Assembly: GCA_039105265.1 (NCBI GenBank)
Contig: JAPFFF010000012.1
Coordinates: 5,518,001 to 5,582,000 of the forward strand
DNA length: 64,000 bases
Direction: 5' to 3'
From: Tritrichomonas musculus
Lineage: Eukaryota; Parabasalia; Tritrichomonadida; Tritrichomonadidae
Made by a program: the position numbers and the translations under genes. The notes beneath the pieces were generated by a model that did no database searches, was not told the origin of the DNA, and was given only the letters and a program-made list of their open reading frames with translations. Below, in pieces: positions 1 through 64,000 of this stretch (position 1 is its first letter; every line of letters begins with the position of its first letter).

Positions 1-308
1 GACTACTTTCATTTCCATACATTTCTAGCTCATATTTGATTGTTAACACACTCTATTGCATCATTTTTTCTCCATTCATTTAGTTGTATACTAGTGAATC
101 CAATGGGATCTCAAACATTTTGTGAAACAAGTAAAATATGGTAGTTTTTTTTCTCCACAATCTAATCCAAATATTACAAAACTTATTAACAGCCATTATT
201 ACCCGTAAACATTTCATTTATATTATTAAGGAAATAATTAATGGAAAGGGATTTCATTGTAAACGTAATCAATGGTTTGAACATGAAATGTGATGTGAAA
301 AAAATATA
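1..308. other. A+T-rich leader region, no gene seen
   Basis: A+T-rich sequence with no sustained reading frame. It ends at the ATG of the EF-hand gene. I see no clear Initiator (TCAYTW) within 30 bases of that ATG. Confidence 0.5.
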
Positions 309-779
309 ATGTCTATTGAATCGTCACGCCCACAACCTGTCAATTTCTCTCAAGAACAACTCAACCAATTACGAGAAGCTTTTAATGTTATTGACCAAAA
401 TCATAGTGGCAATCTTGATGTTACAGAACTACAACAATTTTTATCAAATTCTGCAATTCAACCTCAATTCGCCGCGCTTGCTATAAAACTTGTAGATTCG
501 GATAATGACAACAGAATATCATTTGATGAATTTCTCAAATTCATTGATTTAATTAATCAGACTCGTACTGATCCATTATCTATTTATACTCGCTTATTCA
601 ACCTCATGGATCAAGATAAAAACGGCTTACTTGATTCAAATGAGGTAAAAGAATTCCTGAATTTCTTTTCCAATGCAACAATTTCAGATCAACAAGTTCA
701 ACAATTTATTTCAATGTCTGATTCTGATAAAGATGGGAATCTATCATTTAAAGAAATTATGAAAATCCTTGGCCAATAA
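309..779 (+). CDS. Calmodulin/centrin-like protein with four EF-hands
   Basis: A 156-residue acidic protein with four canonical 12-residue EF-hand calcium loops: D29-E40, D63-E74, D101-E112 and D138-E149. All four have Asp at position 1, Asp, Asn or Ser at positions 3 and 5, and Glu at position 12, so all four look able to bind Ca2+. The first and last loops have Gly at position 6, as does loop 3; loop 2 has Asn there. The two pairs of hands and the length match the calmodulin/centrin/calcineurin-B superfamily. A short N-terminal extension rich in Ser, Gln and Pro precedes hand 1. No signal peptide or membrane segment is visible. It probably acts as a cytosolic Ca2+ sensor, but the partner cannot be read from the sequence. 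The start is the only ATG before hand 1. Naming it calmodulin itself is not justified, since the linker and helix sequences diverge strongly. Confidence 0.9.
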   Translation: MSIESSRPQPVNFSQEQLNQLREAFNVIDQNHSGNLDVTELQQFLSNSAIQPQFAALAIKLVDSDNDNRISFDEFLKFIDLINQTRTDPLSIYTRLFNLMDQDKNGLLDSNEVKEFLNFFSNATISDQQVQQFISMSDSDKDGNLSFKEIMKILGQ

Positions 780-1503
780 AATAAAGAAACAACTAAGTGA
801 TTATCTCAAATAATTAAATATCTTTTACTCCATCGCCAAACTCGAAACACGGATTCTTTAATTTATACGATGAACAATTTTACTAACTAAAATAATAAAT
901 TACTGTTAATAAATTAATTTTATAGTCTTATGTTTATTATTTGATAATTAATATAAAAATTTTTCTTATTGAGCAACCAATTTCTCACATAAAAAGACAT
1001 GAATTTAGGTTCAAGAAATAATATTTTTATTTTGCGAATAATTACACAATCTTTATACATAATTGAAAAAAAAATATAGAGATTAGCAATAATTTTATCA
1101 AAAAAAATGTCATATTATTCAATTTATTTTTTATTAGAAATAAAAGATAATTAAATATTTGGTTTTTATTGCTATATGTCTACAAATATTGTTGTATCGG
1201 AGTCTATGAAATTTAAATGTTCTCTCACAATTATTTGAAATGCGTATGAAAAGTAAGTTAAAGAATAAAACATTTTTTATTTGGTTAAAACGGTTCAAAA
1301 TAAAACAAAAAAAGCAAAAAATAAATAATCCGAAAGAATCGCACAAATCAATTACGATATATTCAATTTTGTTATAAAATTTTTTTATTTCAAAAAAACA
1401 CTTCATAAAGTATACAATTTTTTTTCTTAATGAAGTGAACTAGTCAGAAATCATATCACCGTAAAACTCAAAAAAATGAAGAAAAAATCACTTCATTAAT
1501 TTA
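780..1503. other. Intergenic A+T-rich DNA
   Basis: No gene is visible on either strand. The one antisense open frame (about 1134-1406) is low-complexity Phe/Ile/Lys sequence from A+T-rich DNA. The last 12 bases hold the likely Initiator of the next gene. Confidence 0.5.
1493..1498 (+). promoter_or_regulatory. Initiator element (TCATTA)
   Basis: TCATTA fits the trichomonad Initiator TCAYTW, in which the A is the transcription start. It lies 9 bases before the ATG at 1504, the short 5'-UTR typical of trichomonad mRNAs. This supports the His-rich frame as a real gene. Confidence 0.6.
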
Positions 1504-2577
1504 ATGTGCGAAAGAAGAAGACATCGACGCCACGATTATCAACCCGAATCAGATTTTCCATGCAACGAAAGAAGGAGACATCATCATCATCGCGAACAAC
1601 CATTCTGGAGTGAACCAGAACCACCATGCGCTTGGCCAGGTGAACGTAAACACCACCACCATCATCATCATCCACCACCACCTCCTCCATGCGGACCATG
1701 GGGACCATTTGGAGGACGAGGACCATGCGAATTCCGCCGCCATCATCATCATCCACCTCCACCACCACCATGTGGTCCATGGGGACCATTTGGTGGACCA
1801 TGTGAACGCCGTCACCATCACCACCCACCTCCATTTGGACCATTCGGAGGACCATGCCCATTCGAACGCCGCCATCATCATCATCCACCTCCACCACCTC
1901 CATTTGGACCATGGGGACCATTCGGAAGACCAGGACCATGCGAATTCCGCCGCCATCATCATCATCATCCACCTCCACCACCATGCGGTCCATGGGGACC
2001 ATTTGGAGGACCATGTGAACGTCGCCATCATCATCCACCTCCATTTGGACCATGCGGACCTTGCCCATTTGAACGCCGTCATCATCATCACCATCATTTC
2101 CCACCACCACCTCCATGCGGACCATGTGAACCATGCCAACCAGAACGCCGCCATCACCATCCACCACCATTCGGACCATTTGGACCAGGACTATGCGAAG
2201 GACCTCGCCCACCATGCGGATTCCCACCAAAAGAAGGTTTCGGAAGGCCACCATGCGGTCCATGTGGAAAACACCACCGATTTGGCCCAAGGAGACATCG
2301 CTGGGGAGAAGATGACGATGAATCTTCATCCAGCTCATCGTCTAGCTCATCATCATCATCATCAAGCTCATCTAGCTCCTCCTCTTCCTCTTCGTCATCT
2401 TCATCCAGCTCATCATCATCATCAAGCTCATCATCTAGCTCATCATCATCATCTTCCTCCTCAGAAAGACAGCCATTCGGCAGAAGACACTTCCGCCATC
2501 ATGTAAGACATCATCATGGTCCACGCCATTGCGGACGCCGTTTTGGAAGACGCCATTGCCGCTCACCACGATGGTAA
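1504..2577 (+). CDS. His/Pro/Cys-rich repeat protein with a 47-residue poly-Ser tract
   Basis: A 357-residue protein that I cannot assign to a family. Residues 1-255 are roughly eight degenerate copies of a module containing runs of 3-7 His, 3-6 Pro, then CGPWGPFGGPCE-like sequence and an Arg-Arg pair. Residues about 269-273 are acidic (EDDDE), residues 274-320 are 47 consecutive Ser, and the tail (321-357) is rich in Arg, His and Cys. The poly-Ser tract mixes TCA, TCC, TCG, TCT and AGC codons. AGC and TCN cannot interconvert by one silent step, so selection acts on serine and this is the coding frame. The gene is far richer in G+C than its surroundings. Dense His and Cys suggest metal or haem binding, and the Ser run could be a phosphorylation or spacer region; both are inference. 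There is no signal peptide or membrane segment. Overlapping open frames on both strands are by-products of the repeat. Confidence 0.75.
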   Translation: MCERRRHRRHDYQPESDFPCNERRRHHHHREQPFWSEPEPPCAWPGERKHHHHHHHPPPPPPCGPWGPFGGRGPCEFRRHHHHPPPPPPCGPWGPFGGPCERRHHHHPPPFGPFGGPCPFERRHHHHPPPPPPFGPWGPFGRPGPCEFRRHHHHHPPPPPCGPWGPFGGPCERRHHHPPPFGPCGPCPFERRHHHHHHFPPPPPCGPCEPCQPERRHHHPPPFGPFGPGLCEGPRPPCGFPPKEGFGRPPCGPCGKHHRFGPRRHRWGEDDDESSSSSSSSSSSSSSSSSSSSSSSSSSSSSSSSSSSSSSSSSSSSSSSERQPFGRRHFRHHVRHHHGPRHCGRRFGRRHCRSPRW

Positions 2578-2863
2578 ACAAAAAAGGATGAAAATCAAAT
2601 AATCAATAAAAGCAAGTTTTAACTAACCAAATGTTTTTTTACTTCAGTACATATAGTTAGATTCATTATTAACATTAACATTTTTTTTCTCTTTTCATTT
2701 TTTTTTTTTTAAATGCAGACAAATTAAGACAACATAAACAAATATTGATTATAAACTTTATGATTTAATTAAGATTTTCTTCATATTTTATGTAAAATTT
2801 TAGGAGACGTTTAATTTTTTTAAAATAAAATCGCTTATAAATCGGTAAAATCTCAAGATATCA

Positions 2864-5800
2864 ATGACAAAACGCTCACAATCCGCTTCACGATCTCCAA
2901 TTCATACGAGTAATTTGGCAAATATATCACCTTCTTCAACAACATCAGAAAATACAGTAAGAGATTATAAACATAGCATTAAATTACTAGAATCTCAAGT
3001 TTCTGAACTTCAAGACAAACTAGATCATACCGATTCATTTGATGGATTAAGTTCTACACATGATTCACCTTCTACTCATTATATACACACCGGAAGCCCT
3101 GTTTCTACATCATCTATTCGCGATCCAAAATATTTAAATACTTCGCCAATGTCAGCATACAATCATCAAGCGTACAGATCAAACTTTAGCTTATCTTCTT
3201 ATAGGAAATACTACGAAGGACAAGAAGAAAATATAAGATTATCAAAAAACCTTGAACTTGCAACAGAACGAGAGAAAAAACTACATCAAAAATATAAGTA
3301 TGCTACAGCCAAAATTAAAGATTTACGAATATCTTTTCAAGAAACAGAGAAACAATACCAAGAACTCGTAGAATCCAAGAAGAAGACAGAAAGCGAAAAC
3401 TTAATTTTGCGAGCAAAACAAAAAGATATTTCAAAAAATTATGAACAATTAGAAACAGATAATAAATTACTTTCCTCACAAATTTTACAATTAAAAACAG
3501 AAAATACCAGATTACAACAAGAAAACGACAAATACAGAGATAATTTTGCACCAATTATGAAAAAATGCCAAAAATTTAAATTGCAAGTTTCAGAAGATAA
3601 GAAAAAAATGACCAAATTGTACGAAATCAATACTAAACTTACTGAAACAAACCAGCAAGCCATAGAAAGATACAAACGCAAAGAAAGTGACCTTCGCCAA
3701 TTAAATGCGTCATTTACTAATCTTCAAAATGAAAATCAGCACCTAAAAACAGAAAATTCCAATATGAAAGATGAGATATCAAATATGAGATCAGAATTAT
3801 TAAAGTACAAAGATAGAAACATTGACATTGAATCTGAAACAATTTCGATTAAAGAATTGATAGAAAAGGTTTCATCATTAAGTTCAGAAAACGCACGCTT
3901 AAAAGGCAATCCAAGTTTTAATTCAGCCACAAATGACGTAGCAACCTATCAAAACCAGATTGAATCATTAACGAATGAAAATCTTACACTTAAAAACCAA
4001 TTGGAGGAAAAAAGTGACGAATTAATGAAAGAAATAAATAATCTACAACAGAAAGTGGATTTCATTACGTTAAAAGCTACAAATGACAAAAAAGAAATTG
4101 ATCATCTTAAAGAAGAGAATCAGCAATTGATACAAGAAAATCAGAGACTAATCGAAGAGAACAAAAAACTAAATCAAGAAGAGGAAGAAGTTTCATTCAC
4201 GAATCCAGTCGAATTGAAAGAAGAAATAAACAATCTTCGTGATCAAATCACAAAATATCAAGAAAGTTCAATGAAAGACAAAGAAAAAATTGACCAGTTA
4301 ATTAACAAATCTTCATCTTTAGAAAGTGTCATTTCAGAACATGAAAAAAAGTCTTCGTTGCTTGAAAATCAAATTAAAAATTCAAATAACGAGATCGACC
4401 AATTAAAGTCTCAAAATCAAGATTTGAAGCTAAAACACAACAGCAACGATGCTTTAATCTCGAACCTACAAAATAAGATAATGTTAGCGAATCAAGAGAA
4501 CGATGAACTAAACATGAAAATCTTTGAATTGACCAAATTTGAAAACGAAGCAAACAAAGCAAAAGCTGAAAACGCCAAATTAAAGAAAGAGGTGAAAATA
4601 AGAACGGTTGAGGTCAAAAAATTGAAAGCTAATGAACAGAAGAATAATGAAGTTATCGACAGACTGACTAAGATAAATGCCGAGCTCCAAATGAAGGTAC
4701 AAAGACTTCAGGCTGCCGAGGAATCAAGCAGCACGAGAAGCCGTTATTATCCACGAACTGACGAGACGCGAAGCATCGTTGACGATAACGATTTGAAGAC
4801 TGAAAGTGAGATCAAAAGCATAAGTGAAAGTTCGTTCACCATTTCAGAGACACTTTCAAGAGCAAGCAACAACAACAACAAGGCAAACGATAGCGAACGT
4901 TACTACAAAAACAACGATAGCGACTTTTGTTATTATCGGAACGATAGCAATGCAAGCCACAAGAAACAAACACAGCAAAAAGAACAGCAATCATCACCTA
5001 AGAGTATAATTAAGAACAGAAAAGAATCAGTCCAAAATAATGAAAGCGAAAACAGGCCAAAAAGTCGAAGCACAAAGTCACACAAGGATGGCCAAATTGC
5101 AATTGAAAATAAAACGGTTAAAAACGATAGCATTTCAACTACTTCTAAAAGGAGCTCTAAATCTAACAACGAAAACAGATCACGTAAAGAATCCACTAAA
5201 AACGACAACAGCTCAGTTCTTTCAAAAAGTGAAGCAGATTCACAAAAAGTTCAATCAAAACTCGATGGAGATAGCCAATCACTTTCATCGATGAGTGAAG
5301 CAAGATCTCACAACGAATCAGCCAAGAATGAAAGCAGCTCAGTCGCCTCTTCTAATAACGAAGAAAAGCAAAGAGGCAGGAGCGTCAAGTCAAGCAGAGA
5401 TAGACGATCAGCTAGTGAAAACAGATCACGCAAAGAATCCACTAAAAACGACAACAGCTCAGTCATTTCAAACAGTGAAGTCAGTTCACAAAAAGTTCAT
5501 TCAAAACTCGACGAAGATAGTCAAATACTTTCTTCTGCGAGTGAAGCAAGATCACATAAAGAAACAGTTCAAAAAGACAACAGTTCAGTCGCTTCTAAAT
5601 CACGAAATAGAAACGTGAAATCAAACAGAGATAGTCAATCTGTTTCATCGATCAGCGAGAGAAGGTCTCGCAAAGGATCAGCAAGAGATGAAAACAGCTC
5701 AGTTGCCTCCAGCAAAAGAGGCAACTATTACCAATTGGATGACGAATCAGACAGAAGTGCAAGCGCGCTTAATAGTGAAAGTATTGACCTTAACGATCAT

Positions 5801-8545
5801 GATTTCAAATCAAATTACACTCATCTTTGCTCTCTTCAGAAAGATTTGAAAGCAGCCAAACAAGAAGTTGACAAAATTGAGGGAAAAATTGAGCAAGCAA
5901 TGAAAAAGATTACAAACGACGTCTCTCATTATGAAAAATCAATGAAAAAGAAGAAGGCAAGTTACAATAAGAAGCGAAACTCATCTGCTTCGACCAATCG
6001 CAAATATTATCCTTCTGAATCCGAGGCTTCTGAAAGATTCTTAAGCCAACAAGAAGAAGAGAGTCTTTCTATTTCCGTTGAATTTGACAAATTAAGCAGC
6101 AATTGTGTTTCAACCAATTTTGACGAATCAGATGAACAGCCAACAAAAACTAGAAATCAGAGCAGCAAGCAATCATCACCAAGCAAGAATAAAGCTGTCA
6201 AAAAGAAGGAGAAAACTGATGCTTACTATCCAGTAAGTGCAAGTAATGTGACTGAATCAGCACTTGATGATTTGAGTAATCATAATCTCTCATCGGCTTC
6301 AGTTTCGGCTTCTGAAAGTAGCAGAAGAAGCAGCAGTAAGAAACGTGGTTATTATTATGAGCAAAGTAATTCTTCATCACAAATTCGTGATGAAAGCAAA
6401 GCTAATCCAATCAGAAACAAGAGACAGACACAACATAAACAACAAGCTAAAAAAGTTGAAAAATTGGAAAGCGAAAGCAGTTTCGTGCAAATTGAAGAGG
6501 AAGAAGATGTTGAATACTTAAGTCAATCAAGTAAAATTAGCAGCCAAGAAGAAAAGAAAAAGACTTCTATAAATAAACAAGCTAAAAGCAATGATAGTAT
6601 GTCAGATAAAGCTAAGTTAATCGGTAAAGAAAAAGTTTTGGACGATAAGAATCAATCTGATAAGCAATCTAAATCAAGCACAGCTAAAAAAAGGAAAGAT
6701 TCAGAGAAATTAAACTCAAGCACAAATAATTCAAGAGAAGCCAGTAATGAAGCTGGCAATCCAAAAGAAAAAATTGAAGATAAAGTCCAAAGTAAAAGTA
6801 AAGAAGAAAACCAGAACTCTTCTGAGAAGGCAAGTGTGAAAAGTGAAGAAGCAGAACAAATAACTAATGAAGATGAAAATTTGAACTCTAATGAAATGAT
6901 TAGTAATAAAAATGAAGAAGAAGAGAATCTGAATTCTACTGAACAAATGAGCATAATGAATGAAGAAGAGAATATGAATTCTAATGAACAAATGAGCATA
7001 ATGAATGAAGAAGAGAATATGAATTCTAATGAACAAATGAGCATAATGAATGAAGAAGAAAATTTGAATTCTACTGAACAAATGAGCACGATGAATGAAG
7101 AAGAGAATTTGAATTCTACTGAACAAATGAGCACGATGAATGAAGAAGAGAATTTGAATTCTACTGAACAAATGAGCACAATGAATGAAGAAGAGAATTT
7201 GAATTCTACTGAACAAATGAGCATAATGAATGAAGAAGAGAATTTGAATTCTACTGAACAAATGAGCATAATGAATGAAGAAGAAAATCTGAATTCTAAT
7301 GAACCAATGAGCATAATGAATGAAGAAGAAAATCTGAATTCTACTGAACAAATGAGCACGATGAATGAAGAAGAGAATTTGAATTCTAATGAACAAATGA
7401 GCACGATGAATGAAGAAGAAGCAAGAAGTTCTCTAAATGAAATTGGCATCGAAAATGATGAAGAGGAGGAAGAAAATAACATAGACTTAAATAAGCACGA
7501 AAGCAATTCAAATGTAGAAGAAATTCATAGTTCACAAGAACTTTTAGCTAATCAAGAAGAAGAGAACGAATCACTGCTTTCTAACAACAAGAATGAAGAA
7601 GAAGATCTTTTGAACTCATCTGAATTCAACAGACAGGGAAATGAATCATTCACTTCAATTACCAAAAACGAAGAAGACGAAAATGAATCTTTGCTCTCAA
7701 TCATTAAAAATGAAGAAGATGAAACCGAATCATTCACTTTGAGCACCAAGAAAGAAGAGGAAGAAACAGAATCATTCATTTCAAACACAAAACAAGAAGA
7801 AGAAGAGAAAGAGTCACTTCTTTCAGCCAATAAAAACGAAGAAGAAGAAGAAAACGAATTATCCATACCAAACAACAAACAAGAAGAAGAAGAAGAGAAT
7901 GAATCATTCATTCTAAATGACAAGCATGAAGAAGAAGAGGATGAATTAGCAATTCTAAATAGCAAAGGCGAAGAGGAAGAAGAGGATGAATATGACAAAT
8001 TGCCTTCATTTTTAAATGACGAAGAAGAAAATCAAGAAATTTTCAACTTTGATGATAATAACAGTAACAAAGGAGAGGAGCAGCTTGACAGCAATAAAAT
8101 AACAGACACAGAGGAGGAGGACAGACAGATAGACAGCTTTGAAATAGCGATTGAAAACAAGAAAATTGAGAACAGCACAAATCACATAGAAAAACAAATT
8201 GAAAACATAAACAACATTCCTGTACCAGAAACATCAGGCACAAATGACGAGCTTGATGAATCAGGCACAAATGACAGAAAAGACGAGGTCCTGACAAATG
8301 AAAACGAGGCCAATAATAGCTCGATTTCGTCAATTTTTCAGAATGAGAATTCAACGGCAACTTTTGATGATTCAATTCAATATAATTCAAAATTAAATGT
8401 GTTAAATAATGAAGAAGATTTTGATGATAATGAAGAAGACTTTGAAGATATAGATTTTGGAGATCCTAATGCTATTAAATCATCGGATCTTGAAAAATCA
8501 ATTCCTGATATTATATCTGATAATGAAATAGATGAAGATAATTGA
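2864..8545 (+). CDS. Giant coiled-coil protein with Ser-rich and acidic repeat tail
   Basis: A 1,893-residue, highly charged, probably cytoskeletal or scaffold protein with no recognisable enzyme domain. Residues about 1-110 are Ser/Thr-rich. Residues about 115-630 are a long heptad-patterned coiled coil rich in Glu, Lys, Gln and Asn. Residues about 640-1000 are disordered and include a roughly 60-residue module, RSRKESTKNDNSSV followed by QKV.SKLD.DSQ, present twice. Seven Tyr-Tyr motifs (RYYP, KYYP, AYYP, NYYQ, GYYY and others) recur through the disordered part. Residues about 1362-1520 are a 15-residue tandem array (consensus MSIMNEEENLNSTEQ). The rest is Glu-rich with degenerate NESFILN..EEEE units. 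There is no signal peptide or membrane segment. The start is an ATG with no earlier in-frame ATG. The C-terminal third is duplicated in inverted orientation at 36131-37798. Function unknown; a flagellar or cytoskeletal role is only a guess. Confidence 0.85.
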   Translation: MTKRSQSASRSPIHTSNLANISPSSTTSENTVRDYKHSIKLLESQVSELQDKLDHTDSFDGLSSTHDSPSTHYIHTGSPVSTSSIRDPKYLNTSPMSAYNHQAYRSNFSLSSYRKYYEGQEENIRLSKNLELATEREKKLHQKYKYATAKIKDLRISFQETEKQYQELVESKKKTESENLILRAKQKDISKNYEQLETDNKLLSSQILQLKTENTRLQQENDKYRDNFAPIMKKCQKFKLQVSEDKKKMTKLYEINTKLTETNQQAIERYKRKESDLRQLNASFTNLQNENQHLKTENSNMKDEISNMRSELLKYKDRNIDIESETISIKELIEKVSSLSSENARLKGNPSFNSATNDVATYQNQIESLTNENLTLKNQLEEKSDELMKEINNLQQKVDFITLKATNDKKEIDHLKEENQQLIQENQRLIEENKKLNQEEEEVSFTNPVELKEEINNLRDQITKYQESSMKDKEKIDQLINKSSSLESVISEHEKKSSLLENQIKNSNNEIDQLKSQNQDLKLKHNSNDALISNLQNKIMLANQENDELNMKIFELTKFENEANKAKAENAKLKKEVKIRTVEVKKLKANEQKNNEVIDRLTKINAELQMKVQRLQAAEESSSTRSRYYPRTDETRSIVDDNDLKTESEIKSISESSFTISETLSRASNNNNKANDSERYYKNNDSDFCYYRNDSNASHKKQTQQKEQQSSPKSIIKNRKESVQNNESENRPKSRSTKSHKDGQIAIENKTVKNDSISTTSKRSSKSNNENRSRKESTKNDNSSVLSKSEADSQKVQSKLDGDSQSLSSMSEARSHNESAKNESSSVASSNNEEKQRGRSVKSSRDRRSASENRSRKESTKNDNSSVISNSEVSSQKVHSKLDEDSQILSSASEARSHKETVQKDNSSVASKSRNRNVKSNRDSQSVSSISERRSRKGSARDENSSVASSKRGNYYQLDDESDRSASALNSESIDLNDHDFKSNYTHLCSLQKDLKAAKQEVDKIEGKIEQAMKKITNDVSHYEKSMKKKKASYNKKRNSSASTNRKYYPSESEASERFLSQQEEESLSISVEFDKLSSNCVSTNFDESDEQPTKTRNQSSKQSSPSKNKAVKKKEKTDAYYPVSASNVTESALDDLSNHNLSSASVSASESSRRSSSKKRGYYYEQSNSSSQIRDESKANPIRNKRQTQHKQQAKKVEKLESESSFVQIEEEEDVEYLSQSSKISSQEEKKKTSINKQAKSNDSMSDKAKLIGKEKVLDDKNQSDKQSKSSTAKKRKDSEKLNSSTNNSREASNEAGNPKEKIEDKVQSKSKEENQNSSEKASVKSEEAEQITNEDENLNSNEMISNKNEEEENLNSTEQMSIMNEEENMNSNEQMSIMNEEENMNSNEQMSIMNEEENLNSTEQMSTMNEEENLNSTEQMSTMNEEENLNSTEQMSTMNEEENLNSTEQMSIMNEEENLNSTEQMSIMNEEENLNSNEPMSIMNEEENLNSTEQMSTMNEEENLNSNEQMSTMNEEEARSSLNEIGIENDEEEEENNIDLNKHESNSNVEEIHSSQELLANQEEENESLLSNNKNEEEDLLNSSEFNRQGNESFTSITKNEEDENESLLSIIKNEEDETESFTLSTKKEEEETESFISNTKQEEEEKESLLSANKNEEEEENELSIPNNKQEEEEENESFILNDKHEEEEDELAILNSKGEEEEEDEYDKLPSFLNDEEENQEIFNFDDNNSNKGEEQLDSNKITDTEEEDRQIDSFEIAIENKKIENSTNHIEKQIENINNIPVPETSGTNDELDESGTNDRKDEVLTNENEANNSSISSIFQNENSTATFDDSIQYNSKLNVLNNEEDFDDNEEDFEDIDFGDPNAIKSSDLEKSIPDIISDNEIDEDN
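6947..7420 (+). repeat. 45-bp tandem array (10 full units plus a partial)
   Basis: Ten head-to-tail 45-bp units encode MS(I/T)MNEEEN(L/M)NS(T/N)EQ, followed by a 24-base partial unit. Units differ at only a few sites (I/T, L/M, T/N). A degenerate 16-residue unit precedes the array. The inverted copy of the gene has 11 full units in a different order of variants. Confidence 0.95.
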
Positions 8546-8671
8546 AATAATGTTTTAATTTTTTTTTTATTGAATAAAAAATATTATTTGTTGTTTAAAT
8601 TTTTACTTACAAATTATTTTTGATAGAGCTTTATCAAAAAGTTATACTTTTTCTGAATTTTGTTTTTATTT

Positions 8672-10198
8672 ATGTTTTTGACTCCAAAAGGAACTGTTGA
8701 TTTAAACGATTTCAAAGAAATTTCCCTTTTAAGTTCTGAAACAGATTTATCTATATATATTACCGAAGATACAATTACTAATCACCAATATCTTCAAACA
8801 ATATATAAAAAGAAGTATGAATCCAAAGAAGATCAAAAAATATTTTACCATGAAATATTAAGGCTTTCAAATATTTCACAACATCCATTTCTTATAAATA
8901 TAGTAGGATTAAGTTTATTTGATTATAATAATAAACCGTTTCCAACCGTTTTCCATGATTATCTTCCCAACCGAACCCTCACAAACTTGCTTGCAAACCA
9001 TCCAATTTTCAATGAATTTCAACCAATTACTCCCACAAAAAAGTTTGTTATTTTACTCGGCATTGCACGCGGCATGAATCACTTACACAAAAACTTTCTC
9101 GCTCATGGGAATCTGGACACAGATCGCATTTATCTTGATTCCAATCTCCATCCCAAAATATTTGGCTTTAAAAAGACACAAGAAAGCAACGCGAGCACGG
9201 CGAAACAGGACGATATTTTCAACTTCGGTTTGATTGCCTTTGAACTTATAACGAACAAAAAATTGAATGAGACGATCAAACCGTCTGACACCTCACTTTT
9301 ACAGACTGATTGGCAACGAACCTTCCTCACAAAAATCATGTCAAAATATCGTTGGTACCGCCCCGACTTCGACCAGATAGTGAATGATCTTCTCCAGCAC
9401 TCGAGCGAGTTTGGCGATGTTGACGCAGACGAGATTGGGAGGGTAGAACGGATGACAATGAGGTACATGAAGTGGTATTGTCAACTTGTTGAAGAAGAAG
9501 CAGAGAAAGGAAGTCTGACTGACATGTTTTTGTATGGGACGATTTTGTCGGATGGCGACTTTGTTGAAACCGACAAGAAAGAAGCATTGAAATATTTCAA
9601 GAAGTCGGCGGATTTGGGCAACGTTCACTCGATGTTCAGCTATGCGTTCATGCTGTCCAAAGGCGATGGAATCCAAGCAAACAAGAGAGAAGCGGCTGAA
9701 TATTACAAGAAAGCAATTGACAAAGGAAATCGAACAGCAATGTTCAATTATGGACACATGCTTTTTAACGGCGATGGAATTCAAGCTGACAAAAAAGAAG
9801 CTGCTAAGTTTTACAAGTTGGCTGCTGATCAGGGGAACGTTAAGGCGATGTTCAATTATGCGATCTTGTTGGCAAAAGGCGACGGTGTTCAAATGAACAA
9901 GAAAGAGGCTGCAAAGTACTTCAAATTGGCTGCTGATTCGGGAAATTTGAAGGCAATGACTTATTACGCATCGATGATGCTAAAAGGCGACGGTGTTTAT
10001 TTAAATAAAAATGAAGCTGCCCTTTATTACAAGGAGGCAGCTGACAATATGCAAGTTGATGCAATGATGAAATATGCAATGATGCTGGAAACAGGAGATG
10101 GAATTCAACCTGATAAAAATGAAGCAATAAAATACTTCAAAATGGCTGCCGACCTTGGAAATAAAGAAGCTTTAGAAAATTATAAAAGATTAAAATAA
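8672..10198 (+). CDS. Pseudokinase with six C-terminal Sel1 repeats (copy 1)
   Basis: A 508-residue protein. Residues about 5-250 have the fold pattern of a TKL-type protein kinase (HPFL..IVGL, F.DYLPNRTL, GIARGMNHLH, ..RPDFDQI) but every catalytic motif is gone. There is no glycine loop and no identifiable VAIK lysine, HRD is replaced by H145-G-N147, and DFG by I163-F-G. It therefore cannot be a standard phosphotransferase. Residues about 285-508 are six 36-residue Sel1 repeats (A..YG..L..GDGIQ.DK.EA..YYK.AAD.GN) plus a partial seventh, a helical protein-binding solenoid. The likely role is a signalling adaptor. The frame extends upstream to a TTG, but the first ATG is at 8672 and gives the same start as the inverted copy. 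It lies 126 bp after the coiled-coil gene on the same strand. Confidence 0.9.
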   Translation: MFLTPKGTVDLNDFKEISLLSSETDLSIYITEDTITNHQYLQTIYKKKYESKEDQKIFYHEILRLSNISQHPFLINIVGLSLFDYNNKPFPTVFHDYLPNRTLTNLLANHPIFNEFQPITPTKKFVILLGIARGMNHLHKNFLAHGNLDTDRIYLDSNLHPKIFGFKKTQESNASTAKQDDIFNFGLIAFELITNKKLNETIKPSDTSLLQTDWQRTFLTKIMSKYRWYRPDFDQIVNDLLQHSSEFGDVDADEIGRVERMTMRYMKWYCQLVEEEAEKGSLTDMFLYGTILSDGDFVETDKKEALKYFKKSADLGNVHSMFSYAFMLSKGDGIQANKREAAEYYKKAIDKGNRTAMFNYGHMLFNGDGIQADKKEAAKFYKLAADQGNVKAMFNYAILLAKGDGVQMNKKEAAKYFKLAADSGNLKAMTYYASMMLKGDGVYLNKNEAALYYKEAADNMQVDAMMKYAMMLETGDGIQPDKNEAIKYFKMAADLGNKEALENYKRLK

Positions 10199-10306
10199 AC
10201 TTAAAATTATTTCCTATTTTTTATGCTTTTTTTTAGTTAATAAAAATCAATTTTTATATTTAAATAAGACATTTTGTTTGAAGTTTTATTTGAAAATTAT
10301 GAAATA

Positions 10307-11950
10307 CCCCCGAATTCCTACAAGTGAGAAAATTTTTGTACGTTAGAATTTTTATTTCAAGTTAGCAAAGAATTATTAAATTTGTTAACTTTACAAAAAA
10401 AATTTTTTTCTAAAAAAACCTTCAAACCAGGCATTTAAATATTTATAAAAAAATCAATTCATTGTTTTTATGAATAAATTTTTATTTTATAAATCAAAAT
10501 CAGAAGCATTTTTTATATTAACAAAACAAAAAAGTGACATGGCTATTGCAATTCTATTGTAATACTCATATTTTTTATTTACAAAGTTTCTTTATTCAAC
10601 GCCCAAATTCTCGGTATCAAAGCTATGTTTAATTAAATAATGGTCCTTATTAAGAAGGATTACTTGTTTTTTTACTCAAATAGTTAACAAATTTCTACTC
10701 GCTTTTATCAAATAACATTTTTTTTTTACAAAATCAGTTTTTTTGATTCGATTTTGACTTTTTATCTTATTTCTCTTTTATTTTATTATCACATTGGCAA
10801 ATTTTATTAAGATGAGCAGCTCAAATTTACTTTTTTTTCCACCATCTTAATTTTAATCGATAAAACTTATTTTTCTACATAGCATATGCCTACACAGCCA
10901 GATCTCTTTGCTCTTTTATTTAAATTTCAATGGAATTTTGATTTTCGAAAATTCGAAATTAAATATACTTATAACCTCAAAGTTTTTTATTCAAATCGTC
11001 AATTTTAGCATGTTTTATCTCATATTTATATATTGTATAGCTTCGTGTCCAATTTTTCTGTCTCAATTACTACTTTATTTACTTTTTTACCACTTTCACA
11101 CAATTTTTTTATAAATAAACCATTTAAATTATATTATTTTCTTATTTCATGTTCTCATTTAGCGTTAAGTTTTCATTGTTATTTTTTACTAATCGAGATT
11201 GTTTTCAAAAAAAATCGCTTTTCTATCATTTTTCCATATTACACTTCTTTTTTCAGTTATTTTAACATTATTTTTCGCAAACATATTTATATTTTCTCAA
11301 AAATTTAAATTAATAATTTGGTTATTATTTTACCTTTAATAGCCCGTTTCAATTTTATTTATTCATTTAATTCTACCATTGATATCAACGTAGAATCCGC
11401 GTGATTCATTTTAATATCTCTTTTAGTTCTTTCAAAAATTCTCAAATAATATCATATCAGAGAAGAAAAGTCAAAATTTTTAATTTTTAATTTGATATTC
11501 ACAAATACCTTTGGAGGAAGTTTATATTTTCTTTTGCCAATATTAACGAAATTTAAAGCTTAGTCGGATATTTTAAAATTATTATCAGAGAAAACCAAAA
11601 TTAAAAATTTCAAATGCTGATAAGTGCATAAATAACAAACATTTTAGACATATAATATTGACCAATATTCAATTTTTACCTATCTCTTTCATTTGACTAG
11701 GATATTAAAATTATTTGTTTTTTACCTCTTTTTTTTTTCTTCATTTTAATATCATCAAAGTATCTTGGTATAATGTTAATAAATATATAATGTATATAAT
11801 AAAATCTTTTTTCTTTCTTTAGTTATAAATCATTTTTATTTTTTATACGTTTATTGATTCAATTATCTCTCACAATTTCATTCAATTTTAATTCGATAAA
11901 ATTTATTCTAATAACGTACAAAAATTTTCTCACTTGTAGAGATTCGGGGG
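10307..11950. mobile_element. 1,644-bp element with 39-bp terminal inverted repeats and TA target duplication
   Basis: The ends form 39-bp terminal inverted repeats, 37 of 39 matching: 10307-10345 begins CCCCCGAATTCCTACAAGTG and 11912-11950 reads CCCCCGAATCTCTACAAGTG on the other strand. A TA dinucleotide flanks each side (10305-10306 and 11951-11952). The inverted duplicate at about 34369-34377 has the uninterrupted sequence with a single TA, which proves an insertion with TA duplication, as in Tc1/mariner-type transposition. I found no transposase frame, only short low-complexity open frames in A+T-rich DNA, so it is non-autonomous or fully decayed. Confidence 0.9.
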
Positions 11951-12153
11951 TATCATAAAAAAAATTATCGTTAAATGAATACTCACAATATGATCAATTA
12001 TAGAGATGCTTATGATTCAAATTATAGCTAAGAATAATAATATTATTTACTTAGCACCTTTTTTCTCTTAAAATTAAAAATTTTTAATGAAAAAGTTAAA
12101 ATGTCATCAAAAAATATTCAAAAAATTATCGTTAGTTTTATAAAATTTTTTGT

Positions 12154-12159
12154 TCATTT
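12154..12159 (+). promoter_or_regulatory. Initiator element (TCATTT)
   Basis: TCATTT matches TCAYTW and lies 21 bases before the ATG at 12177. If transcription starts at its A (12156), the upstream TTG at 12150 cannot be translated, which decides the start of the ankyrin gene. The same motif is conserved upstream of the inverted copy. Confidence 0.6.
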
Positions 12160-12176
12160 TATATTGTAGGACGAAT

Positions 12177-13904
12177 ATGAATTTTTTTGAAGATGAAAAG
12201 AAACTTGAATTATTCGAACAGATCCAAAAGAATTTATGCTCATTAGAACTCAATACAAGTGATTTTCAGATCAATAAATTAATTGAGCAAATTCCTGAAG
12301 AATTATTGAATCAAAAAGAAGATTTAATGATTATTTGTGAACTGTTTGCTATTTATGCTAGGAGTCATAGCCAAACCAAAAAAAGAAATATCTTTAAATT
12401 ATTTGAAGGTATAATGGATTCAATTAAAACATATTTATATGATGAATCAACATTTTTTTGGACAATATTCGGGGGATTATTTTATTTTAAGCTTTGGTTC
12501 TACGAAATTGGCCTTATTTCAATTGAAAAGATTATTTGTGCCGCCAAAAAAGACAAATTACACTCGATTGCTGAATATTTTTTCCCAGAAATAATTGAAA
12601 AAGAACCAGAACTATTTGAAAATGAAATAAAACACGAAATTCAATGCTCTTATTCACATGATGACATAGAAAAATTCAAAGAGTTACGAAAAAAGCATTT
12701 AAAATGGATTTGCGAGTCTGGAGATTTCAAAGATCCACTTTTTAAAGAAATAGAAACAGATCCTATTCGATATTCAATACTTACTGATGATCTTAATTTA
12801 TTTCAAGGTTTAATATCAAATTCTAATTTTAATCTCAATTCAAAAATTAAAGAATCGCTAATTTTGAACTCACATCGTCGTTATGATGAACAATCTTTGT
12901 TTGAATTTGCTTTGGAATACAATGCAGTTGCAATTTCAAAATATTTAATATTAAATAATGTTGAATATACAAATGGAATCTATTATAGCGTAACTACCAG
13001 TGGTAATTATGAATTAATTCATCTAATTGAAACTAAGTACCCACAAAATTTTCCAGAATACATGATTTTTAGTACAATTTCTCAATGGAACAGTGATATG
13101 ACCGAATATCTTTTGAATAATTACAATTTTGATTTCTTAGAAAAAGTTGATAACTCAAATGAAAATACACAGAAAATACTAAATATAATTCAATCTACCT
13201 TTAGTTATGTTAATTTTGAATTTTTAAGGCATACGATACTCCCTTTTCTAAGGAAAAATCCAAAATTTGTTGAAGATAATATTAATGAAATTGTAAATCT
13301 TACATTTGCTGAAAAGACTGGATTTCTAACCAAAGAATTCGTGAAACATCCTAATTTTGATGTTAATTTTTACTCTGAAGAGAATAATCAATCTATTCTT
13401 GGTAAATGCATTTTGGATGAGAACCTGAAAGCCATCGAAATTTTGTTAAAAGATCCAAATATTGATATAAATAAGCATGCAGCCAATAAGTTCCCTCCAT
13501 TGATGGTTGCTGTTGGTAACTATTCTGATATTAAAGTAATTGATATGATTTGTAATCATAAAGATGTTGATATAAATAAAAGGGATGAACGCTATAACAT
13601 AAATTCTTTTGAACTTTCGGTTTCAAGAGGAAACATTTATTCATGCAAATACTTTATTGATAATATTCAGAATTTGGATGTAAATTCTTTTGGATGTCTG
13701 TTTTTCTTTACACTAAAATCTCGCTATTTAAGTACATTGAGAGTTGTGCTGAATTATTATTTGAATTTAAACAAAAAAGAGGAATATGAAAACATTGTTA
13801 GTCAAATAAAAGTATTCTCTTTCATTAATGAATATAAGGAAGAATATCTTGATGATTTCAAACAGGTTTATGATGAATTGACTCACAATTCTAGTGCTGA
13901 CTAA
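12177..13904 (+). CDS. Trichomonad-type ankyrin-repeat protein (DUF3447-like), copy 1
   Basis: A 575-residue protein starting MNFFEDEKK. The N-terminal roughly 220 residues resemble the helical region common in the large trichomonad ankyrin families: a leading FEDEKKLELFEQIQ, aromatic FFWTIFGGLFYFKLWFYE, then SIEKIICAAKKD. The remainder carries degenerate ankyrin-like units, best seen as the sequence from SEENNQSILGKCILDENLKAI to ILLKDPNIDINKHAANKFPP and CNHKDVDINKRD. There is no signal peptide or confident membrane segment; the aromatic patch near residue 110 is too short and mixed. The ankyrin part implies protein binding, but partner and pathway are unknown. An in-frame TTG 27 bases upstream was rejected as start because of the Initiator at 12154 and the first ATG rule. 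The inverted copy (31234-32961) differs at two residues (S/G and A/T). Confidence 0.88.
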   Translation: MNFFEDEKKLELFEQIQKNLCSLELNTSDFQINKLIEQIPEELLNQKEDLMIICELFAIYARSHSQTKKRNIFKLFEGIMDSIKTYLYDESTFFWTIFGGLFYFKLWFYEIGLISIEKIICAAKKDKLHSIAEYFFPEIIEKEPELFENEIKHEIQCSYSHDDIEKFKELRKKHLKWICESGDFKDPLFKEIETDPIRYSILTDDLNLFQGLISNSNFNLNSKIKESLILNSHRRYDEQSLFEFALEYNAVAISKYLILNNVEYTNGIYYSVTTSGNYELIHLIETKYPQNFPEYMIFSTISQWNSDMTEYLLNNYNFDFLEKVDNSNENTQKILNIIQSTFSYVNFEFLRHTILPFLRKNPKFVEDNINEIVNLTFAEKTGFLTKEFVKHPNFDVNFYSEENNQSILGKCILDENLKAIEILLKDPNIDINKHAANKFPPLMVAVGNYSDIKVIDMICNHKDVDINKRDERYNINSFELSVSRGNIYSCKYFIDNIQNLDVNSFGCLFFFTLKSRYLSTLRVVLNYYLNLNKKEEYENIVSQIKVFSFINEYKEEYLDDFKQVYDELTHNSSAD

Positions 13905-16872
13905 TTTATAATTTCAATAAAATAAACAAAATTAATTTTAAATTGCTATTGTTATTCGCTTTGCCTGCACTACACAATTATACATATCTTGATATATACT
14001 GTGTTTAATTATATATCTTGTGTTTAAAGAAATCATCTAAAAAAAAAGAACAAAGAAGGTAAACGTTGGTTTCAAGTAATGTTAACATATTTATCATTCA
14101 GTTATTAATAGTAAATTTATGATTCGTAAAGCTGTAAAAATAAATTTCAAAATAATTAGATATTAATGAAGATATTATATATAACTTTCCTCTATTTGAT
14201 CATTTCGATTAAGAAATGAAAATCAATACTATATATAAAAATCAGGAACTGAATGATTTGCATTGAAAATTATTTATTTAATATCAGTATATTTTTAATC
14301 GAATTCTCTTATATAAAAAATAAAAATGCTGGAAAAAATAGGAAAAAGAAAATAAAACTGCCCGCAGGCATTTAATTTGAGAGGAAGTAAAATTCACACG
14401 AGCCACATGTTTGGCAATTAAATTGCTCAAGGGCCAAAAGTGCCATTTGTCACTTTTTTGTCCCAGATTGCCCTTTTCGCAAGCCTTTTGGTGGCTGTTT
14501 GTTATTAATTTAACAATAAAAATCTTATTTTTTTGTCATTTAATAATGTAAAAAATAAAGTTCAGAAATAATAATCTTATTAATTAGATGTACCTTCACT
14601 CAAAAAAAAAAACGAACTTTTTTTCTGAATTTTAAAAGCTTGATAAGTCCATGGATAATAAAGTTTTGTAGGTAAAATTATGATATGAAATTATTCCAAG
14701 CATGAACTTTATGTTGGATTGTTACTGACGCAAAATTAAATTTGGTGTGCAAAATATATCAACATTTTCAATATCTCCAAAAGTAGAATTTTTCAAGTGA
14801 TTTTTATGATTTAAAATCAAATTTCATTGTTATCTAGCAAGATATGCAAATTTTGGGAGCTGTGGAAACGGCCATTTTTTCCAAAAACAGCTTTCAAGTT
14901 CTCTCTTTTTCAGAACTTAACGTATTAGTATAAACGATCATTTCTCAGAAATTTCTAAAATTTGAATAGCGATTCTCTTATATTTCTGAGGAATAAAATA
15001 ATCATCTAATATAGGAGTTTTAACTTTTTGAGTACTCATTTCACTATTCATCATACAAAGAGCATTACGATTATTGCTGAAACAACCATTTTAGTCAATA
15101 CAGACGAAGTAAAACCAAAGACGCCATTCCTTTCAATACAGACAAGAGGCTACGAAGGCAAGAAACCTTCCAAAATAAACATCTAAAAGATAAATAGTTA
15201 CAGGGAAGTCAATAAAGACTATTTACTAATCAATAAATTCGTTCACAGCTATGACGCCTAGGCTTTACTGCTCTTATAGATGCCCAGTATAAATTAAATG
15301 ATTATCATCAATATCGAAAGTGGCACTCAATAAAGAATTAAAACAAGAAAATTTAAGTAAGGATCACACTTACAATTACTTTATTGTTTGTTTTATTAAT
15401 TTTTTTTTGAGTTTTATGCATTAAATGATCTTATTTAAAATAGTTATTAAACTTTTTCTTTATAACTAATCATAAATTAAAACCTTTTTATTTAATAACC
15501 TAATACAAGAAAAGAAAAAACAGAATTTCTAATTATGAATAGGAAAAGAAGCAAATATTATTATTTTTATTATCAGAAACTTTTTGAATATATTTTATTT
15601 TATGAGGTATACAAATTAAAAAAATATAAATATCTCTAAATTCACTGAAGGAAGTTGAAAAATAATTTGATAAATATACTTTAATACTGATTTATAAAAA
15701 TATAAAATAAAATAAATTGTTTGAAAAATTCAGCAAAAAAAATTGGAAGAGTGATGGTACATCTTATTAATTGAAATTTAAACATTTTCTGGGAGAGTCA
15801 TTTTTTGAACGTGTTTTTTTTTCAATTTTTAATGTATGGGATTTGTATATCATTTGATTATTAAATAAACAGCTGAAAATTTTTATTTCAATGGTTTACA
15901 TGAAACCAAATTAAATGAGCCTGAAAAAGTGGAAGTCATATAACTTTTTCATTCAGGAATAAAATAAATTATGGAAAAAGATAAACTATTTCAAAGCCAT
16001 TGTTTTGGTACCATAATGTGAATGATATTTGCCTCGCGAAATATTTGAACATTTTGATCGAAAAACAAAGAATATTTTGAATGTCTTAAGAATTATTTCT
16101 GAAAGGTATTCAAACTCTATGAAATCTTGAGAAATAATTTAGAATTGCATTGAAAATATTAAGAGAATAAAAAAAATATTAAGGAATTTTCAATGAAAGC
16201 TAAAAATTTTGTGAGCTTTTTACAAAATATAGGTAACATTGAGGTATAAAATCAGTTATTATATATAATTAAAAAAATTGAGAATATTATATAAAAATTG
16301 AATAAAAAGTTAAATAACACCCATTAAATCTTTGAAAATTTCAAATTGAAATTAACACTTCTCCCCAAAATTTTATATTTTACTCACAAAAAATTGAATA
16401 TAAATTTATATAAAAAAAAACTCTATATAATATATTTATATAAATTTATATTTGAAATTTTCAAAGATTTAATGGGTGTTATCATTAATTAATGATAATC
16501 TCAAAAATTGAATATTGTCATTTTTTCAAAGGAATAACAATCATTTATATAAAATTGAATAATTAAATCTTTTTCTGTTAATATAATATTAATAAATGAA
16601 ATGAAATATTATGTTGGGGAAATTGACGGTTATTTACATTATTGGCCAATGGCCATTTAGTTTCTCAATTCCAAAATTTATCATAAAAGATAGTGTTAAA
16701 TAATATAATTGAGGGATATAAAACAACTGATTATAACAAGCAAAAAAAGGTAAAGAAAAAAAAAAAAAAAAAAAAAAAACAATTATTCTCCTTTTATATT
16801 CAAAAAAATTGAATTGTACGATAAAAATAGCACATTTCATTATAATTATTGGTGCCAAGAAACTAAAGCATC
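13905..16872. other. Long intergenic region
   Basis: About 3 kb with no convincing gene. The first 237 bases belong to the inverted duplication. A less A+T-rich patch at about 14360-14510 and another at about 15060-15280 stand out. The second contains a 42-codon open stretch without an ATG (SITIIAETTILV...), which may be a relic. An inverted-repeat element lies at 16314-16482 and a poly-A tract at about 16759-16780. Confidence 0.5.
16314..16482. repeat. MITE-like element with perfect 33-bp inverted repeats
   Basis: Bases 16314-16346 (starting ATAACACCCATTAAATCTTT) are the exact reverse complement of 16450-16482, separated by 103 A+T-rich bases. The single strand would fold into a long hairpin. 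It lies about 390 bp upstream of the Pmp-like gene. Flanking duplication is ambiguous. Confidence 0.8.
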
Positions 16873-18801
16873 ATGTTTTTTGTAACGTTAATATTAATAA
16901 GCTCATCAAGTGAATTGAAGGGTTCCAATAGAAAGGTTCCAAATGAAAAGAAAAGAATAAAAGATGGTTCATGTTATGATAAGCCAACATCTAATGTTAT
17001 AGACATTTCAGACTATACTGATTCATTCATTGACAATGAATATACTGTTTATGGTTGCAACGGAGAAACTTCTAAATGTTTCACAACAACTAATTGTAGA
17101 TTTCTTTTATACAATTCCATATTTAATTCGGTTACTGGGCAAAATGGTGGTGCCATTTACTTGATGACCTATGGAGATTCTGAATTTATTAAGCAAGCTA
17201 ATATAATTACTAAATGTCAATTTATAAAATGTCAATCTCCAAATGGAGGAAGTGGTGGAGCTATTTATGCGTTATTAATGGATTTATCATGCGAGTTCCA
17301 AATTACTGATACATTATTTGAAAATTGCCAAGGTAGACAAGGAGGAGCTATTTATTATCTTTGCCTAAAAGGAACAATAGAAAATTGTCGTTTTGTTAAT
17401 AATATTGCCACAAGCGATGGATGCGATATTTTTTACACAGCATATAACGAACCTAAAGATGACACCGATCGATTTTCAATTATTAATTGCCAATTTGAGG
17501 TATCTACTGGGGAAGGATCATGTAAGTCAATGATAACAATGTCAGCCAATGTCAATGATAAATATAATTTTCATTTCAAAAACAACAAAATAACTATTAC
17601 TAATTCAAACGCTAATTTCCACTTATTTGATTCAACAGAAGATGTTTTCAACGGCGTCCTAGAATTCTCTGGTAATTGCATTTCTCCATCAGATGACAAA
17701 AGCATCATTAAAGGGCCAACAGCCACTAAATTAGTCATTGATACTGAAAAAGATTTTGTCACATGTAAAAGTGAGCCACCTGCTCCATTTGTTCCTCCAA
17801 ATCAAGAAATATTAAACCAGGAAAAATGTAATGCAAATGAACGTTGCGACTACCAACCTCAACAAGTAAAGGAAGCTGTTTATCTTTACGTTGATCTTTC
17901 AGATTTCAACGGTATAACAAAGGCTGATGTTGATGGAGCAGCAATTCACCTTGTCAACTGTGGATTTAATTGCAACAAAACGTCATTTGAAAAATGTTCA
18001 GCAAAGAACGGAGGTGGTGGTGCAATTTACGCCAAAAATACACTTGATCTTGCTAATAGCATGACATTTGATAACCTTAAATTCAAACAATGTAGCGCTT
18101 CTTATGGAGGTGGCATTTATGTTTACTCCAACTCTGAACAAAACTTTGTCACGATTGGATCATGCACATTTGATTCTAATTCAATTATTGAAAGCGCAAA
18201 TAGTCCACTTATTGGTGGTGCAGCTATGTATGTAACAGTTAAAAATGGTAGAATTAGTGGTTGCACCATTACTGGTAATTCAAATCATGGCGCTGTTAAA
18301 TTAACAAGTGATTTTTCTGAAAATTCATATTTGAGAAGACTTGACCAATTAAGCTCACAAAATTTATTATTAGTTTCCAATTCCGTTTTTAATCAAGGCG
18401 ATGAAGCAACAACATCGATTTATTATGTAAGTGGTAGCAACAATGTTCAAGTTGAAGTTAACGGTTGCACATTCAAAGGAAAGCTTGCCGATAAAAACCG
18501 TTTTATTGATGGAAAGTTGTTAACAAAAGAAGCATCAAGAATATCTGTCAATTCTTGCACTTTTGACTGTCCATTCAAATATGCAGTAAATGCTGAAATT
18601 GTCAAACAAAATGAAAGCAAAAAAGTGACAAGTTTCTTAGAATTTGTTTCAAACAATTTGTATGCAATTGCATTTTGCGTAGTTGCTGTCTCTGCCGCCG
18701 TTGCCTTCTTGATTTTAAGAAAGAAGAAATCAGATGATGATGAAAAATCAAATGAATTACAAGAGTCACTCATTGATCATGATGAAGAACAAGCATTATA
18801 A
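16873..18801 (+). CDS. Pmp-like surface protein, single-pass membrane, beta-helix repeats
   Basis: A 642-residue protein. A short hydrophobic N-terminus (MFFVTLILISSSS) is a plausible signal peptide. The ectodomain carries repeated GG(A/G)IY motifs (NGGAIY, SGGAIY, QGGAIY, GGGAIY, YGGGIY, GGAAMY) with spaced F..C/F..N strands, the pattern of the parallel beta-helix Pmp-like proteins known from trichomonads and named after chlamydial polymorphic membrane proteins. Many Cys residues occur in pairs. Residues about 594-614 form one transmembrane helix (FCVVAVSAAVAFLI), followed by RKKK as a stop-transfer signal and a 28-residue acidic tail. It is expected at the cell surface, perhaps in adhesion; that role is inferred from the family. 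The start ATG follows TC, so TCATG overlaps a weak Initiator-like sequence. It lies between the arms of the inverted duplication and has no second copy here. Confidence 0.87.
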   Translation: MFFVTLILISSSSELKGSNRKVPNEKKRIKDGSCYDKPTSNVIDISDYTDSFIDNEYTVYGCNGETSKCFTTTNCRFLLYNSIFNSVTGQNGGAIYLMTYGDSEFIKQANIITKCQFIKCQSPNGGSGGAIYALLMDLSCEFQITDTLFENCQGRQGGAIYYLCLKGTIENCRFVNNIATSDGCDIFYTAYNEPKDDTDRFSIINCQFEVSTGEGSCKSMITMSANVNDKYNFHFKNNKITITNSNANFHLFDSTEDVFNGVLEFSGNCISPSDDKSIIKGPTATKLVIDTEKDFVTCKSEPPAPFVPPNQEILNQEKCNANERCDYQPQQVKEAVYLYVDLSDFNGITKADVDGAAIHLVNCGFNCNKTSFEKCSAKNGGGGAIYAKNTLDLANSMTFDNLKFKQCSASYGGGIYVYSNSEQNFVTIGSCTFDSNSIIESANSPLIGGAAMYVTVKNGRISGCTITGNSNHGAVKLTSDFSENSYLRRLDQLSSQNLLLVSNSVFNQGDEATTSIYYVSGSNNVQVEVNGCTFKGKLADKNRFIDGKLLTKEASRISVNSCTFDCPFKYAVNAEIVKQNESKKVTSFLEFVSNNLYAIAFCVVAVSAAVAFLILRKKKSDDDEKSNELQESLIDHDEEQAL

Positions 18802-19503
18802 TTATAATTTGCATGATCAAGTAAAAATCTTTTTTTAACTTATTTTTTTTAACTTTGAAAATTAACAAGCTTTTTTTATTTGTTTGTTTGCTTGCTTGCT
18901 TTTCAATGTTTCTTTAGCATATAATTAATATATTATTGTTTTGTGACTCAAACCTAGTATATGAAAAATATTTAAAATGCTTCAATAGAGCCCCGCGTGA
19001 TAAAACTTTTTAGCATCTTTTTATATTTTTATTGAGACTTGTCTTTGAGTTTTTTTTTTTTTTTTTTTTTTTTTTGACCAACTCTGTTCAATCAATCAGA
19101 TCATATCAATAAATATGAATTGACTCAATTCGTTCCAAATGAATTCGTTGAACTCAATATTTTTGAGAAGAGCTCTTCTCAAAATTTAACTTACTTCGTT
19201 CGTTTTCGCTTTTTTATAATATCGATATAATACATGACATAAGTAATTTATTGAACATTTTTGCAGATCAAAACACTTCATCTTTCATTAGATACACTCT
19301 TCTCATTTTTTCATCATCGGAAGCTTTGATGAGCACGTAAATGTATTGTAATGTTAGTTTTTGTTAATATTACAATATAAACATTATTATGCTAAGCTTT
19401 TTCTTCATTTTTATAAAATTTATTAAATCACTTGTTCTTTGAGATTTATAAAAAAGTGATATGAAATACACATTTTTTTCAATCATCAAAAAACTCTTTG
19501 AAG

Positions 19504-19536
<33 letters not shown>

Positions 19537-19539
<3 letters not shown>

Positions 19540-19628
19540 GAAAAAAATATTGATCAAAAACGCCTTTAGAAAAAGTGAAAAATTGAGTAGTTGGAAAAAA
19601 ATTGAATAGGCGTTTTTGATTTATCCCC
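19537..19628. repeat. Hairpin element between poly-A and poly-T
   Basis: GGGG...GATCAAAAACGCCT at 19537-19565 is mirrored by AGGCGTTTTTGAT...CCCC at 19608-19628. The 13-bp core ATCAAAAACGCCT is a perfect inverted repeat. A run of about 33 A precedes it and about 16 T follow, so the A and T tracts extend the hairpin. Confidence 0.7.
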
Positions 19629-19726
19629 TCTTTTTTTTTTTTTTTAAAAAAAAAAAAAATTATTTTTATTATTATTATTATTGTAAATTCATAAAGAATA
19701 ATCATAAAACTGAGCAATTTTTTTGA

Positions 19727-19812
19727 GAAAAAAAAAAATCTATACGCGTGTCCTGATTTACGGACTTTAATAAACGGTCGAAGCCTGATTATACGGAAAA
19801 AAAAAATCTATA
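19727..19812. repeat. Short segment between A-rich direct repeats
   Basis: GA(11)TCTATA at 19727-19744 and GA(10)TCTATA at 19796-19812 flank 51 bases of markedly higher G+C content. The inner part holds two related strings, CCTGATTTACGGA and CCTGATTATACGGA. Nature unknown. Confidence 0.5.
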
Positions 19813-19933
19813 AAAAATCTGATATCATTCGATATAATTGATTGATGTTTGAAAAAATGCGTAACGTGTGATTACTTCAATTGACAATGGAATAATTGCA
19901 TTTTTTATATCACGATGCGCATCATACAAAAGA

Positions 19934-20033
19934 TAATATTTTTTGATTACTTTCTAGTTTTTGTCCAAATAATATTTTTTGATTACTTTCTAGTTTTTGT
20001 CCAAATAATATTTTTTGATTACTTTCTAGTTTT
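19934..20033. repeat. 36-bp tandem repeat, 2.8 copies
   Basis: Units start at 19934, 19970 and 20006 (TAATATTTTTTGATTACTTT and onward, ending GTCCAAA). The first two are identical; the third breaks off after CTAGTTTT. Confidence 0.9.
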
Positions 20034-20412
20034 CTAATGTATTTATTATTAGAAGAAACATAAATTTTTTTATTTTAGGAGTAAAATCAAGCCATTTTGG
20101 TTTTAATTCTTGAACTTGCGATGGAATGGTGAAATATTCAATTGATTACTTGCTTCAATATATTGGAATAATGACATTTTTTTTAAAAAATTCCATAATT
20201 ATGCAACTTATACTTTAATAAATAAATGTAATTTTTAATTGAGTTTTTTGAATCAAATAATTTTTATAAAATATATATGAAGTATATCTTATAAAAATTA
20301 TAATTTAGAAAATATACTATATATTATCTTATAATATCGAGATACTTATATTTTTAATATGGATTTAAATATGTACGTTAGAGTCTCTTTCAAATAAAAT
20401 CTGATTTTACAA

Positions 20413-23400
20413 ATGCTTAAAAAATCACAGTTTTTAGATTTAAATAACTATAGAAAGTTAGCAGCTCTTGATAAAGGAAGCTATGGAGTTGTCCTGCAAA
20501 TCGTAGAAAAAGAAACTGGTAAAATTTTTGCAGCTAAAATCCATGATATGAAATTTATTAATAAAGCTAGGATATCACGCGAAATTCAAATATTACAATC
20601 AAATCATCCATCAATTAGTAAATTTATTGGATTTTGTCCATTTGACTTTGAAAATCAATGTCGTCCAGTCATAATAACGCAATTTTGCTCAAATCGCTCT
20701 TTAAAACAAATTTTTGAATTAAAAAGAAGCAACCAAGCATTAAATGGATGGACAAACACAAAAAAACTCATCAACATTTTCGGTATTGCGTCAGCCATGT
20801 CCTTTTTACACTCTAATCAAATCATGCACTTAGATTTGAAACCATCAAATATTCTGGAGGACGACCATTTATACCCTCAAATTTCAGATTTCGGTTTATC
20901 ACAAACCAGCAACGAGAATACCATTTTTAACAACTCAGTACCTAATTTATCTGTCGGTGCCCCTGTCTATGCTGCCCCTGAACTTTTGACAGGAAAATTG
21001 AGTACAACCGCCGCCGACGTTTATTCTTTTTCTTTGATTGTATATGAGATCCTCACAGATGAAGCTCCTTATCAAGGACTGAAAATGTACGACATTCTGA
21101 ATAAGGTGGTCCAACAAGGCTATCGTCCTGATATCAATAAAGAATCAATGCCAAACTGCTACAAAGAATTGATCTCAAATTGCTGGTCACAGGACCCGAA
21201 GGCGAGACCGACATTTAACGAGATTGTCCACTTGTTGAAGGACAATTTGGAGTTCATTACAGACTTTGATATCGACGAAAGCGAGTATTTCAGTTATGTT
21301 GAATTCATCGATGATTTTTTCAAAAAGTCGAAAACAAAAGGTCAATTTTTCACCTATAAAAAAGTTTGTTTGTTTCCTTTTCTGAAAAGTAAACCGCTTT
21401 CACTATCAATCCAAACGATAGATTTGACAAATTATCAGAGATTGGATAGAATTGGTGAAGGCTCTTTTTCTGTGGTTTATGAAATTGTCAAAAAAGAAAA
21501 CGGGCAAAAATTTGCCGCCAAAATTTTGAAAAAAGAATTTTTCGAAGGTTTTGAAGATGACGATGAGTCCGTTAATTTGAGACGTGAAGTGACCATTTTG
21601 CAAAAATTGAATCATCCATCTATTGTTAAGTATATTGGGTATAGTCCTTTGAGCTTTGATAAGTCAGCGAGTCCTGTGATTGTCACTGAATTGGCTTCAA
21701 ATTGTTCATTAGAAGAAATTTTGAATTTGGATAGAAAAAGTTTAGCTAACGAATTTTGGAACGATACAAAAAAATTGATAATTATTTATGGAATTGCAGC
21801 TAGTATGTCCTATCTACATTCGCAGAACATTTTGCATCGGAATCTGAAGCCGAGCAATATTTTAATTGATGAATTAATTCATCCGAAACTCGCCGATTTC
21901 GGGCTTGCTAAAAACATCAATGAAAATGACGATAGAAATAAACGTAAAGATGAAACTCCAATATTAGGTACATATATATATGATGCCCCTGAAGTCTTCT
22001 CTAATTTAGAATACTCAAAAGCAACTGATGTTTATTCATTTGCTTTGGTTGTGTACGAAATTATGACCAATAAAAAACCTTCTTTTGGATCAACGATGTA
22101 TCAAGTGATGACGAATGTTTTGAATGGCTATCGTCCCGATCTGTCACAACTTCCAGAATGTTATAGGAAACTCATTGAAAACTGTTGGTCAACTGATCCC
22201 AAGAAGAGACCAACTTTTGAATCAATTGTGACTCTTTTAAAAACTGATGAAAATTTCATTTCAAAATCGATCAAAAAAGATGAATTTTTTGATTACGTGA
22301 ATAATATTGATAAACTTCAGACCAACTTTAAATCAGAACAAGTTATAAAAGTAATTGATTTCAATTCAATTTATACAAGTGAAAATGAAGCAAATTTTGT
22401 TGATTTAGCGAATTACCAGAAAAAGAGAGAAGTTTCAAATGACGATTATTCGACCAAATATGAAATTGTTGATAAAAAAGCTGGAAAAATTTATTCTGCA
22501 AAAGAATCCAACATTGAAATCAATAATGTAACTAAAGAAGAATCAAGTTGTCTTTCAAAAGAAGTAAGTATTCTTTCTCAATTGAATCATCCGTCACTTT
22601 TGCACTTCATTGGATACAGTTCAATTAATCTTGAAAGAATTCAAAAGCCAACAATTGTCACTGAATATGCATCGAACAAATCTTTGCAAGACTTCATTGA
22701 TATTGAAAGAAATGGTCTTTTTATTGAAGGTTGGAATGAGACGAAGAAACTCATCAATATCTATGGAATTGCTTCTTGCATGTCATATCTACATTCACAT
22801 GAAATTCTTCATCGTAATTTGAAGCCTAAAAGTGTCATTCTTGACAATTTGTATCATCCAAAACTGACAGATTTTGGTTTCTGTTATCAAATTCAGATTC
22901 AGAAATGTTTGCAGAATCAAACAATCTTTGGAACAAATGAAAGTCCAATCTACACAACTACAGAATTGATAGCAAACAACAATGAAACAAAAGCAAGTGA
23001 TGTTTATTCATTTTCTTTCATTGTTTTTGAATTAATAACCGGTGAAAAACCGTTTGACGGTTATTCAAAATCATTCCAAATATTGAACGATGTTCTGACA
23101 AATTCAAAAAGACCAGTAATTAAAGAAACAGTTCCCGATTGCTACAGAGAACTCATTGAAGCTTGTTGGCGTCCGAATCCAAATGAAAGACCAACATTCG
23201 ACCAAATAGTGAACTTTTTGAGGACTGATTCACGGTTTCTTTCAATGAATGTGAATAGAGACGAGTATTTTGATTTCATCAACTTTAAATCAAGCAATTC
23301 TGAGATTGAACTTTTGATGAAAGCGGCTGAGAAAAACGATCCGGTGGCACTTTTTAACCTCGGCTTGATCTACCAAAAAGGAGACGGAATTCAAGCCGAC

Positions 23401-26295
23401 AAGCAAAAAGCTCTTCAATTTTATGAGAGATCTTCTTCATTGGGAAATGCACAAGCACAATTTAATCTGGGTCTCATGTACTCTAAAGGTGACGGTGTTT
23501 CAGTTGACAAGGAAAAGGCTGTTTCTTTGTTTGAGAAGGCTGCAAGTCAAGGATATTCGAGAGCTCAATCCAATCTCGGTGTCATGTATTGTAAAGGTGA
23601 AGGTGTTCAACAGAATTATCAAAAAGCGGTTCACTTTTTTGAACTTGCATCAAGTCAAGGAGATTCAGAAGCTCAAGTGAATTTGGGTCTAATGTATGAC
23701 CAAGGAGAAGGTGTCCAAGTTGACAAGAGAAGAGCCTTTGATTTATACAACAAATCTGCGAATCAAGGGAATTTAATAGCCTTGTTTAATCTTGGTTTAA
23801 TGTATCAAAAAGGGCTCGACGGTTTCATTCAAAAAGACACCAAGAAAGCTGCACTATTGTTCCAACAAGCAGCTGATAAAGGACTCGCTCAAGCACAGTT
23901 CAACCTTGGTGTTTTGTATTCAAAAGGATCCGATGATTTCCCAATGAATGAAGAAAAAGCACGACAACTTTTTGAGATGGCTGCTAATCAGGGTTATCCA
24001 GATGCACAACTCAATCTTGCCTTGCTTTATTCTAATGATAACAAAGCCAAAATGGTTGAGTTACTCATGAAAGCAGCTGAAAAAAATAACGCAAAAGCGC
24101 AATTTCAACTAGGCGTTTTGTATTCAAAAGGAACGGTTGTTAAAAAGGACTCAAAAAAAGCGGTTGAATATTACACGAAAGCAGCCAATCAGAATTATAA
24201 GCAAGCAATATTTAACCTAGGTGTTCTTTACTTTAAGGGTGCTGATGGCGTCCCACAGGACAAGAAAAGAGCAGCTGAACTATTCGAGCAAATTTGCAAC
24301 GATCATTCAAAAGCACTTTTTAACTTGGCAATCATGTACATGAATGGAGATGGTGTTCCGAAAGACACCAAGAAATCCATTCAATATTTTGAAAGAGCTG
24401 CTGATCTGGGCAGCATTGATGCTCTTTTAAATTTGGGTCTCATTTACAACGAGGGAAGTTTTGGTGTCGTTCCTGACCAGCCAAAATCAATTCAATATTA
24501 CAAAAGGGCTGCTGATTCAGGGAACTCGAAAGCGCAATTTAAACTTGGATTAATGTATCAAAAAGGAATTGGTTGTCAAATTGACAAACCGAAAGCAAAA
24601 TTCTATTATAAATTGGCCTCTGATCAAAGAAACGATCAAGCTCAATTGAATTTGGCACTTCTACTTTTTGAAGGAAATATTTCAGAGCAGAATGAAGCAT
24701 TGAAATATTTGATGGAGTCAGCTAACCACGGAAACCCAGAAGCAATGTTTTATCTCGCTAGAAAGTATCAACAAAAAAATGACATGGAAAAAGCTATCAA
24801 ATATTTCACCTTGTCTGCAAATAAACGGTTTCCTAACGCACAATGCGAACTTGGTAAAATTTACTTAAATGGAGAAGGTGTTGAAAAAGACATTCAAAAG
24901 GCTGAAGCGTTGTTGCAGGAAGCTGCATCTCATAACGTTAACGAGGCACTAATTTACTTGTCCGAAATAAGGAAAAATAAGGGAAACTCATCCGAACTTG
25001 TTTACGAGTGTTTGAACTCAAAAATACAGGCAGTTCACTTGAAGATGAATGACACTGAGCCTTACACAAACTTCATTACAGCTCTCTCAAACATACAAGT
25101 CATCTTGATCGACAGAGATCTTTCTCAGTTCATCGCCGCAAGCAGTTCCGTAAACAAATCTTTGAAAGACTTCAATAAAGAAGCATCGCTCATCCTATCT
25201 AGCACAGAAAGCAAAAGTGCCAGCGCATCTCTCCCGCCTTTAAACAATCGTTTGCCAAATCAATCTTCAAACAGTCCTTCTTCACCTCGCCAAACTTTGC
25301 AATATCCGAATTCGCCTCTCCTCTCATCACAGTATCCAATTTCGCCACGTCAATCATCTCCTCGTATTCCATCGCCATATCCAAATTCAGCACGTCAAAA
25401 TTCATCGTATCAAACTTCACCGTATCCAAATTCAGCACGTCAGACATCGCCATATCCAAATTCACCACGTCAAAATTCATCGTATCAAAATTCACCACTG
25501 CAAAATTCACCTCGTCTTTCATCACCGTATCCAAATTCAGCACGTCAAAATTCATCGTATCAAAATTCACCTCGTCTTTCATCACCAATTCAAAATTCAG
25601 CACGTCAAAATTCACCGTATCCATATTTACCACTGCAAAATTCACCTCGTCAAACTTCACCGTATCCAAATTCAGCACGTCAGACATCGCCATTTCAAAA
25701 TTTTGCTCAGACAGCAGAGAACGATTACATTGATGAGATTTCTAAGCTTCAAGTTGAGATCCAAGGTCTTGAGTCACGGCTGATCCAAATGAACAAGCAA
25801 ATTGATTCGTCGCCACGCGAGTTGCTCGACTCGGAGGCGTCATCGATGTCGACCTCCTCGACGCTTCTCCCCGAGCCAGCCAAGATCCAAGTCCTCGTTG
25901 AGAGGGCAGACGAAGGAAATGCGAAAGCGCAGCTTCATCTTGCATCTTGTTATGCGACCGGAAAGGGAGTTGAAATGAGCAGTTCGAAGGCTCTACAGTA
26001 CTACTTGATGGCTGCAAGCCAGGGAAACATGAATGCGCAATATGCAGCGGGCAGCTACTACTATTATGGAAAGGGAACAAAGGAAAACAAGAGAAAAGCA
26101 TTCGAGCTGTTTTCAAAAGCTGCTAAGCAAGGTCATATGAAAGCCCAATTCGCCCTTGGTCACTTTTATCAATATGATAAAGATAAAAATCAAAGAAATT
26201 ACAAAAAGGCAGCTGAATGGTATAGAAAGGCGGCAACCCAGGGACATGAGGTTGCAATTAAAATACTTCAAACCGATTTTGGTGAAAAATTATAA
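20413..26295 (+). CDS. Triple TKL kinase (one active, two dead) fused to 18 Sel1 repeats
   Basis: A 1,960-residue protein. Kinase 1 (about 14-280) has a glycine loop DKGSYGVV, K42, HLD141 with LKPSN, D159-F-G and APE, so it should be active. Kinase 2 (about 340-610) keeps GEGSFSVV, K370 and D495-F-G, but HRD is HRN477. Kinase 3 (about 655-945) lacks a normal glycine loop, keeps K697 and D820-F-G, and again has HRN802. The W..DP..RPTF..I signature after each domain marks them as TKL-type. About 15 Sel1 repeats follow (about 970-1535), then a Pro/Ser/Tyr linker of YPNS.RQ.S repeats (about 1620-1765), a short coiled coil (about 1770-1805) and three more Sel1 repeats to the C-terminus. The probable role is a cytosolic signalling scaffold with one working kinase regulated by two pseudokinases; substrate unknown. 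No signal peptide or membrane segment. The ATG at 20413 is the only one before kinase 1. Confidence 0.93.
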   Translation: MLKKSQFLDLNNYRKLAALDKGSYGVVLQIVEKETGKIFAAKIHDMKFINKARISREIQILQSNHPSISKFIGFCPFDFENQCRPVIITQFCSNRSLKQIFELKRSNQALNGWTNTKKLINIFGIASAMSFLHSNQIMHLDLKPSNILEDDHLYPQISDFGLSQTSNENTIFNNSVPNLSVGAPVYAAPELLTGKLSTTAADVYSFSLIVYEILTDEAPYQGLKMYDILNKVVQQGYRPDINKESMPNCYKELISNCWSQDPKARPTFNEIVHLLKDNLEFITDFDIDESEYFSYVEFIDDFFKKSKTKGQFFTYKKVCLFPFLKSKPLSLSIQTIDLTNYQRLDRIGEGSFSVVYEIVKKENGQKFAAKILKKEFFEGFEDDDESVNLRREVTILQKLNHPSIVKYIGYSPLSFDKSASPVIVTELASNCSLEEILNLDRKSLANEFWNDTKKLIIIYGIAASMSYLHSQNILHRNLKPSNILIDELIHPKLADFGLAKNINENDDRNKRKDETPILGTYIYDAPEVFSNLEYSKATDVYSFALVVYEIMTNKKPSFGSTMYQVMTNVLNGYRPDLSQLPECYRKLIENCWSTDPKKRPTFESIVTLLKTDENFISKSIKKDEFFDYVNNIDKLQTNFKSEQVIKVIDFNSIYTSENEANFVDLANYQKKREVSNDDYSTKYEIVDKKAGKIYSAKESNIEINNVTKEESSCLSKEVSILSQLNHPSLLHFIGYSSINLERIQKPTIVTEYASNKSLQDFIDIERNGLFIEGWNETKKLINIYGIASCMSYLHSHEILHRNLKPKSVILDNLYHPKLTDFGFCYQIQIQKCLQNQTIFGTNESPIYTTTELIANNNETKASDVYSFSFIVFELITGEKPFDGYSKSFQILNDVLTNSKRPVIKETVPDCYRELIEACWRPNPNERPTFDQIVNFLRTDSRFLSMNVNRDEYFDFINFKSSNSEIELLMKAAEKNDPVALFNLGLIYQKGDGIQADKQKALQFYERSSSLGNAQAQFNLGLMYSKGDGVSVDKEKAVSLFEKAASQGYSRAQSNLGVMYCKGEGVQQNYQKAVHFFELASSQGDSEAQVNLGLMYDQGEGVQVDKRRAFDLYNKSANQGNLIALFNLGLMYQKGLDGFIQKDTKKAALLFQQAADKGLAQAQFNLGVLYSKGSDDFPMNEEKARQLFEMAANQGYPDAQLNLALLYSNDNKAKMVELLMKAAEKNNAKAQFQLGVLYSKGTVVKKDSKKAVEYYTKAANQNYKQAIFNLGVLYFKGADGVPQDKKRAAELFEQICNDHSKALFNLAIMYMNGDGVPKDTKKSIQYFERAADLGSIDALLNLGLIYNEGSFGVVPDQPKSIQYYKRAADSGNSKAQFKLGLMYQKGIGCQIDKPKAKFYYKLASDQRNDQAQLNLALLLFEGNISEQNEALKYLMESANHGNPEAMFYLARKYQQKNDMEKAIKYFTLSANKRFPNAQCELGKIYLNGEGVEKDIQKAEALLQEAASHNVNEALIYLSEIRKNKGNSSELVYECLNSKIQAVHLKMNDTEPYTNFITALSNIQVILIDRDLSQFIAASSSVNKSLKDFNKEASLILSSTESKSASASLPPLNNRLPNQSSNSPSSPRQTLQYPNSPLLSSQYPISPRQSSPRIPSPYPNSARQNSSYQTSPYPNSARQTSPYPNSPRQNSSYQNSPLQNSPRLSSPYPNSARQNSSYQNSPRLSSPIQNSARQNSPYPYLPLQNSPRQTSPYPNSARQTSPFQNFAQTAENDYIDEISKLQVEIQGLESRLIQMNKQIDSSPRELLDSEASSMSTSSTLLPEPAKIQVLVERADEGNAKAQLHLASCYATGKGVEMSSSKALQYYLMAASQGNMNAQYAAGSYYYYGKGTKENKRKAFELFSKAAKQGHMKAQFALGHFYQYDKDKNQRNYKKAAEWYRKAATQGHEVAIKILQTDFGEKL
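25285..25700 (+). repeat. YPNS(A/P)RQ(N/T)S low-complexity coding repeat
   Basis: Irregular tandem units of about 7-16 codons built from SPYPNSARQ, NSSYQNSP and LQNSPR, inside the kinase-Sel1 gene. They form a disordered linker between two Sel1 blocks. Unit length varies and copies are near-identical at DNA level, so the array probably changes length quickly. Confidence 0.85.
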
Positions 26296-26783
26296 AATCT
26301 AAGCTTTTTTTTTATTTTATCGTTGTTATTTAAATAAAGAATGTTCATGTACATTTTCTTATATTATTAACCTTCTATTCAATTGTTTATTTTGTTTTTT
26401 ATTAAATGATTTGTGAAAAATATTAAAGTTGATCATTTGATATCATTCTTATTATTTAAAAACTATTATAATTGTTATCAATTAATTTTGTGAGAAAATT
26501 AAAAAAGATATCTATGATTTAATATAAAATAAATTTCATAAAAAAAAATAAAATATTTTATTTTTTATAAATGAATTGAATAATAAAGATGAGATAAACT
26601 TCTCAATTTATTTGATAAAATTTCACTTTTCCTATATAAAATATTCTCAAAAGTTTTCATATTGAGCCAAATTAAAAAAGAATTTTATTTTGAAACCTGT
26701 TTACAATAAATATTTCTATCTTTCTTTCTTTTGGAAATTTTATGCATTAATTATTTATTATGAAAGTTTTATCTTTAATTATT
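26296..26783. other. Intergenic region between convergent genes
   Basis: A+T-rich 3' flank shared by two converging genes. No gene, RNA or clear repeat seen. Confidence 0.5.
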
Positions 26784-28520
26784 TTAGACCATTAATTTTT
26801 CAGGTTGTTGATCCTTCAAATTATCAACAGATTCGTAACCTTTCTTCGAAGAAGTCTTCTTCAGTGCAATAGAACTCTCTTTCTTATCGCCTTTTGTTTC
26901 TAATTTGTTGTGCCTATGCTTCTTACAGCAGCAAATAATCAAGAGAAGAAGAAGGGCCAAGAACGCAAGACATCCGAGAACAATTCCGATAATTGCGCCT
27001 GTTGATAACTTCTTCTTTTTCTTATGATCGTCATTATCTACAATTCCTGAATCATCTGATGAACTTTCGGTAGGCATTTCAGAAGCAACTAGCGAAGCAT
27101 CAGCTGATTGTGAAATCTCTTCAGTTCCAGAAATATCTTCCGTTTCTGAAATCTCATCAGAGTAACTCATTGTTTCCGATTCGGTTGGTAATCCAGGCTC
27201 ACCTGGGAAGGAACAATCATATCCCTGCATAACTTGGCAAGGATATCCAATAAATTTATCCAGAGATGTATTTAATGCTGCTCCAAAATATTCATAATTG
27301 TTTTTGAATGACTTTGTTACATAAACTGTTGTCACTCCTTGATCAAGGGCAAGTTTAGAACCTTCTGGATTAGTTTGTCCATAATAGCAAAACTTTTTGC
27401 CGCCAAGCACATCATCACCTGTTAATGGTGCTAAATTGCCATGGACGGCCAAAAGTTCTAAGTTGGGGGTATTGTCAAAAGTATTTAATCCAATAGTTGT
27501 CTTTTCGTTGGATGAAACATTAACATATTTCAATTTTGTACAATCTCTCAAGGCTTCTGGTTCAATCATATTAACTGAAGTTGGTAAGTAAAGTGTTTCA
27601 ATTGAGGTGTTTTTGAACATACTTTCGCCTAATGCTTTAATATTTGTAGGAAGAGTAACAGTTGCTAAATTTTTGCAATTCAAAAACATTTTTGCTGTAG
27701 TGCTTTCTAAGATACCTTCGGTATTAAGAGTTGTTGGCATTGTACATTTTGTTAATGAAGCGCAATTTTCAAAAATACCACCTGGAACTCCAAGGTAAGC
27801 TGATTTAGGGAAAGTGAACTCTTTAAGACTTACACAGTCCTTGAAGCATTGGCCACCAAATGAGCAAGATTCTGCCTCACAAGTTGCATTTTGTAGAGAT
27901 ATACAGTTTTCAAAGGCTGATTCGCCAACAGAGGTAACAGTTGAGGGTATTGCAATACTTTTTAAGAGAGTGCAATCCTGGAAAGCTCCTATTCCTATTT
28001 TTGTTGTCTTAGAATTAAATTTATGTCCAGTAACTGGAGTTCCTTTGAATATATAATCTTCAACTACAGTATATGTGCTTGGAACATTTGCATTTTTCAA
28101 ACTACTGCATTTCATTAAGGCTCCTTTACCTATTGATCTTAAAGCATAAAATTTTTCTCTTTCCTCATCAGAGTTAGTTCCTTCATATTTAGGGAAAAGT
28201 AGTGTATCTAATTTGGTGTTTAATGCAAAAGCAAAATTTCCAATGCTTTTAAGTGATCTTGGTAAATAAACAGCATGATAGGTAAAATTTTTATTTATCA
28301 TGGTAGCATCTACAGCTTCAACTCCTGAAAAAGCACCATCTCCTATCTCAGTAATTCCTTCCTCAACAACAATTATCTGTTTTCCTGCTGATAATAATCC
28401 TAATAAAAGGTCAATTTTTCCTGTTCCTTTATATGTAATTGTTGTGTCGTTCATTTCTGTGGTAATTAGAGGTAATTCTCCTCGAGAAATACATATCAAA
28501 AGAAACACTAATAGTTTCAT
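26784..28520 (-). CDS. BspA-like leucine-rich-repeat surface protein, single-pass membrane
   Basis: A 578-residue protein with an N-terminal signal peptide (MKLLVFLLICIS). The ectodomain is a run of LRR_5/BspA-type (TpLRR) repeats with the pattern I..(A/S)F..C..L..(I/V).(I/L)P..(V/L)..IG..AF, clear at IGIGAFQDC, IAIPSTVTSVGESAFENC and LYLPTSVNMIEPEALRDC. A Ser/Glu/Asp-rich stalk follows (about 440-500). Residues about 505-532 are one transmembrane helix rich in Leu and Ile ending in ICCC, then a 46-residue Lys-rich cytoplasmic tail. BspA-like proteins form the largest surface family in trichomonads and are proposed to bind host cells, matrix or bacteria; the ligand here is unknown. It converges with the triple-kinase gene. 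The start ATG lies directly before the signal peptide, and an Initiator-like TCACTTT lies about 20 bases upstream. Confidence 0.93.
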   Translation of the reverse strand: MKLLVFLLICISRGELPLITTEMNDTTITYKGTGKIDLLLGLLSAGKQIIVVEEGITEIGDGAFSGVEAVDATMINKNFTYHAVYLPRSLKSIGNFAFALNTKLDTLLFPKYEGTNSDEEREKFYALRSIGKGALMKCSSLKNANVPSTYTVVEDYIFKGTPVTGHKFNSKTTKIGIGAFQDCTLLKSIAIPSTVTSVGESAFENCISLQNATCEAESCSFGGQCFKDCVSLKEFTFPKSAYLGVPGGIFENCASLTKCTMPTTLNTEGILESTTAKMFLNCKNLATVTLPTNIKALGESMFKNTSIETLYLPTSVNMIEPEALRDCTKLKYVNVSSNEKTTIGLNTFDNTPNLELLAVHGNLAPLTGDDVLGGKKFCYYGQTNPEGSKLALDQGVTTVYVTKSFKNNYEYFGAALNTSLDKFIGYPCQVMQGYDCSFPGEPGLPTESETMSYSDEISETEDISGTEEISQSADASLVASEMPTESSSDDSGIVDNDDHKKKKKLSTGAIIGIVLGCLAFLALLLLLIICCCKKHRHNKLETKGDKKESSIALKKTSSKKGYESVDNLKDQQPEKLMV

Positions 28521-28540
28521 TTCAAGCAGAATTAAATATA

Positions 28541-28547
28541 AAAGTGA
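28541..28547 (-). promoter_or_regulatory. Initiator-like TCACTTT
   Basis: On the minus strand TCACTTT matches TCAYTW and lies 20 bases before the ATG of the BspA-like gene. Confidence 0.5.
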
Positions 28548-29912
28548 ATTTTGAATATGCTCTCAATTTTTTAAAAATTTTCAATTAATATAAAAAAATT
28601 CAATTTGATTATCGTCGTTTTTCACAAATTTATAATACAAATTCAGAAGTGTTCTGAATAGGTTAATTTATGGTCACTTAATTTTTCGAGGAATAAATAA
28701 TTATTTAATCGGCTTTTTTTTTTTTTTTCTATTTCTTCGAAAGGTTTTTTCCTATTTCTTTGGAATATTTTCAACAATTACTAAAATGTATATAGAGGCT
28801 ACAACAGTGTATTTTTTGAAATAATATATAAAGTTAACATTGCATAAAAATGTAAAATATTTCAATATTTTTCAGTTATTTCACTTTATTCAAAAACCAA
28901 AAAATAAAATTTAAAATATTATAATATCATTTTATGATTGAAAAACCTGATGTATTCAATTTTCAAAGCGAAATTGAAAAATAAATATTTTTTCCATAAT
29001 ATATAATACAATTTTTGAACGATTTTCCCAAAGTTTGGATATATTTTAGTATTTAATCCAGCATATAATCTATATTATTCAAGCAAATAAACATACTATT
29101 AAAAATTTTACTATAATAAGAAATTTGTGTTTTAAGATATAATAAAGAATTTTTTAATTGAAAAAAATCGGTGCAACTTTTTTATTAGTTTTTTTTTCTA
29201 TTTTTCAATTGATTTATTTTTTTCTACTCTTTTTCAGAGGAGGGTAAACTAATTGAATGGTCAATTTTTTCACATTGTTTCTATTTTTTTGCGTTATGTA
29301 ATTAATAAATTCATATTTTTATTTTATTTATAAATAATTTAATTATTTTCATATATAAATATTACTTTTATGATTTGATTGAGAACAATTGATGATAATA
29401 GGAGATTCTTAATTTCAAGTAATTCAAGATAGATCGAAATTCAGTATTTTTACAAAATGGATGAGATATAATTAGTTTTTTGAAATAAATACTGATGCTA
29501 TTAAGTCAAATATTGTCCCAAATTCAGCAGACCAAATCATTCAAAAACGATATGTTAGATATAAACGCATATAATGAATCTATTTAATCACATAAATTTC
29601 AAATCCTAACTCCCAATTTTATATTAGAGTCATGATAAGATACACTCGATCATTAGTTTTATACATTCTCGCAAGCAAATATATGGATTGTTTCAATATC
29701 GTTCATAATAATCAATTATCAAAAAAATTTCACGCAAAAGTTTGAGCGTTTTATTTATATTTAGCAAATTTCGGCCATCACTTTTTCTTTTTATTTTCTT
29801 CCCATCCTTTGCGCAAGTATAATACATTCAAAACTGAAGATGTTGACGCTCATTTATTTTTTTCATCAAAAATAAAAATACTTTTTTTAGCGGTTATATA
29901 AGAATAGGACAA

Positions 29913-30050
29913 TCGTTTTTTTCTACGCCACTTTTTGAATGGTTTTTCTATCCGTGAATAGCTATTATTTAGCAAAAATTGAATAAAAAATGTATAAAAA
30001 AGTATTCAAAAAGTTTAAAAGTTTTCAAAAAGTGGCGTAGAAAAATACGA
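29913..30050. repeat. MITE-like element with about 27-bp inverted repeats
   Basis: TCGTTTTTTTCTACGCCACT at 29913 onward is mirrored at 30024-30050. The core TTTTTCTACGCCACTTTTTG is a perfect inverted repeat. Total length is 138 bp with an A+T-rich middle and no coding potential. Confidence 0.75.
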
Positions 30051-30848
30051 TTCCCCATAAGAATATTTATTTCCGAATTGAATATATAATTCAAAATTTT
30101 AACTGAAATATGGCTGTCTTGTATGGAATATATATAATTGTTATTAGACTTCACTTTTTGTACCAACCTTGTTCTACAAAGAACGATAGAAAAAATACAA
30201 GGTTTGTACAATGTATTTTTTATTGAAAATATTGAATACATAAAATAATCATATCTCTGAAAAAAGATAATATACCAAATAATTTTTTGTGAATAAATAA
30301 AATATCAATTAAATTATTTAATAAAACCATTTTTGTAAAAGTAAAATGCAATTTTTAAAATTCATTTTTTGCAAAGGTGAAATGATTGACCATTTTATAA
30401 AAAGAACATAATCACTCTGTGAGTAAACCAATTCACATTACTCAAAATTTCTAGATTATTTACTATTATAATATTGTTTTATAAACATTTAATTCCTTTT
30501 TAACATATAAAACCAATACTAAAAAGCGATTATATAAAATATAAACTGAAGTGCCTCAAAATTTTAATTTTATCTATTCATTGATTTTTTTAATAAAATT
30601 TAATTTGAAAACTTGATATTTTTACCAAAAACTTGCAAATACAACAACCAAAATAAGGATTAAAGAATATAAACGTTAAAAAGTTACGTTAATGAATTTG
30701 TGATGTGAAAAAAGTAAAGGCTAATTGTTATATAGACAAAAAGGTTGTCAAAATTATTTATTTGAAAATTATTAAATATATTATTTGAAATTTTGGTTTT
30801 TCAGAGAAAATGAATTCTAATACATTGGTTTTTCTTTATATAGAACTT

Positions 30849-30851
<3 letters not shown>

Positions 30852-30896
<45 letters not shown>
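30852..30896. repeat. (AT)n microsatellite
   Basis: About 21 AT dinucleotides, 100 bp outside the boundary of the inverted duplication. Confidence 0.95.
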
Positions 30897-30898
<2 letters not shown>

Positions 30899-31233
30899 GA
30901 TAAAATTCAATCAAATTATAGTATACAAACTGTTGATTTTTCTATGAGATGAGTTTCCTTCTCATTCAATTTTTAATCGAAAAGATAAATATTTGAATTT
31001 TTACAGCTTTACGAATCATAAATTTACTACTAATAACTGAATGATAAATATGTTAACATTACTTGAAACCAACGTTTACCTTCTTTGTTCTTTTTTTTTA
31101 GATGATTTCTTTAAACACAAGATATATAATTAAACACAGTATATATCAAGATATGTATAATTGTGTAGTGCAGGCAAAGCGAATAACAATAGCAATTTAA
31201 AATTAATTTTGTTTATTTTATTGAAATTATAAA

Positions 31234-32961
31234 TTAGTCAGCACTAGAATTGTGAGTCAATTCATCATAAACCTGTTTGAAATCATCAAGATATTCTTCC
31301 TTATATTCATTAATGAAAGAGAATACTTTTATTTGACTAACAATGTTTTCATATTCCTCTTTTTTGTTTAAATTCAAATAATAATTCAGCACAACTCTCA
31401 ATGTACTTAAATAGCGAGATTTTAGTGTAAAGAAAAACAGACATCCAAAAGAATTTACATCCAAATTCTGAATATTATCAATAAAGTATTTGCATGAATA
31501 AATGTTTCCTCTTGAAACCGAAAGTTCAAAAGAATTTATGTTATAGCGTTCATCCCTTTTATTTATATCAACATCTTTATGATTACAAATCATATCAATT
31601 ACTTTAATATCAGAATAGTTACCAACAGCAACCATCAATGGAGGGAACTTATTGGCTGCATGCTTATTTATATCAATATTTGGATCTTTTAACAAAATTT
31701 CGATGGCTTTCAGGTTCTCATCCAAAATGCATTTACCAAGAATAGATTGATTATTCTCTTCAGAGTAAAAATTAACATCAAAATTAGGATGTTTCACGAA
31801 TTCTTTGGTTAGAAATCCAGTCTTTTCAGTAAATGTAAGATTTACAATTTCATTAATATTATCTTCAACAAATTTTGGATTTTTCCTTAGAAAAGGGAGT
31901 ATCGTATGCCTTAAAAATTCAAAATTAACATAGCCAAAGGTAGATTGAATTATATTTAGTATTTTCTGTGTATTTTCATTTGAGTTATCAACTTTTTCTA
32001 AGAAATCAAAATTGTAATTATTCAAAAGATATTCGGTCATATCACTGTTCCATTGAGAAATTGTACTAAAAATCATGTATTCTGGAAAATTTTGTGGGTA
32101 CTTAGTTTCAATTAGATGAATTAATTCATAATTACCACTGGTAGTTACGCTATAATAGATTCCATTTGTATATTCAACATTATTTAATATTAAATATTTT
32201 GAAATTGCAACTGCATTGTATTCCAAAGCAAATTCAAACAAAGATTGTTCATCATAACGACGATGTGAGTTCAAAATTAGCGATTCTTTAATTTTTGAAT
32301 TGAGATTAAAATTAGAATTTGATATTAAACCTTGAAATAAATTAAGATCATCAGTAAGTATTGAATATCGAATAGGATCTGTTTCTATTTCTTTAAAAAG
32401 TGGATCTTTGAAATCTCCAGACTCGCAAATCCATTTTAAATGCTTTTTTCGTAACTCTTTGAATTTTTCTATGTCATCATGTGAATAAGAGCATTGAATT
32501 TCGTGTTTTATTTCATTTTCAAATAGTTCTGGTTCTTTTTCAATTATTTCTGGGAAAAAATATTCAGCAATCGAGTGTAATTTGTCTTTTTTGGCGGCAC
32601 AAATAATCTTTTCAATTGAAATAAGGCCAATTTCGTAGAACCAAAGCTTAAAATAAAATAATCCCCCGAATATTGTCCAAAAAAATGTTGATTCATCATA
32701 TAAATATGTTTTAATTGAATCCATTATACCTTCAAATAATTTAAAGATATTTCTTTTTTTGGTTTGGCTATGACTCCTAGCATAAATAGCAAACAGTTCA
32801 CAAATAATCATTAAATCTTCTTTTTGATTCAATAATTCTTCAGGAATTTGCTCAATTAATTTATTGATCTGAAAATCACTTGTATTGAGTTCTAATGAGC
32901 ATAAATTCTTTTGGATCTGTTCGAATAATTCAAGTTTCTTTTCATCTTCAAAAAAATTCAT
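31234..32961 (-). CDS. Trichomonad-type ankyrin-repeat protein (DUF3447-like), copy 2
   Basis: A 575-residue near-copy of the protein at 12177-13904, differing at two positions (G for S in the STFGYVNF segment, T for A in NLTFTEKTG). The frame is intact with the same start, the same upstream TCATTT and the same stop, so both copies may be expressed. As for copy 1, ankyrin-like units in the C-terminal half suggest protein binding; function is otherwise unknown. The insertion at 33081-34272 lies about 120 bp upstream of the start, beyond the Initiator, so it could change regulation of this copy without touching the protein. Confidence 0.88.
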   Translation of the reverse strand: MNFFEDEKKLELFEQIQKNLCSLELNTSDFQINKLIEQIPEELLNQKEDLMIICELFAIYARSHSQTKKRNIFKLFEGIMDSIKTYLYDESTFFWTIFGGLFYFKLWFYEIGLISIEKIICAAKKDKLHSIAEYFFPEIIEKEPELFENEIKHEIQCSYSHDDIEKFKELRKKHLKWICESGDFKDPLFKEIETDPIRYSILTDDLNLFQGLISNSNFNLNSKIKESLILNSHRRYDEQSLFEFALEYNAVAISKYLILNNVEYTNGIYYSVTTSGNYELIHLIETKYPQNFPEYMIFSTISQWNSDMTEYLLNNYNFDFLEKVDNSNENTQKILNIIQSTFGYVNFEFLRHTILPFLRKNPKFVEDNINEIVNLTFTEKTGFLTKEFVKHPNFDVNFYSEENNQSILGKCILDENLKAIEILLKDPNIDINKHAANKFPPLMVAVGNYSDIKVIDMICNHKDVDINKRDERYNINSFELSVSRGNIYSCKYFIDNIQNLDVNSFGCLFFFTLKSRYLSTLRVVLNYYLNLNKKEEYENIVSQIKVFSFINEYKEEYLDDFKQVYDELTHNSSAD

Positions 32962-33080
32962 ATTCGTCCTACAATATAAAATGAACAAAAAATTTTATAA
33001 AATTAACGATAATTTTTTGAATATTTTTTGATGACATTTTAACTTTTTCATTAAAAATTTTTAATTTTAAGAGAAAAAAG

Positions 33081-34272
33081 AGAGGTCGTTCAGTGAAGTG
33101 ATTTTAACGTAACTTTTTGCTTGCAATCAACTTTTTACCAAAAAATATTTAACAAAATTTACAAAAAATAATATAATCATAATTTATATGATTATTCTGT
33201 TTTGTTAAATGTAAAATTGTAGTCAAATATGATTTTTTTAATTTTTGAAATAATAATAATCATTACTGATTTTATCTTTGAATTTTTAAGATTTGTAAGA
33301 TTTAATACGATAAATTATATTATTATTCATATGCTCGTTATAAATACCTTGAATCAATCTATTTAAATGATTATTGGTCTCTGAATTGCATTATTAGATA
33401 ATTTCAGTTTTTTGACATCAAACATTATTCACCGGTTTTTGGTATTTATTCTTTTGGTTAGTTATTGTAATATGATTTTATCTTCAACTTTTTAGGAAAT
33501 TTCTTCCAGTCAATTTTGCATTATAAAATTGCATTTTTAATTCCTATACAATCATCTCCAAATTAAAGATTTTAATATATTTTAATATATTTATATATAT
33601 ATTATTAATTTGATTATTCAATTAATTTATCAAAATTTTAGATATTTATAGATATAAATCAATTTTTATAATTTGAGAGTATTTTTCTGTTAAAATAATT
33701 TATTCAATATTTTTATTTATTTAAATGAAAAAATTGAATAACAATTATATTTATTATTCAATCTTATAAATATATATATATATAATTCCAATAATACTCT
33801 TAAAATGATTGTAATTAATAATAAACAATATTAATATAATATAATTTTCAATTAATTAACTAATATTTATGTTTTGATAAAGATATAAATAAATTATATA
33901 ATTTTATTACACTATTATTATAGAATAAATTATTTTTAAAAAATTGAGAAAAAAATAAATGCTTCTCAAATTATTTTTTTATGAAATAAACTAGTAAAAG
34001 TATGGAATTCTTAAAAAAAATTATTAAATAAATATAATAATGAATTAGGAAAAATGGGAAAAAGTGTAATAAAATTAATTTTTATCTTCTAGGTCAAAAA
34101 TATGGTCAAGATTATTATTGCTTTTCATTGAATTATTAAAAATTAAAATATCTAAAGATCAGTCGGAAATTTTTTTAAAAATATTATTTTCTCTTTATAT
34201 ATATATATCATATAATAACATACTAAAAAATAATCTGTTTTTGAATTACTTTTTATAAGTTGAACGACCTCT
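33081..34272. mobile_element. 1,192-bp element with 12-bp terminal inverted repeats and 8-bp target duplication
   Basis: The ends are AGAGGTCGTTCA and its exact reverse complement TGAACGACCTCT. They are flanked by the 8-bp direct repeat GAAAAAAG (33073-33080 and 34273-34280). In the left arm the corresponding site (about 12067-12074) has one uninterrupted copy of that 8-mer, an empty site. An 8-bp duplication is typical of hAT elements and also of Merlin and P elements; the ends alone do not decide. No transposase frame is visible in the very A+T-rich interior. A 510-bp partial copy lies at 47088-47597. Confidence 0.9.
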
Positions 34273-34476
34273 GAAAAAAGGTGCTAAGTAAATAATATTA
34301 TTATTCTTAGCTATAATTATAGAGTATTCATATTGTGAGTATTCATTTAACGATAATTTTTTTTATGATATTTCATAATTTTCAAATAAAACTTCAAACA
34401 AAATGTCTTATTTAAATATAAAAATTGATTTTTATTAACTAAAAAAAAGCATAAAAAATAGGAAATAATTTTAAGT

Positions 34477-36003
34477 TTATTTTAATCTTTTATAATTTTC
34501 TAAAGCTTCTTTATTTCCAAGGTCGGCAGCCATTTTGAAGTATTTTATTGCTTCATTTTTATCAGGTTGAATTCCATCTCCTGTTTCCAGCATCATTGCA
34601 TATTTCATCATTGCATCAACTTGCATATTGTCAGCTGCCTCCTTGTAATAAAGGGCAGCTTCATTTTTATTTAAATAAACACCGTCGCCTTTTAGCATCA
34701 TCGATGCGTAATAAGTCATTGCCTTCAAATTTCCCGAATCAGCAGCCAATTTGAAGTACTTTGCAGCCTCTTTCTTGTTCATTTGAACACCGTCGCCTTT
34801 TGCCAACAAGATCGCATAATTGAACATCGCCTTAACGTTCCCCTGATCAGCAGCCAACTTGTAAAACTTAGCAGCTTCTTTTTTGTCAGCTTGAATTCCA
34901 TCGCCGTTAAAAAGCATGTGTCCATAATTGAACATTGATGTTCGATTTCCTTTGTCAATTGCTTTCTTGTAATATTCAGCCGCTTCTCTCTTGTTTGCTT
35001 GGATTCCATCGCCTTTGGACAGCATGAACGCATAGCTGAACATCGAGTGAACGTTGCCCAAATCCGCCGACTTCTTGAAATATTTCAATGCTTCTTTCTT
35101 GTCGGTTTCAACAAAGTCGCCATCCGACAAAATCGTCCCATACAAAAACATGTCAGTCAGACTTCCTTTCTCTGCTTCTTCTTCAACAAGTTGACAATAC
35201 CACTTCATGTACCTCATTGTCATCCGTTCTACCCTCCCAATCTCGTCTGCGTCAACATCGCCAAACTCGCTCGAGTGCTGGAGAAGATCATTCACTATCT
35301 GGTCGAAGTCGGGGCGGTACCAACGATATTTTGACATGATTTTTGTGAGGAAGGTTCGTTGCCAATCAGTCTGTAAAAGTGAGGTGTCAGACGGTTTGAT
35401 CGTCTCATTCAATTTTTTGTTCGTTATAAGTTCAAAGGCAATCAAACCGAAGTTGAAAATATCGTCCTGTTTCGCCGTGCTCGCGTTGCTTTCTTGTGTC
35501 TTTTTAAAGCCAAATATTTTGGGATGGAGATTGGAATCAAGATAAATGCGATCTGTGTCCAGATTCCCATGAGCGAGAAAGTTTTTGTGTAAGTGATTCA
35601 TACCGCGTGCAATGCCGAGTAAAATAACAAACTTTTTTGTGGGAGTAATTGGTTGAAATTCATTGAAAATTGGGTGGCTTGCAAGCAAGTTTGTGAGGGT
35701 TCGGTTGGGAAGATAATAATGGAAAACGGTTGGAAACGGTTTATTATTATAATCAAAAAAACTTAATCCTACTATATTTATAAGAAATGGATGTTGTGAA
35801 ACATTTGAAAGCCTTAATATTTCATGGTAAAATATTTTTTGATCTTCTTTGGATTCATACTTCTTTTTATATATTGTTTGAAGATATTGGTGATTAGTAA
35901 TTGTATCTTCGGTAATATATATAGATAAATCTGTTTCAGAACTTAAAAGGGAAATTTCTTTGAAATCGTTTAAATCAACAGTTCCTTTTGGAGTCAAAAA
36001 CAT
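34477..36003 (-). CDS. Pseudokinase with six Sel1 repeats (copy 2)
   Basis: A 508-residue near-copy of the protein at 8672-10198, intact from ATG to stop. It differs at five residues by eye: V/I, F/L and Y/D in the kinase N-lobe, S/N before IFNEF, and S/A in the third Sel1 repeat. The same catalytic losses are present (HGN for HRD, IFG for DFG, no glycine loop), so the pseudokinase state predates the duplication. The Sel1 block has six 36-residue units. Retention of the whole frame in both copies suggests both are under selection or that the duplication is very recent. It lies between the transposon-like insertion and the truncated coiled-coil copy. Confidence 0.9.
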   Translation of the reverse strand: MFLTPKGTVDLNDFKEISLLSSETDLSIYITEDTITNHQYLQTIYKKKYESKEDQKIFYHEILRLSNVSQHPFLINIVGLSFFDYNNKPFPTVFHYYLPNRTLTNLLASHPIFNEFQPITPTKKFVILLGIARGMNHLHKNFLAHGNLDTDRIYLDSNLHPKIFGFKKTQESNASTAKQDDIFNFGLIAFELITNKKLNETIKPSDTSLLQTDWQRTFLTKIMSKYRWYRPDFDQIVNDLLQHSSEFGDVDADEIGRVERMTMRYMKWYCQLVEEEAEKGSLTDMFLYGTILSDGDFVETDKKEALKYFKKSADLGNVHSMFSYAFMLSKGDGIQANKREAAEYYKKAIDKGNRTSMFNYGHMLFNGDGIQADKKEAAKFYKLAADQGNVKAMFNYAILLAKGDGVQMNKKEAAKYFKLAADSGNLKAMTYYASMMLKGDGVYLNKNEAALYYKEAADNMQVDAMMKYAMMLETGDGIQPDKNEAIKYFKMAADLGNKEALENYKRLK

Positions 36004-36130
36004 AAATAAAAGTAAAATTCAGAAAAAGTATAACTTTTTGATAAAGCTCTATCAAAAATAATTTGTAAGTAAAAATTTAAACAACAAATAATATTTTTTA
36101 TTCAATAAAAAAAAAAATTAAAACATTATT

Positions 36131-37798
36131 TCAATTATCAGATATAATATCAGGAATTGATTTTTCAAGATCCGATGATTTAATAGCATTAGGATCTCCA
36201 AAATCTATATCTTCAAAGTCTTCTTCATTATCATCAAAATCTTCTTCATTATTTAACACATTTAATTTTGAATTATATTGAATTGAATCATCAAAAGTTG
36301 CCGTTGAATTCTCATTCTGAAAAATTGACGAAATCGAGCTATTATTGGCCTCGTTTTCATTTGCCAGGACCTCGTCTTTTCTGTCATTTGTGCCTGATTC
36401 ATCAAGCTCGTCATTTGTGCCTGATGTTTCTGGTACAGGAATGTTGTTTATGTTTTCAATTTGTTTTTCTATGTGATTTGTGCTGTTCTCAATTTTCTTG
36501 TTTTCAATCGCTATTTCAAAGCTGTCTATCTGCCTGTCCTCCTCCTCAGTGTCTGTTATTTTATTGCTATCAAGCTGCTCCTCTCCTTTGTTACTGTTGT
36601 TATCATCAAAGTTGAAAATTTCTTGATTTTCTTCTTCGTCATTTAAAAATGAAGGCAATTTGTCATATTCATCCTCTTCTTCCTCTTCGCCTTTGCTATT
36701 TAGAATTGCTAATTCATCCTCTTCTTCTTCATGCTTGTCATTTAGAATGGATGATTCATTCTCTTCTTCTTCATGCTTGTCATTTAGAATGAATGATTCA
36801 TTCTCTTCTTCTTCTTCTTGTTTGTTGTTTGGTATGGATAATTCGTTTTCTTCTTCTTCTTCGTTTTTATTGGCTGAAAGAATTGACTCTTTCTCTTCTT
36901 CTTCTTGTTTTGTGTTTGAAATGAATGATTCTGTTTCTTCCTCTTCTTTCTTGGTGCTCAAAGTGAATGATTCGGTTTCATCTTCTTCATTTTTAATGAT
37001 TGAGAGCAAAGATTCATTTTCGTCTTCTTCGTTTTTGGTAATTGAAGTGAATGATTCATTTCCCTGTCTGTTGAATTCAGATGAGTTCAACAGATCTTCT
37101 TCTTCATTCTTGTTGTTAGAAAGCAGTGATTCGTTCTCTTCTTCTTGGTTAGCTAAAAGTTCTTGTGAACTATGAATTTCTTCTACATTTGAATTGCTTT
37201 CGTGCTTATTTAAGTCTATGTTATTTTCTTCCTCCTCTTCATCATTTTCGATGCCAATTTCATTTAGAGAACTTCTTGCTTCTTCTTCATTCATTGTGCT
37301 CATTTGTTCATTAGAATTCAGATTTTCTTCTTCATTCATCGTGCTCATTTGTTCATTAGAATTCAAATTCTCTTCTTCATTCATCGTGCTCATTTGTTCA
37401 TTAGAATTCAGATTTTCTTCTTCATTCATCGTGCTCATTTGTTCATTAGAATTCAAATTCTCTTCTTCATTCATTATGCTCATTTGTTCATTAGAATTCA
37501 AATTCTCTTCTTCATTCATTATGCTCATTTGTTCATTAGAATTCAAATTCTCTTCTTCATTCATCGTGCTCATTTGTTCATTAGAATTCAAATTCTCTTC
37601 TTCATTCATTATGCTCATTTGTTCATTAGAATTCAAATTCTCTTCTTCATTCATCGTACTCATTTGTTCAGTAGAATTCAAATTCTCTTCTTCATTCATT
37701 ATGCTCATTTGTTCATTAGAATTCAAATTCTCTTCTTCATTCATCGTGCTCATTTGTTCAGTAGAATTCAAATTCTCTTCTTCATTCATTATGCTCAT
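36131..37798 (-). pseudogene. 5'-truncated copy of the coiled-coil gene (acidic C-terminal part)
   Basis: Encodes 555 residues matching the C-terminal third of the protein at 2864-8545: 11 full 15-residue units, then the Glu-rich region. Everything upstream (coiled coil, Ser-rich part) is missing. The frame runs back through a poly-T tract to a stop near 37874 with no earlier ATG. Compared with the full gene it has one extra NESSILNDKHEEEE unit and loses six codons before the stop, by an 18-bp deletion between GATAAT repeats. It could in theory be translated from the first repeat's Met, but no promoter is visible, so a truncated duplicate is the safer call. Confidence 0.8.
37280..37798 (-). 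repeat. 45-bp tandem array, 11 full units plus a partial
   Basis: Same unit as at 6947-7420, but with 11 rather than 10 full copies and a different order of I/T and N/T variants, while the sequence next to the array is almost identical between arms. Confidence 0.95.
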
Positions 37799-37814
37799 TT
37801 GTTCATTAGAATTC

Positions 37815-37833
37815 AGATCTAATTTTATGTTTA

Positions 37834-37867
<34 letters not shown>

Positions 37868-37875
37868 TCTGATTT
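37815..37875. repeat. Poly-A run between AGATCT(A/G)ATTT direct repeats
   Basis: AGATCTAATTT at 37815-37825 and AGATCTGATTT at 37865-37875 flank TATGTTTAC and 31 A. This sits exactly at the outer edge of the duplicated arm. Confidence 0.75.
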
Positions 37876-37950
37876 AGTCATTATCTTTTTAACTAGCAAA
37901 TACTCCATTTCGCTCTGCAATTTCTTTAAAAAAGCAATAGCATATGAATC

Positions 37951-39516
37951 TCAGTTCATTTCTTGCAAGGGTACTGATTCTGGATGCTCTTTTTCTTTGT
38001 CTTCATTTTCCACTTTTTTTTTCTCTTGTTTTTCATCTTCTCTTTGTTTTTGTCTTTCAGCTTTTAATCTTTCTTTTTCTTCTGCTTTCTTTTCAGCTTC
38101 AATTAATTTTTCGGTTCTTTGTCTTTCTTTCTCATTTAAATTTTCTTCTTTTTTGATTTCTTTTTGTTTTTCAATTTCTTTGAGTTTCTCTTCTCTTTGC
38201 TTTCTCTTCTCTTCTTGTCTTTCAGCTTTTAATCTTTCTTTTTCTTCTCTTTTCTTTTCAACTTCAATTAGTCTTTCAGTTCTTTGTCTTTCTTTTTCCT
38301 TTTCTTTTTCTTCTCTTTTCTTTTCAGCTTCAATTAATTTTTCGGTTCTTTGTCTTTCTTTCTCATTTAAATTTTCTTCTTTTTTGATTTCTTTTTGTTT
38401 TTCAATTTCTTTGAGTTTTTCTTCTCTTTGCTTTCTCTTCTCTTCTTGTCTTTCAGCTTTTAATCTTTCTCTTTCCTTTTCTTTTTCTTCTCTTTTCTTT
38501 TCTGCTTCAATGAATTTTTCGGGTTTTTTTCCTTCTTTTTCATTTAAATTTTCTTCTTTTTTTATTTCTCTTTCTCCTTGTTTAATATCTAATTCTTCTT
38601 CTTCTTCTTCAACTTGTGTTTCACTTACTTTCTCGCTGAATTTCAAGCACCAATTAACAATTTTTCCTCTTTGTGCATTCGACCAAACAATACTCTTCAA
38701 TCTCTGGTCGATTTCTTTCCTCGTCAAAGTCTTGCCAAACTCGACAAGCGAGAACCAGTTGATTCCCTCATCAAGGAGAGCATGTATGCACTCTGTATTA
38801 ACAGACTCACCGGACAATGCAACTTCCATCTGCTTGTATTGGGCGCCGTAGCCTGGGACGTTTCGAATCGCCTCAATTTTTTTCTTTTTGTTGTAGATTT
38901 CAGAGACTTCTGGCAAAGTTTTACAATGGTCAGAATAGTCTTTGTGTTCGTTCAGCATTAAAAAGGAAAAACCACCGGCTCCTCGTGGTTGGTAGTCCAT
39001 CAGCTTGATTAAACTTTCTGCATCTGACATTGCTGTATGCGCATAGTACTTGAGATTGAGAAAATAATCGCATAATGAGGTGAGGGAAAGGGAAACTTGT
39101 TGGTTGTCGTCGTGTATAAATTGGCCTTTGTGATTATTTTTGTATGATTTGAAAAATGATAAAGAATCGAGAAATAAAGCGTCATTAAAGGATTCTGTGA
39201 AATATTCTAAATGTCTTGTGCGTTCAAGATTATCTAAAATAATGATATAGTCGTGAGAAAATCCATTATGCGCTAAAAAATATACATTGTCATGAGGAGT
39301 TTGCTGACAATATTCTGATAGCTGTTTAATCATTATTGGGGCGTATTCTTCAAATGTTAAAAGTCTTTTCTCAGATGAATTAATTTGCTTATTTGACTCA
39401 AATCGAATCTCTGGGTTTTCACGGCAAACAACTGCTAAATCAAAGATTTCTAAGCCTATTTTCCATTGTGTAAGCTGAACTTCTAGATCAACAGAAAATG
39501 TTATTGATTGATTCAT
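37951..39516 (-). CDS. DEDDh 3'-5' exonuclease with a long Glu/Lys/Arg helix
   Basis: A 521-residue protein. The N-terminal roughly 180 residues carry the DEDDh (DnaQ/RNase T-like) exonuclease motifs: ExoI SVD10LE12, ExoII LAHNGFSHD89, and ExoIII H160TAMSD165. All five metal-binding and catalytic residues are present, so it should be active on DNA or RNA 3' ends with two metal ions. After a helical region of unknown type (about 180-310) comes a tract of about 200 residues (about 315-515) made almost only of Glu, Lys, Arg and Gln in repeated blocks (ERLKAERQEEKRKQREEKLK, KKEENLNEKER), likely a single stable alpha helix or coiled coil. No signal peptide. Substrate unknown. The frame extends nine codons to a TTG; the ATG at 39516 was chosen and gives a start seven residues before ExoI. 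Confidence 0.88.
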   Translation of the reverse strand: MNQSITFSVDLEVQLTQWKIGLEIFDLAVVCRENPEIRFESNKQINSSEKRLLTFEEYAPIMIKQLSEYCQQTPHDNVYFLAHNGFSHDYIIILDNLERTRHLEYFTESFNDALFLDSLSFFKSYKNNHKGQFIHDDNQQVSLSLTSLCDYFLNLKYYAHTAMSDAESLIKLMDYQPRGAGGFSFLMLNEHKDYSDHCKTLPEVSEIYNKKKKIEAIRNVPGYGAQYKQMEVALSGESVNTECIHALLDEGINWFSLVEFGKTLTRKEIDQRLKSIVWSNAQRGKIVNWCLKFSEKVSETQVEEEEEELDIKQGEREIKKEENLNEKEGKKPEKFIEAEKKREEKEKERERLKAERQEEKRKQREEKLKEIEKQKEIKKEENLNEKERQRTEKLIEAEKKREEKEKEKERQRTERLIEVEKKREEKERLKAERQEEKRKQREEKLKEIEKQKEIKKEENLNEKERQRTEKLIEAEKKAEEKERLKAERQKQREDEKQEKKKVENEDKEKEHPESVPLQEMN

Positions 39517-40252
39517 TAAAAAGTATGATTTCAAAATTTTCAAAATTTTCGTAAAATTTTATTTGCTATTTATCTAAAAAACAAAGTTTTCAATTAATAT
39601 AGATTATATTTTATAATATAAAATATTATTTTTTATAATTAAATAATCTTTTATTTTATATAAAAATGCAGGTTATTTCAAGATATAAACAAATTAATTT
39701 TAAAATCACATCTTACAAATTAGTCAAGGCAAATCATCAAAAGAAACTATTTCTTTTCCATCAAACCTTTGCAAGCTCGAAGTTGAATGAGGTTCTTGGT
39801 CTTCTTTATGAAGCAGATGATGAAGTTAAACAAAATATTTGAAAGATTCTTTCATTAGATATCTTATGAAAAATCTTATGATGCGGACTTGGATTTGCCC
39901 TCGCTCATTTTTTAACAAAGTATTTGCCATTTGTTTTTGATCAACTGTATTCAATAGAATTTGACAATTAACATCCAGACTTTTTCTCAAATTGTCTTGA
40001 TCTAGCACTTATTAATCAAGCTATCAGTTGTTTTCATATTGCTATTTGCCTTATCATATTTCGATTTTCTGGAATTAATATATTTCTCATGTATTTTATC
40101 ATTCTTATTCTTCAATTTGGAATTGGAACAATGATTCAAATACCATTAATATGGCTTAAACAGATCACAATCAATTTTATAAGCTATACCTTTTAATTCT
40201 TCCGAAAAATCAATTACAATTGTAATTTTTAATGATGAAAATGTAATTTCTT
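39517..40252. other. Degenerate region without intact gene
   Basis: Short open stretches on both strands (a 59-codon ATG frame from 39667 on the plus strand, a 60-codon frame at 39826-40008 on the minus strand) look like gene debris. I cannot assign them. Confidence 0.4.
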
Positions 40253-40834
40253 TTAACGAAGAGCATCTGATGATGGCTGAAGAACAAATTCATCTTGCGG
40301 TTTTACTGAATAAATAATTCTCTTTATTTTGGAGACTTCTGAGTTCAAAAATTTACATAATTGATACTTGAATGATGTGAAATAAGGAAGCTCTTCATCT
40401 GAGTTTTGTTGATTTTGTGATTTTTCTTTCAACAAATTATATATAAATGACAAGGCAGCTTTTAATCCACTTCCTGATGAAATTGTTGGACACTTAATCA
40501 TTTCTTCAGCATTTTTAAAGGCTTCGGATGGAATAACTTGTTTGGTCCATCCATTTTGGAATTCAATATTATTGATATTTTGATTATTATGAAGATTGGT
40601 CTAATTCGATAAAATTTTGCTGATATTTAAATATTGTCTGACAAAATCTTTATAATGATCATTTTGGATTAATTCATTACATTTGACTTCTCTTGGTGCA
40701 AATAAGTCTCTTACTGAATAAACAGAATCACTAATATCAAACAATTCATCATTATTATTATAATTTGTATTATTGTTCTCCAACGTCAGCAAAGAATCGA
40801 GTGATTTAAGACAACGATCAGAGGCGGTGCTTCA
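40253..40834 (-). pseudogene. Relic of an unidentified gene
   Basis: One reading frame runs from about 40831 to the stop at 40253, broken by a single in-frame TAG near 40601. The pieces read ...SVYSVRDLFAPREVKCNELI and, after the stop, IEFQNGWTKQVIPSEAFKNA...ISSGSGLKAALSFIYNLLKE. No ATG opens the frame; the first piece begins after a TGA. Upstream, a different frame seems to continue the same product, which suggests an additional frameshift. I do not recognise the family. Confidence 0.45.
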
Positions 40835-40970
40835 TTCTGCATTGCGGGATATGATATTTCTTTTGTTTTTGCTGGAAGAGAACCACCACAAAACACGCCA
40901 AACAGAAGAATCATTGAAAAAGTTTCATTTCGAGCAAGTGATAAATTTTTGATTCAACAGGAAGAGAAGA

Positions 40971-41033
40971 AAAATTGACGTTTACTCATTCGGTGTTCTG
41001 CTTTTCTTCTTTGTCAGCGGAGGTGAAATGTGA
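40971..41033 (+). pseudogene. Kinase fragment (subdomain IX)
   Basis: KIDVYSFGVLLFFFVSGGEM followed by a stop matches the DVYSFGV(L/I)(L/V)(F/Y)E(L/I) helix F segment of TKL kinases. Nothing kinase-like is intact on either side, so this is a small relic. Confidence 0.5.
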
Positions 41034-41060
41034 ATCCAGAATGCTTATCTTCATGATCAA

Positions 41061-41104
<44 letters not shown>

Positions 41105-41303
41105 TTATTTATTTCATTCAAAAACTTAACATTTTTTGGTTGTTAACTTTACAATTGAATGAAGACTTAGAAAAAGGAGATTTTTAGATGAGAGCAGACA
41201 TTTTTCTAATCGATCATTGACAAATTGGATGCATAATTAGACACCTCAATAAACCAGATTATCTTTTAGCAAGGGAAGGATTTTCATAGAAAATGAAAAG
41301 CTT
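41034..41303. other. Intergenic region
   Basis: Holds the 39-base poly-A tract; no gene seen. Confidence 0.4.
41062..41100. repeat. Poly-A tract of 39 bases
   Basis: An uninterrupted run of A directly after a kinase relic. Length may be inexact in any assembly. Confidence 0.9.
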
Positions 41304-44300
41304 TCAGATATCTCCAAGACCTTCATAAAAAAGTTTGTTGATTTTTGGTCTTTTGTCTATGTATTCTATTTTTTTCTTTTCTGTTTGGTATTCAATTTTT
41401 TCTCCATAATAGACAAGATTGATGCCTTTCAATTTATTGTATGTTTTTTCATAATAAGCTGGATCATGAGTAAACTGGAATTTGATTTTGACATAGACAC
41501 GTTTCGCTAATTTACTGCCTCGTTCTTTGTCAATTTTTTCAAAATCTTTCTCAATCTCTGAAATATTCAAAGCTTCATATTTCTCGATCACAGCTAAGCA
41601 CAAAAGGTCAAGTGAGAACTCAATTTCGTTGATTGCTGATTTGACCAGCAACTCAATCGCTTTTGAAAGATCTGAGTTGTGGATTTCTTTATACAAGTGG
41701 AGATGCGCTAAATTAAACATCGCAACTGCATCTCCCTTCTGACGAATCGCTTCTTCAAAATATATAACTGAATTATATGGATTTGCAGATACACCCTTCC
41801 CTGTTTTGTAAATGATTCCAAGGTTGTTTTTAGCACTCGAGTGATCGAAGCATGACGCTTCCTTGAAGCAATGAATCGCTTTGTCAATGTCTGAGGTGAC
41901 ATACAGTCCTTCATAGTAAATGCTTCCCAGATAGAAATTCGCATCTGAGTGGTTTTGATTGGCTGCAAGAGTTAAAAAATAAATAGCTTTATTTATATCA
42001 CGTGAAATTACATCTCCGTTGTAATAAATAAATCCAAGATTAAATTGTGCATATGAATTATTTTGATTGGCTGCGAGAGAAAAATAATGAATAGCTTTAT
42101 CAATATCACGTGAAACTACATCTCCTTCGTAATAAATAAGTCCAAGATTATATTGTGCTCTTGAATTATTTTGATTGGCTGCGAGAGAAAAATAATGAAT
42201 AGCTTTATTTATATCACGTGAAATTACATCTCCTTCGTAATAAATAACTCCAAGATTAAATAGTGCATATGAGTAATTTTGATTGGCTGCGAGAGAATAA
42301 TAATGAATAGCTTTATCAATATCACGTGAAACTACATCTCCGTTGTAATAAATAACTCCAAGATTATATTGTGCATCTGAGTGATTTTGATTGGCTGCGA
42401 GAGAATAATAATGAATAGCTTTATCAATATCACGTGAAACGCCATATCCGTTGTAATAAATAACTCCAAGATTAAATTGTGCATCTGAGTCATTTTGATT
42501 GGCTGCGAGAGAAAAATAATGAATAGCTTTATTTATATCACGTGAAACTCCATCTCCTTCGTAATAAATATTTCCAAGATTAAATTGTGCATCTGAGTGA
42601 TTTTGATTGGCTGCGAGAGAAAAATAATGAATAGCTTTATCAATATCACGTGAAACGCCATATCCGTTGTCATAAATATTTCCAAGATTATATTGTGCAT
42701 TTGAGTGATTTTGATTGGCTGCGAGAGAAAAATAATGAATAGCTTTATTTATATCACGTGAAACTCCATCTCCTTTGTAATAAATATTTCCAAGATTAAA
42801 TTGTGCATATGAGTCATTTTGATTGGCTGCGAGAGAAAAATAACGAATAGCTTTATTTATATCACGTGAAACGCCATATCCGTTGTAATAAATAACTCCA
42901 AGATTAAATTGTGCATATGAGTCATTTTGATTGGCTGCGAGAGAAAAATAATGAATAGCTTTATCAATATCACGTGAAACGCCATATCCGTTGTAATAAA
43001 TATTTCCAAGATTAAATTGTGCATCTGAGTCATTTTGATTGGCTGCGAGAGAAAAATAATGAATAGCTTTATCAATATCACGTGAAACGCCATCTCCTTC
43101 GTAATAAATATTTCCAAGATTAAATTGTGCATCTGAGTGATTTTGATTGGCTGCGAGAGAAAAATAATGAATAGCTTTATCAATATCACGTGAAACGCCA
43201 TATCCGTTGTCATAAATATTTCCAAGATTAAATTGTGCATGTGAGTCATTTTGATTGGCTGCAAGAGAAAAATAATGAATAGCTTTATTTATATCACGTG
43301 AAACTCCATCTCCTTTGTAATAAATATTTCCAAGATTAAATTGTGCATTTGAGTCATTTTGATTGGCTGCAAGAGTTAAAAAATAAATAGCTTTATTTAT
43401 ATCACGTGAAATTACATCTCCTTCGTAATAAATAACTCCAAGATTAAATTGTGCATATGAGTGATTTTGATTGGCTGCGAGAGAAAAATAATGAATAGCT
43501 TTATTTATATCACGTGAAACTCCATCTCCTTTGTAATAAATAGATCCAAGATTAAATTGTGCATCTGAGTGATTTTGATTGGCTGCAAGAGTTAAAAAAT
43601 AAATAGCTTTATCAATATCACGTGAAACGCCATATCCGTTGTAATAAATAACTCCAAGATTAAATTGTGCATATGAGTGATTTTGATTGGCTGCGAGAGA
43701 ATAATAATGAATAGCTTTATCAATATCACGTGAAACTACATCTCCTTTGTAATAAATAACTCCAAGATTAAATTGTGCATCTGAGTGATTTTGATTGGCT
43801 GCGAGAGAATAATAATGAATAGCTTTATCAATATCACGTGAAACTCCATCTCCTTCGTAATAAATAACTCCAAGATTAAATTGTGCATATGAGTCATTTT
43901 GATTGGCTGCGAGAGAAAAATAATGAATAGCTTTATTAATATCACGTGAAACGCCATCTCCTTTGTCATAAATATTTCCAAGATTAAGTTGTGCTATTGA
44001 ATAATTTTGATTAGCTGCAAGAGAATAATAATGAATAGCTTTGGAAATATTTCGAGGTTGAAATATTTCTTTGAATGAAATATAGCCAAGTGAGAGTAGC
44101 AAATGATTTTCTGCATTTTTATCTGTTGATATTCCATCATTTATACTTTTATCATTTTCAATAACTATCATATCATGTATTTGAGAGTAATTTTCTTGAT
44201 AAAATGTTTTAATTAGTTCAAAACATTTGTCCATAATTAAGCATTCATTGGATTTGTGTATACATTCTGTGTCATTATGACTCAAATAATAAATAAGATT

Positions 44301-45998
44301 TCCTAGATAATAAATATTGGTTTGAGTAATGTTTTCTTTTGGTGGTGACAAATTTTCAAAATGTTTTGCCGATATTTCATAATGTTTTAAAATTGGTTCT
44401 TTGTCTTTGTCAATAATGATGTTGTTTGGAAACAAATATTCATATACTATTCCTTTAGATTTAAAGTATCCAATAGTCAACATTATTTTCAAAATAATGT
44501 TGCATTTTTCGTTATATGTTAATTTGTTCTTGTCATATTTATCTAATGTTTCTCCCTTAGTGTATTCAAATAAATAATATTTTTTATATTCTTCTCTTAC
44601 AATATATCCGTAATATCTATTCATGAGAGGGATATTTATTGTATTATATTTTTCTCTTTCTTTATCTTCTTCTGATTCATATGCTCTTTTCATTATCATT
44701 ATTTCTTCTCTTGGAATATAATATATCAATGAAGTTTCTTTCATTTGTTCAAATACTTCTTCTCTGATTATTATGAAACTTTCGTCTGGAATGTCATTAC
44801 TAATGATTATTTTATCATCTTCTTCATAATGTTTTGTTTCTCTATCATTATAACTTTTCTTAAGTAGAAATGAAATTATGCATCTGATAATCAGGTTAAA
44901 TAATGATCTAAATTCATTATTATCAATTTGAAAATGTTTTGAAAAAGTGGATATTTCATCGAGAAATTCTTGATTTCCATCTTTTAAATAGAAAATTTCT
45001 GATTCATTTTGCTTTGAAATGAAATCATTAATAAAATGTGTTTCTGATTTGATATTTTCTTTAATGATGATCAATTTATAATTAAAGCAAATAATTGAAT
45101 ATTTACTCTTATATACTTCACATTCATCAATTACAATAACGTTTGATTCTTTTTGAAATTCTGGATATTTTTCCTCTTGTTCATTGTTATCATCATAGTA
45201 ATAAAAGTTGAATTTATAAAGAATTTCTTGTAAATATTGATTTTTAACTTTAATATCATGCTTTTTAAAAGATTGCTGGAAATTATTAAAAATGCTGGAT
45301 ATATTTGAAATCATTGAATAAACATTGTCTAATTCTTTTTTTACTTGCTCTGAGATATTGCATTTTTCTATGATTCTCAAATATTTTTCCATCAAAAAAT
45401 TGTTCTTTTCATATTCTTTAATGTTCTTTAAAAAATATTTCATCATTTTGACCATCAATTCTGATATTTCTGGTCGTTCACTTGGCTCCTCTTTTGTGCA
45501 ATCCTCAATGATTTCTGATATTTCAAAAAGTTCTGGTTCAAATAGATTTGGATGACTTGATTTAGGTTTTTCTTCTTTAAAGATGTAATAAATTAGCTTG
45601 CCAACTGAGTAAATGTCTGCTTTAGTTGAAAATTGTTCCATTGATACAACTTCTGGGGCAATGTAATTACTTCCAAAATCTACTGTTTTATCTTTCCTTT
45701 TTCTTTCAAAGTCTGGAATCATTCGATCAAGATCAATGATTATTCCATTTTTGTTCTGATCAATGATGACGTTATTTGGCTTCAAATCTCGATAAATACA
45801 TTTTTGTGAATGGAAGTATTGAATTGTCAGCATGATTTCCATTATGATAATGTTTTTTTCAAAGGTATCTAGGTGTAGCTGCTTGATACTGTCAAGCGTG
45901 CAGTCGTCAATAAAGTCAATGACAAAGCTAATGTTGTCAGGCGTTCCATAAAATCGAGGCATAAAAGGATGCTGAAAAATACTATAATTATTTTTCAT
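41304..45998 (-). CDS. Double kinase-like protein with about 22 Sel1 repeats
   Basis: A 1,564-residue protein. Kinase-like domain 1 (about 1-195) starts abruptly at HPFMPRFYG, so the glycine loop, VAIK lysine and helix C are missing. It keeps YRD71LKPNN and has DLD in place of DFG, then APE. A middle region (about 200-440) follows. Kinase-like domain 2 (about 450-620) is dead (VYEYLFPNN, no DFG). Residues about 650-1420 are 22 Sel1 repeats of 36 residues, mostly (D/N)I(D/N)KAIHY(F/Y)SLAANQN.S.AQFNLG.IYY.GDGVSR, nearly identical at DNA level. A unique C-terminal tail ends in FYEGLGD. The codon before the ATG is TAG, so no longer N-terminus is possible. It is either an N-terminally truncated copy or a natural pseudokinase scaffold. 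A broken relative lies next door at 46925-50353. Confidence 0.85.
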   Translation of the reverse strand: MKNNYSIFQHPFMPRFYGTPDNISFVIDFIDDCTLDSIKQLHLDTFEKNIIIMEIMLTIQYFHSQKCIYRDLKPNNVIIDQNKNGIIIDLDRMIPDFERKRKDKTVDFGSNYIAPEVVSMEQFSTKADIYSVGKLIYYIFKEEKPKSSHPNLFEPELFEISEIIEDCTKEEPSERPEISELMVKMMKYFLKNIKEYEKNNFLMEKYLRIIEKCNISEQVKKELDNVYSMISNISSIFNNFQQSFKKHDIKVKNQYLQEILYKFNFYYYDDNNEQEEKYPEFQKESNVIVIDECEVYKSKYSIICFNYKLIIIKENIKSETHFINDFISKQNESEIFYLKDGNQEFLDEISTFSKHFQIDNNEFRSLFNLIIRCIISFLLKKSYNDRETKHYEEDDKIIISNDIPDESFIIIREEVFEQMKETSLIYYIPREEIMIMKRAYESEEDKEREKYNTINIPLMNRYYGYIVREEYKKYYLFEYTKGETLDKYDKNKLTYNEKCNIILKIMLTIGYFKSKGIVYEYLFPNNIIIDKDKEPILKHYEISAKHFENLSPPKENITQTNIYYLGNLIYYLSHNDTECIHKSNECLIMDKCFELIKTFYQENYSQIHDMIVIENDKSINDGISTDKNAENHLLLSLGYISFKEIFQPRNISKAIHYYSLAANQNYSIAQLNLGNIYDKGDGVSRDINKAIHYFSLAANQNDSYAQFNLGVIYYEGDGVSRDIDKAIHYYSLAANQNHSDAQFNLGVIYYKGDVVSRDIDKAIHYYSLAANQNHSYAQFNLGVIYYNGYGVSRDIDKAIYFLTLAANQNHSDAQFNLGSIYYKGDGVSRDINKAIHYFSLAANQNHSYAQFNLGVIYYEGDVISRDINKAIYFLTLAANQNDSNAQFNLGNIYYKGDGVSRDINKAIHYFSLAANQNDSHAQFNLGNIYDNGYGVSRDIDKAIHYFSLAANQNHSDAQFNLGNIYYEGDGVSRDIDKAIHYFSLAANQNDSDAQFNLGNIYYNGYGVSRDIDKAIHYFSLAANQNDSYAQFNLGVIYYNGYGVSRDINKAIRYFSLAANQNDSYAQFNLGNIYYKGDGVSRDINKAIHYFSLAANQNHSNAQYNLGNIYDNGYGVSRDIDKAIHYFSLAANQNHSDAQFNLGNIYYEGDGVSRDINKAIHYFSLAANQNDSDAQFNLGVIYYNGYGVSRDIDKAIHYYSLAANQNHSDAQYNLGVIYYNGDVVSRDIDKAIHYYSLAANQNYSYALFNLGVIYYEGDVISRDINKAIHYFSLAANQNNSRAQYNLGLIYYEGDVVSRDIDKAIHYFSLAANQNNSYAQFNLGFIYYNGDVISRDINKAIYFLTLAANQNHSDANFYLGSIYYEGLYVTSDIDKAIHCFKEASCFDHSSAKNNLGIIYKTGKGVSANPYNSVIYFEEAIRQKGDAVAMFNLAHLHLYKEIHNSDLSKAIELLVKSAINEIEFSLDLLCLAVIEKYEALNISEIEKDFEKIDKERGSKLAKRVYVKIKFQFTHDPAYYEKTYNKLKGINLVYYGEKIEYQTEKKKIEYIDKRPKINKLFYEGLGDI
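41784..44051 (-). repeat. 21 tandem 108-bp units (Sel1 array)
   Basis: Twenty-one units of exactly 108 bp run without a single length change from 44051 to 41784. Units 8-9 and 13-14 are nearly identical pairs, and LTLAANQN variants recur in units 5, 7 and 20, which points to duplication of blocks of units. A further diverged unit follows. Confidence 0.95.
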
Positions 45999-46497
45999 CT
46001 AAAAAAAACGTTTTGATTGCGGGTTTTGCTCATAATAAATGAAAATTTTGAATTTTTTTAAATTTGAAAGCTTATTTGGCTATGATTTTTTATTTATGCC
46101 CTGTTAAGAATTTCTGATATTCACAAGATTGCAAGACAAATATTTTGAAATAAAGAAACAAACAAAGATATTTTACTTCAAATCAAGAATCTTTTGAATA
46201 CTCCCAATTTGTGATAATAAACTAAGATTTTATATTTTGAAATCTTTTTGAGAAAAAAGATGTTTAATCACAGAAACCATCATATAAACCAATGAAAAAT
46301 GCATATAAAACATGCACATTAATAATATAAATTCCGTCAAAGAATCAAATAATCATTAATGATTATAAAAAGAATCTTATGCAAATAAATCAATGGCTGT
46401 AATTATTCAAATAACCATTTGATTCATTGACCGAATTAAAAAAATCATTTCTTCAAAAATAATATAATATAATATTTTACAACTGGAATTTTTTAAT
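45999..46497. other. Intergenic region
   Basis: A+T-rich. On the minus strand TCATTTA (46042-46036), about 38 bases before the ATG of the kinase-Sel1 gene, could be an Initiator. Nothing else seen. Confidence 0.4.
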
Positions 46498-46740
46498 TTA
46501 TTTGCAATTTTTAGATACTTTGTAAAGATCATTTGCCACAGTGCAAATTTTATCAAAAGGCTGAACTATCCTTTCGATTTCATTTAATATTTCTTTGGCT
46601 TCTCTCGGCATGACCTTTCTCTTGAACTCTTCTTCAGTTGCATGCCTGATCTCTTTTGAAGTTCTTTTTCCGATATCTTCTGGAGATATCTTTTTGAGTT
46701 TAATCACAGGATTTCTGAAAATATTTTTGAGCCAGCCCAT
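46498..46740 (-). CDS. Small hypothetical protein
   Basis: An 80-residue basic protein, MGWLKNIFRNPVIKLKKI... to ...DLYKVSKNCK, with mixed, non-repetitive composition and a real ATG and stop, unlike the random frames nearby. A predicted helical stretch (about 30-70) is amphipathic. There is no membrane segment. The family is not recognised. It could be a fragment of the kinase-Sel1 group, but I see no similarity to its neighbours. Confidence 0.5.
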   Translation of the reverse strand: MGWLKNIFRNPVIKLKKISPEDIGKRTSKEIRHATEEEFKRKVMPREAKEILNEIERIVQPFDKICTVANDLYKVSKNCK

Positions 46741-46924
46741 GTCTATATATATAAAAATGAAGCAAATCTGAAAAATTTGAAGTTAAAACTTTTTGAATGA
46801 AATCCAAAGAGATAAAACGAATTCAATTCTCAATTGAGAGAAAATAGGTGGAAAAATGTCTTACACTTATATTTTAAACTTATTTAAAGATTGAAATTAA
46901 TTCTAAGTATCTCTGTGCTAAATT

Positions 46925-49900
46925 TTGGAAGTGAAAAATTCTATGAATTTTGTTTTCAATCATTTTATCACTTTTCCAAAATTTTACTGCCATACTGCCA
47001 AGAAAAGATATTTTGTTATTGAATTCATAAATGATCAAAGATTGGAAAGCATTGATAAATTGAATTTGACCTATAAAGATAAGCTCAAGAGGTCGTTCAG
47101 TGAAGTGATTTTAACGTAACTTTTTACTTGCAATCAACTTTTTACCAAAAAATATTTAACAAAATTTCCAAAAAATTATATAATCATAATTTATAGGATT
47201 ATTCTGTTTTGTTAAATGTAAAATTGTAGTCAAATATGATTTTTTTATTTTTTGAAATAATATTAATCATTACTGATTTTATCTTTGAATTTTTAAGATT
47301 TGTAAGATTTAATACGATAAATTATATTATTATTCATATACTCGTTATAAATACCTTGAATCATTCTATTTAAATGATTATTGGTCTCTGAATTGCATTA
47401 TTAGATAATTTCAGTTTTTTGACATCAAACATCATTCACCGGTTTTTGGTATTTATTTTTTTGGTTAGTTATTGTAATATGATTTTATCTTCAACTTTTT
47501 AGGAAATTTCTTCCAGTCAATTTTGCATTATAAAATTGCATTTTAGATTCCTATACAATCATCTCCAAATTAAAGATTTTAATATATTTTAATATATCAA
47601 GAGTTCCTACAACTTTTAAACGCCCATTCAATTCAAACAGAAAACAATCATTTAGATGATTTGATCAGAAAAATAAATTTTCATTTTTCCACCCATGATA
47701 ATAATAATAATCTTTTTAGTCTATTTCAGCAAAGTTGTAAAAATAATATTGTTGTTATAGATGGATATTTCAAAAACATATCAAGTTATGAGTTCGATTT
47801 CGAATTTTTCCTTCTATTTACTAATAAAAATTTATTCATTATCAAAGAATCAGATCTATCACAATTTTTCACAAATAGTTCCAACATATCTTTTTATTTA
47901 GTATCTGATGATATTAAAGAATATAAAAAAATTCATGGTTTTCCTATTCAAACAACAGAAATTAATGATAATATAATATTGAAAGAAATTGAATCATTAT
48001 CAAAAAGTTTTAAATTTATAATCAACAATAAAAACGTCAAAAACGAAAAACAAATTTTAACCTTCTGGGATATAATAATACCAACGATATCAACTTTTCT
48101 AATAATAAAAGGTCATTTAAATTCAAAAATAGATCGAATTTTTCATTACAAAGAAATTTTTGACAAAAAAAATGACCAACTAGTGAAATATGATCCAAAA
48201 GAAATTATAGAATTGAGGAACATAGGTAGTGGGGCATCAGCATTTGTTTGTTTGATTTATCACATTCCAACACAAATAATTTTTTCTTGTCAATTTTTTC
48301 AAATTCAAGAATTGACAAGAAAACTTTTGAACGTGAAAAAGAGAATTATTTAAACGTTCATCACCCACTTCTCCCAACATTTCCAGGCACAACAGTCTAC
48401 CAACAATATGAAGGCACAATCATTGAGTATATTGAAGGGAATTCATTAAAAAAATATAAAAAAAATAATCTTGAAAAAAATGACAAATTAAAAATCATAT
48501 TTCAAATAATGATCGTCATTGAATATCTTCATTTTAACAATTACATTTATCGTGATTTAAAGCCAGATAATGTGATTATTGATGACGATAAAAACGCATT
48601 TCTGATTGATTTGGACAGAATGATTAAAAATTCATCACAAAAAGAAGAAAAAGATCACACAAGAGACTTTTTCTTCGATTTTCAAGCACCTGAACTTGCA
48701 CTTAATAAATTCACGAACAAAGTTGATATTTTTTCAATTGGAAAGATTATTAAATTTATGTTTTCTGATGAATTTACAAGTAATAATAAAAGTGAATATT
48801 TAGCATTGAAAGCTTTGAGTGAAGAATGCTATTCAGATGATGCAGATAGAAGGCCAAATATTTCGCAATTGATTGATCGTTTTTACTTGGATTTTTATTC
48901 AATGGAGAATCCAGTAGATGAATCAGATACAATTAAAACAAATGAAAATATTCACAATGATTCTTTCTTTCCTTATTGGTTTTTGCTTTCAGAAATTCAA
49001 CAGCCTGAAAGTAAGTATCAACTTGGACTTCTTTATGAAGAAGGGAAAATTGTCCCAAAAAACATAAACAAAGCATGGAATTACTATAGAATTGCAGCTG
49101 ATGAAGATATTTTAGAAGCACAATATAAATTTGGTAGTTTTCTAATAAATAACAAAGATTGTACCGATGAAGATGTTTTTAAAGCGATTCATTATTTTAC
49201 AAAAGAAGCTGAAAAAAATCATTGTGAATCACAGTTCTCGTTAGGAATGATATATTATGATTTTATTAATGTATGCGATGATATCAATAAAGCTGTGCAT
49301 TATATCACTCTTGCTGCAAATCAAAATCATAAAGAAGCGCAATATTTTCTTGGACGAATATATCACTGTAACTTTGTTGGATATCCAACTGACATAAATA
49401 TTTGCAGTATGTGAAGAAAGATATTGAAAAAAGGAATTCATTATTTGACCCTGGCTGCCAATCACAATAATGAACAAGCACAATATAATTTAGGTATTGT
49501 TTATTGTAATGAGCAATATATGTCATGTGATATAAACAAATCAATCTATTATATGACACTTGCTTCACGTAATGGTCATGAATATGCACAAGCAAAACTT
49601 GGAATCGATTACTATAAAGGTCAGATTGTTCAGCAGAATATTGAAAAAGCAATCTATTATTGTTCTCTTGCTTCTAAAAAGCATCATTTATATTCATTGT
49701 TTTTCATGGGAACACTTTATCTTGATGGAAAATATGTCAAGCAGGATATTGATAAAGCAATTCATTTTTACAAAGAAGGATCATCATTCAATTCTGGAAT
49801 ATGCAAAAATAATCTAGGTGTTATTTATAAAAACATTAAAAAAAACACAGGAAATGCATTTGAATATTTTAAAGAGGCGATCATTAAAGAAGACGATTAT

Positions 49901-50353
49901 ATAGCAATGTATAACCTAGCTCATATTTATTATTTTGGTGAAAAAGATATTCAAAAGTCAATTGAATTATTAATAAGAGCAGCAAATAAAAACTTCAAAT
50001 TTCCAATTTATATCCTCAGCTTAATATTTGTAAAGATTTTGCCAGTATTAACAATCGATGAAATTGCAAATGAAACATCTAAATATGGAAATATAAATGA
50101 AAAATTGAATAACAACATTTATTTGTATATTATGATTTCAAATTTGAAAGATGAATTAAGTTATCAGTCACATTATGCTTCGATTAAAAAAACTGATCTT
50201 ATATATGATTATGATTTTCATTCAGTAAGTTTCAATGATTTTGTACTAAAAAATAAAGATGACGGAACAAGTTACCGAAAAAAGATGATGATGAAGAATA
50301 TTGCTGATATTACAAAAAGTTTTTATGAAGGTTTTGGAATTGATGTATGTTAA
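46925..50353 (+). pseudogene. Broken kinase-Sel1 gene, relative of 41304-45998
   Basis: Pieces collinear with the protein at 41304-45998: kinase 1 start (HFITFPKFYCHTAKKRYFVIEFI) to 47087; then a 510-bp transposon fragment replacing the rest of kinase 1; then the middle domain (EFLQLLN...KINFHFSTHD... from 47601); a second kinase with IGSGASAFV, YRDLKPDN and DLDR; and about 9 Sel1 repeats. Defects are loss of about 200 codons at the insertion, a one-base frameshift near 48290-48310 between the glycine loop and helix C, and a disrupted repeat near 49390-49440, where a TGA and a second shift interrupt a YVKKDIEK sequence that belongs to another frame. The first ATG is lost as well. Residual conservation suggests recent decay. 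Some single-base defects in A/T runs could be sequencing error; the insertion cannot be. Confidence 0.85.
47088..47597 (+). mobile_element. Truncated copy of the 33081-34272 element
   Basis: Starts with the same AGAGGTCGTTCAGTGAAGTG terminus and follows 33081-33590 with only scattered differences, stopping in an A+T repeat. The other terminal repeat is missing. The fragment is bounded by CAAGAG on both sides (47086-47091, overlapping the terminus, and 47598-47603). It lies inside the broken kinase-Sel1 gene. Confidence 0.9.
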
Positions 50354-50536
50354 TATATATTACTTTCATTGTTATTTTTTCTATTGTTTGTTTTTTTTAA
50401 TTCATCTTGCTTTGAAATAAAAGATATAACTTCTTCTTTTTTTTTTTTTAGATATCAATTTTGATACCAGATTTACAAATTTTCAAAAAATAAAAAGCAT
50501 TCATTTGAATTTAAAGTTGACTTATCGATAAGTCAA
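50354..50536. other. Short intergenic region
   Basis: A+T-rich with T and A runs; nothing recognised. Confidence 0.4.
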
Positions 50537-51915
50537 ATGTTAAAATCAGTAATAATTACATCCACGGGATTGAAAAACATTTTTTTTGATGATTCAAGCA
50601 GCAATAGCGAATTTCATATGATGTTTGATGAAACAGACATTAAAATTAACAAAATATGTGCAGAATTTATATCTCCAATTGTTTCAAAAATTTGTAAATC
50701 TGACCCAACAATTGAAGAAATACAATTTGGAGATTTTTATGCTGATAAAGCCGAAATTTTAAAGAATTTTCAAAAGAAGCTTTTACAGAAGATATTGTTT
50801 CATTAATCCAACAAATTTCGAGTGGATATTCAATATATATGAATGATGATCAAGCATATAAAATGCGATTTATATCTATTATATTAGGAAATGAAGAATT
50901 ATTTGCCAAAATTAATGAAGTTTTTCCTCATGAATTAAATGAAGCAAATATAGAAATATATATCAATTATTACAAAATTTGTTATCAATTCTCACAATTA
51001 ACGCCTTATTTTGATTTTTCCACAATTATTGAACAAATTGCTATCAATTTCTCTTTGATTGAACCTAATAAATTATTGACTCTTCCAATTTCATTTCAAT
51101 ATGCCATTATATCGAATTCGCATTTGAAAATAGAAGATGAAGATTCATTATATGATTATATTGAGAAAATATTTGAAAATTGCCACCAACATGACGAAGA
51201 ATACTACGATGAGATATTATTCTACGAGCAAATTGAGTTTTCTTCATTAAGTCAGGAGAAATTGAATGAATTTCTATCAAAATTAGACATAGGTAAAATT
51301 ACCGGCGGTTTATGGTCAAAACTTCTATCGGCCTTAACACATCAAAAAGATAACACTAAAAATAAACGATACCAGTTAAATAATAATAATAAAAAATTCA
51401 AATACGATACAAACCGCCAAAACCGTTTTGAAGGCATAATCCACCACTTGAACAACCAGTGCCACGGAAATTCTGCTGAAAAAGGCGTGATAGATGTTAG
51501 CATACCAGACATGCCTACAATATACAATTTTTCAACCCATAAGAATTCAAATGTTGTCGACCTGAAAGACAAGATGAGCTACGTCACTTCAAAGAAAGAA
51601 TATTTAAATTGGCTAAAAATTGATTTCAAAGAAAAAAGAGTCAGGCCAACGAATTACTCAATTAGGAAGTAACATTTGGGACCTGGAAACTCACATCTGA
51701 TGAACTGGGCAGTTGAAGGATCAAACAATAATGAAGACTGGAAAGTTCTCGATGAAAGAGCAAATGAAAAGTCTCTTGATAATATGTCAGCTGAAAATAC
51801 GTTTGACATATCATCGAAATTGGATAAAAATGAGAATTTTCGTTACATTCGTCTGAAGGTTACTGGACCAAACAGCCGTAACACTACCATTTTATTCATT
51901 TCGGCACATGAGTGA
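50537..51915 (+). pseudogene. Broken BTB-like / F5/8-type C domain gene
   Basis: Three open pieces form one protein of a large trichomonad family. The N-terminal piece reads MLKSVIITSTGLKN...AEFISPIVSKICKSDPTIEEIQF, the BTB-like start. The middle piece is helical (from EFSKEAFTEDIVSLI). The C-terminal piece is an F5/8-type C (discoidin, galactose-binding-like) domain with IDFKEKRVRPTNYSIR, MNWAVEGSNNNEDWKVLDER and FRYIRLKVTGPN. Two defects split it: a one-base frameshift at about 50755-50770, and an in-frame TAA at 51670-51672 within the F5/8-type C domain, after YSIRK. Both could be repaired by single-base changes, so a sequencing error or a very young pseudogene is possible. The usual role of this family is unknown. 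Confidence 0.75.
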
Positions 51916-52311
51916 ATTTAAAATAAAGTAAAAATTTTTTGATTTAAATAAATATTTATAATGTCATTAATTATTATTATGGCTTGCATTATTTCCCTCA
52001 TTTTTATTTATTTCATCATTTTCATATGACAAGAATTTTTGTTTATATCCTTCTTTTTCTTCTTCATTATCTGAAAAATTGTCATCAGATTTGGATTTCT
52101 TCATCATCATATGACAAGAAAAAATGGATGAGAAAAAAAAAAAAAAAAATCAGACTTGGAATTTCCAAGTTTTTTTTCTTCCTAACTTTTCTTCAATTAT
52201 AGCAAGAACAAAATGATAAAAAAGCATTAATACTTTAAATTTAATAAGTTATCAAAATAATTCTACATTTTTTTTAAATCCTTATTGTGAAAAAAAATAA
52301 AGCAAAAAATT
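51916..52311. other. Intergenic region with a small hairpin
   Basis: ACTTGGAATTTCCAAGT (52154-52170) is a 17-base palindrome with 14 A shortly before it and 8 T directly after, which resembles a small fold-back element. TCATATGACAAGAA occurs twice (about 52020-52035 and 52108-52122). Confidence 0.5.
52304..52309 (-). terminator. Pol III terminator (T6)
   Basis: On the minus strand a run of six T begins three bases after the tRNA 3' end, as expected for RNA polymerase III. Confidence 0.7.
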
Positions 52312-52382
52312 GGATAAGCCGTGAATCGAACACGGATCTATTGAGCCACAATCAAAAATGCTAACCATTACACTACTTATCC
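52312..52382 (-). tRNA. tRNA-His (GTG)
   Basis: A 71-base cloverleaf. The acceptor GGATAAG pairs with CTTATCC. The D arm is GTGT-AATGGTTA-GCAT, the anticodon arm TTTGA-TTGTGGC-TCAAT with anticodon GTG (complement at 52347-52349), and the T arm CCGTG-TTCGATT-CACGG. The discriminator base is A, as in eukaryotic tRNA-His. There is no intron and no encoded CCA. The A box GTGTAATGGTTAGC and B box TTCGATTC are present. The outermost anticodon-stem pair is T-T, a mismatch; all other stems pair, with some G-T in the D stem. Confidence 0.93.
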
Positions 52383-52613
52383 TCTTGTCATTTTATAAAA
52401 ATTATGATATTTTAACAAAGTTGATAGAACATGGCTGCAAATGAAAAATTAAATTCAGTATTATTGAAAAAGTATTTGCTAACATATTTATTAATAATCA
52501 GCAAAAATGATATAAAATTGTAATTTAGCGATTATTTAATCTTTTATTTATATATTTTTATATGAAATGCAAATATCTTTTTTAAAAAGGGATTCATTTT
52601 ATAGAAACTCACT
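52383..52613. other. Intergenic region upstream of the tRNA
   Basis: A+T-rich; nothing recognised. Confidence 0.4.
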
Positions 52614-52961
52614 TTAATTTTCAGTGTTTTTATATAAGCATTTTATATGTTCAATACAAGGTGATATTCTTTTTTCATTGTCATTAAACCATTTAACAAT
52701 TAATATTTTACTTCTTTTATAATTTCTTGAAATTGGTATTTCTATTAGCAAAGATATCAAAAAAGCAATTGATAAAATAGAATCCACTGATATTTCATTC
52801 AACCTGCGACAACCAGTTATTTCTTTGATTAATTCTTCACCACGACTTCCATTTGCAATGAAATCATTTAATAAATTGCGTGTCACTGTTTTTTCAGAAT
52901 CAAAAATTCTTGAAAAACCTTCTGGTACTTTATTTTTTCTAATTCTTTTTTTGGATATCAT
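52614..52961 (-). CDS. Small hypothetical protein
   Basis: A 115-residue protein starting MISKKRIRKNKVPEGFSRIF, with mixed composition and no low-complexity runs. It has a basic N-terminus, a central hydrophobic stretch (VDSILSIAFLISLLIEIPI, about 69-87) that could be a buried helix or a membrane segment, and a charged C-terminus. The start is a real ATG with TCATTTT about 5 bases upstream, which fits the trichomonad Initiator. I do not recognise the family. It may be a complete small gene or a fragment. Confidence 0.5.
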   Translation of the reverse strand: MISKKRIRKNKVPEGFSRIFDSEKTVTRNLLNDFIANGSRGEELIKEITGCRRLNEISVDSILSIAFLISLLIEIPISRNYKRSKILIVKWFNDNEKRISPCIEHIKCLYKNTEN

Positions 52962-52965
52962 TTAG

Positions 52966-52972
52966 AAAATGA
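52966..52972 (-). promoter_or_regulatory. Initiator-like TCATTTT
   Basis: Matches TCAYTW on the minus strand, within 12 bases of the ATG at 52961. Confidence 0.45.
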
Positions 52973-53148
52973 AATTCATATGATCTAAAAAAAAATACAT
53001 TTGATAAAATATTTGAATGAATTTTGAATTAAAAAAAATGCCCAAAATTGATAGAAAATGAAAAATTTTTTTGAATGGCAAAGTCTTAATTTTTTTAAGA
53101 ATTTTTTTTCTTTTTACAAATTAATACTTACCTATTTTGGTGTATAAT

Positions 53149-53640
53149 TACATTAAACAAAAGAAGAAAATAGGAGAAGGATCATTCCGTGAAGTTTTCA
53201 AAGTCCTGCACAAAACAAGTGGAGTAGTTTGTGCTGTAAAATAGCAAAGAAAAAATTAAGTGAAGAAAAATTTTGAATCTCGATCATCAACGTGAAATAA
53301 ACAATTCTTACATAATTAAACATCCAACAATTACTAAATTCATTGGTTTCACTTATGTTAACATTTTACCGACCTTTACGAAATCTTACAGAGAAACTTT
53401 TTGTTTTGTATAGAATTGTATCAGCAATGGAATATTTGCACTCACATTATATTATTCATAGAGATTTGAAGCCAGATAACATTTTATTAGATCTAATATT
53501 TTTAGATCAATAAATGATGGAATTGATATTTTAGTTAATGATGAACATTTTCTGAAAGCACCATGTCCAATTGAAGTTACAGATGATGGAATTGATATTT
53601 GATACAATTATTCTTTAATGAATGGTGGAATAACTGTATC
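53149..53640 (+). pseudogene. Protein kinase relic
   Basis: The glycine loop and VAIK region are clear (KKIGEGSFREVFKVLHK to VVCAVK) and followed at once by a TAG (53242-53244). Further on, in another frame, YLHSHYIIHRDLKPDNILLD is recognisable (about 53430-53490). The stretch between is short and frameshifted, and helix C and the hinge are mostly lost. The rest of the kinase is absent; what follows repeats DGIDI. A clear dead copy of the TKL or related kinase families nearby. Confidence 0.8.
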
Positions 53641-54365
53641 AAGTGTTGATTTAAACCAAATAATTGTATCAAAAGAATCTTTATTTGCTCTGCTTTTATA
53701 TATAAGATATTTATCCATATATCATAATTATTATATTAAACGATGCCTCAAAGAGGTACTTGAATGTTGATTAATATTTGATCTTTCTTTTTCAAAAAAC
53801 TCTCTGTCAGTTTTTTCTATCTCAAGTATATTTAGAAAAAATCAAACTTATTTCTGATTACGGTGCGTGCTCATGCCATTATTTCTTTTTTAAAATTACA
53901 ATTTGATTTTAATAAAACCTTTGATTTGTTATTCTCTTATTGACTATTTTATTTAATAAAAGTAAGATTTTATAAATATTAAAAACTTTTTTATTTTCAA
54001 GCAAGTAATATTCTGGATATCTTTATACGTGCTTTAGGTTTTATTAAATTTGATCTTTAATGGTGAATTGTTGGTATTGGCTAGTAGTAAATATATTTCA
54101 AAAAGAAATATGTCGCTAAATACTGCATTTGGTTTAATATTTCAAGGTCATGCTTGAGAGAATTTCATAAATGAATAACAATAATATAAGTAATATCAAT
54201 TGTCTTATAACTAAATAAGTAGTATAAAATAGATAATATTTTTTATTTATTTAAATAAACATATTTATATGAATTCAATTTCTATTTTGAATATCAAAAA
54301 ACGTTTTTTTATCTTCAACAGAATTTTTTCATTGTGTTATCACAAATTACGAATAAATCATTAAA
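53641..54365. other. Intergenic region
   Basis: No gene seen; A+T-rich, with the Initiator of the next gene at the end. Confidence 0.5.
54358..54363 (+). promoter_or_regulatory. Initiator element (TCATTA)
   Basis: TCATTA matches TCAYTW; its A lies 6 bases before the ATG of the GH31 gene, giving a very short leader as is usual in trichomonads. Confidence 0.65.
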
Positions 54366-57083
54366 ATGATTCAAGATATGCTTTATAGATTCAATGGCCA
54401 AGATTGGTCATCAGGCATACGTTCCATTCATTCTAATATGGAAGTTGACCACCATACATTTACATGCAATAATAATTCAGTTGCATTTTCAGTTTTTGAT
54501 TCAGATAATCAAAATGAAAAAGAAGAATACTTAATTGTTATGTATCGTCTTACATGTGGTCCTATCAGATTTATTTGTGAAAGCAAGCAGAGACACTTTA
54601 ATCCATCCCTTGAAGATTCTATAATCACACAAGAAGAATTATATTCAGTTGAGCCATTAAGAGCCATTGACATTGCCAAAGAGTATGTAATGATGGAATA
54701 CAATGATAACATATCGGTTACCATCACCTACAAGCCTTTCCATCTAACAATATTCGATCAAACGTCATCAATTAAATTATTAAAAATCAACTCAAATTCA
54801 ATGCTTTCAATAAAGCAAAACAGCTTTGATATTAGTTTCTACAGCAACAATGAAAACCCAGTTCGTTTAATCGGCCTTCCAGCTCGTGATTCGCACGTTT
54901 TCTTAAAGCCAACAATTGAATCCAGTGATGAACGACCAAATAACAATATAAAAAGTGAACCATACAGGATATTCAACTGTGACACTGGCGGATTTCGTCC
55001 ACCGAAAGAATACTCTGTTTATGGCGCCATCAACTTTTTACAGTCAGAAAGTTCGGCACTTTTTTACTCAAACAGTTCTGACACTTTTGTCGACCTCATT
55101 AAACGTACGAGCGGCAGTGAAAAGGACCGAGTTGATGCCCACTTTTTGTCCAATTCTGGTCCACTTGACATCTTTCTGTATATTGGGAACCGTTTATCGA
55201 CAACCGCCCAATTTGTGAAGATGACTGGTCCGACATTTTTCCCTTCAATTTCAAACTTCGGCTTCGGCCACTCGAAGTGGGGCATCAAGGACGAGGAAGA
55301 AGCCGAGTCGATTATGAAATTGTATGACGACTCGAATGTCTATTTTGACACTTTTTGGCTTGACATTGACCATCTTGATTCAAACATGCCGTTTACGGTT
55401 AATGCACACAATTTCCCGCATTATAACGAGCTCATTGAAAAACTTCAATCTAACGGTCTCCACAGAAATGTTGCAATCATCGAAGACCCCCATCTTCCAT
55501 ATGACAAGGGCCACGAAATATCTGACGACTGCCTCAAGAAGGGACTCGAAGTGAAGACCAGAGACAACAAGACTTTTGTCGGAGTCTGTTGGCCTGGTGA
55601 TTCAATATATCCCGACTTTTTGAATGAGGAATGTCGGGCTTGGTGGGGGACCAAAGTTCCACTGAATGTCAATCAATGGAACGACATGAATGAGCCTTCT
55701 GTTTTCAACTCACTTGAGAACACAATGCCACGCGACAACATCCACAAATGCAGGCACGACAAGCTGAACGATAGAAGGATTGAATTGCTCAGAAAAAGTT
55801 CAATTGAAAAACTTGAACAAGTGTATTCACAGGCCTGCAATTCATGCACCTACAATGACAAAGAAAACATAATAAATGACGACCATAATAAAGACGTTTA
55901 TTATTCATCAGTTCATCATCAAGACGTTCATAACGTCTACGGCCATTATCACTGCTTGTCGACCTTCAACGGTGTCAAGGAAAGGACAAGGAAGAAAGGC
56001 TCTGAAAAAGAGGATAGTAAACGTCCTTTCGTCTTAACAAGAAGCTATTTTGCAGGCACTTCTAGACACGCTGCTGTTTGGACAGGTGACCAGCCAAGTA
56101 CATTGAATGATCTTCAGACATCACTTCACCAAATTTGCACAGCATCGCTCTGTGGAATGCCGTATCTTGGCGCTGACATTGGCGGCTTCTTTGGGAATCC
56201 GAGCGAGAATCTTCTTGATCTTTGGTTTGTCAATTCTGTTTGGTTTTATCCATTTTTGCGTCTGCATGGCGAAATCCAAACGAAAGATCGACAACAACTC
56301 GTCGCAAGTTCCGATTTAATCAAGCTCGCTCTCAACGAACGATACTTGTTTGTTCCATACTGGTACACGATGTTTTACCAGCTACACATTAATAAAAAAT
56401 ATGATAAAAGTGAGGCCAATTTGGCTGTTCGTTTTGCATTCGTAGATTTTCCAGATGTTTTCGGCGTTTATGATGACAATTACTCATGTTGTGAGCATTC
56501 GTTTGTTGGTGATTCTTTGCTTGTTTCGCCCGTTTATAAATATGATTCAAATTCTGAAGAGTTTGAATTTGGCAATCAAAAAGTGGAAACTTTTGTGAAT
56601 GACAGATATTTCAATTTGAGAAAAATATTGGGAAATATCATGAACCAAAACAATAATATTCTATCGTCACTTAACATCGACTCTGCTTTGAATAAGAAAC
56701 TTTTGCCACTTTTCATCAAGAAAGGTAAAATTGTGCCAATTTTCACAACTCCTGCAAAATCAATCGCTCTCTGCAAAAATGGCAAAATTTCTTTGATTGT
56801 TGCTGTTGATCAAAACAATAAGGCTGATGGATGCTTGTTCCTTGATGATGGTGATACTTTTAACTTCGAGTCTGGAGATTTCGCCTATCGTCGCTTCTCT
56901 TTCAATAATGGGAAAATTCAAAATGCAAGCTTACGCGAAAATCAGCCAAATGTTGAATTGAATGATTATTTGGTCCATGCAGAAATCGGAACTTTTATTA
57001 TAATTCAAGATAACGAGCACGTTATTATCAAAAGTGATTTTAATCTCAAAGTTGTTGATGATTGGGAGATTGATTTACTTTAA
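54366..57083 (+). CDS. GH31 alpha-glucosidase (glucosidase II alpha-like)
   Basis: A 905-residue glycoside hydrolase of family 31. The N-terminal roughly 270 residues are the beta-sandwich region. The catalytic barrel shows DTFWLDIDHLD, the nucleophile motif WND440MNEPSVF, the acid/base region WTGD575Q preceded by RSYFAGTSRHAAV, and GADIGGFFGNPSENLLDLW; beta-rich C-terminal domains follow. It should hydrolyse terminal alpha-glucosidic bonds with retention. Barrel motifs resemble the ER glucosidase II alpha subunit (GANAB/neutral alpha-glucosidase), which trims glucose from N-glycans. However, no signal peptide is visible at the N-terminus (MIQDMLYRFNGQDWSSG), so a cytosolic role on glycogen-derived oligosaccharides is equally possible. 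A His/Tyr/Asp-rich insertion (about 495-545) lies between the nucleophile and acid/base motifs. The ATG 6 bases after an Initiator fixes the start. Confidence 0.95.
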   Translation: MIQDMLYRFNGQDWSSGIRSIHSNMEVDHHTFTCNNNSVAFSVFDSDNQNEKEEYLIVMYRLTCGPIRFICESKQRHFNPSLEDSIITQEELYSVEPLRAIDIAKEYVMMEYNDNISVTITYKPFHLTIFDQTSSIKLLKINSNSMLSIKQNSFDISFYSNNENPVRLIGLPARDSHVFLKPTIESSDERPNNNIKSEPYRIFNCDTGGFRPPKEYSVYGAINFLQSESSALFYSNSSDTFVDLIKRTSGSEKDRVDAHFLSNSGPLDIFLYIGNRLSTTAQFVKMTGPTFFPSISNFGFGHSKWGIKDEEEAESIMKLYDDSNVYFDTFWLDIDHLDSNMPFTVNAHNFPHYNELIEKLQSNGLHRNVAIIEDPHLPYDKGHEISDDCLKKGLEVKTRDNKTFVGVCWPGDSIYPDFLNEECRAWWGTKVPLNVNQWNDMNEPSVFNSLENTMPRDNIHKCRHDKLNDRRIELLRKSSIEKLEQVYSQACNSCTYNDKENIINDDHNKDVYYSSVHHQDVHNVYGHYHCLSTFNGVKERTRKKGSEKEDSKRPFVLTRSYFAGTSRHAAVWTGDQPSTLNDLQTSLHQICTASLCGMPYLGADIGGFFGNPSENLLDLWFVNSVWFYPFLRLHGEIQTKDRQQLVASSDLIKLALNERYLFVPYWYTMFYQLHINKKYDKSEANLAVRFAFVDFPDVFGVYDDNYSCCEHSFVGDSLLVSPVYKYDSNSEEFEFGNQKVETFVNDRYFNLRKILGNIMNQNNNILSSLNIDSALNKKLLPLFIKKGKIVPIFTTPAKSIALCKNGKISLIVAVDQNNKADGCLFLDDGDTFNFESGDFAYRRFSFNNGKIQNASLRENQPNVELNDYLVHAEIGTFIIIQDNEHVIIKSDFNLKVVDDWEIDLL

Positions 57084-57338
57084 ACAATTTTATTTTATTT
57101 TATTTTTTTTTTTTTTTTTTTTTTAATTTTTTCAATTTCAACTTTCTTTTCATTCTGAATTTGCTGAGTAGTTCTTGTTGTTGTTTTATAATTGTTTCAA
57201 TTTGAACTTTCATTTCTTCTTATATCTGTTGTATACTTTTTAATTATTATTTTTTTTTTCCCCTCTGAAAAAGTTGAATTAAAATACTTCAAATAACAAA
57301 TTTTACAAGTTATAACTTATTTGAATACTTCAAATAAC

Positions 57339-57416
57339 AAAGTATTCAACAAATATTTGAAGTATTTTAATAACAATATCACTTTTTAAATATTTGAAAT
57401 ATTTGTTGAATACTTT
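57339..57416. repeat. Perfect 20-bp inverted repeat
   Basis: AAAGTATTCAACAAATATTT at 57339-57358 is the exact reverse complement of 57397-57416, with a 38-base loop. Confidence 0.8.
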
Positions 57417-57467
57417 GTTTTTCCTCTGTTGAATACTTCAAATAACAATATCACTTTTTAATTATTA

Positions 57468-57658
57468 GGGGTTTTTCGAAAAAAAAAGTTTTTTCGAAAA
57501 AAATACAATTTTTCAGAAAAAAGTTGATTTTTTGGAAAAATTTTTGTGAATTTATTTGGCCAGACGATCAAAAATCATTCAAAACGTTTTCCGAAAAAAC
57601 TACTTTTTTCGGAAAAACTTTATTTTTTAAGCAAAAAGTATTTTTTTCGAAAACCTCC
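57468..57658. mobile_element. 191-bp MITE-like element with TA flanks
   Basis: The ends GGGGTTTTTCGAAAAAAA and TTTTTTTCGAAAACCTCC are imperfect inverted repeats, flanked by TA on each side (57466-57467 and 57659-57660). The interior is A+T-rich with repeated TTTTTTCGAAAAA strings and no coding potential. The TA flanks suggest Tc1/mariner-type mobilisation, but no empty site is available. Confidence 0.6.
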
Positions 57659-58061
57659 TATTATATATGTTGAATACTTTAATAACTTATTAAATATTAT
57701 TGTTTTTCCTCTGAAAAAGTTGAATTGAATATTCAATTTCTCATAATAAAAATATTTTTTATAAACGATTCTATTTTTGGTGTTTATTTTTATATAAAAG
57801 AACTGTTTGAAATTCGCAATTTCAAACAGATTATTTTCAGGATGTATATCAAATATCACATATTCCTGACCAAATCAAACCAATTAGTGATAAATCATTT
57901 CTAAAATATATTTTGATCAAATAAATAGATCAACTAAAGTATAGTTAGTCTTTTCGGAAGAACCTTCAAAAAGTGGAAATCATACAGAAAAAATAATCTA
58001 AATAAAATAATTTTAAAAACAAATCTTTTTATATTTTTACATAATTTTTACCGAGACTACA

Positions 58062-58120
58062 TACCGCCTAGCGGGCGTCGAGCGAAGCGAAGCCGAGTCG
58101 AGACCCCGCGGCTGGCGGTA
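58062..58120. other. G+C-rich hairpin island
   Basis: Bases 58062-58068 (TACCGCC) pair with 58114-58120 (GGCGGTA), and AGCGGG pairs further in with CCCGC. The loop holds GCGAAGCGAAGC and CGAGTCGAGA. By eye it is about two-thirds G+C in DNA that is about one-quarter G+C. It could be a structured RNA, a foreign insert or a mobile hairpin; nothing decides. Confidence 0.6.
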
Positions 58121-58453
58121 AGAATAAAAAAAACTATAACATTCTCTTTTAGTCGATGTTTTTAAATATTTACGTAAATACTTATCACAATATTAACCAA
58201 AATTGAACATGAAATATACCTAATAATTTACTCAAGTTTCTAAGATTTCTGAATTTCAGAAATTCTTTAATAAAATCCGAAATTCTTTATTCTTAATTAA
58301 AACATATAATTAACTAGAGTAAAAAATTCAAGCTTGTACGAAAATCAACCAAATGTTGAATTGAAACATCATTTTAATTCATGATAACGAGCATTTTATT
58401 ATCTATAGCATCCTATTAATGACAAAAAGCTTTAAATAACAAATTTTTTCAAG

Positions 58454-58914
58454 TTATATCGTTTGAATGGCAACGAGAGACAACCATTTAATGTCAATGA
58501 CATCTAGACTGAACTTGTCAAGCATCTTGAACAGTTCAAATGTTGGCAGCTCTCCACTTCCTAAAAAAGGTACATGTAAGTGCTGATGAATTTCAGAATA
58601 TATTTTGTCAAAGTCAGAAAACACTATTCTCATCATTGAAAAGTACCTAAAGAAACAATCTTCAACTTTTCCTCTATTTTTCATTAATTGAATACGTTCT
58701 CAATTTCCGTGCTTATTATTTCGAAGTAATTATTCTTTCCAATTTGAACTTTTGCAATTGTAGTCAAAATTGTTTCTATTGAAAAAGCTGAAAAATTCAA
58801 ATCAGGTATAGTATTGGCTGCAATTTTGAACAGTGGAGGCAAAATAGAATCACACAAATAAGAGCAATTTGATTCCTTAAGCAATTTCACTTTTATTACG
58901 AAATACCAAATCAT
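58454..58914 (-). pseudogene. Possible gene fragment in two frames
   Basis: Two adjoining frames of 76 codons overlap by one base (TAATG at 58682-58686). The first (MIWYFVIKVKLLKESNCSYL...) has a helical pattern like an ARM/HEAT repeat (LPPLFKIAANTIPDLNFSAFSIETILTTIAKV). The second (…VEDCFFRYFSMMRIVFSDFDKIYSEI) continues in a similar style. One small frameshift would join them. No recognisable family; probably the middle of a decayed helical-repeat gene. Confidence 0.4.
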
Positions 58915-59690
58915 TTGTTATTGAACAAATCAGGTATATCAATAATGAACTTCAATTAAAACCTCGTTTGTCAACATCTAAACCTGCTGATTATGATGTT
59001 AAACATTTCAAAAACATCTTAGAAAATTATCTTACTTCATTCGGTTTTAGAGAACATGAAGGCAACTCAATCAATGATACAACAATAAATGATTTCGTTA
59101 ATAGAATGAAAAGAGAAGCAGAAGAACAAGAAGAGGAGGAAGAGGAACAATTTGAAGAAGAAGAACAAGATGATAAACAAAAACAAAAAGAAAAAAAAAT
59201 CGAGGATAACATCAAAATTGTTCATGATGCACTCAACAACGCACTTCAATTAATTAAATCAGAAAATATATTATTGAAACCATTACCGCCAAAGACAAAC
59301 AAGCAACCTCAACGATATGAAGACATTCGATTCAACAATGAAAATGCAGAATTAATTGAATATCTCAAAAAGTTTGCATTAAAAGGAGTTTGTTCAAAGA
59401 ATGATTCATATTTCATAATCAATGAGCCTGAGAACTTTGATGAAGCAGTTGAAGCGTGTAGTCATTTATTTGACCAACACCCGAACGAGAGTGAAAAGGT
59501 TGAACATTTAGATGAAGACAGCAAAGAACCCATAAAAATATATTACATGAACGGAGTTTCATCAATTGAAGACATCAATGAATATTTAACTGAAACAGTA
59601 TTTGAACAAGAAGTTAAACCTTTCAAAGTTTATTTTCAATTGACTGGTATATTTGAGATACCTCCAAAGAATGAAAATTATGAGGTTTAG
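58881..59690 (+). pseudogene. Open frame without a start codon, acidic protein fragment
   Basis: Open from after the TAA at 58878 to a TAG at 59688-59690, about 269 codons. There is no ATG before residue-like position 59106, and the apparent first codon of the longest frame is TTG. The protein reads ...SFVIEQIRYINNELQLKPRL...KPADYDVKHFKNILENYL, then a Glu-rich tract (EAEEQEEEEEEQFEEEEQ), then a folded-looking C-terminal part (YEDIRFNNENAELIEYLKKFA to KVYFQLTGIFEIPP). The missing start suggests a 5'-truncated gene. Family not recognised. It abuts the fragment on the other strand. Confidence 0.5.
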
Positions 59691-59693
59691 TTT

Positions 59694-59834
59694 TTAGAAA
59701 GTAGTTTATGGTCGATAATCCAAAATCTGAAAGTTTAGGAATAAGGTTAGCACTGAAAAGAACGTTTCTTGGCTTTAAATCACCGTGAATGACATTTTTT
59801 GAATGAAGATATGAAACTTCTGCTGCAATTCCTT
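59694..59834 (-). pseudogene. Kinase relic (catalytic loop and DFG)
   Basis: The minus strand reads GIAAEVSYLHSKNVIHGDLK, then PRNVLFSANLIPKLSDFGLS, unmistakable TKL-type kinase sequence from helix E to DFG, with HGD in place of HRD. The frame is intact for 47 codons, but the flanks carry no further kinase motifs, so it is an isolated fragment. Confidence 0.8.
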
Positions 59835-60721
59835 AAATATTAATCAATTTAATCGTATAGATCCAAAATGGAACAATATATCCTTTTAGTAAAATATGAA
59901 AAAGTCTTCCAGTGATCAGTTTGGCAAATATTCAGTTATTATTACCAATTTGCGTGATTTTTTCGTTTGAATATAACTCGTTCATAAATAATTGATTATT
60001 GAATGATATTTCATAAACTTGTAAATGTCGATATTATTTGAAATGCGTGAATCATAATATTCTTTCTTTTCTCTTTATTTTAAGTAACTTTTACAGAATA
60101 AAATCGTTCTGTCTATTTATCTTTAACAGATAAACTTTGCTGATTTCAATTTTGAAAGTATTCCTAATATGCGATTTTTAATAATAAAAATAAAAAAATT
60201 AATTTCAATATTAAATATTATTTTATATATTTAATATTAATATTTGTTTTTATCTTAGTTTATCATTAAATATATTTTTTTTTTACGATATTAATAAAAA
60301 AAGAATTGAATAAATAAAGGAAATAAAATTAACCCAAAGGCCAATTTTTTTACTAAAATATAACTTTTTGATATATATTATTCAATCTTTGAAAAAGTTG
60401 AATAATCAAAAAAACAATAGAGATCAAACTTTTTGATAATATTATTATCGGTTTCTAACTATTAATATTGAATATTTATCAGAAAAAAATGAAATACGAT
60501 TGAATTTATTTTTTACAATGATAATTATTGTTAGAATTATCCTTATTTTAAAATGTTAAATTCTATCAAAACTAATTATATATTTATAAAAATAAATATA
60601 AATAATATATTTAAATTTTGATTTAAAAATTTAAAACAGATTTTAGTATTACTGTGTTTATTATTCCTATCAATAGAAAATTTTTTAAATCAAATGTGAC
60701 CATTAATTTTTTTTAAATTAA
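59835..60721. other. Intergenic A+T-rich region
   Basis: No gene seen. Very A+T-rich upstream region of the last kinase gene. Confidence 0.5.
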
Positions 60722-63700
60722 ATGAACCAAATTAAATACACTATTAAAGAAGATTCACAGGAATATTTTCAAGAAACTTGTAATTCTACAATGAATGTTC
60801 AACAATTTCTCCAAATGATCAGTCAAAAGCATAACAAGAATTTCAAATCTCTATTTTGTGACGGAAGGGATATGAATTTAGAAGATTTATTGGAAGATTA
60901 TATAAGTTATTCTTGCAACTCTTTTTGTGCTATCGAAAGTGTTCAATCACAGCCAAACGATATCAAAATTAAAGAAGATTTAATTGTAATACCCAATAAC
61001 GAGCAGATACATAAAAATTTATTAGCAGGACAAATAGAACGTATTATTGAAAATGATAATTCGAGCGAAAACATAAAAACTAAGATTGATCATAATACCA
61101 AATTATCTAAATCCGAAAGAAAATTTGATATTAAAGATTATAAATGTCATACAACAGCTAGTTTAAAATTTGAAACCATTGGTAAAACCTTATTAGCAAG
61201 AAATATACATGATCCCAACGTTACTTTTTATGGAGAAAAATTTACAGTTACAAAAACTAAAGAACTTCAATTATTTTCTGAAAAAGTTGAACTTTTATTA
61301 ACAATTAATCATCCATGCCTTTCAAAATATGTTGGGTACAGTAAAACCGGTTTTTTAAAAAAACCGAAAAAAGGAAAAGTAATGAATAATCCTGTTTTAT
61401 TTTCGACTGTTCATTCAAAAGGTAATTTAAGTACTAAGAATGCTTTGTTTGATGAAACAAAGCGACTTATTATAATTTATGGAATTGTTGCAGGAATGAA
61501 GTACTTGCATTCAAACAATTTAAATAATTCGTTCCTAACTGCTGTGAACATTCAGTTGGATGAATTTTTGTTTCCAAAAATCAGCTTTTACGGATCTTCT
61601 ATTTTAAATTTATTAAAAGAAGAAGAAGCAAATATGTCAGTTATGCAAACAATTGTTATAACTTCGCTTTCATTTGATCAATATGCGATGAAATACAATC
61701 CTTATGAGCATGATGTATTTCTTTTTTCATTGATTCTTTACGAAATTTTAGGGAAAAAAAGTCCAATTGATAATTATTGCATTAGATCCATTAATGATTG
61801 GGATGAGAATGGATACCGGCCAAATATAAGTGATAATATTCCAGAATGTTACCGTAATTTAATCAGCCAATGCTGGCATCATAATATAGATCGGAGACCT
61901 TCATTTCAAGAGATTGAATTACAATTAAGACAGAATCATGACTTTATCCTAAAGGGCGCAAATGAAGAATACTATTTTGAATACATAAAACTAGTTGATG
62001 AATATCAAAATTTAGCAGACCAAACGATATCGTTTGAAGCCTTTGTTAAATCGACAAACAGCAAATTTAAAGAATTTGTTGCAATGGATAAAGAAAAGAA
62101 AGCCATAAAAGAGAAAAATGTGTCAGGTGTATCAAATATTGATCTCACGAACCTCTCAATTCATAAAAAGATAGGAGAGGGACTTTTTGGAAAGGCTTAT
62201 GTAGTTGAATCCAAAGAAAGCGGGAAATTTTTGACTGCTAAAATATCTAAGAAAGAAATTTTTGACATTGACAAATCGCATATATATCGTGAATCATCAA
62301 TAATGTCACAATTGCTCCATCCTTGCATCTTGAAGTTCATTGGTTACAGTTCAAAAAATTTCAAAAACAAAGATAAACCGATCATTTTCACTGAATTTAC
62401 CAAAAACGGATCATTGCAACAACTTTTTGAGTACTTAAGACGAGATGAAACACTTGAAGAATGGAATAAAACACAACAAATGATAGTTCTTTATGGAATT
62501 GCTGCAAGCATGTCGTATCTCCATTCTAAAAACATTGTTCATCGAGATTTAAAGCCAAGTATAATTCTTTTGGATGATTATCTATTTCCGAAGCTTTCTA
62601 ATTTTTGTTTTTGTTCATTACCGAATGAACTAGAAGAATATTCAAGAAACGCAATCGAAGGATTTCAAGGTAATCCGAAGTATTATGCTCCTGAAATCTT
62701 TGAAAAGAATGAATTTTCTAAAGCGAGTGATGTTTATGCGTTTTCTTTAATTATGTTCGAAATTGTAAATGGCGAAAGACCTTTTCCTGGAAATACTTAT
62801 TATCAAATAATGAAGAAAGTATTAAACGGTGAAAGGCCAGAATTTGAAGATTATGTTCCAATTTGTTATCGTCAATTGATTGAAAAGTGTTGGTCACATG
62901 ATCAATCAAGAAGACCAACTTTTGATCAAATTCTCAACGAATTGAGAACAAATCAAGATTTCTATGAAGATGGTGAAGTTGATAAAGAATGTTTTCAAGC
63001 GTATGTTGAATTAATTGATAATTTTAATTCATCTTTTCAACTTGAAGAATTTGTATCAAAATTTAAGAAGCAAATCAAAATGATTGATTTGCCTTCAATT
63101 TACAAAGAAAAAATTAAACAGATTCAGATTGATTTTTCTGTGAATTGCATCTCTCTTAAGAATTACCAAAAATTGAGTAAAGTTGGACAAGGAAGTTTTG
63201 GTATTATTTACAAAGTTAATGATAAAATGAATGATGAATTATTAGCAGCAAAAATATCTAAAGAAAACGTTGATGATATAAATGATGAAGTTCTTTTCGA
63301 TCTTTATCGTGAAGTAAATATTATGTCAAAACTTAATCATCCTTGCATTCTTAAATTTATCGGTTATAGTAATGTTAACTTTGAGCAAGAAGAGCATCCA
63401 ACAATCATAACCGAATTTCTGAAAAACGGTTCTTTGAAGCAAGTTCTTATGAATGAAAGCTTAAGTATGGCGCCACCTAAATGGAACAATACAACCAAAT
63501 TGATAAACATTTATGGAATTGCAGCAGCTCTTTATTATTTACATCAGCAGAATATTATTCACCGTGATTTAAAGCCTGACAATATTCTCCTTGATGATAA
63601 TCTTTATCCGAAGCTTGCTGATTTTGGCCTTTCAAAAGAACTGTCTGAAGATTATAAAAACATACCAAATCCATTGTATAAGTTGAAAGGAACTCCGGTT

Positions 63701-64000
63701 TATTGTTCACCTGAAATATTAAGTCAAAATTGTTATTCCAAAGCTGGTGACATTTATGCTTTCGGATTAATTGTTTATGAAATTATGACCAATTTGACAC
63801 CCTATGAAGATGCAACTAATTACTTTTCACTCATGAAAATTATTTTGATTGAAAAAGTTCATCCGTCATTTAAATATCCGATTCCTGATTGTTATAGGGA
63901 TTTGATCGAAGACTGTTGGTCTTTTCAACCAGAAAAAAGACCAACAATAGAAACAATTGTTCAGAATTTGAAGAATGATGAAAGATTTCTACAAATTGGC
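60722..64000 (+). CDS. Triple kinase protein, 3' end outside the window
   Basis: An open frame of 1,093 codons from ATG to the window edge without a stop. Residues about 1-150 are a unique N-terminus. Domain 1 (about 150-420) is a strongly decayed pseudokinase: no glycine loop, SFLTAVN where HRDLKPxN should be, and SFYG for DFG. Domain 2 (about 480-750) has a GEGLFG loop, AK lysine and HRD609, but DFG is N627-F-C, so Mg2+ binding is doubtful. Domain 3 (about 815-1085) has GQGSFG, K844, HRD949 with LKPDN, D967-F-G and SPE, and should be active. CW....RRPTF signatures mark all as TKL-type. The layout mirrors the gene at 20413-26295, but with the competent kinase last instead of first. Sel1 repeats may follow beyond the window; this is not visible. 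Confidence 0.9.
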   Translation, partial: MNQIKYTIKEDSQEYFQETCNSTMNVQQFLQMISQKHNKNFKSLFCDGRDMNLEDLLEDYISYSCNSFCAIESVQSQPNDIKIKEDLIVIPNNEQIHKNLLAGQIERIIENDNSSENIKTKIDHNTKLSKSERKFDIKDYKCHTTASLKFETIGKTLLARNIHDPNVTFYGEKFTVTKTKELQLFSEKVELLLTINHPCLSKYVGYSKTGFLKKPKKGKVMNNPVLFSTVHSKGNLSTKNALFDETKRLIIIYGIVAGMKYLHSNNLNNSFLTAVNIQLDEFLFPKISFYGSSILNLLKEEEANMSVMQTIVITSLSFDQYAMKYNPYEHDVFLFSLILYEILGKKSPIDNYCIRSINDWDENGYRPNISDNIPECYRNLISQCWHHNIDRRPSFQEIELQLRQNHDFILKGANEEYYFEYIKLVDEYQNLADQTISFEAFVKSTNSKFKEFVAMDKEKKAIKEKNVSGVSNIDLTNLSIHKKIGEGLFGKAYVVESKESGKFLTAKISKKEIFDIDKSHIYRESSIMSQLLHPCILKFIGYSSKNFKNKDKPIIFTEFTKNGSLQQLFEYLRRDETLEEWNKTQQMIVLYGIAASMSYLHSKNIVHRDLKPSIILLDDYLFPKLSNFCFCSLPNELEEYSRNAIEGFQGNPKYYAPEIFEKNEFSKASDVYAFSLIMFEIVNGERPFPGNTYYQIMKKVLNGERPEFEDYVPICYRQLIEKCWSHDQSRRPTFDQILNELRTNQDFYEDGEVDKECFQAYVELIDNFNSSFQLEEFVSKFKKQIKMIDLPSIYKEKIKQIQIDFSVNCISLKNYQKLSKVGQGSFGIIYKVNDKMNDELLAAKISKENVDDINDEVLFDLYREVNIMSKLNHPCILKFIGYSNVNFEQEEHPTIITEFLKNGSLKQVLMNESLSMAPPKWNNTTKLINIYGIAAALYYLHQQNIIHRDLKPDNILLDDNLYPKLADFGLSKELSEDYKNIPNPLYKLKGTPVYCSPEILSQNCYSKAGDIYAFGLIVYEIMTNLTPYEDATNYFSLMKIILIEKVHPSFKYPIPDCYRDLIEDCWSFQPEKRPTIETIVQNLKNDERFLQIG

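What the first reader, a model, noticed from the sequence alone, without database searches (positions are those of the whole stretch)
6947..37819. Large inverted duplication with near-identical arms around a 17-kb unique centre
About 5.5-7 kb at 6947-14141 recurs in reverse at 30997-37819. The two protein-coding genes wholly inside differ by only 2 and 5 residues by eye, yet each arm has gained its own transposon-like insertion. The arms are therefore a recent genuine duplication rather than a trivial assembly echo, and the central genes (Pmp-like, triple kinase, BspA-like) are bracketed by a palindrome able to pair or flip. Inversion polymorphism of the 17-kb centre by recombination between arms is a direct prediction.
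Basis: partly seen in the sequence, partly recalled or inferred. Interest (0 to 1): 0.75.

Follow-up and report, generated by a model that had tools for sequence, protein, structure and literature searches.

The report
Recent inverted duplication in Tritrichomonas musculus
A stretch of about five kilobases carrying two whole genes and half of a third was recently copied, in reverse, to a spot seventeen kilobases away in the genome of a mouse gut protist; it looks like a real and tidy example of ordinary genome rearrangement, and whether the middle ever flips is untested.

Summary
The window is contig C12 of the Tritrichomonas musculus EAF2021 assembly. Arm A (6911-14141, +) recurs inverted as arm B (37818-30997), with 16,855 bp between. 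Outside a 45-bp array the arms differ by 22 substitutions in 4,967 bp (0.44%) plus a few indels; searches of the assembly showed no third copy. Each arm holds one transposon-like insert (A: 1,644 bp, TA target duplication; B: 1,192 bp, 8-bp duplication), and the other arm keeps the empty site, so the arms are separate loci, not an assembly echo. Gene 1 is full length only at A; its B copy starts inside the array. So A is probably the source and B a truncated inverted copy. One close relative from public data carries arm B's residue at both sites where the gene-3 proteins differ, placing those changes on arm A. Arm A's inner edge has a 40-bp inverted scrap of a dispersed repeat, a template-switch-like scar. 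Flipping of the centre is possible but untested (no reads), and the centre genes lie over 2 kb inside the arms, so a flip should not switch them. The "unique centre" is not wholly unique. Ordinary mechanism, well-resolved example.

The parts
6911..14141 (+). Arm A (probable source copy): 45-bp array and 3' half of gene 1, gene 2, gene 3, with insert
30997..37818 (-). Arm B (probable derived, inverted copy)
14142..30996 (.).
2864..8545 (+). Gene 1, 1893 aa, intact; crosses the outer edge of arm A; DNA search of 2700-6900 matched only itself in the assembly
36131..37798 (-). 5'-truncated copy of gene 1 in arm B, open for 555 codons, beginning inside the 45-bp array
8672..10198 (+). Gene 2 in arm A: protein kinase domain plus Sel1 repeats, 508 aa
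34477..36003 (-). Gene 2 in arm B (5 residue differences)
12177..13904 (+). Gene 3 in arm A: ankyrin-type protein, 575 aa (Ank_2 match just under Pfam's cut-off)
31234..32961 (-). Gene 3 in arm B (2 residue differences)
10307..11950 (.). Insert in arm A, 1,644 bp, about 39-bp terminal inverted repeats, TA target duplication, no ORF of 100 codons; 9 other near-full-length copies at 99-100% among the 40 of 328 candidates scored
33081..34272 (.). Insert in arm B, 1,192 bp, 12-bp perfect terminal inverted repeats, 8-bp target duplication CTTTTTTC; 28 other near-full-length copies at 93-99% among the 40 of 88 candidates scored
6911..7420 (+). 45-bp tandem array of gene 1, arm A (10 full units in the split)
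37280..37818 (-). 45-bp tandem array, arm B (11 full units in the split); ends abruptly at the outer edge of arm B
14140..14179 (.). 40-bp scrap of a dispersed repeat, inverted relative to the rest of that repeat; abuts the inner edge of arm A

Best explanation
A single, evolutionarily recent inverted segmental duplication. A piece of locus A, from inside gene 1's 45-bp array to 237 bp past gene 3, was copied in reverse to a place 17 kb downstream, giving second full copies of genes 2 and 3 and a 3' half of gene 1 without that gene's own upstream region (shown: the two copies, their boundaries and the truncation; inferred: direction A to B, a single event). The inner junction of arm A carries a small inverted scrap of a dispersed repeat, which fits repair or replication with template switching (inferred). 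Later, one DNA element without a transposase gene of its own entered arm A and another, different one entered arm B (shown by target duplications and by the empty site in the opposite arm). The arms have since diverged by 0.44% outside the array; the array differs by about 5.7%. Crossing over between the arms could in principle invert the centre (not shown).
For: Arms and divergence; inserts with empty sites; gene 1 whole at A and cut at B, with its 5' part matched only at A; no third copy of the arm segments searched (in only 40 of 328 and 40 of 104 candidates were scored, all 4); nearest gene-3 paralogue only 54% identical and nearest gene-2 relative about 41% over most of the length, so the pair is far younger than its families; relative P0001 carries 7 residues of its own and arm B's state at both gene-3 sites, placing both changes on arm A if P0001 is an outgroup; inverted repeat scrap at the inner edge of arm A, opposite in orientation to the 8 copies that carry it.
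Against: No reads were examined, so arrangement and orientation rest on the deposited assembly. Divergence falls from 0.81% (outer) through 0.46% to 0.24% (inner), and substitutions cluster weakly (8 in 450 bp, p = 0.026 by 20,000 shuffles; p = 0.065 with adjacent changes merged; longest clean stretch p = 0.11), which partial gene conversion would also give. P0023 mixes arm A and arm B residues. The scar at arm A's inner edge could be a separate, later event.
Confidence: 0.77

Rival explanations
1. An older inverted-repeat pair kept alike by gene conversion between arms, with occasional crossovers that flip the centre, as in the yeast chromosome XIV flip/flop.
For: Divergence falls inward; weak clustering of substitutions; P0023 carries arm B residues at 68 and 82 and arm A residues at 96, 109 and 356; the yeast precedent has 4.2-kb inverted repeats 24 kb apart (PMC9731477, passages).
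Against: The truncated gene 1 and both insertions have escaped homogenisation; no second genome shows the pair; P0023 is listed under the source code lgn alone, which I take to be Logan short-read assemblies (recalled), and may be a chimera, since residues 82 and 96 are 40 bp apart.
Confidence: 0.13
2. Assembly artefact: two alleles or a misjoined contig placed as inverted arms.
For: Arm divergence (0.44%) is close to the heterozygosity estimate for the isolate (0.345%), and Smudgeplot favoured a nearly homozygous diploid (PMC11978803); ONT scaffolding with gap filling was used.
Against: Two independent misjoins would be needed, one at each end of arm B, since the outer flank of B is not gene 1's 5' part; the arms carry a substitution every 226 bp on average, which HiFi reads (mean 8.9 kb) can phase; there are no N in the window.
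Confidence: 0.06
3. A transposon-driven duplication, for instance by transposition using ends of two element copies (not exclusive of the best explanation, which leaves the trigger open).
For: A dispersed-repeat scrap abuts the inner edge of arm A; the genome is rich in repeats (42.67% masked, PMC11978803).
Against: Neither terminal-repeat insert lies at an arm boundary, and each is absent from the other arm, so both look younger than the duplication; I saw no target duplication at the arm B edges, by eye only.
Confidence: 0.08
4. A programmed invertible switch that changes expression of the surface-protein genes in the centre.
Against: The centre genes lie over 2 kb inside the arms (16873 and 28520 are the starts nearest to the arms), so a flip would not change their near upstream sequence; none of the 10 proteins scanned against Pfam matched a recombinase (10 of the 23 ORFs listed, gene 1 only in part).
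Confidence: 0.02

Closest known systems
Saccharomyces chromosome XIV flip/flop region (PMC9731477; passages seen)
   Same: Two near-identical inverted repeats of a few kb, each with a pair of protein genes, flanking a region of tens of kb
   Different: The yeast pair is kept across the genus and seen in both orientations; here there is one assembly, one orientation, a truncated third gene and arm-specific insertions
Inverted duplications and inversions predicted within Giardia isolates (PMC7048089; passages seen)
   Same: Inverted duplications in a gut protist found with long reads
   Different: Those are predicted variants among chromosome copies of one isolate; this is a feature of one assembly with arms diverged by 0.44%
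Tc1/mariner insertions that are polymorphic among Trichomonas vaginalis isolates (Tvmar1, PMC4021607; passages seen)
   Same: A DNA element with terminal inverted repeats inserted between host genes in a trichomonad
   Different: The arm A element has a TA duplication but no ORF of 100 codons, so its superfamily is unproven; no sequence comparison with Tvmar1 was made

Membership tests
Inverted segmental duplication | Two low-copy, high-identity copies in opposite orientation that include non-transposon sequence | tested here: met
Inverted segmental duplication | Each copy real and separate, not an assembly echo | tested here: met
   Arm-specific substitutions and insertions with empty sites; met on the assembly only, reads not examined
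Flip/flop inverted repeat pair (yeast type) | Both orientations of the centre observed | not testable with these tools
   No reads or second isolate; no flipped copy seen in the searches of the assembly
Flip/flop inverted repeat pair (yeast type) | Arms homogenised by gene conversion | tested here: inconclusive
   Weak clustering, inward fall of divergence
Tc1/mariner element (insert in arm A) | TA target-site duplication and terminal inverted repeats | tested here: met
Tc1/mariner element (insert in arm A) | Transposase of the family | tested here: not met
   No stretch of 100 codons without a stop in this copy; called mariner-like by target site only, not filed as a member
Programmed invertible switch | Promoter or coding sequence crossing an inversion edge, so that flipping changes a gene of the centre | tested here: not met
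   Centre genes lie over 2 kb from the arm edges; gene 1 does cross the outer edge of arm A, but a crossover within the arms would only swap its 3' half for the near-identical one

The most novel reading that the evidence does not exclude
Arm B's 3' half of gene 1, which has lost that gene's upstream region, acts as a silent donor cassette: conversion between the arms shuffles its array units into the expressed gene 1 of arm A, and crossovers in the same arms keep the centre flipping. The fast-evolving array (5.7% against 0.44%) and the excess of synonymous changes in the 3' half of gene 1 (6 of 8; P 0.0006 to 0.0035 against a neutral expectation, three genes tested) are not at odds with this.
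Probability: 0.04. Interest if true: 0.6.

Novelty: new member of a known kind. Interest (0 to 1): 0.24.

Why it matters
It shows cleanly how one step of gene-family growth can happen in a trichomonad: a local inverted copy that doubles two genes of large families (kinase-Sel1 and ankyrin) and beheads a third, followed by separate element insertions that mark both copies. It offers a marked locus at which inversion by recombination between arms could be counted in long reads.

Tried and rejected
Palindrome or assembly echo: rejected on the empty sites and on gene 1 being whole in one arm only. Transposon cause by the two inserts: they look younger than the duplication and are not at its edges. 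A strong conversion gradient suggested by the first BLAST (96% against 99.8%) came mostly from misaligned repeat units; block counts give 0.81, 0.46 and 0.24%. Third copy or flipped contig: none seen (only part of the candidates were scored in 4 and 7). Homologues of the truncated gene-1 product: none at E <= 0.001 among 7,987 candidates, hardly informative because the protein is repetitive. Gene order at the next gene-3 paralogue (C12:4149062): no gene-2 relative near it among the matches listed, whose list was cut. Literature: 'trichomonas' + 'inverted duplication' gave 5 papers, none on trichomonad genome structure by title; searches showed no description of this locus in their listings (titles and abstract starts; two listed 15 of 25 and 10 of 23 papers). 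In the T. musculus genome paper the words 'inverted', 'inversion', 'synteny' and 'telomer' do not occur in the main text.

So how unusual the pair is within this genome is unknown.

Full report
What the window is. The window is G000:C12:5518001-5582000 of a 193.4-Mb assembly in 746 contigs. The contig lengths C12 = 5,637,089 and C3 = 9,021,615 are the lengths printed beside NCBI proteins M9Y10_006334 and M9Y10_023726 of Tritrichomonas musculus. The genome paper gives 193.49 Mb, 756 contigs, 29.47% GC and a longest contig of 11,419,247 (PMC11978803, first two of four parts of the text read, and a word search); 11,419,247 also appears as the contig length of another M9Y10 protein. The window has 29.2% GC and no N. 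The assembly used PacBio HiFi reads (mean 8.9 kb) in canu, then ONT reads over 10 kb for scaffolding; GenomeScope suggested a haploid, Smudgeplot a nearly homozygous diploid.

The observation. Arm A (6911-14141) and arm B (37818-30997) are an inverted pair with 16,855 bp between. Outside the array and the inserts there are 22 substitutions in 4,967 bp, 0.44%. By block: 10 in 1,233 (gene-1 3' half and intergenic), 7 in 1,527 (gene 2), 0 in 108, 5 in 2,084 (gene-3 arm), with gaps of 42, 18 and 1 bp in the first block; the 45-bp array has 29 in 510. A 95-column strip between the two insertion points has 1 mismatch and four small gaps. The longest identical run is 1,067 bp.

The two inserts. In arm A a 1,644-bp element (10307-11950) with about 39-bp terminal inverted repeats sits between two TA copies; arm B has the site with one TA and no element. 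It has no stretch of 100 codons without a stop. Nine other near-full-length copies are 99-100% identical (40 of 328 candidates scored). In arm B a 1,192-bp element (33081-34272) with 12-bp perfect terminal inverted repeats sits between two copies of CTTTTTTC; arm A has one copy and no element. Twenty-eight other near-full-length copies are 93-99% identical (40 of 88 candidates scored). Each insertion is absent from the other arm, so the simplest reading is that both came after the duplication.

Direction. Gene 1 (2864-8545, 1893 aa) runs through the outer edge of arm A, and a search with 2700-6900 matched only itself in the assembly. In arm B the same gene begins inside the array, which ends abruptly next to a 16-base stretch and a run of T. 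The simplest reading is that A is the source. Gene 3 gives some polarity: a relative from public data, P0001, has 7 residues of its own and agrees with arm B at both sites where the arms differ, so both changes look to have happened in arm A. For gene 2 the relative P0023 agrees with arm B at 68 and 82 and with arm A at 96, 109 and 356. That may be the ancestral state, a recombinant, or a short-read chimera; I cannot tell which.

Edges. At the inner edge of arm A the sequence passes, with an overlap of a few bases, into a 40-bp scrap (14140-14179) that belongs to a dispersed repeat whose body follows at 14232-14489. Of 11 loci that matched the body (40 of 104 candidates scored), 8 also carry the scrap, each in the opposite orientation to the window; the other 3 showed no match to it. 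The 8 were fetched and confirmed; five of them were aligned in detail. This looks like a template-switch scar. The inner flank of arm B is different sequence with a TA microsatellite at 30855-30902. By eye I saw no target duplication at arm B's ends.

Copies. No third copy of the segments 7420-9100, 9000-10306 or 12050-14141 was seen (all 4 candidates scored, a part in the others). The nearest gene-3 paralogue is 54% identical, on the same contig 1.4 Mb away; 31 near-full-length matches at 32-54% are spread over the genome (76 of 1,801 candidates scored). The nearest gene-2 relative is about 41% identical over most of the length; higher identities, up to about 60%, cover the Sel1 repeats only (85 of 4,749 candidates scored, list cut). 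So the pair is a young local event within large old families.

Selection and conversion. Coding changes are 2 nonsynonymous and 6 synonymous in the 3' half of gene 1, 5 and 2 in gene 2, and 2 and 1 in gene 3. The first departs from a neutral expectation (P 0.0006 to 0.0035 for transition weights 1 to 3), the others do not. Three genes were tested and there are only 8 changes. The plain reading is that most changes fell in the intact, constrained gene of arm A. Clustering of substitutions is weak (p = 0.026, 0.065 with adjacent changes merged, 0.11 for the longest clean stretch).

Could it flip? A similar pair does in yeast: 4.2-kb inverted repeats 24 kb apart, homogenised by gene conversion and found in both orientations (PMC9731477, passages). 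Here the substrate looks adequate (an identical run of 1,067 bp), but the assembly shows one orientation only and no reads could be examined. A flip would carry the three centre genes with over 2 kb of flank at either end, so it would not give or take a near upstream region. That makes a switch function unlikely.

Verdict. The flip is a fair but untested prediction. The kind of event is well known; the interest is in the clean record it keeps.

Noticed in passing
41304-45998 (-) and 47661-50353 (+): Two kinase-Sel1 genes in head-to-head orientation, 31-40% identical in protein over their matching stretches, so an older inverted gene pair may lie next to the young one; the right-hand one is split over several ORFs.
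   Followed up: partly
47088-47597: A 510-bp partial copy (97.6%) of the element that is inserted in arm B, just upstream of the split kinase-Sel1 gene.
   Followed up: no
21423-24170: Part of the triple-kinase gene has a 94-97% copy on contig C28 at 1522928-1525646: a second recent duplication touching this locus.
   Followed up: partly
30145-30724: High-copy dispersed repeat of about 580 bp, 93-98% identical in 39 other copies (40 of 1,095 candidates scored).
   Followed up: no
14579 to at least 15600: Another dispersed repeat family, 99% identical in its matching parts to the 4 copies fetched; the window copy carries extra sequence at about 15094-15433.
   Followed up: no
L031 (C43:574600-576400): The copy on C43 of the repeat that abuts arm A lies a few hundred bases past the end of a gene-3 paralogue (C43:573110-574810), as in the window; the other ten loci of that repeat showed no such neighbour. 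Chance or an old association, not examined.
   Followed up: no
7421-8545 against 36131-37279: Six of eight coding differences between the intact and the truncated gene 1 are synonymous, an excess over neutral expectation; why a headless copy should look constrained is unexplained.
   Followed up: partly
12177-13904 and 8672-10198: The close matches to these genes in the protein collection (P0001, P0023) list no NCBI source although other T. musculus proteins do, so the published annotation may lack models for the duplicated genes.
   Followed up: no
window end: The window ends about 55 kb from the right end of contig C12; whether that is near a chromosome end was not examined.
   Followed up: no
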